From positions 62,001 through 126,000 of the forward strand of contig JACNKX010000081.1 in the NCBI GenBank assembly GCA_014381825.1: 64,000 nucleotides of DNA, written 5' to 3'. Every line of letters begins with the position of its first letter. Position 1 is the stretch's first letter. Positions 1 to 64,000 of the stretch are shown piece by piece. The notes under the pieces are model-generated. The model searched no databases, was not told the origin of the DNA, and saw only the letters and a program-made list of their open reading frames with translations. Origin of the DNA: Planctomycetota bacterium. GTDB taxonomy: Bacteria; Planctomycetota; Planctomycetia; Pirellulales; Pirellulaceae. Made by a program: the position numbers and the translations under genes.

Positions 1-1
1 T

Positions 2-1207
2 AAGTGGTTGGTTGCGTTCATTGTCGTAAGCGTCGTAAGTTCGTTGCTGGTTACTGGCAGCCATGGTCAAGAGAGTACGACCGACAAGCGGATTCGAACT
101 CGGCGTGTATTCCACGGGAAGGAAAGACGATTTCCCGCAAGTGTCCACGTGGCGGCAGCGCGGTTGGCCCATACGACTCAACTGCTCCCCGCTGACTGCT
201 CTTTGAATGCGAGTTCGCAGTGTGTTTCCGTTTTGGAACAGCTCGATCGCACGCTAAACTTGTTTAACTCTGAGCGGTCCAACGTTGTGCAGCTGAACGG
301 GTATGTTCGCAACTCGGAGGTTCGGACCTTGTTGCTTGAGCAGCTCATTCAGTGGTCGCCCGACGGGCTGCCAGCTGTGACGTGCGTCGCAACGCGTTTA
401 CCTGAGTCAGAAGCGCTCGTTGCGATCGATGCTATTTTCGCTTCCACAAAAGCCGAGCCAGCGGATGCACCAGCGAGACATACGGTCAAAGACCTCAGCG
501 GAGCAGATCGCGTCGCTCACGTCAGTTTGCTGCCACCCGGAGATACCGTCTATGTGTCGGGGCAAGCCGAAACTGGCAATCTTGCCGAAGCAACTTATGC
601 GACTTTGGAATCCCTTCATCGAACGCTTCAGCACTTGAAGCTCGACAAACGGAATATCGTTCAAGTGAAATGCTTTCTCGCTCCAATGCGCGATGCATCG
701 ATTGTTAACCGGGAGATCGCCAAGTTCTTTAGCGACACAAAGATCCCGCCAGTTTCTCATGTTGAGTGGATCTCTGGTTCTCGCCCAATCGAGATCGAGT
801 TGGTCGCTTGGGCTCCCAAGAAGTTTGCGACGGATACGGTAAGCTTTGCGACACCGCCGTGGATGAAGAGTTCTCCAGTATTCAGTCGCGTCGCGCGAAT
901 TCACGGCAACGATCGAATCTTCGTTTCGGGCATCTATGCGGAGCAAGCAGGTAGCGGTGAAGAGCAGGTAAAGGACATCTTCTACAACCTTGAGCACATT
1001 CTAGAAAAATCAAATTCCAATCTTGAGCATCTCGCCAAGGCGACCTACTACGTCACGGCACCAGAAGCCAGCGCTGCGTTGAATCAACTTCGACCAGAAT
1101 ATTACGATCCAGAAGTTCCGCCCGCCGCGTCGAAGGCGATGGTTGAGGATGTGGCATACCCGAGCCGAACGATAATGCTCGACATGATCGCCGCGCCAGC
1201 GCCTTGA
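2..1207 (+). CDS. Exported protein with three RidA/YjgF-like domains (5' end cut by window)
   Basis: The frame is open to the left edge. The first possible start inside the window is TTG at 8, but a start just outside is equally possible, so the 5' end is uncertain. The first 20 residues are a hydrophobic export signal ending near SHGQ. Three RidA-like units follow, at about residues 46-140, 165-270 and 285-395 counted from the TTG. Each has the strand-helix pattern and the late proline-containing loop of the family. In RidA enzymes that loop normally carries the arginine needed for imine/enamine hydrolysis. Here the three loops read LPAVT, PPVSH and PPAAS, so the arginine seems absent from all three copies. 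A binding or structural role is therefore more likely than deaminase activity. Tandem exported RidA proteins are unusual, because the family is normally a cytosolic trimer of about 130 residues. The family call is fairly safe; the function is unknown. Confidence 0.75.
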   Translation, partial: KWLVAFIVVSVVSSLLVTGSHGQESTTDKRIRTRRVFHGKERRFPASVHVAAARLAHTTQLLPADCSLNASSQCVSVLEQLDRTLNLFNSERSNVVQLNGYVRNSEVRTLLLEQLIQWSPDGLPAVTCVATRLPESEALVAIDAIFASTKAEPADAPARHTVKDLSGADRVAHVSLLPPGDTVYVSGQAETGNLAEATYATLESLHRTLQHLKLDKRNIVQVKCFLAPMRDASIVNREIAKFFSDTKIPPVSHVEWISGSRPIEIELVAWAPKKFATDTVSFATPPWMKSSPVFSRVARIHGNDRIFVSGIYAEQAGSGEEQVKDIFYNLEHILEKSNSNLEHLAKATYYVTAPEASAALNQLRPEYYDPEVPPAASKAMVEDVAYPSRTIMLDMIAAPAP

Positions 1208-1417
1208 CTTGCGTTTTCATTCGTTCAATCGAGTAGGGTACGCGAGCGACACGTAGCCCGGCGGGCACGCAGTTAAACAAAACTTCATCCCAGTGACGAT
1301 GCTACACAGAATCGCGAACGACTTAATGTGTCCTAGAGATGGCATCTTTCTTCCTCGAATATCACGGTTCAGATTTCGGTACGGACGTTGTTGCGAGCGC
1401 AGCATGTTGTCGGATCG

Positions 1418-2233
1418 TCATTTTGTGGAATCTGAAATACGCATTTCGACAACCTCATGCGTGCGCCGAACGATTCCGTACAGAGTTCCGATGTCGCTTC
1501 GATCCCACGCAATTCCCTGGCCTGCGATGGGTGCCGTAAGAGTTGCGGTATGCGTCAACTCGTCCCCGCTGGAGGGAACGTCCAAGACATAAAGCTCCGC
1601 GTGATCATGTCCCGTGACGAAAAGCCGACCATTCGGTCCAAACGCTCCGCCGGAGTTGCTGTTGGGCAGGAACCGTTTGATGACAGACTCCGGAAATGTC
1701 CACTCGCCGGTCGACTCCCAGTCGTCGTTGTAGCGAACAAGCCGCGTGCGACGCACTTCGGCTTCGCCGTAGAAGGCAAACACGATCCACCAAGATCCCC
1801 GATGGCGGTCTATCCAGTTGATCGCACCTTTCGTCTCGGGGAACGTCTTTCGTTCGATATGTTGGAGCGTTGCCGCTTCGAAGATCTCGAGCGAATTTTT
1901 GAGAGGCGATTGCGGCCAGTTGGAATTAGCGCAGTACAAGCGACCGTCCACAACGATTCCGCTGTTCAGATGCTTGATCGGAGATTCCACCTCAGCCGTC
2001 CATTTTTCCATCGTTTTTGCCGTCGTTTTGTCGTATCTCGCAATCGTGCGATTCGAGATGGCATAGAAGGACGTTTCGTCGACGGCGACCGCTTGATGCG
2101 CTTCACGGATCGCAAATCGTCGCAGCTCGCGAACCGAGACACTGGACGAATCGTCGGCGGGAGCAGTATGCACGATCGCAAGAGCGCTAAAAACGACAGT
2201 AAGCCAAGCAGTGGGGTCTCGTCGCGTTGTCAT
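1418..2233 (-). CDS. Secreted hypothetical protein, probable beta-propeller
   Basis: This is a 271-residue protein. The N-terminus has a basic stretch (MTTRR) and a hydrophobic segment that ends around HTAPAD, which looks like a Sec signal peptide. The rest is rich in short beta strands with repeating aromatic and glycine positions, for example GGAFGPNGRLFVTGHDHAEL near residue 200 and GTLYGIVRRTHEVVEM near the C-terminus. That is typical of small propeller proteins that resemble NHL or glutamine-cyclotransferase folds. No catalytic motif was recognised. It is divergent from the gene at 2331, with 97 bases between the two starts. Function unknown. Confidence 0.65.
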   Translation of the reverse strand: MTTRRDPTAWLTVVFSALAIVHTAPADDSSSVSVRELRRFAIREAHQAVAVDETSFYAISNRTIARYDKTTAKTMEKWTAEVESPIKHLNSGIVVDGRLYCANSNWPQSPLKNSLEIFEAATLQHIERKTFPETKGAINWIDRHRGSWWIVFAFYGEAEVRRTRLVRYNDDWESTGEWTFPESVIKRFLPNSNSGGAFGPNGRLFVTGHDHAELYVLDVPSSGDELTHTATLTAPIAGQGIAWDRSDIGTLYGIVRRTHEVVEMRISDSTK

Positions 2234-2330
2234 TGGATTACACTATTGTTCGATTCGGAAGAAAGACGTCGCCGCGTGTATTGTAACCACTGTTTAACCC
2301 TCGCACCGCCAACTGTGCAGGAGCTCATTC

Positions 2331-3881
2331 ATGATTGATCAAATTCTACGACCCGTGTTTGCGTCGATGGCACTCGTCAGTCTGCTGTTGATGCAACCAT
2401 TTGGCCAGACGCTGGTGCATGCTGACGAGGCGATCAACATCGGTTCTCGCCGCGAGTTGTTCGTGGATGGCCATCTTATCGACAAACTTGACGGAGCACG
2501 TCGACGGATGCATCATCCTACGGCGCGCGAGATCGCCATCGAACACCATGCCGCTTGGGAGGGAGCAGGCAGCGGCTATCATACAGTGATTCAAGATGGC
2601 GATTTGTACCGCATGTATCACCGCGGATCCGCGTTGGGCGTGGACGCCGGAAAGCTAAAGCTCGGGCGACAGGTGTATTGTTATGCCGAGAGCCGCGATG
2701 GGATCAACTTCACAAAGCCCGAACTCGGTCTGTTCGCGTACAACGGTTCCAAGAACAACAACATCATCTGGGATGGCGTTGGCGTTCACAACTTCGCTCC
2801 ATTTCTCGACACGCGTCCCGATTGTCCCGCTGATTCGCGATTCAAAGCGTTGGCCGGCACGGCTAAAGAAGGAGGATTGTTCGCATTCCAGTCGAGCGAT
2901 GGAATCCATTGGTCGCTCATGCAAAAGGAACCGGTCGTGACCGAAGGAGCTTTTGACTCGCAGAACCTTGCGTTCTGGGACCAGACTGCGGGCAAGTATC
3001 GAGCCTATTTCCGAACGTTCACAAAAGGAATTACTACTGGGAAGGTCTGGAAGCCGGAAGGGTATCGCGCGATTCGTACGGCATCTTCCGCAGACTTTCT
3101 GTCGTGGAGCGACAACGCGGATTTGACGTACGAAGACTCGCCGGTCGAACATCTCTACACGAACCAGATCGGTCCCTACTTCCGAGCGCCGCACATCCTG
3201 ATTGGATTCCCGACTCGTTACGTCGAGCGTGGATGGTCCGATTCGATGCGAGAATTGCCACAATTGAAACAGCGCGAGGAGCGAGCAGCCGCCCATCTGC
3301 GTTATGGCACTGCGTTAACCGAAGGGCTGCTAATGGCTAGCCGCGATGGTGTTCATTTCGAGCGATGGAACGAAGCGTTCCTGCGACCGGGGCCACAACG
3401 TCCCGACACTTGGCTTTACGGTCATCAGTACATCGCATGGCACGCGGTCGAGACCAAATCGTCGTTGCCGGGTGCGCCGAACGAGCTATCGCTGTACGCT
3501 TCAGAAGGATCGTGGCACGGCGACGGCAATGCCATCCGGCGCTACACACTCCGCCTAGACGGTTTCGTTTCGATTAACGCATCGTGGAAGGGCGGCGAGT
3601 TGCTAACGAAACCGCTGAAGTTCGACGGCGAAGAACTTGAGTGTAACTTCGCGACGTCCGCTGCTGGGAGCATGCGCGTCGAGCTTCAAAGCGCCGACGG
3701 AACGCCGATTCCCGGTTTCACGCTGGATGATTGTTCGGAACTGTTCGGCGACGCGATTGATCGAAACGTTAAATGGAAGGGCGATCCACGTTTGCTGGAA
3801 TTAGCTGGGAAATCGATTCGTCTGCGATTCCAACTGAAAGACGCCGATCTCTATTCGTTTCGCTTCGGAAAAGCGGATTGA
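2331..3881 (+). CDS. Secreted glycosidase-like five-bladed propeller protein
   Basis: This 516-residue protein has a clear signal peptide (hydrophobic residues about 10-30, cleavage near VHADEA). The mature part opens with GSRRELFVDGHLIDKL. It then shows the 'YAESRDGINFTKPELGLF' and 'FQSSDGIHWSLM' type strands that recur in planctomycete secreted proteins related to GH32/GH43/GH130-like five-bladed propellers. The C-terminal 100 residues (GGELLTKPLKFDGEELECNF onward) look like a separate beta-sandwich module. This is the usual arrangement in the group. I infer an extracellular carbohydrate-active role, but the catalytic acids cannot be assigned by eye. The gene ends eight bases from the end of the convergent DUF1501 gene, leaving no room for a private terminator. 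Confidence 0.7.
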   Translation: MIDQILRPVFASMALVSLLLMQPFGQTLVHADEAINIGSRRELFVDGHLIDKLDGARRRMHHPTAREIAIEHHAAWEGAGSGYHTVIQDGDLYRMYHRGSALGVDAGKLKLGRQVYCYAESRDGINFTKPELGLFAYNGSKNNNIIWDGVGVHNFAPFLDTRPDCPADSRFKALAGTAKEGGLFAFQSSDGIHWSLMQKEPVVTEGAFDSQNLAFWDQTAGKYRAYFRTFTKGITTGKVWKPEGYRAIRTASSADFLSWSDNADLTYEDSPVEHLYTNQIGPYFRAPHILIGFPTRYVERGWSDSMRELPQLKQREERAAAHLRYGTALTEGLLMASRDGVHFERWNEAFLRPGPQRPDTWLYGHQYIAWHAVETKSSLPGAPNELSLYASEGSWHGDGNAIRRYTLRLDGFVSINASWKGGELLTKPLKFDGEELECNFATSAAGSMRVELQSADGTPIPGFTLDDCSELFGDAIDRNVKWKGDPRLLELAGKSIRLRFQLKDADLYSFRFGKAD

Positions 3882-3889
3882 GTTGCCAT

Positions 3890-5260
3890 TCATGCCAAGA
3901 TCTCGCGGACGACTCGCCCGTGAACGTCGGTCAAACGAAAGTCCCTACCGGCGTGGCGGTAAGTGAGGCGTTCGTGGTCGAGACCGAGTAGATGTAGGAT
4001 CGTCGCTTGTAGATCGTGGACGCTGACTTCGTTCTCGGCAACTCGATCTCCTAACTCGTCACTGCTTCCGAAGACCATTCCCCCGCGAATGCCAGCGCCG
4101 GCGAGCCACGAACTGTACACTCGTGAATGATGTCCGCGACCGTCCGTTCCTGGCGATTGCACGAACGGGCCTCGTCCAAATTCCGTTGTGAACACGACCA
4201 GCGTATCGTCCAGCATTCCGCAAGAACTCAAGTCTTTGAGTAGCGCTGCGATTGGCTGGTCCACGTTTCGAGCCAGCCGATCGTACTTGGTCAGCTCGGC
4301 GTGTGCGTCCCAGTTGCGATCAACGCCACTGTCGCCGTCGATCAGCTCGACGAAGCGAACACCGCGCTCGACCATTCGCCGAGCGACTAAGCATTGCCAC
4401 GCGAAGCCGGTCGTGTCGCTTGGATCTAGCCCGTACAGATCGAGCGTCGCTTTTGACTCTTGCCGCAGATCAAAGACATCCGGAGCGGCCATCTGCATCC
4501 CTGCTGCCGTCTCAAAAGACTTAATCCTCGCGGTGAGTTGCGAATCTTGCGAGCGACCTCGCAGATGTTGTTGGTTGAAATAAGCGAGCATGTCGAGTTC
4601 CGTGCGTTGCAACTCGGCGGTCCGCGAACGGCGGCGGATGTTCGCGATCGGGTTGGGGCCAGGTATAACGCGCGTTCCTTGATGTAAGGCTGGCAGGAAG
4701 TCTGAACCCCAGACCTGTCCCCCGGCGTACGGAAGTCCCGGCGAAACTACCATGAACGCTGGCAGGTTCGCATTTTCAGAGCCGAGACCATAGCTGACCC
4801 ACGAGCCAATACTTGGACGATTGAACGTCGCCGAACCCGTATGAATTCCGATCGTGGCTCCAAAGTGATCACCGTTGATGTTCGTCATCGATCGAATCAT
4901 GCAGACGTCATCGATCACGCTGCCGATGTGTGGGAACAGATCGCTGATTTCGATTCCGCTCTCGCCGTAAGGTCGATATTTCCATCCGCTTCCCTTGTAA
5001 AACGAACCTGGCCGACGCTCGGTATCATGGCGAGCGTCCAGTATCGGCTTCGGGTCGAACGTGTCGATGTGCGAGACTCCGCCCGTCATAAACAGGAAGA
5101 TGACCTGTTTGGCTTTGGGAGCAAAGTGAGCCACGCCGGCTGTTGTTTGGTCGGTGTTCTTCGATGGCGCATCGTCCGCCATCAGTTCGGAAAGCAGACC
5201 TGGCAACAGCAACCCGCTTCCAGCGAGTGAACGGATCATTTGTCGGCGAGTTGTTTTCAT
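3890..5260 (-). CDS. DUF1501 family protein (sulfatase/phosphatase-like fold), Tat-exported
   Basis: This 456-residue protein starts with a twin-arginine type leader (TTRRQMIRSLAGSGLLLPGL). Family hallmarks are visible: the IFLFMTGGVSHIDTFDPKP segment near residue 55, PYGESGIEISDLFPHIG, MTNINGDHFGATIGIHTGSA, and TEFGRGPFVQSPGTDGRGHH near residue 370. DUF1501 proteins resemble alkaline-phosphatase-superfamily enzymes, but no substrate is established. The gene starts six bases after the stop of the upstream PSCyt1/DUF1549/DUF1553 gene on the same strand, so the two are almost certainly co-transcribed. This pairing is a characteristic planctomycete cassette. The 3' end abuts the convergent gene that ends at 3881. 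Confidence 0.9.
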   Translation of the reverse strand: MKTTRRQMIRSLAGSGLLLPGLLSELMADDAPSKNTDQTTAGVAHFAPKAKQVIFLFMTGGVSHIDTFDPKPILDARHDTERRPGSFYKGSGWKYRPYGESGIEISDLFPHIGSVIDDVCMIRSMTNINGDHFGATIGIHTGSATFNRPSIGSWVSYGLGSENANLPAFMVVSPGLPYAGGQVWGSDFLPALHQGTRVIPGPNPIANIRRRSRTAELQRTELDMLAYFNQQHLRGRSQDSQLTARIKSFETAAGMQMAAPDVFDLRQESKATLDLYGLDPSDTTGFAWQCLVARRMVERGVRFVELIDGDSGVDRNWDAHAELTKYDRLARNVDQPIAALLKDLSSCGMLDDTLVVFTTEFGRGPFVQSPGTDGRGHHSRVYSSWLAGAGIRGGMVFGSSDELGDRVAENEVSVHDLQATILHLLGLDHERLTYRHAGRDFRLTDVHGRVVREILA

Positions 5261-5266
5261 CGGCGG

Positions 5267-7663
5267 TTAGTCCACAAACACAAATTCATTACTGCAAAGC
5301 ATCGCCCGGATCATGCTGGTCCAGGCAACCACGATTCTGTCGTTCGCTTCATCAGATAGTTGCGCCGCGCTACGATCGAGATTTGCCTCGATCATTCGCA
5401 CGTCGTCGGCATTCGGCTCTCGACCAAAGATATTACGATAAGCCCAACCCACTCGTTCCGTGTGCGAATCGCTGGATGCGATCACTCGTTGTGCGATCGC
5501 TTGCGACTGGTCGTCGATAAACGACGAGTTCATTAGGTAGAGCGATTGGAGGCTTGTCGTGGTTGGCCGTCTTGTGCCGACGTGCAAGTTTCCATCGGGT
5601 CCGTCAAACATGTCCAGGTAGCGATTTTTGCGAATCCGCTGGCGAAAGAGATAGATCGTACGTCGGTTGCTTGGAAAGTCGCCGACGTAAGGTTCATGCT
5701 GACGGAAGAAGTAAGTTAGTCGATGCGGAAAGGGGTGGGCTTCTCCCGTGCTGGGATCGAGCTGATTACTGAAGGCTAGAATCGAGTCTCGTAGTTGCTC
5801 GGCATCAAGGCGTCGTCGGTTGCCGCGCCAGAGATACACATTTTCGGGGTCGCGTGCCGTGTTTGCTGCCACATCGTCGCTCGCCAGTTGATAGGTTTGC
5901 GAACTAACGATCAGACGGTGCAGTTGCTTGATCGACCAATCGTTCTCGATTAGATACGTGGCTAAGAAATCAAGCAGTTCGGGATGCGAGGGCAAACTTC
6001 CGCGCACGCCGAAGTCACTGGTCGAAGCGACGAGACCTCTACCGAAGTGATGATGCCAGACTCGATTTGCAATCACGCGAGCGGTCAACGGATTTGCCGG
6101 CTCCGTAATCCATTCGGCCAGCTGCAGCCGACCGCTTTGCGTCACGTCGTCGGCGAGCGTCTGTCCGCCGAGAATCTGGAGGAACCCGCGGCGAATAAGC
6201 GGACCACGATCTCTCGGATCGCCTTGTTTCTGGACGTGGACGTCGTTGCAATCGCCTTCGCTAGCCGCAAACGCGATTTCAAGGTTGGGAAAGGTCGCCG
6301 CGACCTTACGAATTTCTTCGCGAAGATCTAAGACCTCCTGCCAAGCGACGTCTCGGTTGTATCCTGGGATGTTGATCGGCTTGCGTTGAAAGTCTCGATA
6401 GCGTTCGAACGCCGCTCGTTCCTTCTCGTGCCAGGGCTCAAGTTCCTTGCGGTACGAAGCGAGGACTTCGTCGGAAGCCTCGTCGCCGATTCGGTAAACA
6501 AAGTCACTGCGGTATGGCTTGTGTTCGGCTCCGGCGTGAGGATAGGCGGTGCTGTCGAAGATCCCGTACAGCGCGTAGTAGTCGGCCGTTGGGATCGGAT
6601 CGAACTTATGATCGTGGCATCGTGCGCATCCGATCGAGAGGCCCAAGAACGTCTTGCCGAGATTATTAAGTGTGTCCTCGATCGTAATGTGGCGTTGTCC
6701 ATGCGGGCTGACACCGATCCGCCGCGAGATCGCGATGTATCCGGTTGCGACCACGCGTCGCCAAGACTCTTCGTCGTTCTCAGCCGGCATCAGATCGCCG
6801 GCGATTTGCTCGCGGACGAATTGGTCGTACGGCTTGTCGTTGTTGAAGGCATCGATCACGTAGTTGCGATATTTGTAGGCTTCGGGTATCGGAAAGTCGG
6901 CCGCATCACCTGCCGTGTCGGCATAGCGAACAAGGTCCAGCCAATGCTGAGCCCAACGTTCTCCGTAGTGCTTTGACGCAAGCAATCGTTCGACCAGGTC
7001 AGCGTACGCTGCTTTTGAATCTTGCAGCGAGGCATGCTGAAAGCCGGCGACCTCTTCTGGTGTCGGAGGCAGACCAATCAGGTCGTAGGTGACTCGTCGA
7101 ATCAACTTCCGAGGCCCGATCGCTGCTGTCGGCGTAAGTCGGTGTTGTTGATGACGCCGCGCGATAAACGCGTCGACCGGATGTTCTCCCCAGCTGCCGT
7201 CGGTGTCCGGAATCCGCGGCTTGGAGATTGGCTGAAAGGACCAGAATGCCCGCTCCTCGGCGGAGATGCCGCTTTCGTCCAACGTCGTCCGGGCCGAGGG
7301 TATTGCCATCGGCCAGTGCGCCCCCGATGTAATCCATTTCTCGAATATTTTAACCTCCGAAACTGACAGCGGATTCTCAGGCGGCATTGCGATGTCTTCG
7401 TGTTTGCGCGAGACAACTTGCCACAGCAAACTCGCACTCGCGTCGCCAGCAATGATCGCTGGCCCCGTGCTGCCACCTTTGAGCATTCCCTGCAAAGAAT
7501 CTAGACGCAGACCGCCTTCCGCTTTGCGCCGATGGCACTCGTAGCATCGCTTCGCCAGTAAGGGGCGGACTTTCGCCTCAAAGAACTCTGTATCTTCTGC
7601 CGCGAACCCGACGGGCGCGAAACTGAGGGCGACGACGGAAATGATCAGGATGCGAGTAGACAT
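5267..7663 (-). CDS. PSCyt1-DUF1549-DUF1553 multidomain c-type cytochrome-like protein
   Basis: I place the start at the ATG at 7663 (MSTRILII), 12 codons inside the longest frame, because it gives a proper signal peptide. The protein is 798 residues. The N-terminal planctomycete cytochrome c domain carries the heme-binding motif CYECH at residues 40-44, followed by the usual GGLRLDS and GGSTGPAI motifs and a distal MPP. DUF1549 follows; near residue 345 it contains a second CxxCH (CARCHDHKFDPI). DUF1553 fills the C-terminal third (ANPLTARVIANRVWHHHFGR) and the protein ends EFVFVD. Domain names and architecture are those described for Rhodopirellula; the biochemical role is not known. It heads a two-gene operon with the DUF1501 gene downstream. 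It is divergent from the TolC-like gene at 7958. Confidence 0.9.
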   Translation of the reverse strand: MSTRILIISVVALSFAPVGFAAEDTEFFEAKVRPLLAKRCYECHRRKAEGGLRLDSLQGMLKGGSTGPAIIAGDASASLLWQVVSRKHEDIAMPPENPLSVSEVKIFEKWITSGAHWPMAIPSARTTLDESGISAEERAFWSFQPISKPRIPDTDGSWGEHPVDAFIARRHQQHRLTPTAAIGPRKLIRRVTYDLIGLPPTPEEVAGFQHASLQDSKAAYADLVERLLASKHYGERWAQHWLDLVRYADTAGDAADFPIPEAYKYRNYVIDAFNNDKPYDQFVREQIAGDLMPAENDEESWRRVVATGYIAISRRIGVSPHGQRHITIEDTLNNLGKTFLGLSIGCARCHDHKFDPIPTADYYALYGIFDSTAYPHAGAEHKPYRSDFVYRIGDEASDEVLASYRKELEPWHEKERAAFERYRDFQRKPINIPGYNRDVAWQEVLDLREEIRKVAATFPNLEIAFAASEGDCNDVHVQKQGDPRDRGPLIRRGFLQILGGQTLADDVTQSGRLQLAEWITEPANPLTARVIANRVWHHHFGRGLVASTSDFGVRGSLPSHPELLDFLATYLIENDWSIKQLHRLIVSSQTYQLASDDVAANTARDPENVYLWRGNRRRLDAEQLRDSILAFSNQLDPSTGEAHPFPHRLTYFFRQHEPYVGDFPSNRRTIYLFRQRIRKNRYLDMFDGPDGNLHVGTRRPTTTSLQSLYLMNSSFIDDQSQAIAQRVIASSDSHTERVGWAYRNIFGREPNADDVRMIEANLDRSAAQLSDEANDRIVVAWTSMIRAMLCSNEFVFVD

Positions 7664-7957
7664 GACTTCGATTGTACGATAGGAGCAGGAAGGCATCAAA
7701 ACGGCGATTCATCTCACGTCTACTACGTGCGGCTGGCCGATGGACGAACTTCGCTTGATTTCCTTCCTCTTCGTGACGGCAAAACTCGCTGGAATCGGGA
7801 GAATCCGATCAAACAGTACATCGGGAAGATTCGACAGAATTGCTAAAGGCTGCACAACCGGTATCACGATACCGATTAATGGAGGAATCGAGTGGACCCA
7901 CCGAACATCCCTTGACCCTACCCATCGCCTCCACTTGGGTTGTCGAAATTCTGCCAA
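7664..7957. other. Divergent intergenic region, no gene supported
   Basis: About 290 bases lie between the PSCyt1 gene (minus) and the export locus (plus). Short frames exist on both strands but lack a ribosome-binding site, a recognisable domain or a plausible start. The promoters for both flanking transcription units should lie here, but I cannot point to a convincing -35/-10 pair. Confidence 0.4.
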
Positions 7958-10900
7958 ATGATCTCTTCTCCCGATGTTCGCCCAACGTGGGTGATCTTCC
8001 TGATATCGATTTGCACATCCCTCGCGCTGAATGGATGCTCGCGCTCGAAGTACCGCCTACAAGCAGACCGTGAAGCGTACGACGTCATTGCCGAACGGAA
8101 CTGCGATCCAAGATGGACTGCCGCCAACTATGGCGTCGACATCGATCCGCGCAGCCGATACTTCGATCCTTATGACCCCGACCATTCGCCCATGCCAACG
8201 GACGATCCGGCGTCGCACGACTACATGCGGTTCGTCGACGGGAAGAAGGGTTGGAAGCACTGGCATGACAACGGCGACCGATACGAGTTAGAAAACCCCG
8301 CGTGGCGAGCAGTGCTGGCCGAGTATGTCGAGACGACCGAGGATGGCTCGGTCAAGATTGACGTCGACTCCGCGCTCAGGCTCGCTTACGTTCACTCACC
8401 TTCTCACCAGAATCAATTGGAGACACTCTATCTATCCGCCTTGGACGTCACCGGGGAACGCTTCAGATTGGACACACAGTTCTTCGGTGGATACGACGCT
8501 CGATATAACCATCAAGGCGGGCTGATCCCACCGTCGCTTCGTTATGTTCCAGCCCTGGGTCGATTTGCCATTAGTCCCGCGATCGCCGGTGATGGAGTCG
8601 AGAACAATCTTGTGACACTCGGCCGTCCGTTTGGAGCGAACCCCGCCTTGCAGGCACGTCGGCAACTCGCCACGGCGGGCCAATTGCTGGCCGGATTTGC
8701 CAACTCTTTCGTCTTCGAGTTTACCGGCGGTGACGCGAACCTGACCTCTTCGCTGGCGAATTTTTCGTTTATCCAGCCCTTGCTGCGCGGGGCAGGCAAA
8801 GACGTCGCTCTTGAACAACTGACTCGCGACGAAAGAAACCTATTGGCTAACTTGCGAGCCTACGGTCAGTTTCGTCAAGGCTTCTATACGCAGGTCGCGA
8901 TCGGCGAACTGGGCGTTACGGGACCGCAGCGAGGCGGAAGCAGTACGACGCTTCAATCGTTTTCCGGATCGGGAGGCGTCAGCGGCTATCTCGGTCTCCT
9001 CCAACAAAGCCAGAGGATCCGCAACAGCGAAGACAACCTCAGCCTCCAAGAGCGGACATTGGCCCGCTTAGAAGCACTCTATGACAACGATTTGACCACC
9101 TTAGTACAGGTCTATCAGTTTCGACAGAGTGTCGAAGACCAACGATCCGAGTTACTGCTGAGCCGCAATGCGCTCAAGCTCGCGCTCGATCGCTATAAGA
9201 CCGGCACCCTTGGCTTGCCGCCGGATCTGCCCGTCGAATTGGACGAAAGTTTGATACGCCAGTTTCAACTTATTCCTCGCGAGGCAACCACGATCCAAGA
9301 CTCGCTCCTCATTCTGCAGCGTCGCGTTGGCGAGGTTGCTGAGCTGCTGGATCTTCTTGGCGAGATCGCCGAGCTGCGGAATACGCTTGGGGCGTTGCCG
9401 GTAGATGTGGGAGTCGAGCCGAGTCGTGAGTTCCTGTCAGACGTCGTACGAGTCGTGGAAGCCGTGCAACCTCGACTCGATGATCTGCAGGTCGACCTCG
9501 CACACTTGGAAGAGGCGGGGCTCGCTCGCGAACAAGCGCTGACCGACGAGGAAAGACAGCTAATCCAAGTCGTCAAACAACGACTTCGCGAAGGGCCAGC
9601 GGACCTGGCGAAGCAGTTCGACGAAGCGAAAGACAAACTGCGGACACTTAACTCTGAGCTGTCTGAACAGAACAAGGCTCTCACCGTTAGTGAAAACGTC
9701 GTCTGGCTGGGTGAACTTCTTCGCCTGAGCCAGGGCTGCTTCCTGGTCCAAGCGCGAGCTCGCCGTGTTGAGAGTGAACCGATTCAAGTCCTGACCGATC
9801 TCTCCGAGCTTATCGAACTGGCCCAGCAGCTTTTCGACACCGTGCGGGAAGACCTTGCTCACATGGAGGCGGTCGTGCGGCAGCGCGAACAAACGATGAC
9901 CAACGCGGAGAGAGAATCGTTCCAACTTGAACGGGCTCGGCTCAGTCAGCTGTTCAACGACCTTGAACATGGGCCGCGGGGTTTCGATGTAGCGGTAACG
10001 GAACTGGAAAGACTCCGCGACGGGCTCTCCGACCAGACTCGACGTGAAACGACGCGGGGGCTAATTTCGTGGGTCCAAGAGTTCCTGCAGGTCGTCGAGC
10101 GACTAGTCCTTGTTCCGGCGCAAGCCCGCCTTGAATTGATCATGGTTGAATCCATCAATTTAGGCGCAGAGGATGCGTTCCAAGTTGCCCTGTCGAACCG
10201 TTTGGATTTCATGAACGGTCGAGCGGCGCTCGTTGACAACTGGCGATTGATCCAATTCAATGCCGACGCTCTGCAATCGGTAGTAAACGTGACGGCGGAC
10301 GCAGACGTTCGGACGTCGAGAAACAATCCGGTCAGTTTTCGCGCGCCGACGGGAACGGCTCGGCTCGGCTTGGAATTCGATGCTCCGATTACCCGATTGC
10401 TGGAGAGAAACACCTACCGCGAGTCGCTGATCAGCTACCAACGGAATCGTCGCAACCTGATCCAATCACGCGACTCGCTGAACCTGGGAATCCGCGCCTT
10501 GATTCGGAATCTTGAACAGCTTCGCCAGAACCTCGAGATCCAACGTCGAGCCGTTACGATTGCCATGCGGCGCGTTGATCAGACGCAACTAAACCTGAAT
10601 CCTCCTCGTGCGCCCGCGCAACCCGGATTCCGACCGGGGATCGATAACACCTTGGCGACACAGTTGCTGGGGGCACAGACTGCTTTGCGCAACACGCAGA
10701 ACAGCTTCCTTGCCGTTTGGCTAAACTACTACGCGACACGGATGCGGCTTTACCGCGAACTCGGCATCATGATGCTCGATCCGGATGGTCGGTGGATGGA
10801 GTATCCAATCGAAGGCTCGGATACGGGCGTGCCGCTAAATGGCGACGATTCAGGCGCAGAAGAACTGCCATTGCCTCCGATGATCCCGGCTAATTGGATA

Positions 10901-11035
10901 CAGACCGCCGGACCCCAGTCACGGTCCGACGGGCCGCCTCCGGTTCTGGTCCAGGCGACAAGCTACTCCGTGCCGATACGAACGCATGGATTGCAGCGGT
11001 TACCACCGACCGAGAACACGTCGGGTACAAACTGA
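7958..11035 (+). CDS. TolC-family outer-membrane efflux lipoprotein with large coiled-coil insertion
   Basis: The ATG at 7958 (MISSPDVRP) is preferred over the upstream TTG at 7940. The product is about 1025 residues, twice the usual TolC length. A hydrophobic leader ends in SLALNGC, a lipobox that places it in the outer membrane. The first TolC-like half follows (VDSALRLAYVHSPSHQNQLE and later NSEDNLSLQERTLARLEALY). A helical insert of some 280 residues then separates it from the second half. The second half resumes with LGAEDAFQVALSNRLDFMNG near residue 725 and ends with LNYYATRMRLYRELGIMM. The insert is heptad-rich and contains two look-alike segments, near DLAHLEEAGLAREQALTDEE and DLAHMEAVVRQREQTMTNAE, so it probably arose by duplication. 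The gene leads the adaptor/permease cluster and is probably its outer-membrane channel. Confidence 0.85.
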   Translation: MISSPDVRPTWVIFLISICTSLALNGCSRSKYRLQADREAYDVIAERNCDPRWTAANYGVDIDPRSRYFDPYDPDHSPMPTDDPASHDYMRFVDGKKGWKHWHDNGDRYELENPAWRAVLAEYVETTEDGSVKIDVDSALRLAYVHSPSHQNQLETLYLSALDVTGERFRLDTQFFGGYDARYNHQGGLIPPSLRYVPALGRFAISPAIAGDGVENNLVTLGRPFGANPALQARRQLATAGQLLAGFANSFVFEFTGGDANLTSSLANFSFIQPLLRGAGKDVALEQLTRDERNLLANLRAYGQFRQGFYTQVAIGELGVTGPQRGGSSTTLQSFSGSGGVSGYLGLLQQSQRIRNSEDNLSLQERTLARLEALYDNDLTTLVQVYQFRQSVEDQRSELLLSRNALKLALDRYKTGTLGLPPDLPVELDESLIRQFQLIPREATTIQDSLLILQRRVGEVAELLDLLGEIAELRNTLGALPVDVGVEPSREFLSDVVRVVEAVQPRLDDLQVDLAHLEEAGLAREQALTDEERQLIQVVKQRLREGPADLAKQFDEAKDKLRTLNSELSEQNKALTVSENVVWLGELLRLSQGCFLVQARARRVESEPIQVLTDLSELIELAQQLFDTVREDLAHMEAVVRQREQTMTNAERESFQLERARLSQLFNDLEHGPRGFDVAVTELERLRDGLSDQTRRETTRGLISWVQEFLQVVERLVLVPAQARLELIMVESINLGAEDAFQVALSNRLDFMNGRAALVDNWRLIQFNADALQSVVNVTADADVRTSRNNPVSFRAPTGTARLGLEFDAPITRLLERNTYRESLISYQRNRRNLIQSRDSLNLGIRALIRNLEQLRQNLEIQRRAVTIAMRRVDQTQLNLNPPRAPAQPGFRPGIDNTLATQLLGAQTALRNTQNSFLAVWLNYYATRMRLYRELGIMMLDPDGRWMEYPIEGSDTGVPLNGDDSGAEELPLPPMIPANWIQTAGPQSRSDGPPPVLVQATSYSVPIRTHGLQRLPPTENTSGTN

Positions 11036-11044
11036 TACACTAGG

Positions 11045-11173
11045 GCTCTGTCACAGCTAAGAATTAGGGTTGGGTGGCTGGGGTCGAGTCTTCGAGCCCC
11101 CAGGCTGGCGATGCTGGGGGCTCGAAGACTCGACCCCAGCCACCCTAAGATTAAGCTGTGACAAAGCACTAGG
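11045..11173. repeat. Large palindromic element (MITE- or REPIN-like)
   Basis: The core is a perfect inverted repeat of 29 bases, at 11075-11103 and 11114-11142, around a 10-base loop. The arms begin TGGCTGGGGTCGAGTCTTCG. Imperfect outer arms extend the symmetry to TTAGGG/CCCTAA and to GTCACAGCT/AGCTGTGAC at the edges, so the whole element spans about 130 bases. It lies just after the TolC-like stop and could fold in RNA. It lacks a T-tract, so a mobile repeat explains it better than an ordinary terminator. The remaining bases up to 11522 hold one more repeat (11199-11275) and nothing else I recognise. Confidence 0.8.
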
Positions 11174-11198
11174 GCGGTTTCCCAGTAGTGGTCGCAGA

Positions 11199-11275
11199 AG
11201 TCGCAAGACTTCCGAATCTGAAGGGCTGAACTCTTGCGAGTCCAGCTACGGCGATCCGAGAACCGGGATAAGCTG
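11199..11275. repeat. AGTCGCAAGACTT repeat, copy 1
   Basis: AGTCGCAAGACTT at 11199-11211 is followed 18 bases later by an imperfect inverse (ACTCTTGCGAGT, 11230-11241) and by CCAGCTACGGCGATCCGAGAAC. Related copies occur at 12988-13037 and 14501-14534, in the gaps between the downstream adaptor genes. The copies share the tail CTACG...CGAGAAC in two cases. This is a short dispersed palindrome family concentrated in this operon. Confidence 0.6.
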
Positions 11276-11522
11276 ATCCAGCGCAACTCGTTACAACGGC
11301 GTCGACCGCAGCGTGGCCTTCGATCGTCGACAGTGCATCGTTTAGATACACACTGTTACAGATCGCTCGCCCAGAAAGACTCTCGGCAGTCGTCGGCTAT
11401 TCCACCTCGGATAACCTCCTGGCTAGAATGGTAAGTTGAGATTGGTTTGCCAAGTATCTGTCGTAGCGCAGGATTTTATCCCTCTTGGCAAGTTGTCTTC
11501 CGACTTTTTACGGAGACCGATC

Positions 11523-12980
11523 ATGTCGACCGCCACACAGGCATCGCCAAGTCGCACCGCAGCGCCAGAGAGTGAGTCGCGCAGCAAGTTCTGGACGAGA
11601 AGTCTCCTCGTCGTGATTGCCATCGCGTTGATCGGAGTCACGACGGTGTTTGTGTCCGGGGCGATAGCACCGGCAGAGACCGGCCCCAAACTGACTCACA
11701 AGATCACGCGTGGAAACTTGCTCGTCACGGTAACCGAGCAAGGGACGCTGGAGAGTTCTAATAATACGGAAGTCAAATGCACGATCCGAGGTTACAGCAC
11801 TGTCACTTGGGTAATCCCTGCTGGCAGCGTGGTACAGTCAGGCGACGAATTGGTCAGGCTGGATACGAAGATTCTCGATGAGCAATACAGTCTGACGAAG
11901 ACGAATACCTTTATCGCGAAGGCGACACGAGCGCGAACTGACGCGAATGTGAAAAGGGCAACGATCGCGATCGATGCTTATAAGGAAGGCAGATTTCGGT
12001 CGCAGTTGGAGTCGCTGAAGAAGGAACTGGAAGCAAAGGAACGGAATCTGCGTACCGCGCACAAGATGCTTGAACGTTCTGAAAAGTTGTTCAAGCAGGG
12101 CTACGTTACTGAATTGGAAGTGGATGGGAACGCGTTCACTGTCACGCAAGCTGAGTTGGAACTGAAAGTCAAAGAGACCGAGATTAAGGTACTGAACGAC
12201 TTCACAAAGAAAATGATGTTGGAGACGCTGAACGGCGACCTGACCGCCAGCGAATCGAAGCTGGCAGCGGATGATGCGGGGCTCGAGATGGAAATCAAAC
12301 GCCAAGATCGCGCTTTGGAGGAACTCAACGCCTGCGTCATTAAGGCTGAAAGGAGCGGATTGGTGATTTACCCTTCGGCGGCAGCCTGGAAGCGAACTCC
12401 CGACATCACGGAGGGCGCGACGGTACGGAAGGATCAAGTCCTGTTGCTGATGCCCGACTTGACCAAGATGCAAGTCAAAGTGGGAATTCACGAATCGATC
12501 ATTGACCGAGTTCGTCCTGGACTCAAGGCGCTCGTTACGCTTCCAGACAGGACGCTCGAGGCCACCGTGTCCACGGTCGCGTCCGTGACTAGACCGGCAG
12601 GTTGGTGGACCGGAAACGTCGTGAAGTACGACACGATCATCGAGCTGCCCGAGGACGAGGGACTGAAACCCGGCATGAGCGCCGAGGTGGAAGTGGTCAT
12701 GGCCGTGCATGAAGATGTTCTCACGATCCCCGTCGCGGCGGTAGTGGAAACTGATAAAGGCGACTTCTGTTGGGTCAAGACGATCGAGGGAGTTGCACGA
12801 CGTTCGCTACAACTGGGCGATAGCAACGACGTTTTCATTGTTGTCGGGGCCGGTCTGAAGGAAGGGGAAGAGGTCGTACTCAATCCAACTGCATTCGTCG
12901 AGGAAGCACAAACAGACGCGTTACGGACACTCAAAGAAACAAAGCCAGCCGCAGCGGATGCACCGGAGGTATCGGAGTAG
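11523..12980 (+). CDS. HlyD/MFP-type periplasmic adaptor, copy 1
   Basis: The start is ATG 11523 (MSTATQASPS), supported by a GGAG ribosome-binding site seven bases upstream. A longer frame exists but begins with a poor, non-hydrophobic leader. The protein is 485 residues, with a single N-terminal membrane anchor at about 25-45. It then shows the barrel-sandwich half-motif TEQGTLESSNNTEVKC, a long alpha-helical hairpin (about 125-275), the second lipoyl half (IKAERSGLVIYP), and a beta-barrel region with TRPAGWWTGNVVKYDTIIEL and GLKPGMSAEVEV. These are hallmarks of membrane-fusion proteins linking an inner-membrane transporter to a TolC-type channel. It is the first of three paralogous neighbours, upstream of a MacB-type permease. 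Confidence 0.88.
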   Translation: MSTATQASPSRTAAPESESRSKFWTRSLLVVIAIALIGVTTVFVSGAIAPAETGPKLTHKITRGNLLVTVTEQGTLESSNNTEVKCTIRGYSTVTWVIPAGSVVQSGDELVRLDTKILDEQYSLTKTNTFIAKATRARTDANVKRATIAIDAYKEGRFRSQLESLKKELEAKERNLRTAHKMLERSEKLFKQGYVTELEVDGNAFTVTQAELELKVKETEIKVLNDFTKKMMLETLNGDLTASESKLAADDAGLEMEIKRQDRALEELNACVIKAERSGLVIYPSAAAWKRTPDITEGATVRKDQVLLLMPDLTKMQVKVGIHESIIDRVRPGLKALVTLPDRTLEATVSTVASVTRPAGWWTGNVVKYDTIIELPEDEGLKPGMSAEVEVVMAVHEDVLTIPVAAVVETDKGDFCWVKTIEGVARRSLQLGDSNDVFIVVGAGLKEGEEVVLNPTAFVEEAQTDALRTLKETKPAAADAPEVSE

Positions 12981-12987
12981 TAGCTGG

Positions 12988-13037
12988 AGTCGCAAGACTT
13001 TGTGCTGATCGCGAACCATTTCCGAAGTCTTGCGACT
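12988..13037. repeat. AGTCGCAAGACTT repeat, copy 2 (perfect hairpin)
   Basis: Arms AGTCGCAAGACTT (12988-13000) and AAGTCTTGCGACT (13025-13037) pair perfectly around a 24-base loop. The hairpin starts seven bases after the stop of adaptor 1 and ends 33 bases before adaptor 2. It could modulate readthrough or protect mRNA, but there is no T-tract. Confidence 0.75.
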
Positions 13038-13070
13038 TCGGTGACGTGAGACTTCCCGAAAGATTAATTC

Positions 13071-14495
13071 ATGGCGACAGACGGACATTCGGAATCGCAG
13101 AGTTCCACAGGCCGCTGGTGGATATTTGGCCTGCTGACCATCGGTGTCATCGGCTTGGTGGGATCTGCCGCCGCAATCATTCCTGACGGCAACTCATCAC
13201 GTGAGTTCGGTCCCGCGCTGACGCACACGATAGCACGCGGTGACCTCCTCGTCACGGTAACTGAACAAGGAACTCTCGAAAGTTCCAACAACACGGAGAT
13301 CAAATGTAAAGTCCGGGGTGACAACACGATCATCAGCGTGATCGAAAGCGGTACGTACGTGCAGCCTGGAGACGAGTTAGTCAGGTTGGATACGCTCTTT
13401 ATCGAAGAGGAGATCAGCGAGCGAACGAAGTTCGCTCATCTAGCGCGTTCCGAAGTCGCGCGATCCAAGGCGGATGTGGCGCGAGCGGAGATCGCGATCG
13501 AGGAGTATCTGCAAGGTAGGTTTGTCTCCGATTTAGCGACGCTGAATAAAGACTTGACGATTTCTAAGTCGAGGCATCTCACCGCAATCAACATGCTTGC
13601 CCATTCTAAAATGATGGCAGAGAGCGGCTACGTCAGTGAATTGGATGTCGAAGAGAGAGAGTTCATGGTCTCGCAGGCCGATTTAGATCTGAAACTCACA
13701 CAGACCAGGATCGATGTGCTGAAGCGATTCACGAAGGAAGAGGAGTTGGCAACGCTGAACGGCGACTTGAATGCCGCTAAGGCGCAATACGAAGCAGTCA
13801 AGGAGCGGGCCTATGCGGATGAGAGGCGACTCTTGCGCGCCCAGGAGGAATACAAGTACTGCGTGGTGACCGCCGAACGGAGCGGTATGGTAATTTATCC
13901 CACAGGTGAGCAATGGAAAGAAGCACCTGAAATCGAGGAAGGTGCGACCGTGCATAAGGATCAGGTGCTCCTGCTGATGCCCGACATGTCTCATATGCAA
14001 GTGAAGGTTGGCATCCACGAATCCATCATCGACCGTATCGCACCGGGGCTGACCGCGAAAGTAACGTTGCCGGGAAAGACGCTTGATGGCGAAGTTACCT
14101 CGGTCGCGGCGGTTGCACAGCCAGCAGGTTGGTGGACCGGAAACGTCGTGAAGTATGACACGTACGTCGAGCTGCCACCGGGACAAGAACTAAAACCCGG
14201 CATGAGCGTTGCGGTTGAAGTCATCATGGCGCGCCACGAGAGCGTGTTGATGATACCCACAGCTGCGGTTGTAGAAACCAATCAGGGACACGCCTGCTGG
14301 GTCGAGACGGCCAAGGGAATCGAACGTCGAGCACTGCAGCTCGGCGACAGTAGCGACATGTTTCTTGTCGTCGAGGCGGGATTGGAGGAAGCGGATGAAG
14401 TTGTGCTGAATCCGCTGGCTCACATCGAGGAAGCACAGATCGAGGCGGCTAAGACGCTTGAAGAAACCAAGCAGCGCGAGTTGGATTTGATGTAG
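13071..14495 (+). CDS. HlyD/MFP-type periplasmic adaptor, copy 2
   Basis: This 474-residue paralogue has the same layout as its neighbours: an N-terminal anchor (about 20-42), a lipoyl half-motif (VTEQGTLESSNNTEIKC), a helical hairpin (about 110-260), a second lipoyl half (VTAERSGMVIYP), and the AQPAGWWTGNVVKYDTYVEL and ELKPGMSVAVEV strands. It differs most in the hairpin, which is the part that docks on the TolC channel. The start ATG at 13071 follows a GAAAGATT stretch with only a weak ribosome-binding site. It lies between two palindromic repeat copies. I infer either a mixed adaptor ring or alternative adaptors sharing one permease. Confidence 0.88.
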   Translation: MATDGHSESQSSTGRWWIFGLLTIGVIGLVGSAAAIIPDGNSSREFGPALTHTIARGDLLVTVTEQGTLESSNNTEIKCKVRGDNTIISVIESGTYVQPGDELVRLDTLFIEEEISERTKFAHLARSEVARSKADVARAEIAIEEYLQGRFVSDLATLNKDLTISKSRHLTAINMLAHSKMMAESGYVSELDVEEREFMVSQADLDLKLTQTRIDVLKRFTKEEELATLNGDLNAAKAQYEAVKERAYADERRLLRAQEEYKYCVVTAERSGMVIYPTGEQWKEAPEIEEGATVHKDQVLLLMPDMSHMQVKVGIHESIIDRIAPGLTAKVTLPGKTLDGEVTSVAAVAQPAGWWTGNVVKYDTYVELPPGQELKPGMSVAVEVIMARHESVLMIPTAAVVETNQGHACWVETAKGIERRALQLGDSSDMFLVVEAGLEEADEVVLNPLAHIEEAQIEAAKTLEETKQRELDLM

Positions 14496-14500
14496 CTGCA

Positions 14501-14534
14501 GTCTTGCGACTCCGACTACGTTAATTCGAGAACG
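14501..14534. repeat. AGTCTTGCGACT repeat, copy 3 (half element)
   Basis: AGTCTTGCGACT at 14501-14512 is followed by CCGACTACGTTAATTCGAGAAC. This matches the right half of the copy at 11199-11275. Only one arm remains, so it cannot form the hairpin. It fills the 43-base gap between adaptors 2 and 3. Confidence 0.55.
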
Positions 14535-14538
14535 ATTT

Positions 14539-15984
14539 ATGGCAACCGACAACCTTCCAGATACTACAAGAAGTCGATGGTGGAAACGCGGTCTGATCGC
14601 ATGCTGCGGGATCGCTGTATTGGCATACGCGGTCGTGCTGATCGCTGGCTCCATGTCATCACGTGAGATCGGACCCAGGCTGACTCACACGATCACACGC
14701 GGCGACCTGCTCGTCACGGTAACCGAACAAGGGACCACAGAGAGTGCCGAGAATACGGAAATCAAATGCAAAGTCCGAGGTCAGAACACTGTCATCTGGG
14801 TAATCGAGAGCGGGACCGTGGTGGAGCCCGGTGACGAATTGGTCAGACTGGATACGCTGTACATCCAAGAGCAAATCGACGAGCGCACGAAATACTCCAA
14901 TTGGTCGAGGTCAGCTGCTGAACACTCCAAAGCGAGAGTGGCGGCCTCGGAACTCGCAGTCCCAGAATACGAACAGGGCACATATGTCACGGAGTTGATG
15001 ACGGCCGAGAAGGACTTAGTGATCGCCGAGTCGAGACTAGGTAGCGCGAAGGACATACTCAGGCATACCAAACAGTTGGCCGAGAGTGGTTACAAAAGCG
15101 AATTGGATGTCGAGGAAAGAGAGTTTTCGGTCGCACAGGCTGATTTAGAAGTAAAGCTTAAAAGGACTCAGCTCGATGTTCTGAAACGATTTACAAAGAA
15201 AGAGCAGTTGCAAACGCTGAAGGGCAACTTGACTGCGACCAAAGCAACACACGAGGCCAACGCGGAGCGGGCCGTGGCTGACGAGTCGCGTCGCGCGCGT
15301 GCGGCTGAAGAATTAGAGTTCTGTGTGGTCCGGGCTGAAAGGGGCGGCTTAGTAATTCACCCCAATGCAGCTCAGTGGGAGACCGCACCGATCGAAGAAG
15401 GTGCCGTCGTATACAAGGATCGAGTCATGCTGCTGATGCCCGACCTTTCCCAAATGCAAGTGAAAGTTGGCGTTCACGAATCCACTATCGATCGCATGAA
15501 ACCCGGACTGACTGCGAAGGTGACCCTACCCAATATGACGCTCGATGGAACGGTCACCTCCGTGGCGTCGGTCACCAGGCCAGCAGGTTGGTGGACCGGA
15601 AACGCTGTCAAATACGATACGCTCATTGGGCTTCCGGAGGGACAAGGGCTGAGGCCCGGAATGAGTGCCGAAGTCGAAGTGTTAGTCGCTCGGTACGAGA
15701 ACGTGTTGAAGATACCTGTCGCCGCGATCGTGGAAACCGACGAAGGTAATTTCTGTTGGGTCAAGACGATTGAAGGGAGTGAACGGCGTGCGATCCTGCT
15801 AGGCGACAGTAACGACGTCTTTACGGTCGTTAAAGAAGGTCTCCAAGAAGGTGACGAAGTCGTGCTGAATCCCACCGCATTTCGACATATTCAATCAGCT
15901 GCAAAGACGAGTGATGAAGCCATCATGGGAGAGACGAGTTCCGCCAAGAACGCCAAGAGTTCTAAATCACCGGAAAGCAATTAG
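14539..15984 (+). CDS. HlyD/MFP-type periplasmic adaptor, copy 3
   Basis: This 481-residue paralogue of the two preceding genes is closest to copy 2 in the hairpin region (SGYKSELDVEEREFSVAQAD against SGYVSELDVEEREFMVSQAD). The membrane anchor is at about 15-38. The lipoyl halves are VTEQGTTESAENTEIKC and VRAERGGLVIHP. The conserved TRPAGWWTGNAVKYDTLIGL and GLRPGMSAEVEV are present. The serine- and lysine-rich C-terminus (SSAKNAKSSKSPESN) is specific to this copy. It ends 42 bases before the permease start, with no promoter-like gap, so the adaptors and the permease look like one transcription unit. Confidence 0.88.
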   Translation: MATDNLPDTTRSRWWKRGLIACCGIAVLAYAVVLIAGSMSSREIGPRLTHTITRGDLLVTVTEQGTTESAENTEIKCKVRGQNTVIWVIESGTVVEPGDELVRLDTLYIQEQIDERTKYSNWSRSAAEHSKARVAASELAVPEYEQGTYVTELMTAEKDLVIAESRLGSAKDILRHTKQLAESGYKSELDVEEREFSVAQADLEVKLKRTQLDVLKRFTKKEQLQTLKGNLTATKATHEANAERAVADESRRARAAEELEFCVVRAERGGLVIHPNAAQWETAPIEEGAVVYKDRVMLLMPDLSQMQVKVGVHESTIDRMKPGLTAKVTLPNMTLDGTVTSVASVTRPAGWWTGNAVKYDTLIGLPEGQGLRPGMSAEVEVLVARYENVLKIPVAAIVETDEGNFCWVKTIEGSERRAILLGDSNDVFTVVKEGLQEGDEVVLNPTAFRHIQSAAKTSDEAIMGETSSAKNAKSSKSPESN

Positions 15985-16026
15985 CATCAATCCGCGCTCC
16001 TTCTCGGAGAGCGTTCGTGAACCATC

Positions 16027-17343
16027 ATGAACAGTTCCCTCCTTCAAACCATTCAACTCGGCTTAAAGAGCCTGATGCTGCATAAGATGCGGACCGGGTT
16101 GGCCGCAATGGGCATTTTCATCGGCACCACAACCGTGATCTGGCTGGTCGCGATGGGCGAAGGTGTTAGCTACCGCGCGCAACAACAGATTCTGGAGCTT
16201 GGTGCCGCGAACATTATTGTAAGGACAAAGGAACCGAACGCAGGCAGCGAGGCACAGGACTCCAACAGTCGTGTCAAAACTTACGGCTTGCTGCGAAATG
16301 ACTATCGCCGAATCGTCGAGAACATTCCGAACATCCGCCGCGCCGTTCCGATGCGCGAACTTCGCTTTGAACTGCGTCTGGGGAACCGGACGGCCGATGC
16401 AAAGCTTGTCGGCTGCGTCGAAGACTACATCGAACTCAATCAGCTAGAGATAGCTCGTGGGCGATGGCTCACCCCGCGCGACCGCGGCAATAAAGTCGTG
16501 GTCCTAGCCGACGACACGGCGAAGCGTCTCTTTCCCTTTGAGAACCCGATTGGCCAGACAATCTGGGTTGGCAGCGAATTCTATAACGTGATTGGCCAAA
16601 CAAAGCCACGCACCGCTTCGGCCGCGATCGGCGGCAGCCTTGATTCCAGGGATTACAACCTGGATGCGTACATTCCGCTGAGGACGCTCCGTCAGCGAGT
16701 GGGCGATCTGGTAATGAAACGCGTTGGCGGCGAGTTTCAGGGTGAACAAGTCGAACTCAGCCAAATCACCGTTGAAGTCAACAACATCGAAGATGTCGAC
16801 GAAACAGCGGCGATCATTGAGACGCTGCTGGAGAAGTTTCACGAGAAGGAAGACTACGCGGTTGTTGTCCCCAAGGAGCTCCTACGCCAAGCCGAGCGAA
16901 CCCGAGCCATGTTCAACGTGCTGTTGGTCGTGATCGCGGGTATCTCACTGGTCGTTGGCGGCATCGGCATCATGAACATCATGCTGGCCACGGTGACGGA
17001 GCGGACTCGCGAGATCGGCATTCGGCGCGCGCTCGGTGCAACTCGCCAGCATATTATCCACCAATTCCTTACGGAAACCGTCGTCTTAACAGCGAGCGGC
17101 GGTCTATTGGGAGTTCTATTCGGACTTTCATGCGGCCCGCTGTTTCGAGGCATACGCGAGGCCGTCACGATGATGTCGCCAGACCTTTTGCCACCAATCA
17201 TTTATACGCTCGAACCGCGCATCGCTCCGTGGTCTGTCGCCCTGTCGTTGTTCATTTCGCTTGGCGTCGGACTGATCTTCGGAGTCTACCCAGCGCGACA
17301 AGCCGCCTACATGGATCCGATCGAAGCGTTACGACACGAATAA
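16027..17343 (+). CDS. MacB/FtsX-type ABC transporter permease
   Basis: This 438-residue protein has the MacB layout: a first membrane helix near residues 25-45 (TGLAAMGIFIGTTTVIWLVA), a large periplasmic MacB core region of about 240 residues, and three C-terminal membrane segments (about 295-320, 345-375 and 400-430). It contains the family signature ERTREIGIRRALGATRQHI near residue 325 and ends PIEALRHE, as these permeases do. MacB-type systems use ATP hydrolysis to drive export through an adaptor and TolC. Here the permease has no fused ATPase domain, and no separate ATPase gene lies within the cluster. The partner would have to be encoded elsewhere or be missing. Confidence 0.88.
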   Translation: MNSSLLQTIQLGLKSLMLHKMRTGLAAMGIFIGTTTVIWLVAMGEGVSYRAQQQILELGAANIIVRTKEPNAGSEAQDSNSRVKTYGLLRNDYRRIVENIPNIRRAVPMRELRFELRLGNRTADAKLVGCVEDYIELNQLEIARGRWLTPRDRGNKVVVLADDTAKRLFPFENPIGQTIWVGSEFYNVIGQTKPRTASAAIGGSLDSRDYNLDAYIPLRTLRQRVGDLVMKRVGGEFQGEQVELSQITVEVNNIEDVDETAAIIETLLEKFHEKEDYAVVVPKELLRQAERTRAMFNVLLVVIAGISLVVGGIGIMNIMLATVTERTREIGIRRALGATRQHIIHQFLTETVVLTASGGLLGVLFGLSCGPLFRGIREAVTMMSPDLLPPIIYTLEPRIAPWSVALSLFISLGVGLIFGVYPARQAAYMDPIEALRHE

Positions 17344-17376
17344 TCACGAGTGGCTTCCCAAGGCACGAATGTCTTC

Positions 17377-17448
17377 GTTTAACGGCAAGCCGAAGGCGAC
17401 CGTGTTTCTGTCGGCACCATCGTAATCGCCTTCGGCTTGCCGTTAAAC
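17377..17448. repeat. Palindromic repeat, 23-base perfect arms
   Basis: Arms at 17377-17399 (beginning GTTTAACGGCAAGCCGAAGG) and 17426-17448 are perfect inverse copies around a 26-base loop. The element sits between the permease and the response regulator. It has no T-run, so it is more likely a dispersed mobile palindrome than a classical terminator, although it may act as one. Confidence 0.75.
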
Positions 17449-17469
17449 AATTAATAAGCAACATCATCG

Positions 17470-18177
17470 ATGACTCACGCATCACATCACCACCGAATCT
17501 TGCTTGTCGAAGACGACGCGCCGCTGGCGTCTATGGTTGCCGACTTTCTCGCGCCGCAAGGATTCGATGTCGCGATCGAAGGACGCGGCGACGCGGCAGT
17601 TGCGAGAATCCTCTCTGAGCAACCCGACGTTGTCGTTCTTGATGTAAATCTCCCAGGGCTCGATGGCCTCTCCGTTTGCCGCGCTGTACGCGCACAGTAT
17701 CGAGGAGCAATCGTGATGCTGACGGCGCGCGGAGAAGAGATCGATGAAGTTCTCGGTCTGGAGGTAGGTGCGGATGACTATTTAGCCAAGCCAGTACGGC
17801 CACGCGCATTGCTGGCGAGGCTACGCACGCATTTGCGCCGGTCTACAGCTACCAATGCAGCTGAGCTTGGCCAACCGATCACAGTTGGCTCGCTCGTCGT
17901 TGATGCCTCACGGCGCAGCGTCGAGATCGAAGGCGTGGAATTGGACCTGACGTCGGCGGAGTTCGAACTGCTGCAATTCCTCGCCGAGAATGCCGGTCGA
18001 ACGGTGAGCCGCAACGACATTTATCAGCATATCCACGGCATGAAATTCGATGGCCTGGATCGCTCTATTGACTTGCGGATCTCTCGTCTTAGGAAGAAAG
18101 TTGGTGACGATCCTGCCAAACCGAAACGAATTAAATCGGTGAGAGGCGTCGGATATATCCTGGCGAGTGATCCATGA
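17470..18177 (+). CDS. OmpR/PhoB-family response regulator
   Basis: This 235-residue protein has an N-terminal receiver domain (ILLVEDDAPL; phospho-acceptor Asp58 in VVVLDVNLPGLDG; conserved Thr in MLTARG; Lys in LAKPVRP). A winged-helix output domain follows (ELDLTSAEFELLQFLAENAG, then LDRSIDLRISRLRKKVGDD and IKSVRGVGYIL). All key receiver residues are present, so it should be activatable. The coding end overlaps the start of the kinase gene by four bases, implying translational coupling. Its position after the export cluster suggests that it controls that cluster, which is inference only. Confidence 0.93.
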   Translation: MTHASHHHRILLVEDDAPLASMVADFLAPQGFDVAIEGRGDAAVARILSEQPDVVVLDVNLPGLDGLSVCRAVRAQYRGAIVMLTARGEEIDEVLGLEVGADDYLAKPVRPRALLARLRTHLRRSTATNAAELGQPITVGSLVVDASRRSVEIEGVELDLTSAEFELLQFLAENAGRTVSRNDIYQHIHGMKFDGLDRSIDLRISRLRKKVGDDPAKPKRIKSVRGVGYILASDP

Positions 18178-19763
18178 CACGGCTCTTCATTGGTCTCTAT
18201 ATCGGTGTACTCGCTGTCCTATTTGCGGCGTGGTACATCCACGGCATCGTTTTGACGCAACGGTCGGAAGCCGACTTGGCGCGGGTCATCGAGACGGCGC
18301 ATGGAGGTGGCGCCCGACTGGTTGCAAGTGAATTGGACGCCGCACCTCCGGAAAGTCAAGTTCAGACGCTGAACCGCTTGCGCGAACGATTTGACTATCC
18401 GGTCAGTATTATCGCACGGACCGATCTCCCCAGCGGAATTCAGCGGCGGTTGGCGACGGGTGCGGACGTTTCCTATTTCAGCCCGCGTGAAAAAGCCTTC
18501 GTTGTAGTGGCAATATTGTCGAACAAGTCCGAAGTCGTTCGCCTCGGTCCGTTCCCGAATTACGAACTCATTGAAATCGAAAACTCGATCGGAGGGTGGC
18601 TACGGCTCGCTTCCGTGAAGCTCGAGTCGGTCTCGCTCGAGAATCGAACAGCCGTCCTTGAGGAGATTCAACAGAAGTTCGAGTTTCCAATCGAGATGGC
18701 GAAACGACGGGAGTTGCCGAGCGGAACTCAGGAAAGGCTCGGCAAGGGAACGGAAGTTGTCTTTTTCCGGCAAGGCGACGATCGTTGGTTCGCGGCTACG
18801 CCCCTGACGGGCGGAACCGAAGTCGTCCGCTGCGGGCCGTTTCCAAGCTTCGAGCGAATCGAGCAAAAAGCCGCCGCTACGACATTGGCGTTCGTGCTGC
18901 TTCCTGTTGCATTGGCGATTGCATTACTCCTACGACCTGTTGTATTGCAACTGCGTCGCGTCGAACACGCGGCCAAGTCGATTGCAGAGGGTGACTTGAG
19001 CGCGCGTGTTGACGAGCACCGAGTTCGCGCGGCGAAGCCGCTGGCCGAAGCATTCAACAACATGGCAAACCGCACGGAGACTGTTGTGCGGACTCAGCGT
19101 GAGCTTCTGCAAGCCGTTTCTCATGAACTTCGTACGCCATTGTCGCGAATGCGATTTGCGATCGACTTGATCGAGACGGCCCATGACGACGCGGAACGCA
19201 AGCAGCGGCTCGAATCGCTGGATGCAGCTACCGAGGAGCTAGATGGACTAGTCGGCGAGCTGCTCAGTTATGTGCAAATGGAAACCGCCGAGCCTCATTT
19301 GAACTGCGAAGACATTGCGTTGGACCAGACGCTTGGCGTACTGCTCCCAAAGTACGAGGGGCTGTATCCGGAAGTTGAATTTCGCGCCGACGATAATCCA
19401 GCTGAAACGCTCGTCTCAGCTGACCGATCTGCGTTCCAACGAGCGATCGGAAATCTTGTAAGCAACGCCGGACGTTTCGCGAAGTCGCGAGTGACGGTAA
19501 CGGCGGAGTCGAACGGAAAGTCGATCAGCATCAACGTCGATGACGATGGAAAAGGAATCGCTGAAGCCGATCGACAGCGAGTCTTCGAACCTTTCGTCAG
19601 ATTGGACGACGATGCGAATGGGCAAGGTGCAGGTCTCGGTCTCGCGCTTGTCAGAAGGATCGTTTCACGACACGGCGGCTCGGTCGAAGTGCAAACGAGT
19701 CCGCTCGGAGGGTGTCGTATTACGACGATTTGGCCAAAGCCTGCTGCGCTCGAAGCTGAGTGA
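18174..19763 (+). CDS. Sensor histidine kinase with internally duplicated sensor domain
   Basis: This is a 529-residue kinase. Membrane segments at about 4-25 and 234-254 flank a sensor region of about 205 residues. That region consists of two similar halves, about 66-138 and 162-232. Both read F-[DE]-[YF]-P early, LPSG in the middle, and EVVR-x-GPFP near the end. A HAMP linker (LRRVEHAAKSIAEGDLSARV) follows, then a HisKA box with His317 in AVSHELRTPLSRMRF, and a HATPase domain with N (NLVSNAG), G1 (DDDGKGI), F (VFEPFVR) and G2 (GAGLGLALV) boxes. The kinase looks intact. Its signal is unknown. Overlap with the upstream regulator gene makes them a cognate pair. Confidence 0.92.
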   Translation: MTRLFIGLYIGVLAVLFAAWYIHGIVLTQRSEADLARVIETAHGGGARLVASELDAAPPESQVQTLNRLRERFDYPVSIIARTDLPSGIQRRLATGADVSYFSPREKAFVVVAILSNKSEVVRLGPFPNYELIEIENSIGGWLRLASVKLESVSLENRTAVLEEIQQKFEFPIEMAKRRELPSGTQERLGKGTEVVFFRQGDDRWFAATPLTGGTEVVRCGPFPSFERIEQKAAATTLAFVLLPVALAIALLLRPVVLQLRRVEHAAKSIAEGDLSARVDEHRVRAAKPLAEAFNNMANRTETVVRTQRELLQAVSHELRTPLSRMRFAIDLIETAHDDAERKQRLESLDAATEELDGLVGELLSYVQMETAEPHLNCEDIALDQTLGVLLPKYEGLYPEVEFRADDNPAETLVSADRSAFQRAIGNLVSNAGRFAKSRVTVTAESNGKSISINVDDDGKGIAEADRQRVFEPFVRLDDDANGQGAGLGLALVRRIVSRHGGSVEVQTSPLGGCRITTIWPKPAALEAE

Positions 19764-20020
19764 ACTCGATCGACGATGACATACGCAGCGATGCGCGACA
19801 GCGATGGTCGTCGTTCCTGTCGCTGAGGGAGCGGTGATGTATCGGCTTGTATCATTTTCGGCCTACGCGGTTGCACGCCGTGTTCTAATCCGGACACAAT
19901 CGAGCGACTCGTATTAATCAGTAGCCTCATTCGGACTCAAGGGGGACGGATGTCAGGATGTGTCACGCACCATAATCCCGTCAGGATCGAGTAATTAGTA
20001 GTCGCTCAAGGACATTCGAT

Positions 20021-23000
20021 ATGAATAGAATTGGTTACATTTGGAGTTTCACCGCATACGTTTGTATCGCATTGCTTGGTTCAAGCTTCACTCCCGGTGG
20101 GGCAGGATCCGCTCCCGCGTCAGCCGCTAATACGACCATTTCTCCGCACGAGCCCGTCCCTGTCGGACACCCCACGTTTGTGAGTCCACACGCTTCGCCG
20201 ATTGCAATCCGTGGCGACCATGTCTTTGTAGTGAACACACCGTCCGACACGGTCGACGTGATTGATCGAAAGACTCGAAAGATCCTGCTGCGAGTGAACG
20301 TCGGTATCGATCCAGTGAGTATCGCTGTACGACCTGACGGTGAAGAAGTCTGGGTGTCGAACCACGTTTCAGATTCGGTGAGTGTGATTGATAACGACTC
20401 AGAAAGTCCAACTTATCTGCAAGTCGTCGCCACGGTGCAGGAGTTCGATTCGGAATCGAAGGCGACCCGTTTTGATGAGCCCGTGGGGATTGCCTTCGCC
20501 AGCAATGACAAAGCTTACGTAGCATTGTCTTCGGAGAATCAGATCGCCGTCATCGATGTAGCCACTCGCAAAGTAAGCAAGAGGCTTACCATCACGGCTC
20601 AGGACCCGAGAGCAATCACCGTGCGAGGGGATCGACTTTATGTCATTCCATTCGAGTCGAACAACAAGACGCAGCTCTCCGGCGGTGCAGGGGACAAGAT
20701 CGACGGCGACCTAGTTACATTCGACGCGTGGAACCATTCGATTGCTAACAACAATGTTTTGTCGATCGGTCACGTGGTCGACATTATCAAACATCCTGAA
20801 GTTCCCGATCGCGACCTATACATCTTTGACACGAAGACCGACGAACTGGTCGAAGTCGTTGATACGCTTGGCACGTTACTATACGGATTGACCGTCGACT
20901 CAAAAGGGGGCGTCTTCGTCGCTCAGACGGACGCGCGCAACCAAGTTAACGGTCGCTCGGGAAGTAAAAAACATGGTCTATCGGAATTGCAGAATCGCGC
21001 GTTCCTGAACCAGATCACGAGAGTTGGCTTCAAGGACGGTTTCGCCAAAAGACCGGAGTTCATTGACCTCGAGCCTCTGCCGCCACAACATCCTGAACGG
21101 GGGCAGGCACTTGCGACGCCGTTTGCGATTCAAATCAGTAATGACGATTCGACACTAGTAGTCTCGGCGGCGGGATCAGACAAACTCTTCACCGTCGATG
21201 CGGTAAGCGGCGAGGTGCTAGGACGTATTGCTGTTGGAGCTGTGCCACGTGGGATCGCCCTCGAGAATTCGGAAAATGGAAAGCCGTCACAGGCGTGGGT
21301 ACTCAATGCCGTGGCAAACACGGTGTCATTGGTCGATTTGTCCGACGCTGCCGATCCGCAAATCGTCGGGTTCGTTCCCCTCGAAGATCCGACGCACCGG
21401 CAAGTTAAGCTTGGACGCACCTGGTTCAATGACGCTGACACATCGACAACTGGAACGTTTTCCTGTGCGAGCTGTCATCCCGACGGTCACACGGATCAGC
21501 TGCTTTGGGTCATCAAGACTCCGATCGTGACCGGAGGCGATCAGATCATGCCTCGTTCAACAATGCCGATTCGCGGTCTGCGGGATACGGCTCCATTTCA
21601 CTGGGACGGAATCCCCGGTGATCCGTACGGTGGCAACAACAGTGCGAATATTCACGGATCAGACCCGCCCAACAGCAGTATTGACGATCCGGAAAGCACG
21701 ACGCGAAATGTGATCGACGGTGGTCTCGCCGCGACGATGCTCCTGGATGGTGACAAGACGGTCAACGATGAAGGCAAGTCCGGTGCGCTGTCCGCGGCCG
21801 AACGCGACGACATGGCGACGTTCCTGCTCAGCGTGCCTTACCCACCCGCGCAGCGACGCGCCTATGACAATGTCGTTTCGAATCGAGCCGAACAAGGCTT
21901 CGAGTTGTTTCATATCAAGGGGCATCTCGATGGCAAGCCTGCGCCGAACGTTTGTGGAAACTGTCATCGAATGCCATTCCTGGTAAGTACGAATACGCCG
22001 GGCACCGGTATGGACGCGCCCACGTGGCGAGGCGCTTATGATCGCTTTTTGATCTTGCCGCAGGGGCGCTTGAATATCATTGATTTCGATTTCTATCGAC
22101 GCATCGCCGAAGAGGGAATTCCCGAGCGAAAAATGTGGCAGTTCTCGTGGCAGGGCCAACGTCGCTTCGATCCAATCTGGGACATGGTTTTGGAAGGAAG
22201 CACAGGCTTCTCTGGATCATTCGGGCGACAGGTAACGCTGAATGAGTCGTCTGCCAAGGACGAATTGACCGGCGATTTGCTGAGTGCTTTAGAACAGTCG
22301 GCCGGTGAAGGCGCGATCGTGTTGGAAGGCGAGGGGGTCTTTCTCGACGAAGGCTCAAGCGATCGCGTGGCATTGCAGTTTGATGGCAACGATTATGTGG
22401 CCCGTGAGCCGACGGCGCTAGCCGCGGGCGGTCGTGGAGGGCCTGCGGCTAGCGCCGTCGGCTCAGGAGATCGCGTCCAGCACGTGTTCTCCCGAACGGA
22501 GCTAGTTGCGTTGGCGAACGACAGCAAGTTCTCAGGCACTTTTACCGGGCGGCACGGTGTCAAAGCCGATGTCGACCATCCACAGCCCGCCATTTGGACA
22601 CTCAGTCCGCTCGAACGGCAAAGCGGAAGGCAAGAATTTCCAATTCTGTATGATGGCAATAACAGCATGACAATAAGCGGCCGACATATTCACGAAGATG
22701 CGAATGTGTTCGTCGACGGAAGGCGAGTCAGTGGCAGCGTGAGTCTTGAAGACGGCGAGAAACTCGTCATCAACTTATCCTCCTTGCCATCGGTCGGAAT
22801 GCACTTGCTACAGATACAGAATCCCAACGGGATGTTCAGTAATGACTTCATCTTCCACATCACAAAAGATGCGGAGTCCGCCGCAGAGCAAAAGCATCGC
22901 ACCGACGCAGAACACAGGGACGTTCGTGAGGCATTAGCGACAGCAGTTTCGAAGGGTGATCTGGAAGAGACGAAGAAGCTTCTTCGCCGGGGAGTACGGC

Positions 23001-23425
23001 GAATTAACGAACGGCAACCTGGAAGTGGTGGGACTGCGCTCAGTGCTGCCTCACTTCACGGGCACCTTGAGATGGTCAAGTATTTGATTGAGCGTGGTGC
23101 AAACGTCGAGGCCACGAACCGAGACGGAAACACACCGCTCCTTGTCGCGGCGTTCATGTGTCGTTCTGAGATCGTGCAGTTACTTCTTGAGAATGGCGCT
23201 TCTCCTCTCACAAAGAATGGACGAGGAGAAACTTCGATCGATGTGGTTTCATCGCCCTGGACGAAGGAACTCGCGGACTTCTACATCGGGATCGGTAACG
23301 CGGTCGGGATCAAGCTTGATCTTGAATTTATCGAGCGGGAACGCCCCGAAATCGCGGAGCTACTTCGGGAACACGCCGAAAGTAATGCTCCACCCGTCAA
23401 AGACGCCAGGAAAACTGACAAATAG
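20021..23425 (+). CDS. Exported YVTN-propeller / di-heme cytochrome / ankyrin fusion protein
   Basis: This is a 1134-residue protein. The leader is a signal peptide (about 1-35). Residues about 45-450 form a YVTN-type propeller (VIDRKTRKILLRVNVGIDPV; LFTVDAVSGEVLGRIAVGAV). Two heme motifs follow, CASCH at 482-486 and CGNCH at 645-649, within a region resembling MauG/di-heme peroxidase-like proteins. An IPT/TIG-like beta module lies at about 860-950 (NNSMTISGRHIHEDANVFVD). Ankyrin repeats occupy about 965-1090 (HLEMVKYLIERGANVEATNR; RSEIVQLLLENGASPLTKNG). Ankyrin repeats on an exported cytochrome are unusual and suggest a protein-binding tail. A 59-base palindrome lies in frame at residues about 796-815. 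The gene is preceded by 257 bases with no recognised feature. Confidence 0.82.
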   Translation: MNRIGYIWSFTAYVCIALLGSSFTPGGAGSAPASAANTTISPHEPVPVGHPTFVSPHASPIAIRGDHVFVVNTPSDTVDVIDRKTRKILLRVNVGIDPVSIAVRPDGEEVWVSNHVSDSVSVIDNDSESPTYLQVVATVQEFDSESKATRFDEPVGIAFASNDKAYVALSSENQIAVIDVATRKVSKRLTITAQDPRAITVRGDRLYVIPFESNNKTQLSGGAGDKIDGDLVTFDAWNHSIANNNVLSIGHVVDIIKHPEVPDRDLYIFDTKTDELVEVVDTLGTLLYGLTVDSKGGVFVAQTDARNQVNGRSGSKKHGLSELQNRAFLNQITRVGFKDGFAKRPEFIDLEPLPPQHPERGQALATPFAIQISNDDSTLVVSAAGSDKLFTVDAVSGEVLGRIAVGAVPRGIALENSENGKPSQAWVLNAVANTVSLVDLSDAADPQIVGFVPLEDPTHRQVKLGRTWFNDADTSTTGTFSCASCHPDGHTDQLLWVIKTPIVTGGDQIMPRSTMPIRGLRDTAPFHWDGIPGDPYGGNNSANIHGSDPPNSSIDDPESTTRNVIDGGLAATMLLDGDKTVNDEGKSGALSAAERDDMATFLLSVPYPPAQRRAYDNVVSNRAEQGFELFHIKGHLDGKPAPNVCGNCHRMPFLVSTNTPGTGMDAPTWRGAYDRFLILPQGRLNIIDFDFYRRIAEEGIPERKMWQFSWQGQRRFDPIWDMVLEGSTGFSGSFGRQVTLNESSAKDELTGDLLSALEQSAGEGAIVLEGEGVFLDEGSSDRVALQFDGNDYVAREPTALAAGGRGGPAASAVGSGDRVQHVFSRTELVALANDSKFSGTFTGRHGVKADVDHPQPAIWTLSPLERQSGRQEFPILYDGNNSMTISGRHIHEDANVFVDGRRVSGSVSLEDGEKLVINLSSLPSVGMHLLQIQNPNGMFSNDFIFHITKDAESAAEQKHRTDAEHRDVREALATAVSKGDLEETKKLLRRGVRRINERQPGSGGTALSAASLHGHLEMVKYLIERGANVEATNRDGNTPLLVAAFMCRSEIVQLLLENGASPLTKNGRGETSIDVVSSPWTKELADFYIGIGNAVGIKLDLEFIERERPEIAELLREHAESNAPPVKDARKTDK
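22406..22464. repeat. Palindromic repeat inserted in frame in a coding sequence
   Basis: The 20-base arms GAGCCGACGGCGCTAGCCGC (22406-22425) and the exact inverse (22445-22464) flank a 19-base loop. The element is translated as an Ala/Gly-rich insert between NDYVAR and GDRVQHVF. Its composition differs from the flanking protein. The reading frame is preserved across it. Confidence 0.85.
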
Positions 23426-23813
23426 GAATTCTCGGGGCGAGCAATCTCGGAGGTCTTATGACTAGGATGGACGCGAAGTGTGCGGCGGTGCTAATACGCG
23501 AAGCAACGAAAGAATGATGTGCGCGATCACTCGCATTCTCTAGTTCGTTCTACATAGACATGGCCGGCTTGCCGCGAGATTGGCGATTTCATGTGTCCAC
23601 TTGAGCGTCGATCAGCGGCAACCGGCCACCTTTGTTCAGATGAACGGCGTGAGACCGACCGACATTGTCGCTATGCTTAGAGCAATTACACTGCTCTTGT
23701 TACTTTTGTTCTTCCTGTCGCGAGCAACTCTTTAGGATCTCAGTCGCTTGTAGTCGACAGAATGAAAGCTCTTATGAAACCTTAGATCCTTTGCGTAATC
23801 ATTAGGATTAGTC
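23426..23813. other. Intergenic region, no gene supported
   Basis: This stretch of 388 bases separates the cytochrome fusion gene from the PQQ-like propeller gene. It carries no plausible ORF, no strong hairpin and no recognised repeat. The lower-GC part just before 23814 could hold the promoter of the next gene. Confidence 0.4.
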
Positions 23814-25151
23814 ATGTTCATGAAAACCTGCCTGACGATACTATTATCTTGCCTCTTGTTAGTTGTCACCCAACTCGACGCAAAATCGCCGGCTGAAGCT
23901 ACAGCGACCAACTGGCATCAATGGCGAGGCCCCGAAGCAAATGGTGTTTCCAGAACTGCGAAGCCGCCGATACTGTGGGGCGAAGACAAAAACATTGCCT
24001 GGAAAGTGCCGATTGACGGAAACGGTGGTTCAACGCCAATCATCTGGGAGGACAAAGTCTTCTTGTTGACCGCGATCAACACGGGAAAGGTCGATCCATC
24101 ACTTCCGAAGCCGGAAGACCAGCCAGAGCGAGTATTCGGCATCAAACATCCGAACACGAGCTACAAGTTCGTCGTGCTTTGTCTGGATCGCGCGACGGGC
24201 AAAGAACTGTGGCGGCGAATGGCAACCGAACGCGTCCCGCACGAAGGACATCACAACGATAACGATTTCGCTTCCGCTTCTCCCACGACCGACGGCGAAC
24301 GGCTCTACTGTTGGTTTGGTTCGGCTGGTTTGTATTGTTACGACCTGGATGGCAAGAAGCTTTGGAAACGAGACCTCGGAAAGGCTCACATCGGAGCGAG
24401 CCTCGGCGAAGGTAGTTCGCCTGTCGTTCACGACGGCAAGGTCGTGATCGTGCGCGACCACTCACGCCAATCGACCATCGAAGTATTTGACGCGAAGACC
24501 GGTGAAACGCAATGGAAAGAGGAACGCGATGAAGGCAACGCATGGGCGACGCCACGTATTCTTCAGCACAGCGGCAAGACGCAGGTGATTACTTCGGGAT
24601 CGAATATGGTTCGCAGCTATGACCTCACGGACGGGGAGGTAATATGGCAATGCAGCGGCCTGTCCAGCAACGCCATTCCTTCACCCGTGGTGGAGGGTGA
24701 CGTTGTTTACTGCATGAGTGGGTACAAAGGCTACTCAGTCCTTGCGCTCCCGCTTTCCGCGACCGGCAACATTTCAGAATCCGACAAGATCATCTGGTCC
24801 AAAAATCGCGGAACACCCTACATTCCGTCGCCAATACTCTACGACGGATTGCTGTACTTCAATCAGTCCAATCAGGCGATTCTCACTTGCCTGGATTCCA
24901 AAACTGGCGCCCCATTTATCGATCGAAAGCGACTTAATGGCGTGTCCAACATATACTCGTCACCCGTCGGTGCCGACGGACGCGTCTACATCACCGGACG
25001 GAACGGCACGACGCTCGTACTGAAGCGATCGAATGACCTGGAAGTCATCGCCACGAACAAGCTGGACGAGCAAATCGATTCATCACCAGCTCTTGCCGGA
25101 GATCAGCTGTTCCTCCGTGGCAGTAATTCGCTTTACTGCATTGGTGAGTAG
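23814..25151 (+). CDS. Secreted PQQ-like beta-propeller (PQQ_2) protein
   Basis: This 445-residue protein has a Sec signal peptide (hydrophobic 5-20, cleavage near LDAKS). The mature part starts WHQWRGPEANGVSR, a signature of planctomycete outer-membrane-assembly-like PQQ_2 proteins. It contains repeated W-strand motifs: GKELWRRM, GKKLWKRDLG, GETQWKEERD, GEVIWQCSGL. Seven or eight blades fit the length. These proteins resemble quinoprotein dehydrogenases, but the residues that bind PQQ and calcium are not evident. I infer a non-enzymatic or unknown periplasmic role. The start at 23814 has AGGA seven bases upstream; ATG 23820 is an alternative. Confidence 0.85.
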   Translation: MFMKTCLTILLSCLLLVVTQLDAKSPAEATATNWHQWRGPEANGVSRTAKPPILWGEDKNIAWKVPIDGNGGSTPIIWEDKVFLLTAINTGKVDPSLPKPEDQPERVFGIKHPNTSYKFVVLCLDRATGKELWRRMATERVPHEGHHNDNDFASASPTTDGERLYCWFGSAGLYCYDLDGKKLWKRDLGKAHIGASLGEGSSPVVHDGKVVIVRDHSRQSTIEVFDAKTGETQWKEERDEGNAWATPRILQHSGKTQVITSGSNMVRSYDLTDGEVIWQCSGLSSNAIPSPVVEGDVVYCMSGYKGYSVLALPLSATGNISESDKIIWSKNRGTPYIPSPILYDGLLYFNQSNQAILTCLDSKTGAPFIDRKRLNGVSNIYSSPVGADGRVYITGRNGTTLVLKRSNDLEVIATNKLDEQIDSSPALAGDQLFLRGSNSLYCIGE

Positions 25152-25300
25152 GTTCGTCGATTGAGCCGACACTCGAACTCGATTTTCGATCGTACCGCTC
25201 CGAGACACCCGCGATCTGTGCGACTACAATCTACATCCGATCGGAGCCGCATTTGTTTGCGTTCCGGCGCGACTAGTTGCGTTTCTATGACATGGAGAGA

Positions 25301-26068
25301 ATGATGCTGCATCAACGATTGGTTTCTCGTATCTTGGTAGTGACGTTGCTGGCAAGTTCGTTTCTTCTAGCTGCAAAGGCTTCCGCCGAAGTGTATGAAC
25401 TCCGAACCTATACGACGAATGAAGGCAAGCTGGAAAACCTGAATGCCCGTTTCCGCGATCACACGGTGCGGTTGTTTAAGAAGCATGGAATGGAATCGGT
25501 CGGATATTGGGTGCCGGTCGATGAACCGAAATCGAAGAACACGCTCATCTACGTCATCAAGCACGAAAGCCGAGACGCAGCCACCGCATCGTGGAAAACC
25601 TTTCTCGCCGATCCCGATTGGAAGAAGGTTGCGAAAGAGTCGCAAGTGGATGGTCAGATCCTGGCCAAGAGACCGGAATCTGTCTTCATGGAAACTACTG
25701 ATTACTCTCCAGCATGGAAGAATGGTGGTTCAAGCGATGACGGGGTGTTCGAACTCCGAATCTACAAGGCAGCCGAAGGCAAACTCGGGAAACTTGACGC
25801 TCGCTTTCGCGACCACACGATTCGCCTCTTCGATAAGCATGGAATGAAGTCGGTCGCCTATTGGCATCCGACCGACGAGCCTGATTCCGCGGACAACTTG
25901 ATTTACATCATCAAACACGAAAGCCGCGACGCCTCGAAGAAGTCTTGGCAGGCGTTTATTGCCGATCCCGACTGGAAGAAAGCTGCCGCAGCATCAGGCG
26001 TCGGACGTCTCGCGAAATCACCAGAGTCGATCTACATGACAGCAACGGATTACTCGGCGATTCGTTGA
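25301..26068 (+). CDS. Exported tandem NIPSNAP-domain protein
   Basis: I choose ATG 25301 (MMLHQRLVSR), which has GGAGAG upstream and yields a signal peptide ending ASAEVYELR. The protein is about 255 residues. Two NIPSNAP domains lie in tandem, each about 105 residues. Both repeat ELR-x-Y, GKL-x-x-L-[ND]-A-R-F-R-D-H-T, LF-K-K/D-KHGM, IKHESRDA and ADPDWKK almost residue for residue, so the duplication is recent. NIPSNAP proteins are ferredoxin-fold dimers of poorly known function. A single polypeptide with two copies could form the dimer internally. A short hairpin follows the stop. Confidence 0.88.
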   Translation: MMLHQRLVSRILVVTLLASSFLLAAKASAEVYELRTYTTNEGKLENLNARFRDHTVRLFKKHGMESVGYWVPVDEPKSKNTLIYVIKHESRDAATASWKTFLADPDWKKVAKESQVDGQILAKRPESVFMETTDYSPAWKNGGSSDDGVFELRIYKAAEGKLGKLDARFRDHTIRLFDKHGMKSVAYWHPTDEPDSADNLIYIIKHESRDASKKSWQAFIADPDWKKAAAASGVGRLAKSPESIYMTATDYSAIR

Positions 26069-26080
26069 GCAACAGTCGTG

Positions 26081-26101
26081 GTGGCGGCTTCTAGCCGCCA
26101 C
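26081..26101 (+). terminator. Hairpin after NIPSNAP gene (possible terminator or repeat)
   Basis: GTGGCGGCT and AGCCGCCAC are nine-base perfect arms with a three-base loop, starting 13 bases after the NIPSNAP stop. No T-tract follows, so factor-independent termination would be weak. It may be another small dispersed palindrome. Confidence 0.4.
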
Positions 26102-26219
26102 AGGTTGTAACCTCAGCGCGGATAAAAGTCCTTCCAAGACTGGCGTCTTTCGTAAACGAAGTCGCCAAGACTTCCGACGTAGTTCACAAACGCCCGCTGT
26201 CGTTTCGTTCAATTCATGC

Positions 26220-27050
26220 AGCGGATCGGCCAACGCCCTGTTCGACACGGCTGGCAAATGGCTGAAGGAGCGAGGCAAGACGACGATTCGCGGGCCAATG
26301 AATCCCTCGTTCAATCAAGAATTAGGACTGCTTGTCGAAGGGTGTGATTCGCCGCCGACATTCATGATGCCGTACAATCCGCGGTACTACGAAGAACTTA
26401 TCGAAAACTACGGCTTCACGAAGGAACACGATCTATACGCCTATTTTGGACACGTTGATCAACTCGAAACTCAAGACAAAAAACTTCAGTTCATTGTCGA
26501 CGAATCAACGCGACGCTTTAACTTCAAGCTGCGACGGATGAACATGTCGAACTTTGATCAAGAGGTTCGCACGTTTCTCAAGATCTACAACGAGGCGCAC
26601 GGAGACCATTGGGGATTCATTCCTCTCTCGGAAAACGAAATCAAGCACATGAGCAAGTCAATGCGATTTCTCATGACACCGGAGATGACAACCGTTGCCG
26701 AAGTCGATGGCCGAGTTGTCGGGACGGCCTTTGGCATGCTGGATTATAATCCCCTCATCAAACAAATAGATGGCCGCCTGTTTCCGTTTGGATTCCTTCG
26801 ATTGATGCTGAACCGCAAAAGAATCAAGCGAATGCGATTGATTGCGGCTCACGTCTTGCCCGAATACCAGCGATGGGGCTTAGGTGTAGTTTTACTTTCC
26901 AGGCTTGTTCCTGACGCACTAGCCTGGGGAATCGAAGAAGCTGAGTTCTCATGGGTCGCCGAAAGCAATCACCTCTCGCGGGCGTCGCTCGAACGAGGTG
27001 ATGCCAAACGAAGCAAGACGTACAGAATCTACGACTCCAAGATAAAGTGA
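26220..27050 (+). pseudogene. 5'-truncated GNAT-like acetyltransferase family gene
   Basis: From about 26229 the frame reads ANALFDTAGKWLKERGKTTI, then RGPMNPSFNQELGLLVEG and PPTFMMPYNPRYYEELIENY. These are the middle and C-terminal parts of a family of roughly 370-residue GNAT-like proteins found widely in bacteria. The N-terminal third is absent: upstream of about 26220 the frame stays open but no longer resembles the family. An ATG at 26298 could still give a 250-residue product, but it would start inside a conserved block. The remaining sequence has no internal stop, so the loss is recent or the fragment is still used. Degraded mobile-element pieces lie just downstream, consistent with a rearrangement breakpoint. 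Confidence 0.65.
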
Positions 27051-27141
27051 CTCAATACGTAGTCGCGCGTTGTCGAGCGTAGCTAGTCGAAACTCGTGGG
27101 GTCAAAAGACTGAAACAACGCATTCGCTCTTTGGAGAACTA

Positions 27142-27333
27142 ATGCTAAGCACGCCGCGAGCACCGAGTCTCGGCCGACCGCTGACACTCGATGGCCGTCA
27201 TTATCGTTGGACCGCGACAGGTTTGGCTGGCTGGCGCGTGGCAGCATCTGATGGAAGTCGCGGGCCGGTCAAGAACGACGGAGTTCAGGGCCGCAGCAAT
27301 TGGCTCGCTACAGTTGATGCTCAACCGCTCTAG
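27142..27333 (+). CDS. Small hypothetical ORF, doubtful
   Basis: This is a 63-codon frame. GGAG lies six bases before the ATG, which is the only positive signal. The product (ending NWLATVDAQPL) has no recognisable domain. It sits in a rearranged region next to a truncated gene and mobile-element remnants, so it may be a chance frame or a gene fragment. Confidence 0.25.
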   Translation: MLSTPRAPSLGRPLTLDGRHYRWTATGLAGWRVAASDGSRGPVKNDGVQGRSNWLATVDAQPL

Positions 27334-27438
27334 GATACCTCCCCACGGTCGGCAGTGCGGCCCGTTGCTTTCAATGGAAAACGGTATTTACCGTTTTGGA
27401 ACTCGAGAACGGGAGAACGCACTGTACCACGACTGACG

Positions 27439-27615
27439 AATTCTCTACCCAGGTACCGCAAGCATCGCGCGTCTGGCCAGTCGGTTGTCACCCTATCCGG
27501 TCGAGACTTCTATCTTGGACCCTACCGATAAAAGGTCGGCAGAACCGAATTCGTTCGACTCGCCGATGAATGGCAGGTCAACGTTCGACGGCTTGAGACT
27601 TGCGAAGAACTCGCG
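27439..27615 (+). pseudogene. Remnant of the N-terminus of a planctomycete tyrosine integrase
   Basis: The frame reads TNSLPRYRKHRASGQ, then VVTLSGRDFYLGPYR, a TAA stop at 27529, and continues TEFVRLADEW. This matches from memory the N-terminal arm of an abundant planctomycete site-specific integrase family, which usually reads like SGQAVVTLNGRDFYLGP with EYDRLIAEW further on. The expected start codon position holds ACG, the frame has an internal stop, and the catalytic core is absent. The homology fades after about 27600, where an IS3 fragment begins on the other strand. It is dead DNA. Confidence 0.65.
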
Positions 27616-27660
27616 ATCGCTATCGTGATAGTCAGTATCTTCGCTTCGCTCGAACGTGCG

Positions 27661-27732
27661 TCTGCCAAGCTCTATATCCGCTTGACGCAACTTCGGAATA
27701 ATCTGCTCCACACCATGTCGCTGCTTTGGCAT
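27661..27732 (-). pseudogene. Fragment of IS3-family transposase OrfA (N-terminus)
   Basis: The minus-strand frame starts MPKQRHGVEQIIPKLRQADI, the typical first residues of the helix-turn-helix OrfA of IS3-family elements. The similarity stops after about 24 residues. The rest of the frame (down to 27493) does not continue the family and overlaps the integrase remnant. No terminal inverted repeats were found. Confidence 0.6.
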
Positions 27733-27892
27733 CTAAAAAACCCCCATCCCAGCTTCAGCCGGAAAGGATTCTCTTAATTCACACGGATCGATCTTAGGGG
27801 AGAAGCTCAGTTGGACGCCACCAGAATTGCAGTTCTCGCTGCAACCTGCAATCATTCCATCTTAGCGTTTCTCTTCTTGAGGCGTTTGACAC

Positions 27893-28606
27893 GTGAATAC
27901 AGCTCAGTTTTGGAATATCATCGAAACCGCAAGACAAAAGTCGCCGAAGAACTCGGAGCGACAGGTGAAACTAATCCGCAAGACGTTGGAATCGTTACCA
28001 GCGAAAGAGATCCTCTCGTTCGACAGAATCTACGACCGGCTGCGGTTTCGGGCGTACTCGTGGGATTTGTGGGAGGCGGCAAAGATTTTGAAAGGGGGCT
28101 GCTCGGACGATGGCTTCGAGGACTTTCGGGCATGGCTCATCTCGCGCGGTCGGAAAGTTTACGATGCGGCTATGCGCAATCCCGATTCGCTCGTGAGACA
28201 GGTCGAAGACTCTCGCGACGATTATGAACTCGCATCGATGCTGTACGTGGGCATGCACGCTTACGAGGCCGTCAGCGGTCAGCCGATACCGATGCTCGAC
28301 TCCGATTACCCAAAGCTGAAAGGAACCAGGTGCAGCTCCGAGTCGAAACTTCGCAAACGGTTGCCTCGCTTACACAAGCTCCTCGGAGCAACCGGCAGCG
28401 CGGAAGACATCGTGGCCAGTGCCAAACGAAGCCTGGCGCGAGCGACAACCTGGGTTGGCAAGATGACTGCTTTGAGCGTGTTAGATTCGATTGAGATACT
28501 TCCGCCAAGCGGCATGGCTGTGTTGCAAGAGGTCACAAGAGATGAAGACGAAAGCATTCGCGACGTGGCGAAGTTTAAGTTGCGACAACGGCGGGTCCGT
28601 AAGTAA
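27893..28606 (+). CDS. DUF4240 domain-containing protein
   Basis: This 237-residue soluble protein has a GTG start at 27893. The N-terminal 130 residues show the DUF4240 pattern: MNTAQFWNIIETAR at the start, then LESLPAKEILSFDRIYDRL, FRAYSWDLWEAAKILKGGCS, DDGFEDFRAWLISRGR, and a central AYEAVSGQPIP. Members are often linked to WGR-type or contact-system gene neighbourhoods, but the function is unproven. The C-terminal 70 residues are helical and HEAT-like (MAVLQEVTRDEDESIRDVAK) and are not part of the domain. There is no export signal, which is unusual in this window. A longer frame in another register (27811-28227) is rejected. Confidence 0.75.
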   Translation: MNTAQFWNIIETARQKSPKNSERQVKLIRKTLESLPAKEILSFDRIYDRLRFRAYSWDLWEAAKILKGGCSDDGFEDFRAWLISRGRKVYDAAMRNPDSLVRQVEDSRDDYELASMLYVGMHAYEAVSGQPIPMLDSDYPKLKGTRCSSESKLRKRLPRLHKLLGATGSAEDIVASAKRSLARATTWVGKMTALSVLDSIEILPPSGMAVLQEVTRDEDESIRDVAKFKLRQRRVRK

Positions 28607-29149
28607 TTGCACAGAACACCGCAGGCGATGGTAACTCCTCGGTGCGAGTTGAAATCCACGCCTTGCCGACGATGCGGATTGTCACAGTAACCGTGGGGTG
28701 TGAAGAAGGGATAACCAGACAGGGAATCAAGGCGCGGAGCGGTCGGGTCGAGTGCATGCTCACGTGGGCACCATCCGATCGCTGACCCCGGAATTACCAT
28801 GTCAGAGCTGACGGCGACCAGCATCCGCCAGAGAGGCGTGGCTGATGTCGAAGGCATTTCAGCAATTCGGCGCGCAGGTCAATACGAGCGATCGCAGGGT
28901 GGTCTCTGACGACTTACTGCGGTTGCGTTCCGTCGCGTCGTTTGCCGACTGGGCATGTTTTTCGGCGACATCGCTGCGGCCATCCGGTAACAATACCAGC
29001 CAAATCTCACCGAAATACCGCAAGAGTTAAGAAGTTGTGTCATTGTCTCTTGCATTTGCCCGTCGAGACCCGATAGGATACTCAAATCGATATTGCTCGA
29101 TGCGTTGCGGCGAGCAGTCGCTTCGTCCCACCCTATATTGGAGTTTTTA
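28607..29149. other. Intergenic region, no convincing gene
   Basis: About 540 bases lie between the DUF4240 and DUF1501 genes. A 61-codon plus frame (28845-29030) and minus-strand frames exist, but they have no ribosome-binding site, no conserved motif and poor composition. The segment before 29150 should contain the DUF1501 promoter. Confidence 0.4.
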
Positions 29150-30454
29150 ATGCTCAACTTCCTCACCGGCAGCAAATCACGCAACTGTGAAGGAACGTCG
29201 CGGCGTGACTTCCTGAAAGTTGGTTCACTGGGTGTAGGTTCCCTCACTCTGTCGGATGTTCTTCGTGCGCGGTCTGAAGCAAACGCCGCCGGATCCGCCG
29301 TTAAGGACACCTCGGTGATCTGGCTCTGGCTCGGTGGTGGGCCGACACATGTCGAGACGTTCGATCCGAAAATGACGGCTCCGTCCGAGTACCGAAGCGT
29401 GACCGGCGAAGTCAAGACAAACATCCCCGGTGTCACGCTGGGCGGCCACTTCGAAAAGATGGCTCAGGTTGCCGACAAGATGGCTTTCGTGCGATCCTTC
29501 GCGCACACCAACAGCGGACACGGTGGCGGCACGCACTTTGTCATGACCGGCTATGACAATCGTGTAGTCGATAATGGCGGCATGCCGAGCCGACCTGCGT
29601 TGGGTTCGATCTTGTCACGCGTACGCGGTGGCAACCATCCCGTTACGGGCATGCCGACTTACGTCCGGCTCAACGGTATTGGCAGCGATGGTCCAGCGTT
29701 TCTGGGCCCCGCCTATTCGCCCTTTGATCCCAATGGCCAAGCCAAACGAAATATGTCGCTCGTTGTTGATAAACTGCGGCTCGACAAACGCCGTGACATA
29801 CTCAAAGGCATCGACACGGTGAATCGAGAAATCGATCGAAGCAAGTTGATGGACGGCTTGGACGCGTTTGAACAGCAAGCCTTCAACCTGGTCCTCAGCA
29901 AGTCGCAACAGGCGTTTGATCTGAAGTACGAAGATCCCCGCGTCGTCGACCGCTATGGACCGGGTTTGGGTCAGCAGTTGTTGCAAGCTCGCCGCATGTG
30001 TGAAGCTGGTTGCGGGTTCGTGACCATTCAATACGGCGGCTGGGATATGCACGGTAATATCAAGACGAGCCTCGATGGTCGTGCTCCTCAGCTGGACCAA
30101 GCGGTTGCTGCTCTCGTCGAAGACATGAGCCAGCGCGGCGTGGACAAGAATATCTTGTTCGTCGTCACTGGCGAATTCGGTCGCACTCCGAAGATTAATG
30201 GTGGTGCCGGTCGCGACCATTGGGCTCCGCTCAGCACGCTCGCCATGGCAGGTGGTGGCTTGCAAATGGGCCAAGTCGTTGGCGAATCCGCCGAGAAGGT
30301 CGATGTTCCGAAGACGAAGCCGATACGACCGCAAGACTTGATGGCTACGGTCTTCGAGGTTCTCGGCATCGATCGCCGAATCCAGTTCGTCAACACGTCG
30401 GGTCGCCCAACCTATATGATCGAAGCCGGTAGGCCAATTGAAGAGTTAGTCTAA
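29150..30454 (+). CDS. DUF1501 family protein, Tat-exported (stand-alone)
   Basis: The start is ATG 29150 (MLNFLTGSKSRN), with GGAG upstream; the frame extends 19 codons further but less plausibly. The protein is 434 residues. A twin-arginine type signal (TSRRDFLKVGSLGVGSLTLS) is followed by the DUF1501 hallmarks: VIWLWLGGGPTHVETFDPKM, FAHTNSGHGGGTHFVMTGYD, IQYGGWDMHGNI and GEFGRTPKINGGAGRDHWAP. It differs from the other two DUF1501 proteins in the window, which carry SH/SQ-x-DTFDPKP and a different middle. It has no DUF1549/DUF1553 gene next to it on the same strand. It instead converges on the WD40/DUF1549 gene train, whose DUF1549/1553 member is likewise of a different subtype, so the two may be functional partners. 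Confidence 0.9.
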   Translation: MLNFLTGSKSRNCEGTSRRDFLKVGSLGVGSLTLSDVLRARSEANAAGSAVKDTSVIWLWLGGGPTHVETFDPKMTAPSEYRSVTGEVKTNIPGVTLGGHFEKMAQVADKMAFVRSFAHTNSGHGGGTHFVMTGYDNRVVDNGGMPSRPALGSILSRVRGGNHPVTGMPTYVRLNGIGSDGPAFLGPAYSPFDPNGQAKRNMSLVVDKLRLDKRRDILKGIDTVNREIDRSKLMDGLDAFEQQAFNLVLSKSQQAFDLKYEDPRVVDRYGPGLGQQLLQARRMCEAGCGFVTIQYGGWDMHGNIKTSLDGRAPQLDQAVAALVEDMSQRGVDKNILFVVTGEFGRTPKINGGAGRDHWAPLSTLAMAGGGLQMGQVVGESAEKVDVPKTKPIRPQDLMATVFEVLGIDRRIQFVNTSGRPTYMIEAGRPIEELV

Positions 30455-30525
30455 CGGTCTGAATAGTCGTTGTTCGTTCTGCGAACAAAAGGCGAACTTC
30501 GCGGAGCGAACCACTACAATTCTCA

Positions 30526-30555
30526 AACGCCCTGTCGGCTTGATAGGGCGTTTTT
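30526..30555 (+). terminator. Intrinsic terminator after DUF1501 gene
   Basis: AACGCCCT (30526-30533) pairs with AGGGCGTT (30545-30552) over an 11-base loop, and a T-run ends at 30555. It stands 70 bases after the DUF1501 stop and 22 bases before the end of the convergent WD40 gene. It may serve both directions, though the T-run is best on the plus strand. Confidence 0.8.
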
Positions 30556-30577
30556 CATGCGCGCTCGATGGCAAACA

Positions 30578-33500
30578 TCAGCGGGCACCGGCTGGTATCG
30601 CGACGAAGACCGTTGATCCGCTCGCCTCGGCGACGGCAATTGCATTTCCGTCGCGCGAATAGGTGCCGGAATAGAGAACATTGGGTGCTTTCCCGTTAAA
30701 CGCCGGCTGGCCATCACCGACGTTCCAGACCGTCAAGTTCCCCGCGCGTCCACACGATAACAACCGCGTTCCCGGCTGATTGAACGCTAACTGATAGACC
30801 GCGTCGGTGTGGCCCACTAGTTTCTTCGTGACGACGCCACTAGTGGCATCCCAGATCCGGATCTCTTTCTCGAACCCAGCCCCCGCGACGAAGCGACCAT
30901 CAGGACTGAAGGCGACCGCGAACAATGGCGGCGGCGTCTCGCCCTCTTTCAGTTGTTTTAGCTGCCCGCCGTTGGCAACGGTCCAAAGTCGTAAAATGCC
31001 GTCCGCGCCTCCCGAGACCAATCGTTCCCCCTTGGCGTCAAAGCTGATCCCGTAAACGGCCCCTGTGGTACCAGGGATGGCCCGGACCTGAGTCCCTGCA
31101 GCGGCGTCCCACGTGCGAATCGTTTGATCGCCGCTGGCGGAGGCCACTAGTTTCACATCAGGTGAAAAAGCGACGCCATAGACTGGCGCTGTATGTCCCG
31201 CTAACGAATGCGTTGCGGTCGGCGACGCATCCGCCCAGACCGAAATCTGCTTATCCGCGCCGCCTGTGACGATTGTCTTGTCGGGGGCAAAGGCCACGGC
31301 AGCCAAGGGCGTTGGGCTGACGAGTTCGCTCAGCACGGTCGGTTCCGCCGCGGTCGCATCGTAGACTCGCAGCTTGTTGTCTGCGCCGACCGCCACGACA
31401 CGTTTGCTGTCGAAACTAAAGGCGAGATCGACCACAGGTGAACCTGTTTCGACGGTCTGGTCCAGCGCCCCGTTGGCATACGTCCAGAGATAGACGTGAC
31501 CCTGCGCATCAGCGCCCGCAACTTGAAGCCCATCGGGTCGTAACGCTAGACGTGTCAAATTCGCTGCGACTGGGGCCAGTTGTCGCAACGCGGCACCATC
31601 GACCGTGTTCCAGATCTTCGCAAGCTTGTCCTCGCTGACCGTAATCGCTTGCGCACCGTCTGCTGACAGCACAAGGTCGTTCACTTTCGCGGTGTCTGCC
31701 GACACGACACGAACGGCCGCTGATGTCCACAGTCGTCCGCTTTTGTCGACACTACCGGACAGGATCGTCTTGTTGTCTGCTGCCAGCGACACGCTCACTA
31801 CGTTCGCTTCGTGGCCGGTGAATCGCTCCAGTTCCAAGCCGCTCGCCAAATCCCACAATCGCACAATGTTATCGTCGGCGGCCGTCACGATCCGCGAAGC
31901 GTCCCCACCGACCGATACACTCCGTACGGCGACTGGATGTACGATGTCATTGACCGCCTGACCGTTAGCCAGCGTCCAGGTGCGGACATGTTTATCGACG
32001 CTGCCGGCGATAACGGTTGCTCCGTCCGGTGTGACCGCGACGCTAGTGACAACATCCAGAGCACCGGCAAACGCTCGCAGCTCCGCGCCATCGGCCAGGT
32101 TCCACAATCGTACCGTTTTGTCCGCGCCGCCGCTCACAGCCTGCGCTCCGGCAGCTACGAAGGTCACGCTGTTCACTGCGCCGGTGTGGCCTGCCAGCGA
32201 ACGTTGTAATGCCAGTGGTTGTACCGACGGGACATTGCCTGCCGCGATCACCAGCGACAAACCGTCGGCCAACCATTCAAGGCTATGCACCACGGCCACT
32301 GCGGGGACGTGTTCCAACATCGTCTTGGTCGCTGCATCGTACACTCGCGTGTTCTTGTCTCCACCGGCGGCCAGTCGCGTGCCGCCCGTGTTGTATCGTA
32401 GGCTGTGAACAATGGTAGGGGTCTCAATCTTCTCGACCGCCGCCGCGGCGACCCCGTTGGTAACATTCCAAAGATAGATCTGTTTGTCAGCACCGCCAGC
32501 CGCGATCTGCGTCGCATCCTTTCGCACTGCCAGCGTAAACAACTCGCCGGTACTTCCGGCCAGCGATTGCTTCATCTCTCCGGTCGCATAATCCCACAGC
32601 TTCACGAGCTCGTCGGCCGATGCCGTCATCAGACGCGTGCCATCGGTGGTAATCGCGAGAGCGTTCACGCTGCCTTCCGCCGCTTGGACAACGCGTGTGG
32701 ACGCCATCGTAGAGACTCGCACCGACTTGTCGGCGCTGCTCGAAACGAGTGTCCTGTTATCGGGCAGGAACGCGACGCTGGTCGCCGCGGCAGTATGCCC
32801 GGCGAACCGTTCCAGCGCGAGGCCGCTGGTCACATCCCACACCCGAACAATCATATCGGCGCCTGCAGTCGCCACGCGCAAACCATCCGCACTCAATCCA
32901 ACTCGCCCGAGGGCGACTTTATGTGCGAATGCTTTCTCCAGGGCGATGTTGCCAGCGGGAGTCGGTGGGAGCACCCAGGTTCGCGCCTGGTTGTCCGCGC
33001 TGGTGGCGGCAATCCGCTTGCCGTCCGCGCTGATCGCCAGCGAGTTCACGGCGGCTGTCGCTCCCGTCAAAGTGGCAAGCGGCTTGGCGTCGGCCGTCTG
33101 CCAGGCACGAATCGTCTTGTCGGAGCCGGCAGTTACAAGCCAGGCACCGGCGGGTGCAAAGACAACATCGTTGACGGCACCAGCGTGGCCCGCGAAGGAA
33201 CGCTCGACCGCCTCTTCGCCGCCGTCGACTTGTGCTTGCGTGAGATTCGCTTTCCACAATCGTACGGTTCCGTCAGCACCGGTCGACACGAGTTGCTGAC
33301 CGCCCGGGTGAAAGGCCAATCCCAGTACGGCACCGGCGTGTCCGGTAAACGTGACGCGGTTCGCGCCATCGGCCATAACCCAGATCTTGATCGTTCCCTG
33401 AATGTCCGCCGCCGCAACAAGCGACGCATCGGCGCTAATCGCCACCGAACGAACCGCAGCCGCCAAGCCGCTCAGTTGTTTAGTCACTTGGCCAGTCGCG

Positions 33501-35098
33501 ATGTCGAAGACTCGCACGACCTTGTCGTTGCTGGCAGACACCGCGAGCTTGCCGTCCTTGGAGACCACAACAGCATTCACGACATCGCCGGCAACGGGCA
33601 GCGTCTTGGGTGCCACGATAGGCAACTGCCACCAGCGCATTGCTCCGTCCTCGCCGGCCGAAACAAGACCGGTGCCCTGCGGAGCATACACCAATCCTTT
33701 GACAGCTCCGTCGTGGCCGAGCAGCACACCTTCGGCAGTCCCGTTGGCATTCCAAAAACGGAGCTCTCCTGTCGCGTCGCCGCTGACGATTTGCGCAGCA
33801 TCTGGTCGGATGGCGACGGAGGTCGTTGGTTGCAAATGCCCAGCTAGCGCTCGGATCGCAGCGCCGGTGGCGGGTGTGGAAAGACGAATTGACTTGTCTT
33901 GCGAAGCGGTGGCCAGAAGCAGCCCGTTGGCGCTAATCGCGGTTGCAGTCACCGGCATCGTATGGCCCGCCACGGGCACGCCAGCGATTGGCAAACGCCA
34001 TAATCGTATGGTGCCATCATCGCCAGACGATAGGATCTGCTGCTTGGCCGGATGAATTGCCACCGAGCGGACAGGCCCAGCGTGACCCAGCAGTTGCCCC
34101 AGGTCCTTGCCATCGGCTGTATTCCACAAACGAATCGTTCCGGTTGCGTCCGCTGCGGCGCTCAACGTGGCGTCGCTGCTGATCGCCAGAGCCGTGACCG
34201 CCCCTGTCAGTCCCGCCAGCGTTCGCACTGCCTGGCCCGTCGTTGAATCGTAAACACGAACCGCGTTATCCGCACCACCCGTCAGGGAGAGTTTGCCATC
34301 GCGCGAAATCGCCACAGTGGTGAGAGGACCAGTACTTCCGGCAAGGACCTTGGGCGGAATCAGCGGCAGTTGCCATGTCTTCAGCAGGCCATCGGCGGCG
34401 GTGCTAAACAACGTCTGCGCCGTGGGATGAAACGCGACACCACTGACCGAAACCGCATGAGCGCCGATTTCGCCGAGTGCCGCGCCGTCGACGGGATTCC
34501 AAATGATAATGCGGCCCAGCGCATCAGCGCTGGCAAGCTGGCTCTTGTCAGCTCGGAGATCAATTCGCGTGACCGCCGCAGTATGTCCTTTGAGTTCCTG
34601 CAACATCTTATCTTCAGATCGTTGGTCTTCAGATCGTTGGTCTTCAGATCGTTGCCAAATCTTCACGGCGTTGTCGGCTCCACCCGAAACCAGCCACTGG
34701 CCGTCTTTGCTGACCAGGATCTCGGTCAACCCCTGCGCGTGTGCTGGTGTTTGCCTAATCGGATCGGGAATGAACACGTCCCACAGCTTGAGGGTGTTGT
34801 CACGCGAGCCAGAAACCAGCGAGCGGCCATCGGCGCTGATAGCAAGCGAAAGGACTTGCTCCTCGTGGCCGGTGAGCGTGCGCAGTTCTGCCCCGGTTGT
34901 AGCGTTCCACAGTTTGATCGTGCGATCGAAGCTTGCTGTCGCGATAATCTTACCGTCGGGTGTATACGCAACGCTCGTCACTGCGTCGGTGTGGCCGGTC
35001 AGTGGCTGTGGTGGTTGCTGCGCTGACAGCGGAGCGATGATCAGCAAAAGGAGAACCGCGCAGCAGAGAACCTGATTTTTCGGAAGCAGTGATGTCAT
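30578..35098 (-). CDS. Giant secreted WD40-repeat protein (1506 aa)
   Basis: A Sec signal peptide (MTSLLPKNQVLCCAVLLLLI, ending LSAQ) precedes about 1475 residues made almost wholly of WD40 blades. At roughly 42 residues each that is about 34-35 repeats, or some five propellers. Typical blades read GHTDAVTSVAYTPDGKIIAT and end in LW or VW. In the N-terminal half a three-blade unit of about 127 residues recurs, marked by W-x-LP at KTWQLPLIPP, RLWRLPIAG and RWWQLPIVAP. The N- and C-terminal blades resemble those of the 903-residue WD40 protein (TRLLSCGRAGNLTVWN against NRLLSCGYGGHLIVWD), so this gene looks like an internally expanded paralogue. It is the last gene of the minus-strand train, 46 bases after its upstream neighbour. 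No enzymatic motif was seen; it is probably a scaffold. Confidence 0.88.
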   Translation of the reverse strand: MTSLLPKNQVLCCAVLLLLIIAPLSAQQPPQPLTGHTDAVTSVAYTPDGKIIATASFDRTIKLWNATTGAELRTLTGHEEQVLSLAISADGRSLVSGSRDNTLKLWDVFIPDPIRQTPAHAQGLTEILVSKDGQWLVSGGADNAVKIWQRSEDQRSEDQRSEDKMLQELKGHTAAVTRIDLRADKSQLASADALGRIIIWNPVDGAALGEIGAHAVSVSGVAFHPTAQTLFSTAADGLLKTWQLPLIPPKVLAGSTGPLTTVAISRDGKLSLTGGADNAVRVYDSTTGQAVRTLAGLTGAVTALAISSDATLSAAADATGTIRLWNTADGKDLGQLLGHAGPVRSVAIHPAKQQILSSGDDGTIRLWRLPIAGVPVAGHTMPVTATAISANGLLLATASQDKSIRLSTPATGAAIRALAGHLQPTTSVAIRPDAAQIVSGDATGELRFWNANGTAEGVLLGHDGAVKGLVYAPQGTGLVSAGEDGAMRWWQLPIVAPKTLPVAGDVVNAVVVSKDGKLAVSASNDKVVRVFDIATGQVTKQLSGLAAAVRSVAISADASLVAAADIQGTIKIWVMADGANRVTFTGHAGAVLGLAFHPGGQQLVSTGADGTVRLWKANLTQAQVDGGEEAVERSFAGHAGAVNDVVFAPAGAWLVTAGSDKTIRAWQTADAKPLATLTGATAAVNSLAISADGKRIAATSADNQARTWVLPPTPAGNIALEKAFAHKVALGRVGLSADGLRVATAGADMIVRVWDVTSGLALERFAGHTAAATSVAFLPDNRTLVSSSADKSVRVSTMASTRVVQAAEGSVNALAITTDGTRLMTASADELVKLWDYATGEMKQSLAGSTGELFTLAVRKDATQIAAGGADKQIYLWNVTNGVAAAAVEKIETPTIVHSLRYNTGGTRLAAGGDKNTRVYDAATKTMLEHVPAVAVVHSLEWLADGLSLVIAAGNVPSVQPLALQRSLAGHTGAVNSVTFVAAGAQAVSGGADKTVRLWNLADGAELRAFAGALDVVTSVAVTPDGATVIAGSVDKHVRTWTLANGQAVNDIVHPVAVRSVSVGGDASRIVTAADDNIVRLWDLASGLELERFTGHEANVVSVSLAADNKTILSGSVDKSGRLWTSAAVRVVSADTAKVNDLVLSADGAQAITVSEDKLAKIWNTVDGAALRQLAPVAANLTRLALRPDGLQVAGADAQGHVYLWTYANGALDQTVETGSPVVDLAFSFDSKRVVAVGADNKLRVYDATAAEPTVLSELVSPTPLAAVAFAPDKTIVTGGADKQISVWADASPTATHSLAGHTAPVYGVAFSPDVKLVASASGDQTIRTWDAAAGTQVRAIPGTTGAVYGISFDAKGERLVSGGADGILRLWTVANGGQLKQLKEGETPPPLFAVAFSPDGRFVAGAGFEKEIRIWDATSGVVTKKLVGHTDAVYQLAFNQPGTRLLSCGRAGNLTVWNVGDGQPAFNGKAPNVLYSGTYSRDGNAIAVAEASGSTVFVAIPAGAR
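34611..34655. repeat. 15-bp in-frame tandem repeat, three copies
   Basis: TCTTCAGATCGTTGG occurs at 34611, 34626 and 34641; the last copy differs only in its final base. On the minus strand it encodes QRSED three times, inserted in the linker after a WD40 strand ending KIWQRSED. Its length is a multiple of three, so copy-number change keeps the frame. Confidence 0.85.
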
Positions 35099-35144
35099 GA
35101 TGACGCTCTGGGGACGTAAGGATCAGATTGGGTCAACGGGAACT

Positions 35145-38100
35145 TTACTTATCAGCGACTTGTTCGCTTCCTTGCACCGCGACGTCCGCCGCCTTCTCCG
35201 GTTGAGGCGGTTCGAGATTCTTCAACGTCTGGCCATTGGCTCCATTCCAAATCCGCAACACACTGTCGTGCCCACCCGCGACGAGCACGGCTCCATCTGG
35301 AGTGACATCGACACTGTGCATGAACTCAGTCGATCCGCCGAAGTTCCTAATGGTGCCTCCGTTTGTCGAGCGAACGAACCGGACGATTTTGTCGCCGGAT
35401 GCCGTTGCGATGTCTGGTGTGTCACCGATAAACCGCAGCGAAGTAACTTGCTTCGTGAAACCGGCGATCGTGCGAGTCTGATCGCCATCCTTGGCGTTCC
35501 AAATTTTCACGACGCCGTCTGCACCAGCGCTGGCCAGCACTTGCCCGCCACCTTGCCAAGAGACACTTAACACATGATGAGTATGCCCTTCAAATCGGCG
35601 CAGTAATTCACCGCTGGCTAAGTCGAACGTTCGCACGTACTTATCAGCGCCACACGACGCGATCACTTTGCCATCGGGAGAAAAACGGACACCATGCACC
35701 GTGTCGTCGTGCGCGTTCTCGATCGCGCGAATCAAGGCTCCGTCGGCGACGTTCCAAATCCTCACCTCACCGCTCCGCGAGGGCTCGCCGCTTCCCGTCG
35801 CGAGCTGAGTTCCGTCGCGGTTGAAATCTAGGGCGAGTACGCGATTGATCAGCTGCGTCGGATCCCTAACGTCACCGATCGTTCGCGCCAATTCCCATCC
35901 GGGATTCGTCTCCCAAGCCATCGCCGACTTGTCAGCCGAGCCGCTGACAAGTTCATTGTCGGACACAAATACAAGGCAACGTATGGCTGCTTGATGGCCC
36001 ACAAAGCTGGTGGTGGCCGTGCCGGTCTCGGCATCCCAACCGTGTACTGCCGGAAAATCGCCTCCGGTGGCCAGCTGTCGGCCATCCGGCGAGAACGCCA
36101 CGGCAAATTGAGGCTGCTCTGTCTCCATCGCAACTTTCTTAGCGTCTTCGACGGATTTCTGCGCGGCCAGCAAAGTGGCCTCGGCGACCGTCAGAGCAGT
36201 TTTTAACGTGGGAACCAATGCTGTCGCTGTCTCTAATTCGCGAGCCGAGAGCGTGTTGAGCTGCAACGCAGTGTTCTGCGTCGCCAAAGCCGGGCGTAAC
36301 GCGGCCATCGCGTCGTTGTACGGCTTCTGTGTGGCGGTGACCTTGGCCGCGGCATCCGTCACGGCTTTCGTAGTGTCCGTTACCGCCTTCGCAGGAGTTG
36401 CTTGAGCCGCTTTTGCCGCCGTCGCCATGGCCGTTGCGGCGACAACTTCTTTGTCGGCCTCTGCTTTCGCGGTTGCCAGTCCCGGATCGTCGGGTGATTG
36501 TTGGACAAGCATCGCGAACCTCCCCGCCTTGGCTGTTGCGAGTACGACCAACTTCGCCGTCTCAACCGCCAATCGATCGGCTTCGACCTTGGCTAACGTC
36601 GCTTTCTGTGCGCCGGCAGCTGCTTCGATTGCGAGCTTCTCGGCCGCCACCTTCGCTTCCTCCGTCGTCTTCACAACAGCCGCTTTTGCTTCGGCATCCT
36701 TGTTCGCCGCTGTTAGTGCGTCGGAAGTCTTCTTCGCGGCTGCAGTTTTTACCGGTAGGTCTTTTTCGGCCGCTTCGAAGTTGAGTTTGGCGGCGTCGCG
36801 CTTGGCGGTGGCAGCCGTCTGGTCCTGCGTCAAACGTGCGACAACTGTTTTGGCTCTCAAATCGCCCTTCATTTCGGCAATCTGCTGGCCGTTCTGGGCG
36901 TTCCAAAGCTTTACCGAATTGTTGCTGCTCGCTGAAGCCATTCGCTGTCCATCCGGTCGCACAGCGATTGACTGGATCGGCCCGCCATGATTGAACTGTC
37001 GGATCTGCTGTCCCGTTTCAACGTTCCAGTGGCGAACCGTGCCATCCAAACTGGACGAGAACAGTTGCTTTGCATCGGACGGTAGAACGGCGAGCGACGT
37101 GACCGGCTGTGTGTGAGCCGCAAGCTTTTTAACCGCAAGCAACGGCCAACTTTGTAAGCTCCCATCGGCCGATAACGTCGCGAAACGTTCCGCCTCGAGG
37201 GCGATCAGGCCGTGTACTGCATTCGTATGTCCAACGAAACCTTGCTCCAACTTACGAGTCGCGAACTCGAAGGCAAGAACTTCGTTGGCGGGCGCGGCCG
37301 AGCCACCGATCACGCGAGTTCCGTCGACGGTGAAGACAACGGCCTGGACCGACGTCGTGAAGCCTTGTAGCGGCGTCGGCGCGGCTGGCTGGCCATTCGC
37401 GGAGTTCCAGACTTTGATTACTTTGTCTTCGCCCGCGCTGACAAGAAACTGGGCGTTGGGACTGAGCGCCGCGTCGTGAATCGGGGCACCATGATTCGCG
37501 GAAAACGTCTGCTGCGCATTCGTCGCATTGAAGCCCCTTAGCGTACCGTCAGCGGCTGACGCGTAGACAAACTGTCCGTTCGGGTGAAACGCCAAAGACG
37601 TCACCGGCAATGTCAGCCCCACCATGGCTTGTGCGAAACGCAAAGATCGTCGCTCGACCTGTTGTGCCGTTACGGTCACGAGCGTGTTCACATCCGTCAC
37701 ATAGACGGCAGACGCCAAGCCTTCGATCGGAACTATCTCCAGCAAGCGTCCAGATACGGCGTCCCACGCAGTGGCACTGGCGGCTGTTGTCGTGACGACA
37801 CGCGAGCCATCCGTGCTGAAGGCAAGACGGACAACGCCCGTGGAATGGCCTTCCAGCGAGGCAAGTTTCTGCCCGTTGTTTAGCTGATAAACACGCACTG
37901 CTTTGTCGGCACCGACAACTGCGACGCGCGCGAAGTCACGGGTGATCGCCATCGCCGAGAGTGCCTGTGGGTCCGTGATAGCGCGTACTTGCTGGCCGCT
38001 ACTCGGATTCCAGGTTCGGATCGTCTTGTCGCTCGACGCGGACACGGGTTGATTGGCACTGTTGAAGGCGACACCAACGATCGCGGCTGCGTGTCCGGCG

Positions 38101-40169
38101 AACGCCTTGATCTCGACCGCGTCAATAGCGTTCCACAGTTTGAGCGTCTTGTCGGCCGCGCCTGATATGACTTGTTGCGCGTTTGAGTTGAACGCAACCG
38201 CGGTCACTTCACCGGCGTGTCCATCGAAACGAATAAGCTCCGGGAACTTACTGTCACCAAGATCCCAGATGCGAGCCGATTTGTCTGCGGAACCGGAGAC
38301 AAGTCGCAGGCCATCCGGACTGAACGCCAGCGACCGAATCGCGTCCTCGTGACCAAGCAGCGTATGCGAGACTTTCTTCGCTTCGAGATCGAAGACGATG
38401 ATTGCAGGGCGGTCGGAGCTAACACCCGTCGTCGCCATCCGCTTGCCGTCTGCACTCAGCGCGACCACGCTCGCAGGCTGCTCGACACTTCCCTCAATTG
38501 CGTCGCTGGAAACGTCCTCAAGATTCCAAAGGGTAATCGCCCCGTCCGCGGCACCGCTGACAAGTTGTTTTCCGTCGGCCCGGAAGGCAAGCGAATCAAT
38601 CGCGACCCTTGAACCGTGGAAGGCTTCGCCGGGCTCGCCGGTAACATAATTCCACAGTCGCACGACTCCATCGGTTCCCGCCGTCGCCACAACCGGAACT
38701 GGCTCGGCGGCGTTACCTTCGAGTGGTGTGGCCAGCGGATGGAATGCAAAACTAGTAACCGGCGCGCCGGGCACCTTCCATTCCTGACTAACGACGCCAG
38801 CGGGATCGAGAATGCGGACGAGTCCTTCGGCACCAGCGACGGCAATCAATTTGCGATCGGTCGTCGTCGCCGTGGCGGTTGGACCGGCAGGGATATTGGG
38901 CATCGACTTCGGAAGTTCTGGCATATGATAGATCCGAATCAACTTATCCTCGTCGCCAATCGCAAGCAGCGGCCGGAGGTTCGCGTCGGTGGCGGCAGTT
39001 TCGGTGGTAGCGGGAGTTGCCCGGGCTACAAGTTCTATCGCGTTGATCGCAGAAGGGGCATCGAGCTGACCCACCAACTCGCCATCCGCGAGCGACCACA
39101 CTCGCACAGTCTTGTCGAGTGAAGACGAGAACAGACTCGTCCCATCCGCGGCGAAACGCAGACTGGTCACTGCCGCCGCGTGGCCTTGCAGCGTGCGGCC
39201 AAGCGTGCCATCGGCCAGATCCCAGAGCTTCACCTCCTTGTCGGCTCCGACTGCCAGCGTCTGTCTATCAGGGCTGACCGCGACGGCAGTGACCACTTCT
39301 TGGGCGGTGTCGAGTTTCAACCGAAACACATCGCCGGGCCGACGCCACAACTTGACGTTACGAAACCCGCCGGAGGCGAGCAGGTTGCCGTCCCGATTGA
39401 ATGCTAGCGACTGGACCAGATCAAGATGAGCAACGCCGGGACGCGAGTCGCCGGCCCGCGCTTGCAGTGCGGGATCCGTTAAACGCGTGACGAGCTGTCC
39501 CGTGGGAACGTGATAGATAAAGATCTGATTTGCACGACCGCAAGCTGCATACTGCCCGTCCTGTGTTACGGCAACCGCGTAGATCGGATTCACGCCGGGC
39601 GGCAGCGGTCGCCAGTTGGCAGGCGAAAGCGTCGCGTTTTGCGAGTTGCCTTTGGCTCCTTGGTCGACCCACAGCTGGATCAATCCGAGTTCCTGCGATG
39701 TCAGAGGCGCTGCCGCCACATCATTGTCAGCCGGCGGCATGAACGGCTCTTCCTGATGGGAAGTCAGTTTCAAAAGCAGGCTTTCCGCACCTTTACCCGC
39801 GACGACAGCCACGCCCGTATCGCCGCCCTTGAGGATCGACTGCGGCGATTCCAGAACTAATTCGCCCTGTCGTTCGCTCGTGCTGTGGCAGGCAAGACAT
39901 TTCTTTTGCAGGATGGGGATGATTTCCTTCTGAAAGTCGACCGGCTCGGCGCGCGTGATCGGGGTGATCGCGATGGGCGCGGCGTGGACCTGAATCGACG
40001 GGAAGTGCACCGCCCCGAGGGCCGCAAATGCAGCCAGCCAGACCAGTCTCGCGTTCCGACCTGCAAGCCGGGCGCGCCCACTGCGTGGCTGGGGTTTCCA
40101 GCCGCAGTAGACCGGAGCAAGATGCCCCAGCCGCGAAGACCGCCATACTGCACAACATTTACCGATCAT
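35145..40169 (-). CDS. PSCyt1-type cytochrome / WD40 / coiled-coil protein
   Basis: The start is ATG 40169 (MIGKCCAVW), 32 codons inside the longest frame, with GAAGAG upstream. The protein is about 1674 residues. A long n-region precedes the signal hydrophobic core (LVWLAAFAALGAVHF). A planctomycete cytochrome c domain follows, with CLACH at 91-95, GELVLESPQSILKGGDTG, and a distal MPP. Then come about 20 WD40 blades, an alanine- and lysine-rich coiled coil at about 1100-1346 (AAEKLAIEAAAGAQKATLAK), and about seven more blades, ending ADVAVQGSEQVADK. It starts 19 bases after the stop of the PPC-protein gene, so translation is probably coupled. Covalent heme plus propellers suggests an exported redox scaffold; this is inference. 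A repeat element lies in its 5' coding region. Confidence 0.88.
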   Translation of the reverse strand: MIGKCCAVWRSSRLGHLAPVYCGWKPQPRSGRARLAGRNARLVWLAAFAALGAVHFPSIQVHAAPIAITPITRAEPVDFQKEIIPILQKKCLACHSTSERQGELVLESPQSILKGGDTGVAVVAGKGAESLLLKLTSHQEEPFMPPADNDVAAAPLTSQELGLIQLWVDQGAKGNSQNATLSPANWRPLPPGVNPIYAVAVTQDGQYAACGRANQIFIYHVPTGQLVTRLTDPALQARAGDSRPGVAHLDLVQSLAFNRDGNLLASGGFRNVKLWRRPGDVFRLKLDTAQEVVTAVAVSPDRQTLAVGADKEVKLWDLADGTLGRTLQGHAAAVTSLRFAADGTSLFSSSLDKTVRVWSLADGELVGQLDAPSAINAIELVARATPATTETAATDANLRPLLAIGDEDKLIRIYHMPELPKSMPNIPAGPTATATTTDRKLIAVAGAEGLVRILDPAGVVSQEWKVPGAPVTSFAFHPLATPLEGNAAEPVPVVATAGTDGVVRLWNYVTGEPGEAFHGSRVAIDSLAFRADGKQLVSGAADGAITLWNLEDVSSDAIEGSVEQPASVVALSADGKRMATTGVSSDRPAIIVFDLEAKKVSHTLLGHEDAIRSLAFSPDGLRLVSGSADKSARIWDLGDSKFPELIRFDGHAGEVTAVAFNSNAQQVISGAADKTLKLWNAIDAVEIKAFAGHAAAIVGVAFNSANQPVSASSDKTIRTWNPSSGQQVRAITDPQALSAMAITRDFARVAVVGADKAVRVYQLNNGQKLASLEGHSTGVVRLAFSTDGSRVVTTTAASATAWDAVSGRLLEIVPIEGLASAVYVTDVNTLVTVTAQQVERRSLRFAQAMVGLTLPVTSLAFHPNGQFVYASAADGTLRGFNATNAQQTFSANHGAPIHDAALSPNAQFLVSAGEDKVIKVWNSANGQPAAPTPLQGFTTSVQAVVFTVDGTRVIGGSAAPANEVLAFEFATRKLEQGFVGHTNAVHGLIALEAERFATLSADGSLQSWPLLAVKKLAAHTQPVTSLAVLPSDAKQLFSSSLDGTVRHWNVETGQQIRQFNHGGPIQSIAVRPDGQRMASASSNNSVKLWNAQNGQQIAEMKGDLRAKTVVARLTQDQTAATAKRDAAKLNFEAAEKDLPVKTAAAKKTSDALTAANKDAEAKAAVVKTTEEAKVAAEKLAIEAAAGAQKATLAKVEADRLAVETAKLVVLATAKAGRFAMLVQQSPDDPGLATAKAEADKEVVAATAMATAAKAAQATPAKAVTDTTKAVTDAAAKVTATQKPYNDAMAALRPALATQNTALQLNTLSARELETATALVPTLKTALTVAEATLLAAQKSVEDAKKVAMETEQPQFAVAFSPDGRQLATGGDFPAVHGWDAETGTATTSFVGHQAAIRCLVFVSDNELVSGSADKSAMAWETNPGWELARTIGDVRDPTQLINRVLALDFNRDGTQLATGSGEPSRSGEVRIWNVADGALIRAIENAHDDTVHGVRFSPDGKVIASCGADKYVRTFDLASGELLRRFEGHTHHVLSVSWQGGGQVLASAGADGVVKIWNAKDGDQTRTIAGFTKQVTSLRFIGDTPDIATASGDKIVRFVRSTNGGTIRNFGGSTEFMHSVDVTPDGAVLVAGGHDSVLRIWNGANGQTLKNLEPPQPEKAADVAVQGSEQVADK
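40087..40132. repeat. Palindromic element inside the 5' coding region of the cytochrome-WD40 gene
   Basis: GGCTGGGG at 40087-40094 pairs with CCCCAGCC at 40125-40132, and an inner GGCTGG...CCAGCC symmetry is also present. On the minus strand it is translated in the region LGHLAPVYCGWKPQPRSG, ahead of the signal-peptide core. The resulting n-region is far longer than a normal signal peptide. Confidence 0.6.
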
Positions 40170-40188
40170 AGTTTTCTCTTCACTTTTG

Positions 40189-43100
40189 CTATGGCTTCTT
40201 TGGCTCGACCTTTTCGATCTCCAAGTTGAATGGTTGATCGAAGGTGAGCGTTTGATTGTTGACACGCATCGTAGCGCGTAAGGTGATTTCGTGCTTTCCT
40301 GGGGTCGCGTTCGCCGCAGCCGTGATCGCCAGCTTGATTTGTGATTGATTCGCGGGAATGTTCACGTTCGGAAGCGTTAAGCCGCTGACCCCGCGAACCA
40401 CCGTCGTGAAGCTAACCTGATCCTTATATTCGACCAACCGAGCGATGCTGATCGGTAGCTCGATCTTCTCGCCTTGCTTGATCTTTGTTGCCTCGGGAAG
40501 TGCGGCGAACGTGACCGGATACTCGTGGATCTTGATGGTGACCGGCGTCGACGCCGTCCAGTAGTTGATGTTCTTTGCCTTGGCGGCATTGGCCGTGTCG
40601 GTCGCTCGCTTGTCCGTAACTTTCTTTTCGTCCGCCGCCGCCTTCACAAACGCCGTGGCCTCTTCCGCTGCTTTGTCAGCGATCGCTTTTTTCTCGGTGG
40701 CGTCTTTGGCTTTCGCCTGTGTCTCCTCCAATGCCTTGTTTGCCGCGATAGCTGCATCGGTCGCGACTTTCGCTTTCGCAATGGCGTCTGTCGTAACCTT
40801 GTCTGCGGCCGTGACGGCATTTTTCAAGGCCGCATCATCCGGCTTCGCCGCCGCCGCAGCCTTCGCTTTTGTTGAAGCTTCCACCGCTTGCCGCTGAGCA
40901 TTGACAGCAGCGGTCTCAGCTGTCTTGGTCTGAGTTTGCTTCAGTTCGGCGGCTTTGACTGCGTTGGCGGTATCTGTCGCTAGTTTGTCCGCTTGTTGCT
41001 TTGCAGTTGTCGCGGCTTTCGATGCGTTGCCCGCGTCCACTGCGATCTTGTCGATGGCTTCCTTGCGCTTCTTCGCAGCTTCTGCGGCTTCTGGATTACG
41101 AGAATAAGAATAGGCGGCCACGAAGGCCCCTGCGTGCAACGAGTATGTGCCGGCCGGCGTGTTGGTGCGAAGCGTCAGTTGAAACTCGCCCGCAGCGTTG
41201 TTGGCGGCGATGTTGAAGGCGGTGCGGTTGATATTGGCCGGAAGATTCTCGATCTGGCATTGCACTTGGCCTTTGTACTCCGACTGTCGCTTTGCGGTGT
41301 ACGGAATCTTGAGGATGCCCGCCCGCGTGGTTTCCCAGACTTTGTCGTTCTTCAGTTGCACCGCAAAGGGCGATACTCCGTCCACGACGGACAGCGCGAT
41401 TTCGCGGCTGACACGCGCTGGCAAGCTATTGGCAGGCTGTTGGTTCGGTTGGAGCATGGCCCTTGGCGTGTTCGCTGTTCCGCAGCGGGCGACGCGCGTG
41501 ACGTCGCGATCTGCGATTTTGGAGGTGCCCACAATCTTTAGATTCGAGATCGCGGGAGCGACGTTGTCGGCGGCGGTCAGGACCAACGTCGCAACACTCT
41601 TGGAAGGCCCGAGCGTGACCGGTGTGCTAGTCACACCTGCGGGCATTCCCGTTACCGACAGCGTGATCGGTTCGGTCAACCCATCGCGCCGTTCGGCCAG
41701 CACATCGACCGTCGTTCTGTCTCCCTTGCGGAGCACGAGCGCCCCCCAGGGGTCGCGTGGTACGGCAACCAAACGAAAGTCGGGTTGCTCTTTGCGTATC
41801 GCCAGCCGATAAACCAGTCGCGGGTCACTGCGAAGCAAACTGTATCCGTCACGTACCGTTACTCGATACGTTGCATCGGCTGCGGCCACTAACTTGTACG
41901 AGGAGTCGCCGGTCCGCGTATCAAACTGGGCTCGATCACGTGTGCCAATGTCGTCGACCGCGACGAGCGCCTTGACCTGCTCTTCGCCGTCGTCGTTCTT
42001 GGTGACCTCCTGAATGACAAGCTGCGGGTCGGTCGGCAGACCTAACCGATGCGAGATGACTTCGATGGTGTAGGTCTCGTCTTTCTTGGCGTCAAACGTG
42101 TACCAGTCGTTATCGCGACTGGGATAAAACTGGCCAGCAACTTCGCACGGCGGCGAAAGTTTCTGGGCCTGCTGCGGGGAGTCGTTTGCCGCAGCTTCTA
42201 AAACAACAGGGGCCGTCGCGATGCCAACGCACACTGGATTCGACGGCGCGGGCGCGCCTTGGACGCGATACTCGACCGCGTCCAAGAAGGCTTGTTCGGG
42301 ATCGACTCGGCCATTCATCGGCTGAACAATGGCAGGGTCCCCGGGCAAGGCGACATTGACGGCCAGCTTGTCGAGACGTTTGCCATCGACTTGGAATTCG
42401 GACGGTTGGCCACCCGGCAGGTTCCGACCGTAGACCATGTATTGCAAGTTCGAGCCGGCTAGGCCGGCGGGCGGGAAAATGTAGTCGATGTGAGGAAGCG
42501 GACCAATCGCTAGCCGATACACGTAATTCGCACCGCCACGATAAAATGCGTCGGAAATACGCACGTAGTAGTCACCAGTAGCGGGAACTTGAAAGTCGAT
42601 CAGTGCCTCACGCGCATGACCATTACGATTATTCACCAACTCGCGGCCTTTGGCGTCATAAACGCTGAGTGTGGGATTGAGCAGCGAATCGATGCGACGT
42701 GCATGACAATCGAACAGGATTCGCTGGCCGGCGGGAGCGGTAAAGCGAAACATATCGACATCCGTGTTGGCGTTGATCTGACCGTTGACGATCTGTGGCA
42801 GCGCTAGCTCGGTGGCTTGATCGAGTTCATTGTTCGGTTCGACTTCGGTCAGATCCGCAAGATTGCTGAGATCGAACACGCGCGGATTAGAAAGTCCATA
42901 TTTGCCGCGAACTCGCACGTCGAAGGTACCGACAGGAACGTTGCCGGCTACGGTGACGACAAACTGATTAGGAATCGGTTGTGGCTCTTTGTCGAACGCA
43001 GTCGCTTCCGCCATCTTCGGTGTTGCGGTGATGCCCGGATGCGAAAAGTGTAACTCCGCAGCATCGTCCAAATCATTCCCGGTGAGTTTCACGTCGACCG

Positions 43101-43218
43101 TGGTCCCAGCTCGCGCGCCGGCCGGAAAGATGCTGTCCAGACGCGATGCGGGAAGTTGGGCCAAGGCCGATTGAGCAGCAAAAAACAGAACGAGTGCGAT
43201 GGCAGCGAAAGGTCGCAT
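40189..43218 (-). CDS. Exported PPC-domain protein with alanine-rich coiled coil
   Basis: The start is ATG 43218 (MRPFAAIALVLFFAAQSALA), with GGAG nine bases upstream. The protein is 1009 residues. After the signal peptide come an Ig/TIG-like strand region (SIFPAGARAGTTVDVKLTGN), two pre-peptidase C-terminal (PPC) domains at about 125-230 and 340-450, and further beta-sandwich modules. An alanine/lysine/threonine-rich helical stretch covers about 706-886 (KALEETQAKAKDATEKKAIA), and a final beta domain ends EIEKVEPKKP. No peptidase domain is present, so the PPC domains are probably adhesive or structural. The coil resembles in composition and phrasing the coil of the next gene product, so the two could pair. 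It is separated from its neighbours by 29 and 19 bases. Confidence 0.85.
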   Translation of the reverse strand: MRPFAAIALVLFFAAQSALAQLPASRLDSIFPAGARAGTTVDVKLTGNDLDDAAELHFSHPGITATPKMAEATAFDKEPQPIPNQFVVTVAGNVPVGTFDVRVRGKYGLSNPRVFDLSNLADLTEVEPNNELDQATELALPQIVNGQINANTDVDMFRFTAPAGQRILFDCHARRIDSLLNPTLSVYDAKGRELVNNRNGHAREALIDFQVPATGDYYVRISDAFYRGGANYVYRLAIGPLPHIDYIFPPAGLAGSNLQYMVYGRNLPGGQPSEFQVDGKRLDKLAVNVALPGDPAIVQPMNGRVDPEQAFLDAVEYRVQGAPAPSNPVCVGIATAPVVLEAAANDSPQQAQKLSPPCEVAGQFYPSRDNDWYTFDAKKDETYTIEVISHRLGLPTDPQLVIQEVTKNDDGEEQVKALVAVDDIGTRDRAQFDTRTGDSSYKLVAAADATYRVTVRDGYSLLRSDPRLVYRLAIRKEQPDFRLVAVPRDPWGALVLRKGDRTTVDVLAERRDGLTEPITLSVTGMPAGVTSTPVTLGPSKSVATLVLTAADNVAPAISNLKIVGTSKIADRDVTRVARCGTANTPRAMLQPNQQPANSLPARVSREIALSVVDGVSPFAVQLKNDKVWETTRAGILKIPYTAKRQSEYKGQVQCQIENLPANINRTAFNIAANNAAGEFQLTLRTNTPAGTYSLHAGAFVAAYSYSRNPEAAEAAKKRKEAIDKIAVDAGNASKAATTAKQQADKLATDTANAVKAAELKQTQTKTAETAAVNAQRQAVEASTKAKAAAAAKPDDAALKNAVTAADKVTTDAIAKAKVATDAAIAANKALEETQAKAKDATEKKAIADKAAEEATAFVKAAADEKKVTDKRATDTANAAKAKNINYWTASTPVTIKIHEYPVTFAALPEATKIKQGEKIELPISIARLVEYKDQVSFTTVVRGVSGLTLPNVNIPANQSQIKLAITAAANATPGKHEITLRATMRVNNQTLTFDQPFNLEIEKVEPKKP

Positions 43219-43247
43219 CCGGCGTGCTCCTAGATTTTGTAGACGGA

Positions 43248-45842
43248 CTATCTCACAAACAAAAACTCTTTCGTATTGAAGATCGCCCACAGAATATCTT
43301 CGTACGCCTGTTGCTTGTTTTCGTTGGTCTCGGTGTGCGAAAGAACGAACTTCAATTCTTCGTCGTTCGGAGCGCGAGCGTAGGCCCAGTAGTACAACTC
43401 CGTCACCTTCTCGGCGTCCGTCAATTCTTTGTCCTGAGCTAACTGGCGAGCGCGACCGTTGCCGTTGGTCAGCCGGCCTTGGATATCGGTCGAATTGAGT
43501 AGGTGCAGGGATTGCGCGAGGTTCGCATCAGCGCTGCGTTCGCATTCGCAAGCGCTCGCGGCTTCCGGTTTGCCGAAGACTTGCAGGAAGTAGTCGTTAA
43601 AGCCGTTGTCTGGCAGCTGCGTCGCTCGTGTTCCGACCGGAACGCCGCTAAAGCGGGCTTGCACGCCAGCGACTTGATTGATTGCATCATACAGCGGCTC
43701 GGCGTTCAACCGCCGAGGATAGAAGCTGGAGAAGTTCTGGCGATCACGCCCGTTGAACTCGTTGGGTTCGGAACTCAACTGATACGTACTAGATCCGCAA
43801 ATCTGGCGGATCAGATCTTTCAAATCAAACTTGCTCTGCACGAAGTGCGCGGCCAAGGCGTCGAGCAACTCGGGATTCGAAGGCGGATTCGTCGCACGCA
43901 TGTCGTCTTCCGGATCGACGATGCCACGGCCAAAGAAATGCTTCCAGTAGCGATTCGCCAATGCCCTCGCGAAGAAAGGGTTGTCCGTAGCACTCATCCA
44001 ATCGACGAGGTGGTGACGAGGATCCTCGTAAGCCGGAATGTCGAGCGGTTCGCCACCGAGCCCCGTCGGTTTGAGGCTATCGCCCGTTCGCGGATTTCGC
44101 GACGTGGCGACTCCGTCTCGATGAAAAACGGTATCGTTGACGTTGTTGATCGCGAACTTGCTTCGCTTTAAGCCAACTTGCTTGAAGAATGCCTCGAAGC
44201 TGTAGTAGTCGTTCTGGCTCCACTTCTCGAACGGATGGTGGTGGCAGCGGGCACATTGAATCCGCATGCCGAGAAAAAGCTGGGCAGTATCTTCCATCTG
44301 GGTTGCCGATGTCGTGACGACTTTGAACCAGGCCGACGGTGGATGCGACTTTGGATCGCCGGACGCCGCGAGGACGTTCCGCACAAACTGATCGTACGGC
44401 ATGTTTTGCTGTAACGCCTGACGAATCCAGGTATGGAAGCCAAATGTGTACGGGATATCATTCGCATTGACGCGTTTGTTTCGCAGCACGTTTGCCCACT
44501 TGTTCGCAAAGTAATCCGCGTAGCCGGGGCTGTTCAATAAATCGTCGATTAGCTTAGTACGCTTGTTCGCATCCTTGTTTGCGATGAACGCTCGTGCTTC
44601 CTCGGCCGTTGGCAATCGTCCTGCGATGTCGTTTGTCACTCGGCGAATAAACGTCGTGTCGTCGCACAGCTCGGAAGGCGGAATGCCAAGTTTCTGGAGC
44701 TTCGCAAACACATGCTTGTCAACGAAGGTGCGCTCCGGTGGGAGGCTGGTGAAATTGATGCCCAGCGGCACGTTCGCTCGAAAAACGGCGACTCGGCTTT
44801 GAAAGCGAACCATAATCGCGACGTCGCCGGGGATGTCCGACGTGGTGATCAAGCCCGTTGTCGTCGCTGCGGCCATTTCAGCTTCGTTCGGTTCGTAGGT
44901 CGCAATTCGCGTGACATCGCGGGTGGTGCCGTCGCTGTAGTGAGCGACCACGATCACTTGTTGTTTGGTATCGGGATTCATCGATTGCGTTTTGGGGAAG
45001 ACCTCGATGCGCTGAATCGTGGGATCGTCTTCCTCGCCGAACGGCGTCCCTTGTTCGATCCAACTGGTAATCAACTGCCATTCGTAGCTGCCCGGTGATA
45101 AACGATGGCCGCCACCGTGAGGCAACTTGTTCGACGGCTTTGTCAGCAGCAAACTGTACTGCGGGTCTGCGTGGAAGATTCGCCGGCCCCGATCTTCCTT
45201 CACCAAGTACTCGTAGTCATCCTTCGGGTAGAAGCCAAGCAACGACAGCTTAAAGCCATTCTGACCGTCGGACTTCCCGTGGCAGCCACCGGCATTGCAG
45301 CCGAGCTTGGTGAAGATCGGAACGATGTCGTTGCTGAAGTTTACGGGAAGCTGCTCGGTGCAGCGTTCAACGATCAGCTTCAGCTTGGTCTCCTTGCCGC
45401 TGGGTTCGCGCGCGGTGATCGTGGCTTCGCCGTCCGCCAACGGAATGACGAAACCCGCCTTGTCGACTTGTAACACACTTGCGTTATCGACACTGTATGT
45501 CACGCGATGTGTCATATCGTGCAATTGGCCGCTGGAGTATTTTCCAGTCACGACAACTTGTTGGCGCGCGTTCTTTCCCCGCAACACTGGCTCGCCGGCC
45601 TGCTCGAAGTTGATCGCCGTCAACTCCCCAAGTTCGCCGAGCCCAGGGAAGTCGGGCGATGCCGCGTTGGCGGTGATGCTTGCCATACAAATAGCTAATG
45701 TCGCAAAACAGACGCAAATTGCGTTCTTTGTAGAAATACTTGTTGGAGTCCACGCTGTAGCGTGCCTACGTGAGCCAATGGCCAGTCCCGGCAGCCTAAA
45801 GGCTGTACTCCAAAGAGTTCTCCGACAAACCGTAGTCTTCAT
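43248..45842 (-). CDS. DUF1549/DUF1553 heme-motif protein with N-terminal Ig-like domain
   Basis: The start ATG 45842 has a strong AGGAGGAG site five bases upstream, which supports it despite an odd 40-residue n-region encoded partly by a repeat element. The signal core is CVCFATLAICMASITANA. The protein is 864 residues. A bacterial Ig-like (Big_2 type) module lies at about 75-160. A heme-like motif with wider spacing follows (CNAGGCHG, about 180-187), next to QNGFKLSLLGF. DUF1549 contains CARCHHHPF at about 530, and DUF1553 runs to the end (NPFFARALANRYWKHFFGRG; terminal EFLFVR). It is a different subtype from the two PSCyt1-containing proteins in this window. It precedes the PPC gene by 29 bases. 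Confidence 0.9.
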   Translation of the reverse strand: MKTTVCRRTLWSTAFRLPGLAIGSRRHATAWTPTSISTKNAICVCFATLAICMASITANAASPDFPGLGELGELTAINFEQAGEPVLRGKNARQQVVVTGKYSSGQLHDMTHRVTYSVDNASVLQVDKAGFVIPLADGEATITAREPSGKETKLKLIVERCTEQLPVNFSNDIVPIFTKLGCNAGGCHGKSDGQNGFKLSLLGFYPKDDYEYLVKEDRGRRIFHADPQYSLLLTKPSNKLPHGGGHRLSPGSYEWQLITSWIEQGTPFGEEDDPTIQRIEVFPKTQSMNPDTKQQVIVVAHYSDGTTRDVTRIATYEPNEAEMAAATTTGLITTSDIPGDVAIMVRFQSRVAVFRANVPLGINFTSLPPERTFVDKHVFAKLQKLGIPPSELCDDTTFIRRVTNDIAGRLPTAEEARAFIANKDANKRTKLIDDLLNSPGYADYFANKWANVLRNKRVNANDIPYTFGFHTWIRQALQQNMPYDQFVRNVLAASGDPKSHPPSAWFKVVTTSATQMEDTAQLFLGMRIQCARCHHHPFEKWSQNDYYSFEAFFKQVGLKRSKFAINNVNDTVFHRDGVATSRNPRTGDSLKPTGLGGEPLDIPAYEDPRHHLVDWMSATDNPFFARALANRYWKHFFGRGIVDPEDDMRATNPPSNPELLDALAAHFVQSKFDLKDLIRQICGSSTYQLSSEPNEFNGRDRQNFSSFYPRRLNAEPLYDAINQVAGVQARFSGVPVGTRATQLPDNGFNDYFLQVFGKPEAASACECERSADANLAQSLHLLNSTDIQGRLTNGNGRARQLAQDKELTDAEKVTELYYWAYARAPNDEELKFVLSHTETNENKQQAYEDILWAIFNTKEFLFVR
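45743..45813. repeat. REPIN-like repeat with terminal inverted repeats, inside a signal-peptide coding region
   Basis: TTGGAGT at 45743-45749 and ACTCCAA at 45807-45813 are inverted ends. Just inside each end is a small hairpin: CACGCTGTAGCGTG on the left and CAGCCTAAAGGCTG on the right. Two hairpins facing each other inside inverted ends is the layout of REPIN-type elements. It is translated on the minus strand as the segment between MKTTVCRRT and TKNAICVCF. Confidence 0.7.
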
Positions 45843-45968
45843 TGCGGCTCCTCCTGGAGCGAATTACTGTTTTGTTAGCTTGGCAGCCACGAACGAAGCG
45901 AGAGACATGAAACGACACAGTCGATCATCTCTGACTTCTTTCCGTGTCTAATGTGGTTGAAATCGTTT

Positions 45969-48680
45969 TCAGCGTGCATTCGTAGGCAGATCGAAAAGTT
46001 GAGCAGTTCCATTATCGGACGCCACGACGATCTGCGAATCGTCGGGCGAGTAGGTGACTGAGTTTAACACGCCACGCGCGAGCATCGTGTGCAATTGTTT
46101 ACCACTGGGAAAGTCCCAGACGATCAAGTGACCGCCGTAACCACATGACAGCAGGCGGTTGCCGGCGTGATTAAAGGCAACACGATAAATGTAATCGGGA
46201 TGGCCCTCGAGCGTGGCCTTGAGCGTGCCGCCGAAAACGTCGTAGACGAAGACCTTTCGATCGATTCCGCCTGCAGCGACTGTCCTTCCATCGAGATGGA
46301 TCGCGACGGTATAAAGCGAGCTTGGCGCGTTGATCTGTTTGAGCTGCCGACCGCCCAGCCGATCCCACAGCCGAATCGTGCTGTCTCCGCCAGCTGACAC
46401 GATCCACGAAGAATCCGCACTCACCGACAAACCGAACACGGTACCCGAGTGGCCACTGAGCGCGCGAATTTGCCGGCCTGCGACGGGGTCCCAGAGACGC
46501 ACTGTATTGTCGGCACTTGCGGACACGAGCGTCGTGCCGTCGTTGCTGAAGACAAGGTTGAAGATGCCGCCGGCATGCCCGGTCATGTTGCGTGTTAGTA
46601 CGGGCGAGGCGTAGGCCCATTCGGCCAACACTCCGGATTCGTGGGCCACGGCGACACGCTGGTTATCCGGTAGAAACGCAATCCGCGCCATCGGCGAATC
46701 GACTGCGCATTCCTGCAGCAAGGTCTGATCGTTCGTCGCGTAGAAGCGAAGCTTTTGATCGGCTCCCGCGACTGCCAGCTTCATAACAGTTTCGTTACTG
46801 AGGGAGAGCGAGACCGCCGGGGCCGGTGTTTTAAACTCCGCCGTCACCGTTCCGTTTCCACTATTCCACACGAAGACGCGACCATCCTCCGCACCAGCAG
46901 CAACGAATTGGTTGTTGACCGACGTAGCAATCGAATGCAACTTGACTTCCTCGGTAGAAATCTCGCGAGCCAGCAGGCCATTGGCAGTTGTCCACAGTTT
47001 GACAATGCCGTCGCCCGCTACGGTGGCGAGCGCATTTCCGCCTTGGTACACAGCCGCGTCAACGATGCTGTTCTCGTGGGCAACGATCGACCGGAGAGCG
47101 GACACCGTTGATCGCCGCAGGCCATTGCTGGCGTCGATCGAGATTAGCGTCTTCGAATCGGGCAAATACGAAACGGCTCGCGTGGGCTTGGCATGATCGG
47201 GGAAGAACTGCAATTCGCCACCGTTGTTGACTTGCCAGGCGTGAACATTGTTACCATCGGTTGCCGCCAGTTGTTGGCTGTTGGGGCTGAACGCAAGCGA
47301 CGTCAAATCACTCGCCTCCGCGACCGTCTTCAGCAACATGCCATCCGCCTGCTGCCACAGCTTAAGCTGTTTGTCGTCTCCCCATGAGGCGATCTTCGTG
47401 TTGTCAACGCTGAGCGCAATGTGCTTAACCGGCGAACTGTGCTCGATCGTCCGAATGAGTTCGCCGTTGCTCTTGTTCCAGAGGCGAATGGTTCCATCCA
47501 ACGACGCCGAAGCGACGACGGTGGCTGAAACCATCAACGCCGTGATGTCACCGGCGTGGCCCTCCATGCTCCGGACGATCTTGCCATCCGCCATGTTCCA
47601 TTGATGAATCTGCTTGTCAGAACCGGCAGACAGGACGGTTGCCGTGTCGGCGAAAGCGACAGCCCGGACAGCTGCGTCGTGACCGGAGTATTTTAGAAGC
47701 TCGGGAAACTTGGCGTCCGCGATGTCCCACACGCGGACCGTTTTGTCTTCGGAGCCGGAAACGAGTCGCGTATGGTTGTTGTTGAAGGCCAGCGAGGTGA
47801 TAGGAGCTTCGTGTCCGAGCAGCGTCGCCACGACCGATCCGTCTTCGACCTTGCGAACGATAATGGTTGGACGATCGTTGAGTCTTCCGGCGGTCGCCAG
47901 TCGCAGGCCGTCAGTGCTGATCGTTGCGAAATCGACAATGAGTTCTTCGCTCGCGATTTCAGAAGGTGATACGATCGGCAGTTGCCACACTTTTGCCAAG
48001 CCATCCGCTCCGGTCGAAATTACTTGCTGATTGTTCGAGTGATAAAACAGGGCGGTGACTTCGCCTCGATGCGCACCGAGAGTTCCCTCCGACGCACGGT
48101 CGATAGTTCGCCACAGCCGGATGAAACCTGCTGCATCGGCGGTGGCGATTTGATTCCGGTCCGCGCGGTAGGCTGCCGCCGTCACATCGGCGGTGTGCCC
48201 TTCGATGACAATCGCGTCGCGTTGCTTTTGCGTGTCCCACAAGCGAACCGTTTTGTCACGGCTGGCGGAGAGAAAGACTGTGGCTTCGGCGTTGAAGGCG
48301 AACGAAGTCGTGGCAGCCTGGTGGCCGGCGAAGATCCGCAGTGGCTTGGTTTGTGGGATATCCCAAAGCTTGATCGTGTTGTCGCGAGCTCCGCTGGCCA
48401 GCACGCGTCCGTTCGGGCTGATCGCCATCGAGCTGACTGGCGCAGTGTTCCCGGTCCACGTTACGAGTTCCTCGCCAGTGGCGGTGTTCCAGAGTTTCAG
48501 TAAGTGATCCGCGCTGGACGTTCCGATTGCCGAGCCATCCGGTGTGAAATCCGCCATCGTCACCGCACCGAGGTGGCCGGAGAACGTGCGCGAAGGTTGC
48601 GAGGCCGGCTGGGCGCAAACAGCGGGTGCGGCCAACAGCATAGTCGCGGCAATTAGTTGCGCGAGGCGAGCTTGCATCAT
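45969..48680 (-). CDS. Secreted WD40-repeat protein (903 aa)
   Basis: The signal peptide MMQARLAQLIAATMLLAAPA ends near VCAQ; ATG 48677 is an equally good start. The rest is about 20 WD40 blades in roughly three propellers, for example GHLGAVTMADFTPDGSAIGT and GHSGTVFGLSVSADSSWIVS. Its first four and last five blades match those of the 1506-residue protein closely. It lacks the three-blade expansion, coiled coil and heme motif of its relatives. It is the first gene of the train; 126 bases separate it from the DUF1549/1553 gene, so an internal promoter is possible. Function unknown, presumably protein-protein contacts in the periplasm. Confidence 0.88.
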   Translation of the reverse strand: MMQARLAQLIAATMLLAAPAVCAQPASQPSRTFSGHLGAVTMADFTPDGSAIGTSSADHLLKLWNTATGEELVTWTGNTAPVSSMAISPNGRVLASGARDNTIKLWDIPQTKPLRIFAGHQAATTSFAFNAEATVFLSASRDKTVRLWDTQKQRDAIVIEGHTADVTAAAYRADRNQIATADAAGFIRLWRTIDRASEGTLGAHRGEVTALFYHSNNQQVISTGADGLAKVWQLPIVSPSEIASEELIVDFATISTDGLRLATAGRLNDRPTIIVRKVEDGSVVATLLGHEAPITSLAFNNNHTRLVSGSEDKTVRVWDIADAKFPELLKYSGHDAAVRAVAFADTATVLSAGSDKQIHQWNMADGKIVRSMEGHAGDITALMVSATVVASASLDGTIRLWNKSNGELIRTIEHSSPVKHIALSVDNTKIASWGDDKQLKLWQQADGMLLKTVAEASDLTSLAFSPNSQQLAATDGNNVHAWQVNNGGELQFFPDHAKPTRAVSYLPDSKTLISIDASNGLRRSTVSALRSIVAHENSIVDAAVYQGGNALATVAGDGIVKLWTTANGLLAREISTEEVKLHSIATSVNNQFVAAGAEDGRVFVWNSGNGTVTAEFKTPAPAVSLSLSNETVMKLAVAGADQKLRFYATNDQTLLQECAVDSPMARIAFLPDNQRVAVAHESGVLAEWAYASPVLTRNMTGHAGGIFNLVFSNDGTTLVSASADNTVRLWDPVAGRQIRALSGHSGTVFGLSVSADSSWIVSAGGDSTIRLWDRLGGRQLKQINAPSSLYTVAIHLDGRTVAAGGIDRKVFVYDVFGGTLKATLEGHPDYIYRVAFNHAGNRLLSCGYGGHLIVWDFPSGKQLHTMLARGVLNSVTYSPDDSQIVVASDNGTAQLFDLPTNAR

Positions 48681-49124
48681 TTCGGAGTGAGGTTGAGGCG
48701 GGGACGTTGCATTGGGGACGCCGCATTAAAGATATCAAGAATACTCGATGCGTTACAAATCAGGATAACCCTTCGGGTCGATAGCACGAGTCGGCCCGAT
48801 GCCCTAAAGCCACCGAAAAATCGTGTTTCCCGGGATGAAACAACGAATGGGGAACGTTCCGACGTCCGTTTCGGATTTTCTGAAACTTGTGCGATAGCTG
48901 TCCGAATCCGCCCAGAATCAATGAATCCTTGAATTAACGCGTCAGCACGCCGGCATTTCGATTCATCTCCCGCGGGCCGAAACAAGGACTGTGTCAAACC
49001 CGTCAGCAATGAAACGAGGCAATAAAGCCTTTCGACGGAACACCTTCAGACACCGCAACGGTCGTTCAGCTTGGAGGTCACCAGTTCACCGAGTACAGCT
49101 TCGCGATTCGTCGCGAGCCCGATC
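48681..49124. other. Leader region of the WD40 gene train; possible promoter
   Basis: About 440 bases hold no convincing gene. On the minus strand a TTGTAA hexamer (48753-48758) and TATCTT (48729-48734) are spaced by 18 bases and lie about 50 bases upstream of the WD40 start. This is compatible with a housekeeping promoter, but sequence alone cannot prove it. Confidence 0.3.
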
Positions 49125-50408
49125 TTACACGTCTGGCAACCGCCATGGGTCACGACGTTGACGATCGAGCAAATGGTTGTCTGCCGCATCAGCGAATTCC
49201 CATCGCTTAGGATTCCACTTCAGTCGCTTCTGGTTCCAGTAGGCAAGATTACCAAGGTGAATAATGCTCACCGTGCGGGCACCTTTTTCGACTTCTGCGA
49301 CGGGCGCTTCGCGACTTTTAATACAGTCGAGCCAATTTCGGTGATGCCCAGGCGACTTGGGCAAATGAACATCATCCTCGCCAAGCGGCGTCTTAACGAT
49401 ATCTTCGGGGTCACTCGTCAGTCGACCTCGATCGATATGCAGCGTTCCGTTTTCCCCGTGGAACGTGCAGCCGCTTGGTCCGCCGTGAACCATCTCGACG
49501 CCGTTTGCATAGATGAAACGAACGCCGCTTGTGGCCTTTGGATCATCCGGCGGAATGATTTCGACGGGCCCCGACTCGTCCATATTCAATGCCCATTGGG
49601 CGATATCATAGTGATGCGCACCCATGTCCGTGTGTCCGCCACCAGAATACTCACGGTAGTTGCGCCACGCCGGAAAGTGATTGTGAGTGCCACGCGGACT
49701 GAGAATGGAGTTGTAAGGACGAAGCGGAGCCTGGCCCAGCCACATGTCCCAGGCAAGATCCGGTTCCAGTTCTTCTCCGGGCAAGTCGCATGGGATACTT
49801 GGAGCACCCACGCCGACGGTGACACGGTGGATCTTCCCCAGTCGACCGCTGCGAATGATTTCCACAGCTTCCCGAAACGGGCCAAACACGTTGGACCGCT
49901 GTTGACTGCCAGTTTGCACAACTCGCTTGTACTTGCGAGCCGCCTCGATACATCGCTTGGCCTCCTCAATCGTCAGCGTCAGCGGTTTTTCGCAGTAGAC
50001 ATCTTTGCCCGACTTACAGGCTTCGATGATCGGGATAGCATGCCAATGATCCGGCGCTGCGATACAAATCGCGTCGATGTCACTTCGTTCGATGATCTTT
50101 CGAAAATCAACGTACGTCTCGCATCCCTTGTAATCCGTCTTTGCACTTGAATACTTGGCTTCGACGCGGCCTTTCGCGCGCTCTCGCCGCTTCTGATCGA
50201 CTTCGCAGACGGCGACCAGTTGCACATCCGACTGAGCCAGAAGTTGGGGGATGTGATAGTCGTTCGCCATCTTACCGCAACCAATCATGGCAACATTGAT
50301 CCGGTCATTCGGTGCCGTGCTGTTGGGGTTGCCCAGAGCAGAAGCGGAAACAATGACCGGTGCAATTGCGGCGGTAGACTTCAAGAATGTTCGTCGGGAA
50401 ATCGTCAT
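49125..50408 (-). CDS. Gfo/Idh/MocA-family oxidoreductase, Tat-exported
   Basis: This 427-residue protein has a twin-arginine leader (TISRRTFLKSTAAIAPVIVS). The NAD(P)-binding Rossmann start is INVAMIGCGKMANDYHIPQL, and the family's CEKPLTLTIEEAK motif (Glu-Lys-Pro near residue 145) is intact. The C-terminal part contains GGGHTDMGAHHYDIAQWALN, with the histidines usual for this family. Tat export fits a protein that folds with its cofactor in the cytoplasm. The substrate is unknown; family members act on sugars, inositols or their derivatives. It stands alone between the WD40 train and a divergent hydrolase gene. Confidence 0.92.
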   Translation of the reverse strand: MTISRRTFLKSTAAIAPVIVSASALGNPNSTAPNDRINVAMIGCGKMANDYHIPQLLAQSDVQLVAVCEVDQKRRERAKGRVEAKYSSAKTDYKGCETYVDFRKIIERSDIDAICIAAPDHWHAIPIIEACKSGKDVYCEKPLTLTIEEAKRCIEAARKYKRVVQTGSQQRSNVFGPFREAVEIIRSGRLGKIHRVTVGVGAPSIPCDLPGEELEPDLAWDMWLGQAPLRPYNSILSPRGTHNHFPAWRNYREYSGGGHTDMGAHHYDIAQWALNMDESGPVEIIPPDDPKATSGVRFIYANGVEMVHGGPSGCTFHGENGTLHIDRGRLTSDPEDIVKTPLGEDDVHLPKSPGHHRNWLDCIKSREAPVAEVEKGARTVSIIHLGNLAYWNQKRLKWNPKRWEFADAADNHLLDRQRRDPWRLPDV

Positions 50409-50749
50409 GGTTATGATCTCATCATCGTGGAATCCAAAGCGAATCGTATGCGACCGTCAGAAGCCTAACCGACTCGACGAACAGTTGCAAAACGTCGGGA
50501 ATTGCATTTCACGTCTGGACACACCTCAGGCGTGCCGGATTCCTGGAACACGCAAGCGGCTTCCATTGACGACCGCGGCTCATTATCTTGCTCATGGTGT
50601 CGTTAGTGACGTCTTCTCGGTACTAGATTATTGTCGGCGTTCGCGAACGGGTCGCGCAACGAGCCTCGTGGAGGAAGTTGGCTTCACTAGCGATATCGCA
50701 GTCGCGAGGCCTTCATTCGGAATGATCGGCTTGAATTCGGAGAATTGTG
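50409..50749. other. Divergent intergenic region, no gene supported
   Basis: About 340 bases separate the Gfo/Idh gene (minus) from the hydrolase gene (plus). No plausible coding frame, repeat or strong hairpin is seen. It should hold the two outward-facing promoters. Confidence 0.4.
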
Positions 50750-52744
50750 ATGAAGTGGCGATCCCGCTGGCTAGACATCTTCGTTGCTATCGCCTTCAGC
50801 CTGTGCCTGAACTCGGTGAGCCTGGGCCAAGTGCGGCAACCGCTTTCCTCCGAGCAACGAAATACGTTCGACGCAGGACTCCGGACTCTGCAACAGTCGC
50901 TCGACGAACTGCACGATCGAACCCCGGGCGACGTCGCGGACGCCGCTATATACCACAAGGGCTTGGCGTGGGCGTTGCGGTACAACGAGGAGTTCTCGAC
51001 GAAAGAGGTGGCGCTGCTGAAAGAGGCCGTGACACGCGGGCGTCAACGTGCGGATGCGCTCGCCGCCGGCAAAACGCCGTGGAGCATGCGTAAGGGCAAG
51101 CTTGTGCTTGGCTATGTCTCGCGAGTGGATGGTTCCGTGCAGCCCTACGGCTTGATTGTGCCGAAGGACTACGACCCGGCGCGGGCGACTCGCCTAGACG
51201 TCGTTCTGCATGGCAGTACACGGCCCGACGGTCTTAACGAATTGCGGTTCATGTCGCGGTTTGATGAAGGTGACGGAGAAAGCCTGTCACCGCCCGATCA
51301 ATCGTTCATCGAATTGCACCCGCTGGGGCGAGTAGAAAACTGCTACCGTTGGGCGGGCGAAACCGACGTGTTCGAGGCCATCTCAGATGTCAGTCGCCGT
51401 TACAACATCGACGGTCGGCGGATCGTGCTGCGGGGCATGTCGATGGGAGCTTCGGGCACATGGCATCTCGGGCTGAAACACCCGGACCGGTTCGTGGCGC
51501 TCGGTCCGTACTGCGGCTACGTTGACACACATCGGTTTTCGGAAACGCCGCTGCCGAACTTCGTCCGAGTCGGACCGTTGCCGGAGCATCAGGAACTCGG
51601 GCTGCACATGCTCGATTCGATCGACTATGCCGCCAACGCCGGTGTGGTTCCAGCCATCGCCTGCATGGGTGAAAAGGATGTCTTCTTTCAAGCGCATGTG
51701 CTGATGGGCGAAGCCATGAAGCGTGAAGGACTGGCGATGGTGAATCTCATCTCTCCCGGCACAGGCCACGTCATCGACCCCAAGACTCACGCCGAACAAC
51801 TGCAGCGAATAGGCGCGTACGCTGCGAAAGGCCTTGATCGGCAACCACATGACTTGCGTTTCGTCACGTGGACCTTGAAGTACAATCGCTGTCACTGGCT
51901 GCAAGTGCTGGGACTAGAACGACATTACGTTCGGGCCGAGATCTCGGCCCACCGGCGCGACGACGTCGTCGAAGTGACCGACCTGAAGAACATCACGCGT
52001 TTTGCGATTCTGACAGCGAACCTGCCGACCGTTCCCAAAGTACTGCGCATCGGCGCAACGGAACTCGAATTGCCGCCCTCGCTCACCTCGACGTCTCAAG
52101 GGATCGTCGTCGTTCGTCAGCGCAATACGTGGAAGCTGGCCGGCGAGTTGGGCCGCGCGTCCCTTCGAGGGAAACGCCCCGGACTGCAAGGTCCGATTGA
52201 CGACGCGTTCACGTCGCCGTTTCTATGCGTTCGAGGTACAGGCCAGCCATGGAACCCGACCGTGCAAACCTATGCCGAGGCCAGCTTGAAACGTTTTTCC
52301 GACGAATGGCATCACTACTTTCGTGGTGAACTGCCCATCAAAGACGACACGGCCGTGACAAGCGAGGACATAAAAACGCGAAACCTGATCCTGTTCGGCG
52401 ATCCGGGCAGCAACCGCTGGATCGCAAAGGTGCTCCCACACTTGCCGCTGACGTGGACGCGGACCGAACTTCGATTCGATGGCCAAACGTACTCGGCCCG
52501 AAATCACCTTCCCGCGCTGATCGCGCCGAATCCGCTCGCGGGTGGCCGAGATCATTACGTTGTACTCAACAGCGGCCATACGTTCCGTGAAAAAGAGTTG
52601 GCCAAACTGAATTACCTACTCTTTCCGCGCTGGGGTGATTGGGCCGTATTGCAGATCGAACCATCGGACGCACGGTCCAATCCGCTCGGAGAGAATGTCT
52701 TGCACGCCGACTATTTCAACGAGCAGTGGGGTATCGATGAGTGA
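50750..52744 (+). CDS. Secreted prolyl-oligopeptidase-like alpha/beta hydrolase
   Basis: The start is ATG 50750 (MKWRSRWLD), with GGAGA six bases upstream; a GTG just before it is less likely. The protein is 664 residues. The signal peptide ends near VSLGQ. The serine nucleophile motif GMSMGASG (Ser near 231) follows RRIVLRGMSMG, the arrangement of dienelactone-hydrolase/S9-type esterases. The histidine could be in SPGTGHVIDP near residue 340. After about residue 370 a second region has no clear match and may be an accessory beta domain (RGTGQPWNPTVQTYAEASLK). I infer an extracellular esterase or peptidase. A second hydrolase gene follows 28 bases later on the same strand. Confidence 0.8.
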   Translation: MKWRSRWLDIFVAIAFSLCLNSVSLGQVRQPLSSEQRNTFDAGLRTLQQSLDELHDRTPGDVADAAIYHKGLAWALRYNEEFSTKEVALLKEAVTRGRQRADALAAGKTPWSMRKGKLVLGYVSRVDGSVQPYGLIVPKDYDPARATRLDVVLHGSTRPDGLNELRFMSRFDEGDGESLSPPDQSFIELHPLGRVENCYRWAGETDVFEAISDVSRRYNIDGRRIVLRGMSMGASGTWHLGLKHPDRFVALGPYCGYVDTHRFSETPLPNFVRVGPLPEHQELGLHMLDSIDYAANAGVVPAIACMGEKDVFFQAHVLMGEAMKREGLAMVNLISPGTGHVIDPKTHAEQLQRIGAYAAKGLDRQPHDLRFVTWTLKYNRCHWLQVLGLERHYVRAEISAHRRDDVVEVTDLKNITRFAILTANLPTVPKVLRIGATELELPPSLTSTSQGIVVVRQRNTWKLAGELGRASLRGKRPGLQGPIDDAFTSPFLCVRGTGQPWNPTVQTYAEASLKRFSDEWHHYFRGELPIKDDTAVTSEDIKTRNLILFGDPGSNRWIAKVLPHLPLTWTRTELRFDGQTYSARNHLPALIAPNPLAGGRDHYVVLNSGHTFREKELAKLNYLLFPRWGDWAVLQIEPSDARSNPLGENVLHADYFNEQWGIDE

Positions 52745-52772
52745 TAGGAATTCACCGAATCGGAGGTTCGCG

Positions 52773-53789
52773 ATGAAACGCTTTGTCGGTACGTCGTTGC
52801 TGGTCTTTGTGGTTGCAGTCGGCGCGTACGCCGTCGACGACAAGCGGGCCCAGCCGACGGCGTCTGCCCCCGCGGACAAAGCACGGGCGGTCTCGCAAGA
52901 GAGTATTGCGTACCTGCAAAGATTGCGCAAGAACACGCCGTTCGGCACAGCGGACTTTAACCTGGAGGGGCTGCGTGCAGGGATGGGATCGCGCCGCGAG
53001 CCCACCATCAAAGACATCAAGCTCATTCGCTCGAAGATCGGGGAGATTTCCTGTGAATGGGTACTGGCAGCCGGTGCGGACCCCGATGTGCGGCTCCTTT
53101 ATCTGCACGGCGGCGGGGTTGTTTCGGGGTCGGGCGCATACTATCTTCCGCTGGCGGCTCACATCTCGGCGGCGGCCAAGTGTGCCGTGCTCCTGCCCGA
53201 CTACCGACTGGCACCGGAGCACGCTTTCCCCGCCGGGCTCGAGGATTGTATCGCCGCTCATCAGTGGATCATCTCGAACGGGCCGGTCGGCGCTGGCCCC
53301 GCCACGTCCACGTTCATCGCCGGGGATTCGGCGGGTGGCAGCTTGACTCTGGCAACACTCCTGGCGCTGCGAGACCGGAATCTGCCTCTCCCGGCAGGCG
53401 GGATCCCCCTGTCGGCGACCACCGATTTTACGCTGGCGAGCGAGTCCCTGAAGACTGTTACCGATCCCATCATCAGTGCGCGAACTATGCCTTTGTTCAG
53501 AGATCTTTATCTGGGGAAGCAGGATCCCAGAAACCCCCTGGCCTCGCCCGTCTTTGGCGACTACCACGGCATCCCGCCGCTACTGATTCACGTCGGCGAG
53601 CACGAGATGCTGCTCGACGACAGTATTCGGGTGGCGGACAAGGCTCGATCGGACGGGATCCAAGTGAAGCTCGAAGTTTGGTCAGGCATGTTCCATGTAT
53701 TCCAATCCCACGAGCCGCTGCTCCCTGAAGCCCGGGAGTCAATCGAGCAGATCGCCAACTTCATTCGCTCGAACTTGCCGAAACCATAA
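52773..53789 (+). CDS. Secreted HSL-family alpha/beta hydrolase (esterase)
   Basis: The start is ATG 52773 (MKRFVGTSLLVFVVAVGAYA), with CGGAGG seven bases upstream. The protein is 338 residues with a signal peptide. The hormone-sensitive-lipase family oxyanion motif HGGG lies near residue 112 (YLHGGGVVSGSG), and the nucleophile motif GDSAGG near 184. The histidine is in WSGMFHVFQS. The usual acid motif reads HVGEHEMLLDD, so a glutamate rather than the more common aspartate may act as the catalytic acid. The gene follows the larger hydrolase gene by 28 bases, so the pair may work on the same ester substrate. Confidence 0.88.
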   Translation: MKRFVGTSLLVFVVAVGAYAVDDKRAQPTASAPADKARAVSQESIAYLQRLRKNTPFGTADFNLEGLRAGMGSRREPTIKDIKLIRSKIGEISCEWVLAAGADPDVRLLYLHGGGVVSGSGAYYLPLAAHISAAAKCAVLLPDYRLAPEHAFPAGLEDCIAAHQWIISNGPVGAGPATSTFIAGDSAGGSLTLATLLALRDRNLPLPAGGIPLSATTDFTLASESLKTVTDPIISARTMPLFRDLYLGKQDPRNPLASPVFGDYHGIPPLLIHVGEHEMLLDDSIRVADKARSDGIQVKLEVWSGMFHVFQSHEPLLPEARESIEQIANFIRSNLPKP

Positions 53790-54166
53790 CCTGCAGAGAA
53801 TCGAGGAAGTACGTCGCCCAGCGCTCCCCGCTCGGAACGCTCGCTCAGCTGTGCCGCTACGCTCGCCGTGGCCTGGTGATCTCAAACTGAAGTGGCTCAA
53901 AGTTAGTAGACAGTGAGTCAACCTATGTGATGATTGTGTGACGGGAGGTTGATTCTTGGAGAGACGTCGAGATGTGCGATCTCGCGATCGAAAGAGGCAG
54001 AAACGCGTTACCGGAGAGAACGCGTCACACGGTTGCTTTCGAACTGAGGCGGCATTGTTGCTACAATCAATCACATCGACCGAAGTCGCAGCAAGCTTAC
54101 CTAGCTTAACCGCAAACTGCGACAGGTAGTCGTTGGGAACAATGTTAGCCGCACGAGAACTTCTGC
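53790..54166. other. Intergenic region, no gene supported
   Basis: About 375 bases contain a stop-rich sequence on all frames and a few short palindromes such as CGAGATGTGCGATCTCG. The base composition changes near 53910, and the region may include degraded repeat or mobile DNA, but no family could be named. Confidence 0.35.
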
Positions 54167-54541
54167 ATGCCCTCGGAGATCGAATCTGCTCTATACGGTG
54201 ATTGGGCGGATCGCGTTTCATCTGATGGCGATGTCGGCGATCACTGCCTACTTGAGTTCTCAATCTCGCGCGAAATGGCTTCGGATTGCGATGTTTTGCG
54301 GCTTGCGGTTGTGCCGAATGACCGTGAGTATATTGATCGCGTTGTTGCCACGTTCCGTAACGCGCATCTTGGGCGCATGCAGCAGCCAGAACTCGACCAG
54401 GAGTTCAACTATTTGCCGTGGTTCATTGCTGGCTTTCATTCCACGGATATCGGCGATGGTCAATGGTCTTTTCAGCTCAACTGCCGCAACTTTCGGATTC
54501 AATGGTCGTCCGATTGGCCCGACATCCATCGCGGCGGCTAA
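54167..54541 (+). CDS. Small hypothetical cytoplasmic protein
   Basis: This 124-residue protein is rich in acidic and aromatic residues. It contains VLRLAVVPNDREYIDRVVAT and ends FRIQWSSDWPDIHRGG. It shows no signal peptide, membrane segment or known catalytic motif. Its amino-acid balance is protein-like and better than that of overlapping frames on either strand. It is followed by a 187-base gap and small envelope genes. I do not recognise the family. Confidence 0.5.
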   Translation: MPSEIESALYGDWADRVSSDGDVGDHCLLEFSISREMASDCDVLRLAVVPNDREYIDRVVATFRNAHLGRMQQPELDQEFNYLPWFIAGFHSTDIGDGQWSFQLNCRNFRIQWSSDWPDIHRGG

Positions 54542-54728
54542 CATGGCACATCCGCAAGGCCGCTGCGCGGACGCCTTCGACGTAGTTCCAACGTCGTTTT
54601 CGTAATACAATCAAATCGTAATTCGACGCTTTCAGCTTCGGTCAGGGGCGGCGTCGGATGTGCCTCCCGTTGTGCGTGCAAAGCCCTGTCTAGTTTGCAA
54701 GCTCAAGCATTTCATCCCCAGCACAGTC

Positions 54729-54977
54729 ATGAACATCGAGACGCTTCGTGAGTTTTTCGGGTGGTGCACGGTCATTAATCTTGGGCTATTCGCTTTTGCC
54801 TTCGTAAAGTTAATCCTCATTCGAGATTGGGCGAGTAAGATCCACGCAAAGATGTTTGGAATCGATCAGGCATCCGTGCAAACTGCCTACTTCCAGTTCT
54901 TCGCGATTTACAAAATCGCAATCATTGTCTTCAACTTGGTCCCATACATTGCTCTGAGCGTAATGGGATTCGTGTGA
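54729..54977 (+). CDS. DUF6868-like small membrane protein
   Basis: The start is ATG 54729 (MNIETLREFFGWCTVINLGL); the frame extends 23 codons upstream but without hydrophobic logic. The 82-residue protein has two membrane helices (about 11-29 and 58-80). The intervening loop reads WASKIHAKMFGIDQASVQTA, and the second helix is FAIYKIAIIVFNLVPYIALS. This fits a small family of two-helix proteins annotated as DUF6868; function unknown. Confidence 0.7.
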   Translation: MNIETLREFFGWCTVINLGLFAFAFVKLILIRDWASKIHAKMFGIDQASVQTAYFQFFAIYKIAIIVFNLVPYIALSVMGFV

Positions 54978-55066
54978 TCTCGACTCTTTGGCCCTTGATG
55001 CGCCGACACCTAATATGCAGGGCTTTTGTGTTTTTCAATTTGCGTAGGGTGTGGCGGACAATACAG

Positions 55067-55582
55067 ATGACACTACAGAAGTCTCGCTCAATTGGTTATC
55101 GATTCTGCCGATGTAGGCTGCTGATCGCAGCCTCGATTTTGGCCATGATGATTGGCTGTTCCCGCAGCGAACTAGAGCAAGTACGAAAAGAGCGAGCGAC
55201 GATTACTTGGGTCGAGGAGAACGGAGGTATTTGCGTTGAGGAGAACGGTGGGACTTCGGTGTACCTCGGCGGCCTAACGGATCTCGACGTTATCCAACTG
55301 AGCGATATATCACCGCTTGCAAAGTTGAAGGACGTTAAGGTGCTTGACCTCGACTATACAACCGTAAGTGATATATCACCTCTTGCGGAATTGAAGAACC
55401 TTACAAGCCTTCGCCTCGGGAATACAAAGGTGAGCGATCTATCGCCACTGGCAGAGTTGAAGAACCTCGAAACGCTCAACCTGTTCAATACACCGGTGAG
55501 CGACGAACAGGTCCAAGAGCTGAGGCAAGCACTTCCAAATTGCGAGATTCGATCTAGATTCAACGTCCTTCCCGAAATATAA
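55067..55582 (+). CDS. Leucine-rich-repeat lipoprotein
   Basis: The start ATG 55067 (MTLQKSRSIG) gives a 171-residue protein with a lipoprotein signal ending ILAMMIGC. The mature part has internalin-like 22-residue leucine-rich repeats (DISPLAELKNLTSLRLGNTK, VSDLSPLAELKNLETLNLFN) and a short C-terminal cap (LRQALPNCEIRSRF). Three or four repeats are too few for a stable solenoid alone. Such lipoproteins are numerous in planctomycetes; a binding role is likely, the ligand unknown. The short duplicated VEENGGICVEENGGTSVY ahead of the repeats looks like a local slip duplication. Confidence 0.8.
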   Translation: MTLQKSRSIGYRFCRCRLLIAASILAMMIGCSRSELEQVRKERATITWVEENGGICVEENGGTSVYLGGLTDLDVIQLSDISPLAKLKDVKVLDLDYTTVSDISPLAELKNLTSLRLGNTKVSDLSPLAELKNLETLNLFNTPVSDEQVQELRQALPNCEIRSRFNVLPEI

Positions 55583-55605
55583 CCAAGTCAGAATCATGGC
55601 ATGCG

Positions 55606-55621
55606 CGTTCCGTCAGGAACG
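55606..55621 (+). repeat. Small hairpin after LRR gene
   Basis: CGTTCC and GGAACG pair over a GTCA loop, 23 bases after the LRR gene stop and ten bases before a small zinc-ribbon-like ORF. There is no T-run, so it is at best a weak terminator, or a fragment of a dispersed palindrome. Confidence 0.4.
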
Positions 55622-55630
55622 ACGTCGTGG

Positions 55631-55768
55631 ATGCCAACCGTTAGCCGCTCGATTCTTGTGACAATTCACCATTGTCCAAGATGCAAAGACGAAGGCTTCT
55701 TCTGGTCGATCGACGAGGAAGTGAGTCCGCTACTACTGGGCAATTGCACATGCCACACTGTTACCTAA
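55631..55768 (+). CDS. 45-residue zinc-ribbon-like small protein
   Basis: ATG 55631 opens a 45-codon frame ending TAA at 55766-55768. The product contains HHCPRCKDEGFFWSIDEE, then GNCTCHTVT. CPRC plus CTCH gives a four-ligand knuckle pattern (CxxC...CxCH) typical of rubredoxin-like or zinc-ribbon mini-proteins. No clear ribosome-binding site precedes the ATG, and a hairpin sits just upstream. It could be a true small gene or the tail of a degraded one. Few chance frames carry such a regular cysteine pattern, which is why I keep it. Confidence 0.45.
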   Translation: MPTVSRSILVTIHHCPRCKDEGFFWSIDEEVSPLLLGNCTCHTVT

Positions 55769-55837
55769 ATCAGAGACACCGAAGGTTGTTGCGGGGAAAG
55801 TGTGTATGCCTCTGGCGCTGGATAGAGAGAGACAGCA

Positions 55838-56611
55838 ATGAAATCTGATTTGCCGGCAAACCCGAGAGGTGGATACCGATTCTTGCCTGGAATCGAACCG
55901 TATTCGTGTGGTGTCGTTGCCGCGCGGGGTTGGGAGATTGTCCACGTCGTGTTGGCCCATCCGCTGGCGTGGCATGATGGCCTCGTCTCGATCCGGCGTT
56001 ATCTCGAGCAGATAGGGCGAGACCGGCATGCACTTTGTGGAGTCGAGTTACGCTGTCCAGAGCCCTTCTCGATCGACGGTTTCATTGCCTTCAACCAACA
56101 GTACCGATCGTTGCTCGAGGATTGGGACATGCTCGTCGATGGTGCGAATCCCGTCGCCCGTACGAACGTCGCGCCGGTCGAGGATCCACCTAGTGAATCG
56201 GTCGTCTATGGATTCTCGTACACCGAACCCAGCGATACAGGGCCGAGCGAGATCGAACGGCCCACCTTTGTCGTTGCCGGCGGCGGGGAACTTCGAGGCG
56301 GTCTCGACGCAAAGAACATCGTCCGCTCTGGCGAGACGAGCGAGAATGCGATTTTGGAAAAGGCGCGCTGCGTCGTGGAGATCATGCGCGAGCGGCTTGC
56401 CCAACTCGGAAGCGACGATCTGTTGTCACAGATTGATGTCTACACAGCACACGACCTGAAGAGTGCGTTAGCGAATGAGATTATCCCTGGTCTTCCAGCA
56501 GCCGCGCGCCTCGGCGTGCGCTGGTATTACTCCCGTCCACCGGTTCGCGATATCGAGTTCGAGATGGATATGCGCGGTGTAGTCAAAGAAATTGTCTTGG
56601 ATCTTCGTTGA
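55838..56611 (+). CDS. RidA/YjgF-superfamily-like protein
   Basis: This 257-residue protein has no export signal. It reads YRFLPGIEPYSCGVVAARGW, then ALCGVELRCPEPFSIDGFIA and NPVARTNVAPVEDPPSESVV, with a second half containing VVAGGGELRGGLDAKNIVRS and GVRWYYSRPPVRDIEFEMDM. I recall similar proteins annotated as RidA-family with two pseudo-repeats. The function is unknown. It precedes a convergent esterase gene, with a hairpin between them. The assignment rests on memory of the family pattern and would need a profile search. Confidence 0.6.
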   Translation: MKSDLPANPRGGYRFLPGIEPYSCGVVAARGWEIVHVVLAHPLAWHDGLVSIRRYLEQIGRDRHALCGVELRCPEPFSIDGFIAFNQQYRSLLEDWDMLVDGANPVARTNVAPVEDPPSESVVYGFSYTEPSDTGPSEIERPTFVVAGGGELRGGLDAKNIVRSGETSENAILEKARCVVEIMRERLAQLGSDDLLSQIDVYTAHDLKSALANEIIPGLPAAARLGVRWYYSRPPVRDIEFEMDMRGVVKEIVLDLR

Positions 56612-56623
56612 ATATTGCAATTC

Positions 56624-56641
56624 GGAACTCTCACGAGTTCC
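56624..56641. terminator. Hairpin between convergent genes (possible bidirectional terminator)
   Basis: GGAACTC (56624-56630) pairs with GAGTTCC (56635-56641) over a TCAC loop. It lies 12 bases after the RidA-like stop and 43 bases from the end of the convergent esterase gene. There is no T-run on either side. The sequence resembles the GAACTC/GAGTTC palindromes common in this window. Confidence 0.4.
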
Positions 56642-56684
56642 GCTACAGCCAGCTGGGAACTGTTCTAGTTGCTAGTCGTTGTCG

Positions 56685-57743
56685 TCAGCTTCCCACATGC
56701 TGGCTTAAGAACTCACTTACCTTTTTTCTCGCGATCTTCGATTCAGGAAGATCGTGGTTGAACACTTGAAAGATGTGCCACATGCCTTCGTAAAGGTCGA
56801 GCTTAACGAGGATGCCAGCGATATCGAGTGCCTGGTAGTGCCGGACTGCATTGCTCAGGAAGATTTCCTTCGTTCCAGCTTGGATCAACGTGGGCGGGAA
56901 ACCCTTCGAGTAGTCACCATAAACGGGAGACACATAGGGGTGCTTCTGGTCAGCCGGTGCCGCATAAGCATCGGCACAATTCTCCAGGTTGTTCGGATAG
57001 TACAACAGCGGATCAGCGTTCTTGAGTGTCGAGTAGGAGTCTCCCGTTTCTGTAATGTCGGACCAGGGTGACCAGAGCACAACCGCGCTGGGCATCCCCA
57101 ACCCTTTGTCTCGCATCTTGAGAACGGCTCCGGCAGCAAGTCCACCGCCAGCAGACTCGCCGTAGATGGCTATCTCATTCAAGGTGCGCCCTTCTTCGAG
57201 CAACGCCTGGATCACATCGACAATTTGGTCTGTGATCTGGTTCCACTTTGCATGAGGAGCCAAGGTATAGTCCACCGAAACGACGCGCAGTCCGGTGTCA
57301 TGGGCCATCGGAACGGCGCTCATCAATCTAGATCTGGCACTGTACAGAGCGTAGGCCCCACCGTGGGTATAGACGAGTACGCGGTTGCCGTCTTTCCCCC
57401 CTTGGGGTTTGATATCGAGAACCGGAACGCCCCGCAACTTGCGTTCTTGAATGCGAGGCTGATACTGCTTGACCACCGCCGTGTTGGCTGCTGCACGTTT
57501 CACTTCGATTCGTGCCTGGACCAGCTTCCAGGCGTCAATATCGTCGGGCGCTGGTAGCGGCGCAATGGCGGCAGCACGACTGAACCGCGCGAGCGCTCTT
57601 TGGGCTTGCTCCGAAATTGTTTGTGGAACGACAAAATCTTGGCCGTGCGCCGGTGCAATGCTGAACGTCACGACGACCCAACCGATTGCGGCGGCAAGGG
57701 CCATGCCGGTGGGTTGTGGAGGCTTGCTGTGCGTTCGATTCAT
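56685..57743 (-). CDS. Secreted HSL-family alpha/beta hydrolase, variant motifs
   Basis: The start is ATG 57743 (MNRTHSKPPQPTG), with GGAG nine bases upstream. The product is 352 residues, with a signal core VVVTFSIAPAHG. The oxyanion motif is YTHGGAYALYS (HGGA rather than HGGG), and the nucleophile motif is YGESAGGG. The histidine is in WEGMWHIFQV. In the acid motif, LIQAGTKEIFLSN, only a glutamate is available. The enzyme keeps a Ser-Glu-His set, so it may still be active. It follows the NHL-propeller gene by 26 bases on the same strand, suggesting a two-gene operon. Confidence 0.85.
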   Translation of the reverse strand: MNRTHSKPPQPTGMALAAAIGWVVVTFSIAPAHGQDFVVPQTISEQAQRALARFSRAAAIAPLPAPDDIDAWKLVQARIEVKRAAANTAVVKQYQPRIQERKLRGVPVLDIKPQGGKDGNRVLVYTHGGAYALYSARSRLMSAVPMAHDTGLRVVSVDYTLAPHAKWNQITDQIVDVIQALLEEGRTLNEIAIYGESAGGGLAAGAVLKMRDKGLGMPSAVVLWSPWSDITETGDSYSTLKNADPLLYYPNNLENCADAYAAPADQKHPYVSPVYGDYSKGFPPTLIQAGTKEIFLSNAVRHYQALDIAGILVKLDLYEGMWHIFQVFNHDLPESKIARKKVSEFLSQHVGS

Positions 57744-57769
57744 CGTCACCACTCCTGTCGAGTTGATTG

Positions 57770-58864
57770 TCAACCAACATGCTTCAGAAAGCTGACCCTG
57801 CCGATAGCTACCCACTCGGCCAGATAGATATTGCCGTCGTGGTCGAAGCACGCGTCGTGCGGATGAATGAACTTGCCCGCCTGCCAGTGTTCGGGATGCC
57901 GACGCATCGAGAAATTGTCGGCCAACACTTGCTTAAGCCAAGCCGGGTCGTTCCCGAGGTGAGCGATCACTTTGTTGTTGACGTCGAGCAATGTGAGCCG
58001 CGCGTGCAAATCGGGCACGAGCATCACGTCGCCGCGGATGTCAATGTCGGCGGGGAACAGCATATCGTCGAAGAAGCTGAGATGCTTACCCTCGGCGGAA
58101 AAGTATTGCAGTCTCGCGTTGGCACGATCGGCGATTACCAACGCTGGCTCGCGCCCCTTCCGATCGTCCCACCACAATCCATGTGGGGTGCGAAGTTTGC
58201 CGGGAGCATCGCCAACACCACCGAAATGGCCGACGACCTTTGCGTCTTTGTCGTACTTGATAATGTAGTGCGAACCGTACCCGTCCCCGACCCAAAAACC
58301 GCCATCCGGCGCGAACGCAATGTTGGTTGGGCTAAACAAATGTCCCTTGCCGTATTTACCCGGCACTTTCACTTCGAACGGCCTGGCACTTTCGTAAGGC
58401 GCGATCTTCGGTGCAGCCTGCTTCCAGACAATCTCACCCTTCAACGTACTCTTGGCGATATGACCTTTGTTGTCGCAGAGATAAAGAAACTCCTCGCCGC
58501 CGTCGCGACGAATATCGATCCCATGCCCGCCGCCGTGAAATTCTTTGCCGAACGATCGCACGAATTTACCGTCGCCATCAAATACGACAACCGCGTCTTG
58601 CGGGTCGGCTGTCATCGTGCGGTGTTTCACGTAGATCAGCCCCGCGGCATCGACGGCAACACCGTGCGTGTCCTGCCAACGAATGTGCTGGGGGATCTGC
58701 ATACAATCGTGATGCACTTCGTAGCGATGGCCTTCCGGGCCAATCACCGGTGGCTTCGTTCCGCTCTTGTCTTCTGCTCCAAGAATCACGGGGGCCGAGC
58801 TGGCGAGAGCCATGCCGCCGGTCGTCTTCAGGAATCCGCGTCGTGATGGATGTGATTGGGTCAT
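57770..58864 (-). CDS. Tat-exported NHL-type six-bladed propeller protein
   Basis: This 364-residue protein has a twin-arginine leader (SRRGFLKTTGGMALASSAPV). The mature part shows NHL-like blades: DTHGVAVDAAGLIYVKHRT, GGGHGIDIRRDGGEEFLYL, FSPTNIAFAPDGGFWVGDGY and FIHPHDACFDHDGNIYLAEW. The pattern of conserved histidine and asparagine around HGVAVD and PTNIA resembles the lyase domain of peptidyl-alpha-hydroxyglycine amidating enzymes. Many bacterial members have unknown substrates. It starts 26 bases upstream of the esterase gene and is likely co-transcribed with it. Confidence 0.85.
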   Translation of the reverse strand: MTQSHPSRRGFLKTTGGMALASSAPVILGAEDKSGTKPPVIGPEGHRYEVHHDCMQIPQHIRWQDTHGVAVDAAGLIYVKHRTMTADPQDAVVVFDGDGKFVRSFGKEFHGGGHGIDIRRDGGEEFLYLCDNKGHIAKSTLKGEIVWKQAAPKIAPYESARPFEVKVPGKYGKGHLFSPTNIAFAPDGGFWVGDGYGSHYIIKYDKDAKVVGHFGGVGDAPGKLRTPHGLWWDDRKGREPALVIADRANARLQYFSAEGKHLSFFDDMLFPADIDIRGDVMLVPDLHARLTLLDVNNKVIAHLGNDPAWLKQVLADNFSMRRHPEHWQAGKFIHPHDACFDHDGNIYLAEWVAIGRVSFLKHVG

Positions 58865-59077
58865 GCGTGGATACGTCCTGTCTTAAGTGGTCGAACCAGT
58901 TCGGAAGCGTATATCGGCGATTGTAAGCCAAGTCATAACCGGCGACATCACTCCAGTTGCAGCAATATCCAGCAACTTGACCAGTCGCGATATACGAAAA
59001 GCATCCTCGAATCGCTCCACATGCGTTCAGTACGCGAATGCGACACACGATACGCAGAGCGTGAATTGCCTTCATGA

Positions 59078-59458
59078 TCAGATCTCGGCGTATACCTCAA
59101 GAATGTTTCCTTCGGGATCGGCAAAATAGACCGTCCGGTGGCCTCTCGGTTGGTCGGTCGGCGGATCGAGGATCGGGACGCCCTTGGCCAGGAGCACTTC
59201 GTAGCACTCATCGACTTCGGCGGGTGACACCAGGAACGCAAGCTGGAGCCCGGGCGATTCTGAACCGCCGCCGCGCCCGTCGTAGTTCCGTGTGCGTTTA
59301 CGAAGTCCCAGCCGCACCGAGCCGACACGCAGCGCCAGACTCTCGTCCGTTTCCGAGTCGACAGGGAACGTGAACAGATCGCGATAAAACGCCTTCATAC
59401 GGTCGATGTCGTCGCAGAGGACAATCACATAACCGAATTCTTGCACAGGTTTCAACAT
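59078..59458 (-). CDS. VOC-superfamily (glyoxalase/dioxygenase-like) protein
   Basis: This 126-residue cytoplasmic protein has two paired beta-alpha-beta-beta-beta modules: GYVIVLCDDIDRMKAFYRDL at the start and RTVYFADPEGNILEVYAEI at the end. The C-terminal Glu of the second half (LEVYAE) is a metal-ligand position in this superfamily; the first-half ligand is not obvious. The substrate cannot be predicted. It ends 213 bases before the NHL gene start. The MFS gene stop lies 14 bases upstream of its start, so it is probably co-transcribed with that transporter. Confidence 0.85.
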   Translation of the reverse strand: MLKPVQEFGYVIVLCDDIDRMKAFYRDLFTFPVDSETDESLALRVGSVRLGLRKRTRNYDGRGGGSESPGLQLAFLVSPAEVDECYEVLLAKGVPILDPPTDQPRGHRTVYFADPEGNILEVYAEI

Positions 59459-59472
59459 GGATGTAGTGCTCC

Positions 59473-60738
59473 TCAGGAGGATGATGGTGGCTTAATCAGG
59501 AACCACACGAGACCACCGACGGCGCTGATGACGCAAGCCACGACGATGGATCCAGACCAGCCAATTTGTGCGGCCATGATCGGGGTCAATACGGGAGAGA
59601 TCAATCCGCCTGCATTGCCGCCGGTGTTCATGAAGGCTCCGGACAGTCCGCGCGACTTGCCGCCTATGTCAGTTGCTGTCGTCCAGAAGACCCCTTCAAC
59701 CATGCCTGTCGCGCCCATTGAAACCGCGAGGCACAGCGCCACGTTCGTCAGGCCCGTCACGTTCACCGCGATCACTCCGAAGACCGCTCCCAGACCCATG
59801 CCGAGCAGCACGATGGCGCGGCGACCGCTCATCGTCCCCAGCAGGTCGCACGCTATGTCCGTGCTTCGACCGCCGATGGCCATGCCGGCTCCCATCGCCA
59901 GCATGATCCAGAACGATGCCCACCTCGCTTGGACATCCGGCACTTGCAACACTTCTTTGAAGTAGTAGCCCATCCAATAAAAGAACAGGTACTGAAAATA
60001 GCCGTACGCTGCATAGCTCAGCGTGAGTAGCCACAGATTGCGTTGCCGCAGTAGCGACCATGCCCCCGCGGAATTCGACTCGTCCGTAGTCGACGTCGTA
60101 TCAACTGTTGAGATCACTTCGTCGGTCACGGACGTCGACGCTCGCGGATGCGGCAATGCTGGCAACGCAAAGTGATGCCACAACAAACTAAAAGCAATCA
60201 ACATCGAGCCACTGGCAACAAATGCCCACGGCCAAGTCAGCGAATCCATGAGCCAGCCGAACCCCGGATAACAGCAAGCAATGCCGACCAACGCTCCGGC
60301 AGTGATCATCCCGTTCGCGCTGGCTCGACGGTTGTAGGGCATCACATCGGACACAACATGCGCGGCAGCCGGATGCAGCGGCGCGTTGCAGACTCCGGCG
60401 AGACCGCGAATCACCAGCAATCCGATCCACAAACTCTCCGGTGTGTTGGTGACCCAACCCAACACGCCGGTCAGAACGACGAAAGTTCCCATCATCAGCC
60501 CAAACAATGTCAACGCCCGGGCCGATCCAATGCGATCGATCAGCCAGCCGCCCGGCAACATGCCGATCGTATAGACGATTAGAAAGGCCGTGTAGACCCA
60601 CCCCATCCGAGTTTCAGGGATGCCGAGCTTCGGAATAAACATCTCGTCGCCAGCGACCGAAATCCCAACGCGGTTAAAATGCCCGATCGCCGCGTAACCC
60701 ATCAGCAGCACAACTATCCACCATTTGTTCCCGGTCAC
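59473..60738 (-). CDS. MFS transporter, ACS/hexuronate-like family
   Basis: I choose GTG 60738 (MTGNKWWIVVLLMGYAAIGH) because GGAGAG lies four bases upstream. The frame runs 25 codons further but has no signal there. The protein is about 421 residues with 12 predicted membrane helices. The first-loop motif GGWLIDRIGSARALTLFGLM is present near residue 75, and the central loop is long and hydrophilic (TSVTDEVISTVDTTSTTDES). Family context suggests an anion:cation symporter for sugar acids or similar carboxylates, which is inference. The VOC gene starts 14 bases after its stop. The start is 87 bases from the divergent PSCyt1 gene, so a shared bidirectional promoter region is likely. Confidence 0.85.
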   Translation of the reverse strand: MTGNKWWIVVLLMGYAAIGHFNRVGISVAGDEMFIPKLGIPETRMGWVYTAFLIVYTIGMLPGGWLIDRIGSARALTLFGLMMGTFVVLTGVLGWVTNTPESLWIGLLVIRGLAGVCNAPLHPAAAHVVSDVMPYNRRASANGMITAGALVGIACCYPGFGWLMDSLTWPWAFVASGSMLIAFSLLWHHFALPALPHPRASTSVTDEVISTVDTTSTTDESNSAGAWSLLRQRNLWLLTLSYAAYGYFQYLFFYWMGYYFKEVLQVPDVQARWASFWIMLAMGAGMAIGGRSTDIACDLLGTMSGRRAIVLLGMGLGAVFGVIAVNVTGLTNVALCLAVSMGATGMVEGVFWTTATDIGGKSRGLSGAFMNTGGNAGGLISPVLTPIMAAQIGWSGSIVVACVISAVGGLVWFLIKPPSSS

Positions 60739-60824
60739 GCTTCTCTCCACTATGTTGAGCCTGTCGTTGGTACAATCTAACCTGTTCGACGTTAGACTGA
60801 TACGATATCGCAACGGGTGCGAAG

Positions 60825-63185
60825 ATGGTCATAATACTGATGTGTGCTGTGCTGGCTGCCGAGGAACCGGTGCGAGTACAGCCTCCAACTCCAGAGCAGC
60901 TCCGTTTCTTCGAGACCACCGTCCGTCCGTTGCTAGCGGAACGATGTCTCAAGTGTCACGGCGACAAGAAGCAGTGGGGCGGCTTGCGTTTGGATTCGCG
61001 CGAGGCGCTGTTGCAAGGCGGCGAATCGGGCGCGGCAATCGTTCCTGGCGAGCCTGACAAAAGTCTGCTGATCCGCGCAGTCCGACAGGTCGACGACGAT
61101 CTGAAAATGCCAAAGGACAACAAGCTCGCGGAGCGACAAATTGCGGCGCTCGTCCGCTGGATCGAGATCGGTGCTCCGTTCCCTGAGGTAACGACCCCGC
61201 GCACTCGCGATCCGAATCACTGGGCGTTTCAGCCGCCCGTCGAACAGCCTGTGCCCACGGTCGACGATCCGCAATGGCCACAGTCGGCGCTGGATAGTTT
61301 TATCCTCGCGAAGCTCGAAGCGGCGGGGCTGTCTCCGGCGACGCGAGCAGACAAGCGCACGCTAATTCGCCGCGCAACTCTTGATTTGATCGGCTTGCCG
61401 CCGACGCCAGACGAGATCGACACGTTTCTGGCAGACACATCGCCCGATGCGTTCGCGCGAATCGTCGATCGACTGTTGGCATCACCGCGGTACGGCGAAC
61501 GCTGGGGACGACACTGGCTTGATGTCGCGCGGTATGCGGACTCGAACGGGTTCGACGAAAACATCGCGCATGGCAACGCTTGGCGGTATCGCGATTACGT
61601 CGCCGCGGCGTTCAACCGCGACAAGCCGTTTGATCAGTTTGTCATCGAGCAATTGGCTGGCGATTTGTTGCCCTCTCAAAGCGAAGCTCAGCAGCATGAA
61701 CAACTAATCGCAACCGGATTTCTTAGCATTGGCCCAAAGGTCCTCGCCGAAACCGACCAAGCCAAGATGCGAATGGACATCATTGACGAACAGCTCGCCA
61801 CGACGGGTCGGGCGTTTCTAGGACTGACGTTGGGTTGCGCTCGCTGTCATGACCACAAGTTTGATCCGATTGCGACAGCGGATTACTACGCGTTGGCGGG
61901 CATCTTCAAAAGTACGCTGACCATGCGCAAGTACATCAAGGTTGCCGAGTGGCACGAACACCTGCTTCCGTCCGCTGCCGCGACGGCGATGAGAGCTGAG
62001 TTTGATGCAACGGTTGCTGCCAAGAAAGCCGCCATCGCCGAGTTGGAAAGTCCTGGGGCAGGTTCCAACTCTGCCCTACTTCGAGATTCCGAAGCAACGA
62101 AAGCCGCACTCAAGAAAATGCGTGACGAACTCGCCGCTTTAGAGAAAGCCGGGCCGGACTTGCCGGCCGCGATGGGCGTCACGGAAGATAAAGTGACCGA
62201 CATCGCGATCCATCTGCGCGGCGATCCGCTCAAGCTGGGCGACGTCGTTCCGCGACGCACGCCGCCCGTGTTGCGGGGCCCGCGCGTGCCACAGTTCACC
62301 GATAGGGAAAGTGGCCGCCGTCAACTGGCCGAATGGCTAGTCGATCCACAACATCCGCTCACCGCGCGTGTCTTCGTCAATCGCGTCTGGCGTTGGCATT
62401 TCGGCAAGGGGCTGGTACGCACGACCGACAACTTCGGTTTGTTGGGCGAGACACCATCGCATCCGGAATTGCTCGATTGGCTGGCTCGACGATTCGTCGC
62501 GGACGGCTGGTCGGTCAAGTCGCTGCATCGACTAATCGTGATGTCCAGCACGTATCAGCAGGCGAGCACTCCTTCGGCCGAGACGGGAAGTCGCGATCCC
62601 GAAAACCGCCTCTTCAGCCGCGCTGAAGTGCGCCGACTTGAAGCCGAAGCCGTGCGCGACTCGCTGCTGGCGACCAGTGGCCAATTGGATGAGACGATGG
62701 GCGGCTCCTTGCTGAAGCTCAAGAATCGAGCGTATTTCTTTGATCACACTTCCAAGGATTTGACAACCTACGACAGCCGCCGTCGCTCGCTGTACCTGCC
62801 GATCGTCCGCAACAATGTTTTCGACCTGTTTCAGTTGTTGGACTTTCCCGACCCCGCCGTATCGACCGGCGATCGAGCGGCGACAGTCGTGGCATCGCAA
62901 GCCTTGCTAATGCTCAACAGCGACATCGTCATGCAGGCCGCAACCAAGTTCGCCGAGCGCCTGCTCGCCGATTCGACCGACGATGACAGACGCCTGTCGC
63001 AACTCTACGTTATCGCATTTGGGCGCGAGCCAACTGCCGATGAACGACAGACTGATCGCGCCTTCCTGGCGGCAGCGGATCAAGCTCAATCCACCGGCAC
63101 AGACGCCGACAGCCGCCGGCGGCAAGCCTGGGCTACGCTATGCCACGCCGCTCTTGCCGCCAATGAATTTATCTACGTGAGATGA
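60825..63185 (+). CDS. PSCyt1-DUF1549-DUF1553 protein, second copy
   Basis: This is a 786-residue protein with a short signal (MVIILMCAVLAAEE). The planctomycete cytochrome c motif CLKCH is at 41-45, followed by GGLRLDSREALLQGGESG. DUF1549 carries CARCHDHKFDPI near residue 340, and DUF1553 ends EFIYVR. It has the same architecture as the protein at 5267-7663, but the two are clearly divergent (for example AELESPGAGSNSALLRDSEA is specific to this copy). A DUF1501 gene follows after 75 bases, repeating the PSCyt1 + DUF1501 pairing seen at the left end, here on the plus strand. A short GGGGCAG/CTGCCC palindrome lies inside the coding sequence near 62055-62076. Confidence 0.9.
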   Translation: MVIILMCAVLAAEEPVRVQPPTPEQLRFFETTVRPLLAERCLKCHGDKKQWGGLRLDSREALLQGGESGAAIVPGEPDKSLLIRAVRQVDDDLKMPKDNKLAERQIAALVRWIEIGAPFPEVTTPRTRDPNHWAFQPPVEQPVPTVDDPQWPQSALDSFILAKLEAAGLSPATRADKRTLIRRATLDLIGLPPTPDEIDTFLADTSPDAFARIVDRLLASPRYGERWGRHWLDVARYADSNGFDENIAHGNAWRYRDYVAAAFNRDKPFDQFVIEQLAGDLLPSQSEAQQHEQLIATGFLSIGPKVLAETDQAKMRMDIIDEQLATTGRAFLGLTLGCARCHDHKFDPIATADYYALAGIFKSTLTMRKYIKVAEWHEHLLPSAAATAMRAEFDATVAAKKAAIAELESPGAGSNSALLRDSEATKAALKKMRDELAALEKAGPDLPAAMGVTEDKVTDIAIHLRGDPLKLGDVVPRRTPPVLRGPRVPQFTDRESGRRQLAEWLVDPQHPLTARVFVNRVWRWHFGKGLVRTTDNFGLLGETPSHPELLDWLARRFVADGWSVKSLHRLIVMSSTYQQASTPSAETGSRDPENRLFSRAEVRRLEAEAVRDSLLATSGQLDETMGGSLLKLKNRAYFFDHTSKDLTTYDSRRRSLYLPIVRNNVFDLFQLLDFPDPAVSTGDRAATVVASQALLMLNSDIVMQAATKFAERLLADSTDDDRRLSQLYVIAFGREPTADERQTDRAFLAAADQAQSTGTDADSRRRQAWATLCHAALAANEFIYVR

Positions 63186-63191
63186 AAGGTG

Positions 63192-63250
63192 GGGCAAGTT
63201 TGTAACCTGCCAGAAACACACATACTCCTTGGCAAGTTACAAACCTGCCC
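63192..63250. repeat. Imperfect palindrome between PSCyt1 and DUF1501 genes
   Basis: GGGCAAGTTTGTAACCTGCC (63192-63211) and GGCAAGTTACAAACCTGCCC (63231-63250) are near-perfect inverse copies, with two mismatches, around a 19-base loop. The element occupies most of the gap between two genes that would otherwise be a few bases apart. It has no T-run. Confidence 0.75.
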
Positions 63251-63260
63251 TACGACGAAA

Positions 63261-64000
63261 ATGAACGACAACGACGCTAATACGCTCATCTCTCGCCGAT
63301 CGCTTTTGCAGCGATCAGCCGTTGGATTTGGTTCGCTCGCCTTTGCGTCGATGCTGGCTGACGAGTCGCTAGCTCAAGCGTCGATTGACAATCCGCTTGC
63401 GCCCAAGCTGCCCCACTTCGCGGCCAGAGCTAAACGCGTTATCTTCCTGATGATGTCCGGTGGTCCCTCGCAGGTGGACACGTTCGATCCGAAGCCACTA
63501 TTGACTCGCGATGACGGCAAGCCGTTGCCGTTCGCAAAGCCACGAGTTCAATTCAACTCAACCAGCAACCTGCTCAAGTCCCCGTGGAAATTCCGGCAAT
63601 ACGGCGAGAGTGGATTGTGGGTCAGCGATCTCTTCCCGCGACTCGCCGAGCGTGTCGATGACCTGTGCATGGTCCATTCAGTGCATGGGACGAATCCCGC
63701 TCACGGCGGAGCCATGATGAAGCTGCATACGGGCAGCGACAATTTCATTCGGCCCAGCATTGGTTCCTGGGTGAGCTACGGACTTGGTACCGAGAACTCG
63801 AATCTGCCCGCGTTCGTGACAATCTGCCCGACGCTGGCATTCGGCGGAATCAACAATTGGAGTTCTTCATTCCTGCCCGCCGCACACAACGGGACGGCAC
63901 TGGGAGACGCCAGCGTACCATCGGATCAAGCACGGGTCAAGTTTATTGAAAACTCGAAACTACCGCGCGAGATTCAACGCCTGCTACTCGAACGGTTGGA
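63261..64000 (+). CDS. DUF1501 family protein, partial (cut by right window edge)
   Basis: ATG 63261 starts MNDNDANTLISRRSLLQRSA, a twin-arginine type signal, and the frame is open to the end of the window (246 codons seen). DUF1501 hallmarks are IFLMMSGGPSQVDTFDPKP, YGESGLWVSDLFPRLAERVD, MVHSVHGTNPAHGGAMMKLH and SIGSWVSYGLGTENSNLPAF. It is closer to the DUF1501 protein at 3890-5260 than to the one at 29150-30454. Because no stop codon lies in the window, simple ORF callers would miss it. It forms a cassette with the upstream PSCyt1/DUF1549/DUF1553 gene. Confidence 0.92.
   Translation, partial: MNDNDANTLISRRSLLQRSAVGFGSLAFASMLADESLAQASIDNPLAPKLPHFAARAKRVIFLMMSGGPSQVDTFDPKPLLTRDDGKPLPFAKPRVQFNSTSNLLKSPWKFRQYGESGLWVSDLFPRLAERVDDLCMVHSVHGTNPAHGGAMMKLHTGSDNFIRPSIGSWVSYGLGTENSNLPAFVTICPTLAFGGINNWSSSFLPAAHNGTALGDASVPSDQARVKFIENSKLPREIQRLLLERL

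Follow-up and report, generated by a model that had tools for sequence, protein, structure and literature searches.

A conserved three-gene core of PSCyt2/PSD1, PPC-coil and PSCyt1-WD40 genes in a planctomycete genome and its probable DUF1501 partner

PSCyt, PSD and DUF1501 genes have been described in several settings. In freshwater Verrucomicrobia, according to excerpts of PMC5615132, PSCyt genes occur with PSD, Big_2, WD40 and CBM domains beside two conserved families of unknown function, and sulfatases neighbour PSCyt genes. PSD1 and PSCyt2 are each counted 41 times in R. baltica (PMC2754498, in part), and DUF1501 is frequently annotated beside planctomycete WD40 genes in the accessible passages of PMC5587647. 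Kamneva et al. 2012 (10.1093/gbe/evs113), as cited in portions of PMC4452313 and PMC4960237, reported a DUF1501 module that is preferentially found in compartmentalised PVC species, and the same portion of PMC4452313 states that several proteins of PVC DUF1501 clusters carry signal peptides. The available part of PMC8567305 contains nothing on DUF1501 or PSCyt. In other bacteria DUF1501 is paired with DUF1800, as described in a section of PMC5122149. PSCyt, PSD and DUF1501 genes are abundant in the planctomycete genome analysed here (9.7 Mb, 238 contigs), which holds 144 PSCyt2 matches and more than 100 paralogues, and the papers cited here give no tested function for them. The locus described below is a good entry point to the function of the family because it is a conserved version with fixed core partners.

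Gene layout and conservation of the three-gene core

The window, a stretch of 64,000 nucleotides of this genome, contains a train of minus-strand genes and a DUF1501 gene (Table 1). ORF translations bear out the coordinates and strand that an earlier note on the same DNA had given for five genes at 30578-48680, and its domain calls for the five proteins agree with Pfam, which scores PSCyt2 at 174.3 bits and PSD1 at 155.6 bits on P0004, both above their cut-offs, and PSCyt1 at 50.3 bits on P0002. The NCBIfam search yielded no match above cut-off. In order of transcription, the genes encode the 903-aa WD40 protein, the PSCyt2/PSD1 protein, the PPC-coil protein, the PSCyt1-WD40-coil protein and the 1506-aa WD40 protein, with gaps of 126, 29, 19 and 46 bases when likely starts are used, the last three of which reproduce the 19-46-base spacing reported earlier for the last four genes. 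The five N-termini are signal-like, in line with the signal peptides initially assigned to all of them, as judged by eye without a predictor; the starts of the PSCyt2/PSD1 and PSCyt1-WD40 proteins are uncertain because their signal peptides come after long N-terminal stretches. The two nearest relatives of every core protein share 75-82% identity with it, so the core genes are real. The DUF1501 gene does converge on the train from the plus strand, with 123 bases between it and the gene for the 1506-aa WD40 protein. The promoter and terminator scan was uninformative, because scores at the locus were no higher than those of shuffled controls.

Table 1 Features of the locus and their positions in the window
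Feature	Protein	Position	Strand	Remarks
Stand-alone WD40 protein, predicted exported	P0005	45969..48680	-	903 aa; variable accessory; Pfam
Core gene 1: Big_2, CX4CH domain, second Ig-like domain, PSCyt2 (DUF1549, CXXCH), PSD1 (DUF1553)	P0004	43248..45842	-	864 aa
Core gene 2: PPC/Ig-like, with Ala/Lys-rich coiled-coil insert of ~180 residues	P0003	40189..43218	-	ORF to 43290; likely start Met25
Core gene 3: PSCyt1 (CLACH, later MPP), WD40 propellers with coiled-coil insert	P0002	35145..40169	-	ORF to 40265; likely start Met33
Stand-alone WD40 protein, predicted exported	P0001	30578..35098	-	1506 aa; variable accessory
DUF1501 protein, putative twin-arginine signal, predicted sulfatase/alkaline-phosphatase-type fold; probable partner	P0006	29093..30454	+	

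Elsewhere in the window lie two more PSCyt1-PSCyt2-PSD1 genes, one at 3890-7699 (minus strand) that directly adjoins a DUF1501 gene and one at 60825-63185 (plus strand) that precedes a DUF1501 gene crossing the window end. An 1134-aa protein encoded at 20021-23425 (plus strand) combines a YNCE-like propeller, a match to di-heme cytochrome c peroxidase and C-terminal ankyrin repeats, and three consecutive proteins encoded at 7940-14495 (plus strand), the first of 1031 aa, give outer-membrane efflux or HlyD-type matches, some of them below the Pfam cut-off.

Conservation of the locus was assessed in two sets. The first comprised 80 named loci and was fetched solely by alignment of the PSCyt2/PSD1 protein, so that gene order in it is unselected. 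Our classifier recognised 78 PSCyt2/PSD1 genes in 76 of these loci; in the other four (L109, L117, L125 and L153) a longer opposite-strand ORF had been retained at the expected gene position. Cores with at least 6.5 kb of downstream sequence were considered eligible (n = 41), and a core was scored as ordered if genes on its own strand encoded a PPC protein at a distance of up to 3 kb and a PSCyt1-WD40 protein at up to 9 kb. Of the 41 eligible cores, 35 preserve this co-directional series (PSCyt2/PSD1, PPC-coil, PSCyt1-WD40), in loci titled Planctomycetota and Verrucomicrobiota, some of the MAG titles being doubtful. One of the 35 (L102) has its partners past a second, tandem PSCyt2/PSD1 gene. 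The six misses are as follows: L103 is the first of two tandem PSCyt2/PSD1 genes, the second of which has both partners; L143 has separate ORFs for PSCyt1 and WD40; the PPC gene is split and PSCyt1-WD40 absent in L115; PPC is absent in L128, and both partners are absent in L141 and L160. The suggestion that the train is a conserved unit rather than a chance arrangement thus survives the check for scattered homologues in related genomes that had been proposed with it.

The second set, chosen by the PPC protein, consisted of 34 regions plus the window and contained 29 recognised cores, with the full order in 20 of 27 eligible ones. Five of the seven misses are paralogue regions of the window's genome that were taken on purpose (C37, C1, C15, C84 and C194), which carry PSCyt2/PSD1, a shorter PPC and DUF1501 genes and from which PSCyt1-WD40 is absent; the remaining two are G058_C120 and G021_C1b. 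No PSCyt2/PSD1 gene was recognised in six of the 35 regions (G040_C88, G044_C243, G046_C84, G049_C15, G037_C22 and G056_C196), and the PPC and PSCyt1-WD40 pair is still there in three of these (G046, at a contig end, G037 and G056). Named loci L092 and L119 are apparently the same contigs as two genomes among the relatives. In the 56 complete (three-gene) cores, the first gap has a median length of 135.5 bases and the second of 41.5 bases; 33 of the first gaps and 51 of the second do not exceed 200 bases. Identity to P0004 is 49-82% for 60 of the 62 PSCyt2/PSD1 relatives in the alignment and 38% for the remaining two. Phylum-wide, the PPC profile found matches at E ≤1e-60 in at least 16 of 199 genomes, with up to four candidates per genome scored. 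The window's genome harbors a second three-gene core (G000 contig C70, 131741-134749) without flanking WD40 genes, and G018_C148 repeats the full arrangement of the window, DUF1501 included. Locus L095 (record CP036272.1, SV_7m_r), from a cultured strain, carries its WD40, PSCyt2/PSD1, PPC-coil, PSCyt1-WD40 and DUF1501 genes on a single strand. Judged from this conserved gene order, the three-gene core is very probably one working unit.

Both partner proteins share a coiled-coil feature. An insert of at least 40 residues is found in 54 of the 56 PPC proteins and in 52 of the 56 PSCyt1-WD40 ORFs; two of the 56 rows repeat a contig, and the four PSCyt1-WD40 exceptions come from ORFs that are split or cut. 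End-to-end docking of the paired coils was considered and rejected, as their lengths do not co-vary (rho 0.06). The sequence search for solved structures returned none for the PPC protein.

The outer WD40 genes behave differently from the core. Same-strand WD40-only genes at most 3 kb upstream accompany 9 of the 78 cores from the named loci and 6 of the 29 from the second set, cores at contig ends included, and their position differs among loci. The 903-aa and 1506-aa proteins of the window are related to each other, at ~30% identity. The outer WD40 genes are variable, optional extras. Because WD40-only genes are infrequent and variably placed, only the three-gene core counts as the conserved assembly, and the WD40 proteins are optional. 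Of the five-gene assembly originally proposed, the existence of a conserved unit therefore stands, and its extent does not: three genes are conserved, the outer WD40 genes vary and DUF1501 often lies elsewhere. Comparison of flanking ORFs (at least 150 aa, within 6 kb of the core) revealed no recurrent transporter, regulator or enzyme, no other gene family being present in more than 6 of 78 flanking regions. Likewise, the Pfam scan of 26 window proteins (best 25 families for the WD40 proteins) detected no glycoside hydrolase, TonB receptor or SusD partner, and no CBM was found by Pfam in P0003, P0004 or P0006. A GFO/IDH/MocA oxidoreductase gene at 49125-50408 lies upstream of the train on the same (minus) strand, probably incidentally; relatives of its protein flank G018_C148, L098 and G000_C194.

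Predicted heme sites and the DUF1501 protein

A CXXCH motif with a later Met is the expected pattern of a His/Met cytochrome. In the PSCyt1 domain, C123, C126, H127, M176, P177 and P178 are invariant in 38 aligned sequences. All 63 aligned sequences of the PSCyt2/PSD1 protein keep C182-x4-C187-H188, H242 and C530-x2-C533-H534; C765 and C767 are invariant as well. The "CxxCH-like motifs" noted earlier for P0004 hence exist as Cys-His motifs and are to be specified as precisely one C-x4-C-H (182-188) and one C-x2-C-H (530-534). By eye, the CX4CH domain resembles a divergent PSCyt1 domain; Pfam finds no match at this region, and in the P0004 model (mean pLDDT 85.4) the stretch 182-203 falls below 50. 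Cytochrome c assembly genes are present in the window's genome, and the motifs are predicted sites of heme loading. Foldseek matches of the P0004 model (50 of 1111 listed) are at the top mostly Ig-rich proteins, including LigA and S-layer proteins, together with nuclear pore and phage proteins. In a PDB profile search, the PSCyt2/PSD1 protein matched Ig domains and, weakly and near 384-433, phycobilisome linkers. The PSCyt2 domain (P0004 384-448) also bears a weak likeness to phycobilisome linkers in Pfam, where 13 of the 20 proteins aligned have such a match at E ≤1.

The model of the DUF1501 protein P0006 (mean pLDDT 84.5) gave 155 PDB matches at E ≤0.001, and titles among the 50 listed are mainly those of sulfatases, sulfamidase and LtaS, with modest TM-scores of ~0.3-0.4. 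A sulfatase/alkaline-phosphatase-type fold is predicted on this basis. The sulfatase motif C/S-x-P-x-R occurs in the expected region in none of 53 DUF1501 proteins, four of which have such letters elsewhere. All 53 sequences have H143, W317, D318, H320 and H376, E361 and D375 are each kept in 52 of 53, and His143 may, to judge from spacing, sit near the place of the nucleophile. Arginines R37-R38 are invariant in the 53 aligned proteins, which suggests export by Tat. The sequence search for solved structures returned none for DUF1501. Another DUF1501 protein of the window (3890-5260) scores above the Pfam Sulfatase cut-off.

Several lines of evidence connect a particular DUF1501 clade with the core. 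A relative of P0006 scoring above 660 bits was found in 11 of the 59 genomes of the relatives' set, and all 11 are among the 14 genomes whose best PPC match reaches at least 610 bits. The chance of this overlap is ~1e-9 (1e-6 and 0.002 for same-family and other genomes separately), p-values that are indicative, since both cut-offs were set after seeing the lists and shared ancestry was treated solely by the same-family/other split. Five of the 11 relatives carry the close DUF1501 gene on the contig of the core and near it, in convergent, upstream co-directional or downstream co-directional position; in the other six it is on a different contig from the PPC match, which weighs against the assembly we favour below. 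A tree was built from 86 DUF1501 proteins, every one encoded in a region fetched for a core or a paralogue; it groups P0006 with seven further proteins in a single clade (support 1.0), and each member lies next to a core. In loci with Verrucomicrobia in the title, the core is often immediately preceded by one, two or three co-directional DUF1501 genes. In the window's genome, at least 114 of 142 PSCyt2 genes have a same-strand DUF1501 gene within 5 kb, with ~12% expected by chance on either strand; DUF1501 counts are lower bounds, as 127 candidates were scored and P0006 itself was omitted. The 26 PSCyt2 genes that have no DUF1501 within 5 kb include that of P0004, from which P0006 is ~13 kb away and convergent. 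Over all loci, contig ends included, a DUF1501 gene lies within 6 kb upstream or 15 kb downstream of 13 of 35 ordered cores and in 28 of 76 named loci with a core. The DUF1501 clade is probably a partner of this core subtype. The idea that the convergent DUF1501 gene supplies a missing partner accordingly gains from the clade of its own that adjoins the core and from the 11 of 11 co-occurrence, and is limited by the presence of DUF1501 near only 13 of 35 ordered cores.

Possible roles of the assembly

We tentatively favour, with somewhat less than even confidence, an exported assembly with redox and hydrolase-like functions, built from predicted c-hemes, a coil-armed PPC/Ig and WD40 scaffold and a hydrolase-like DUF1501 subunit whose target would be a polymer of the envelope or outside the cell. 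All components would be exported and would form a physical complex with electron flow, catalysis and a substrate of its own. The PSCyt2/PSD1 protein, with two predicted c-type sites, would carry electrons, as would the PSCyt1 domain of the WD40-coil protein with one predicted site (Cys-Cys-His and a later Met). The PPC/Ig and WD40 proteins, each with a long coiled-coil arm, would serve as scaffold, and the Tat-exported DUF1501 protein beside it would be a metal-dependent, hydrolase-like subunit targeting an envelope or extracellular polymer. The high conservation of PSCyt2/PSD1 (60 of 62 relatives at 49-82% identity) suggests that the substrate is constant. Against this reading weigh the coil lengths without co-variation, the often unlinked DUF1501 and the flanking regions, in which no linked or recurring substrate gene was seen.

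The main alternative is a structural envelope assembly, namely a scaffold, a surface layer or an organiser of intracellular membranes, in which the Cys-His motifs are structural or metal-binding and DUF1501 is a pseudo-enzyme or uninvolved; we regard it as possible, if doubtful. It draws on the abundant propeller, Ig and coil content of the proteins, on the mostly Ig-rich top Foldseek matches of P0004 (50 of 1111 listed), and on the preference of the DUF1501 module for compartmentalised PVC species (portions of PMC4960237 and PMC4452313). Moreover, no other flank gene occurs in more than 6 of 78 regions and most ordered cores have no nearby DUF1501. However, the CXXCH and MPP of PSCyt1 are invariant across loci titled from two phyla, and DUF1501 keeps D318, H320 and H376 (53 of 53) and E361 and D375 (52 of 53) in an active-site-like set.

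A module resembling polysaccharide utilisation, drawn from the expanded PSCyt/DUF1501 family and directed at one particular external glycan, is distinctly unlikely. CBM domains in PSCyt genes and sulfatases beside them, both reported (excerpts of PMC5615132), as well as the more than 100 paralogues in the window's genome would fit such a role, but the PSCyt2/PSD1 protein is little diversified (60 of 62 relatives 49-82% identical to P0004), CBMs are absent by Pfam from P0003, P0004 and P0006, and neither a glycoside hydrolase nor a TonB receptor is among the 26 window proteins scanned (best 25 families for the WD40 proteins). That the genes are chance neighbours, or unrelated exported genes on a shared transcript, is highly improbable and for the three-gene core largely refuted: WD40 and PSCyt genes are indeed numerous in planctomycete genomes and the full order is missing in 6 of 41 eligible cores, but order and strand are kept in 35 of 41, in loci titled Planctomycetota and Verrucomicrobiota.

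Relation to DUF1800 and to other known systems

All three strong DUF1800 genes of the window's genome (Pfam 107-116 bits) adjoin a DUF1501 gene. In hhalign, a 26-sequence DUF1800 profile aligned with PSCyt2/PSD1 residues 653-862, reaching both C-termini, at 80.8% probability and E 1.3e-5, compared with at most 0.4% in ten column-shuffled controls and one reversed control, and 7.5% when only three DUF1800 sequences were used. The Pfam DUF1800 model has no match on P0004 at E ≤1, and eight of 20 aligned relatives match it at E ≤1, the best at 0.0021. PSD1 is probably distantly homologous to DUF1800. A genome of the same genus (G001), listed as 8% contaminated, has 16 DUF1800 matches at E ≤1e-60, and the window's genome has three. 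If the DUF1800 link is true, the question of function reaches many other bacteria. We consider it rather unlikely, but conceivable, that one family gave rise to both PSCyt2/PSD1 and DUF1800, each paired with a sulfatase-fold DUF1501, and that in PVC bacteria this widespread pair became an envelope machine with hemes and a scaffold of propellers and coils, of ancient, little-changing function, and then expanded about a hundredfold in such genomes.

The DUF1800-DUF1501 pair has in common with PSCyt2/PSD1 a DUF1501 partner, a probable one in the case of this core, and PSD1 aligns with the C-terminal half of DUF1800; unlike the core, it was seen with no PPC or WD40 partners. With the sulfatase/alkaline phosphatase superfamily DUF1501 shares a predicted fold, and it differs in that the sulfatase motif is absent in the expected region, where the invariant His143 is found instead. 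The PSCyt/PSD genes of PMC5615132 share PSCyt1, PSCyt2, PSD1, Big_2 and WD40 domains and conserved neighbours with the locus, whereas the ordered PSCyt2/PSD1, PPC-coil, PSCyt1-WD40 core is not described in the accessible part of that article. No description of the ordered core was found in the openly licensed literature that was searched, so the label "undescribed" given to the assembly by the earlier note can be kept for this gene order; it does not hold for the DUF1501 module of PVC bacteria or for PSCyt genes with conserved unknown families, both of which are already published in the passages cited here. The module of Kamneva et al. 2012, as far as it is cited in those passages, matches the locus in its DUF1501 gene clusters in PVC bacteria and in its signal peptides, and may already include parts of this core. 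The locus is best read as a conserved variant of the known, uncharacterised PSCyt2/PSD1-DUF1501 module of PVC bacteria.
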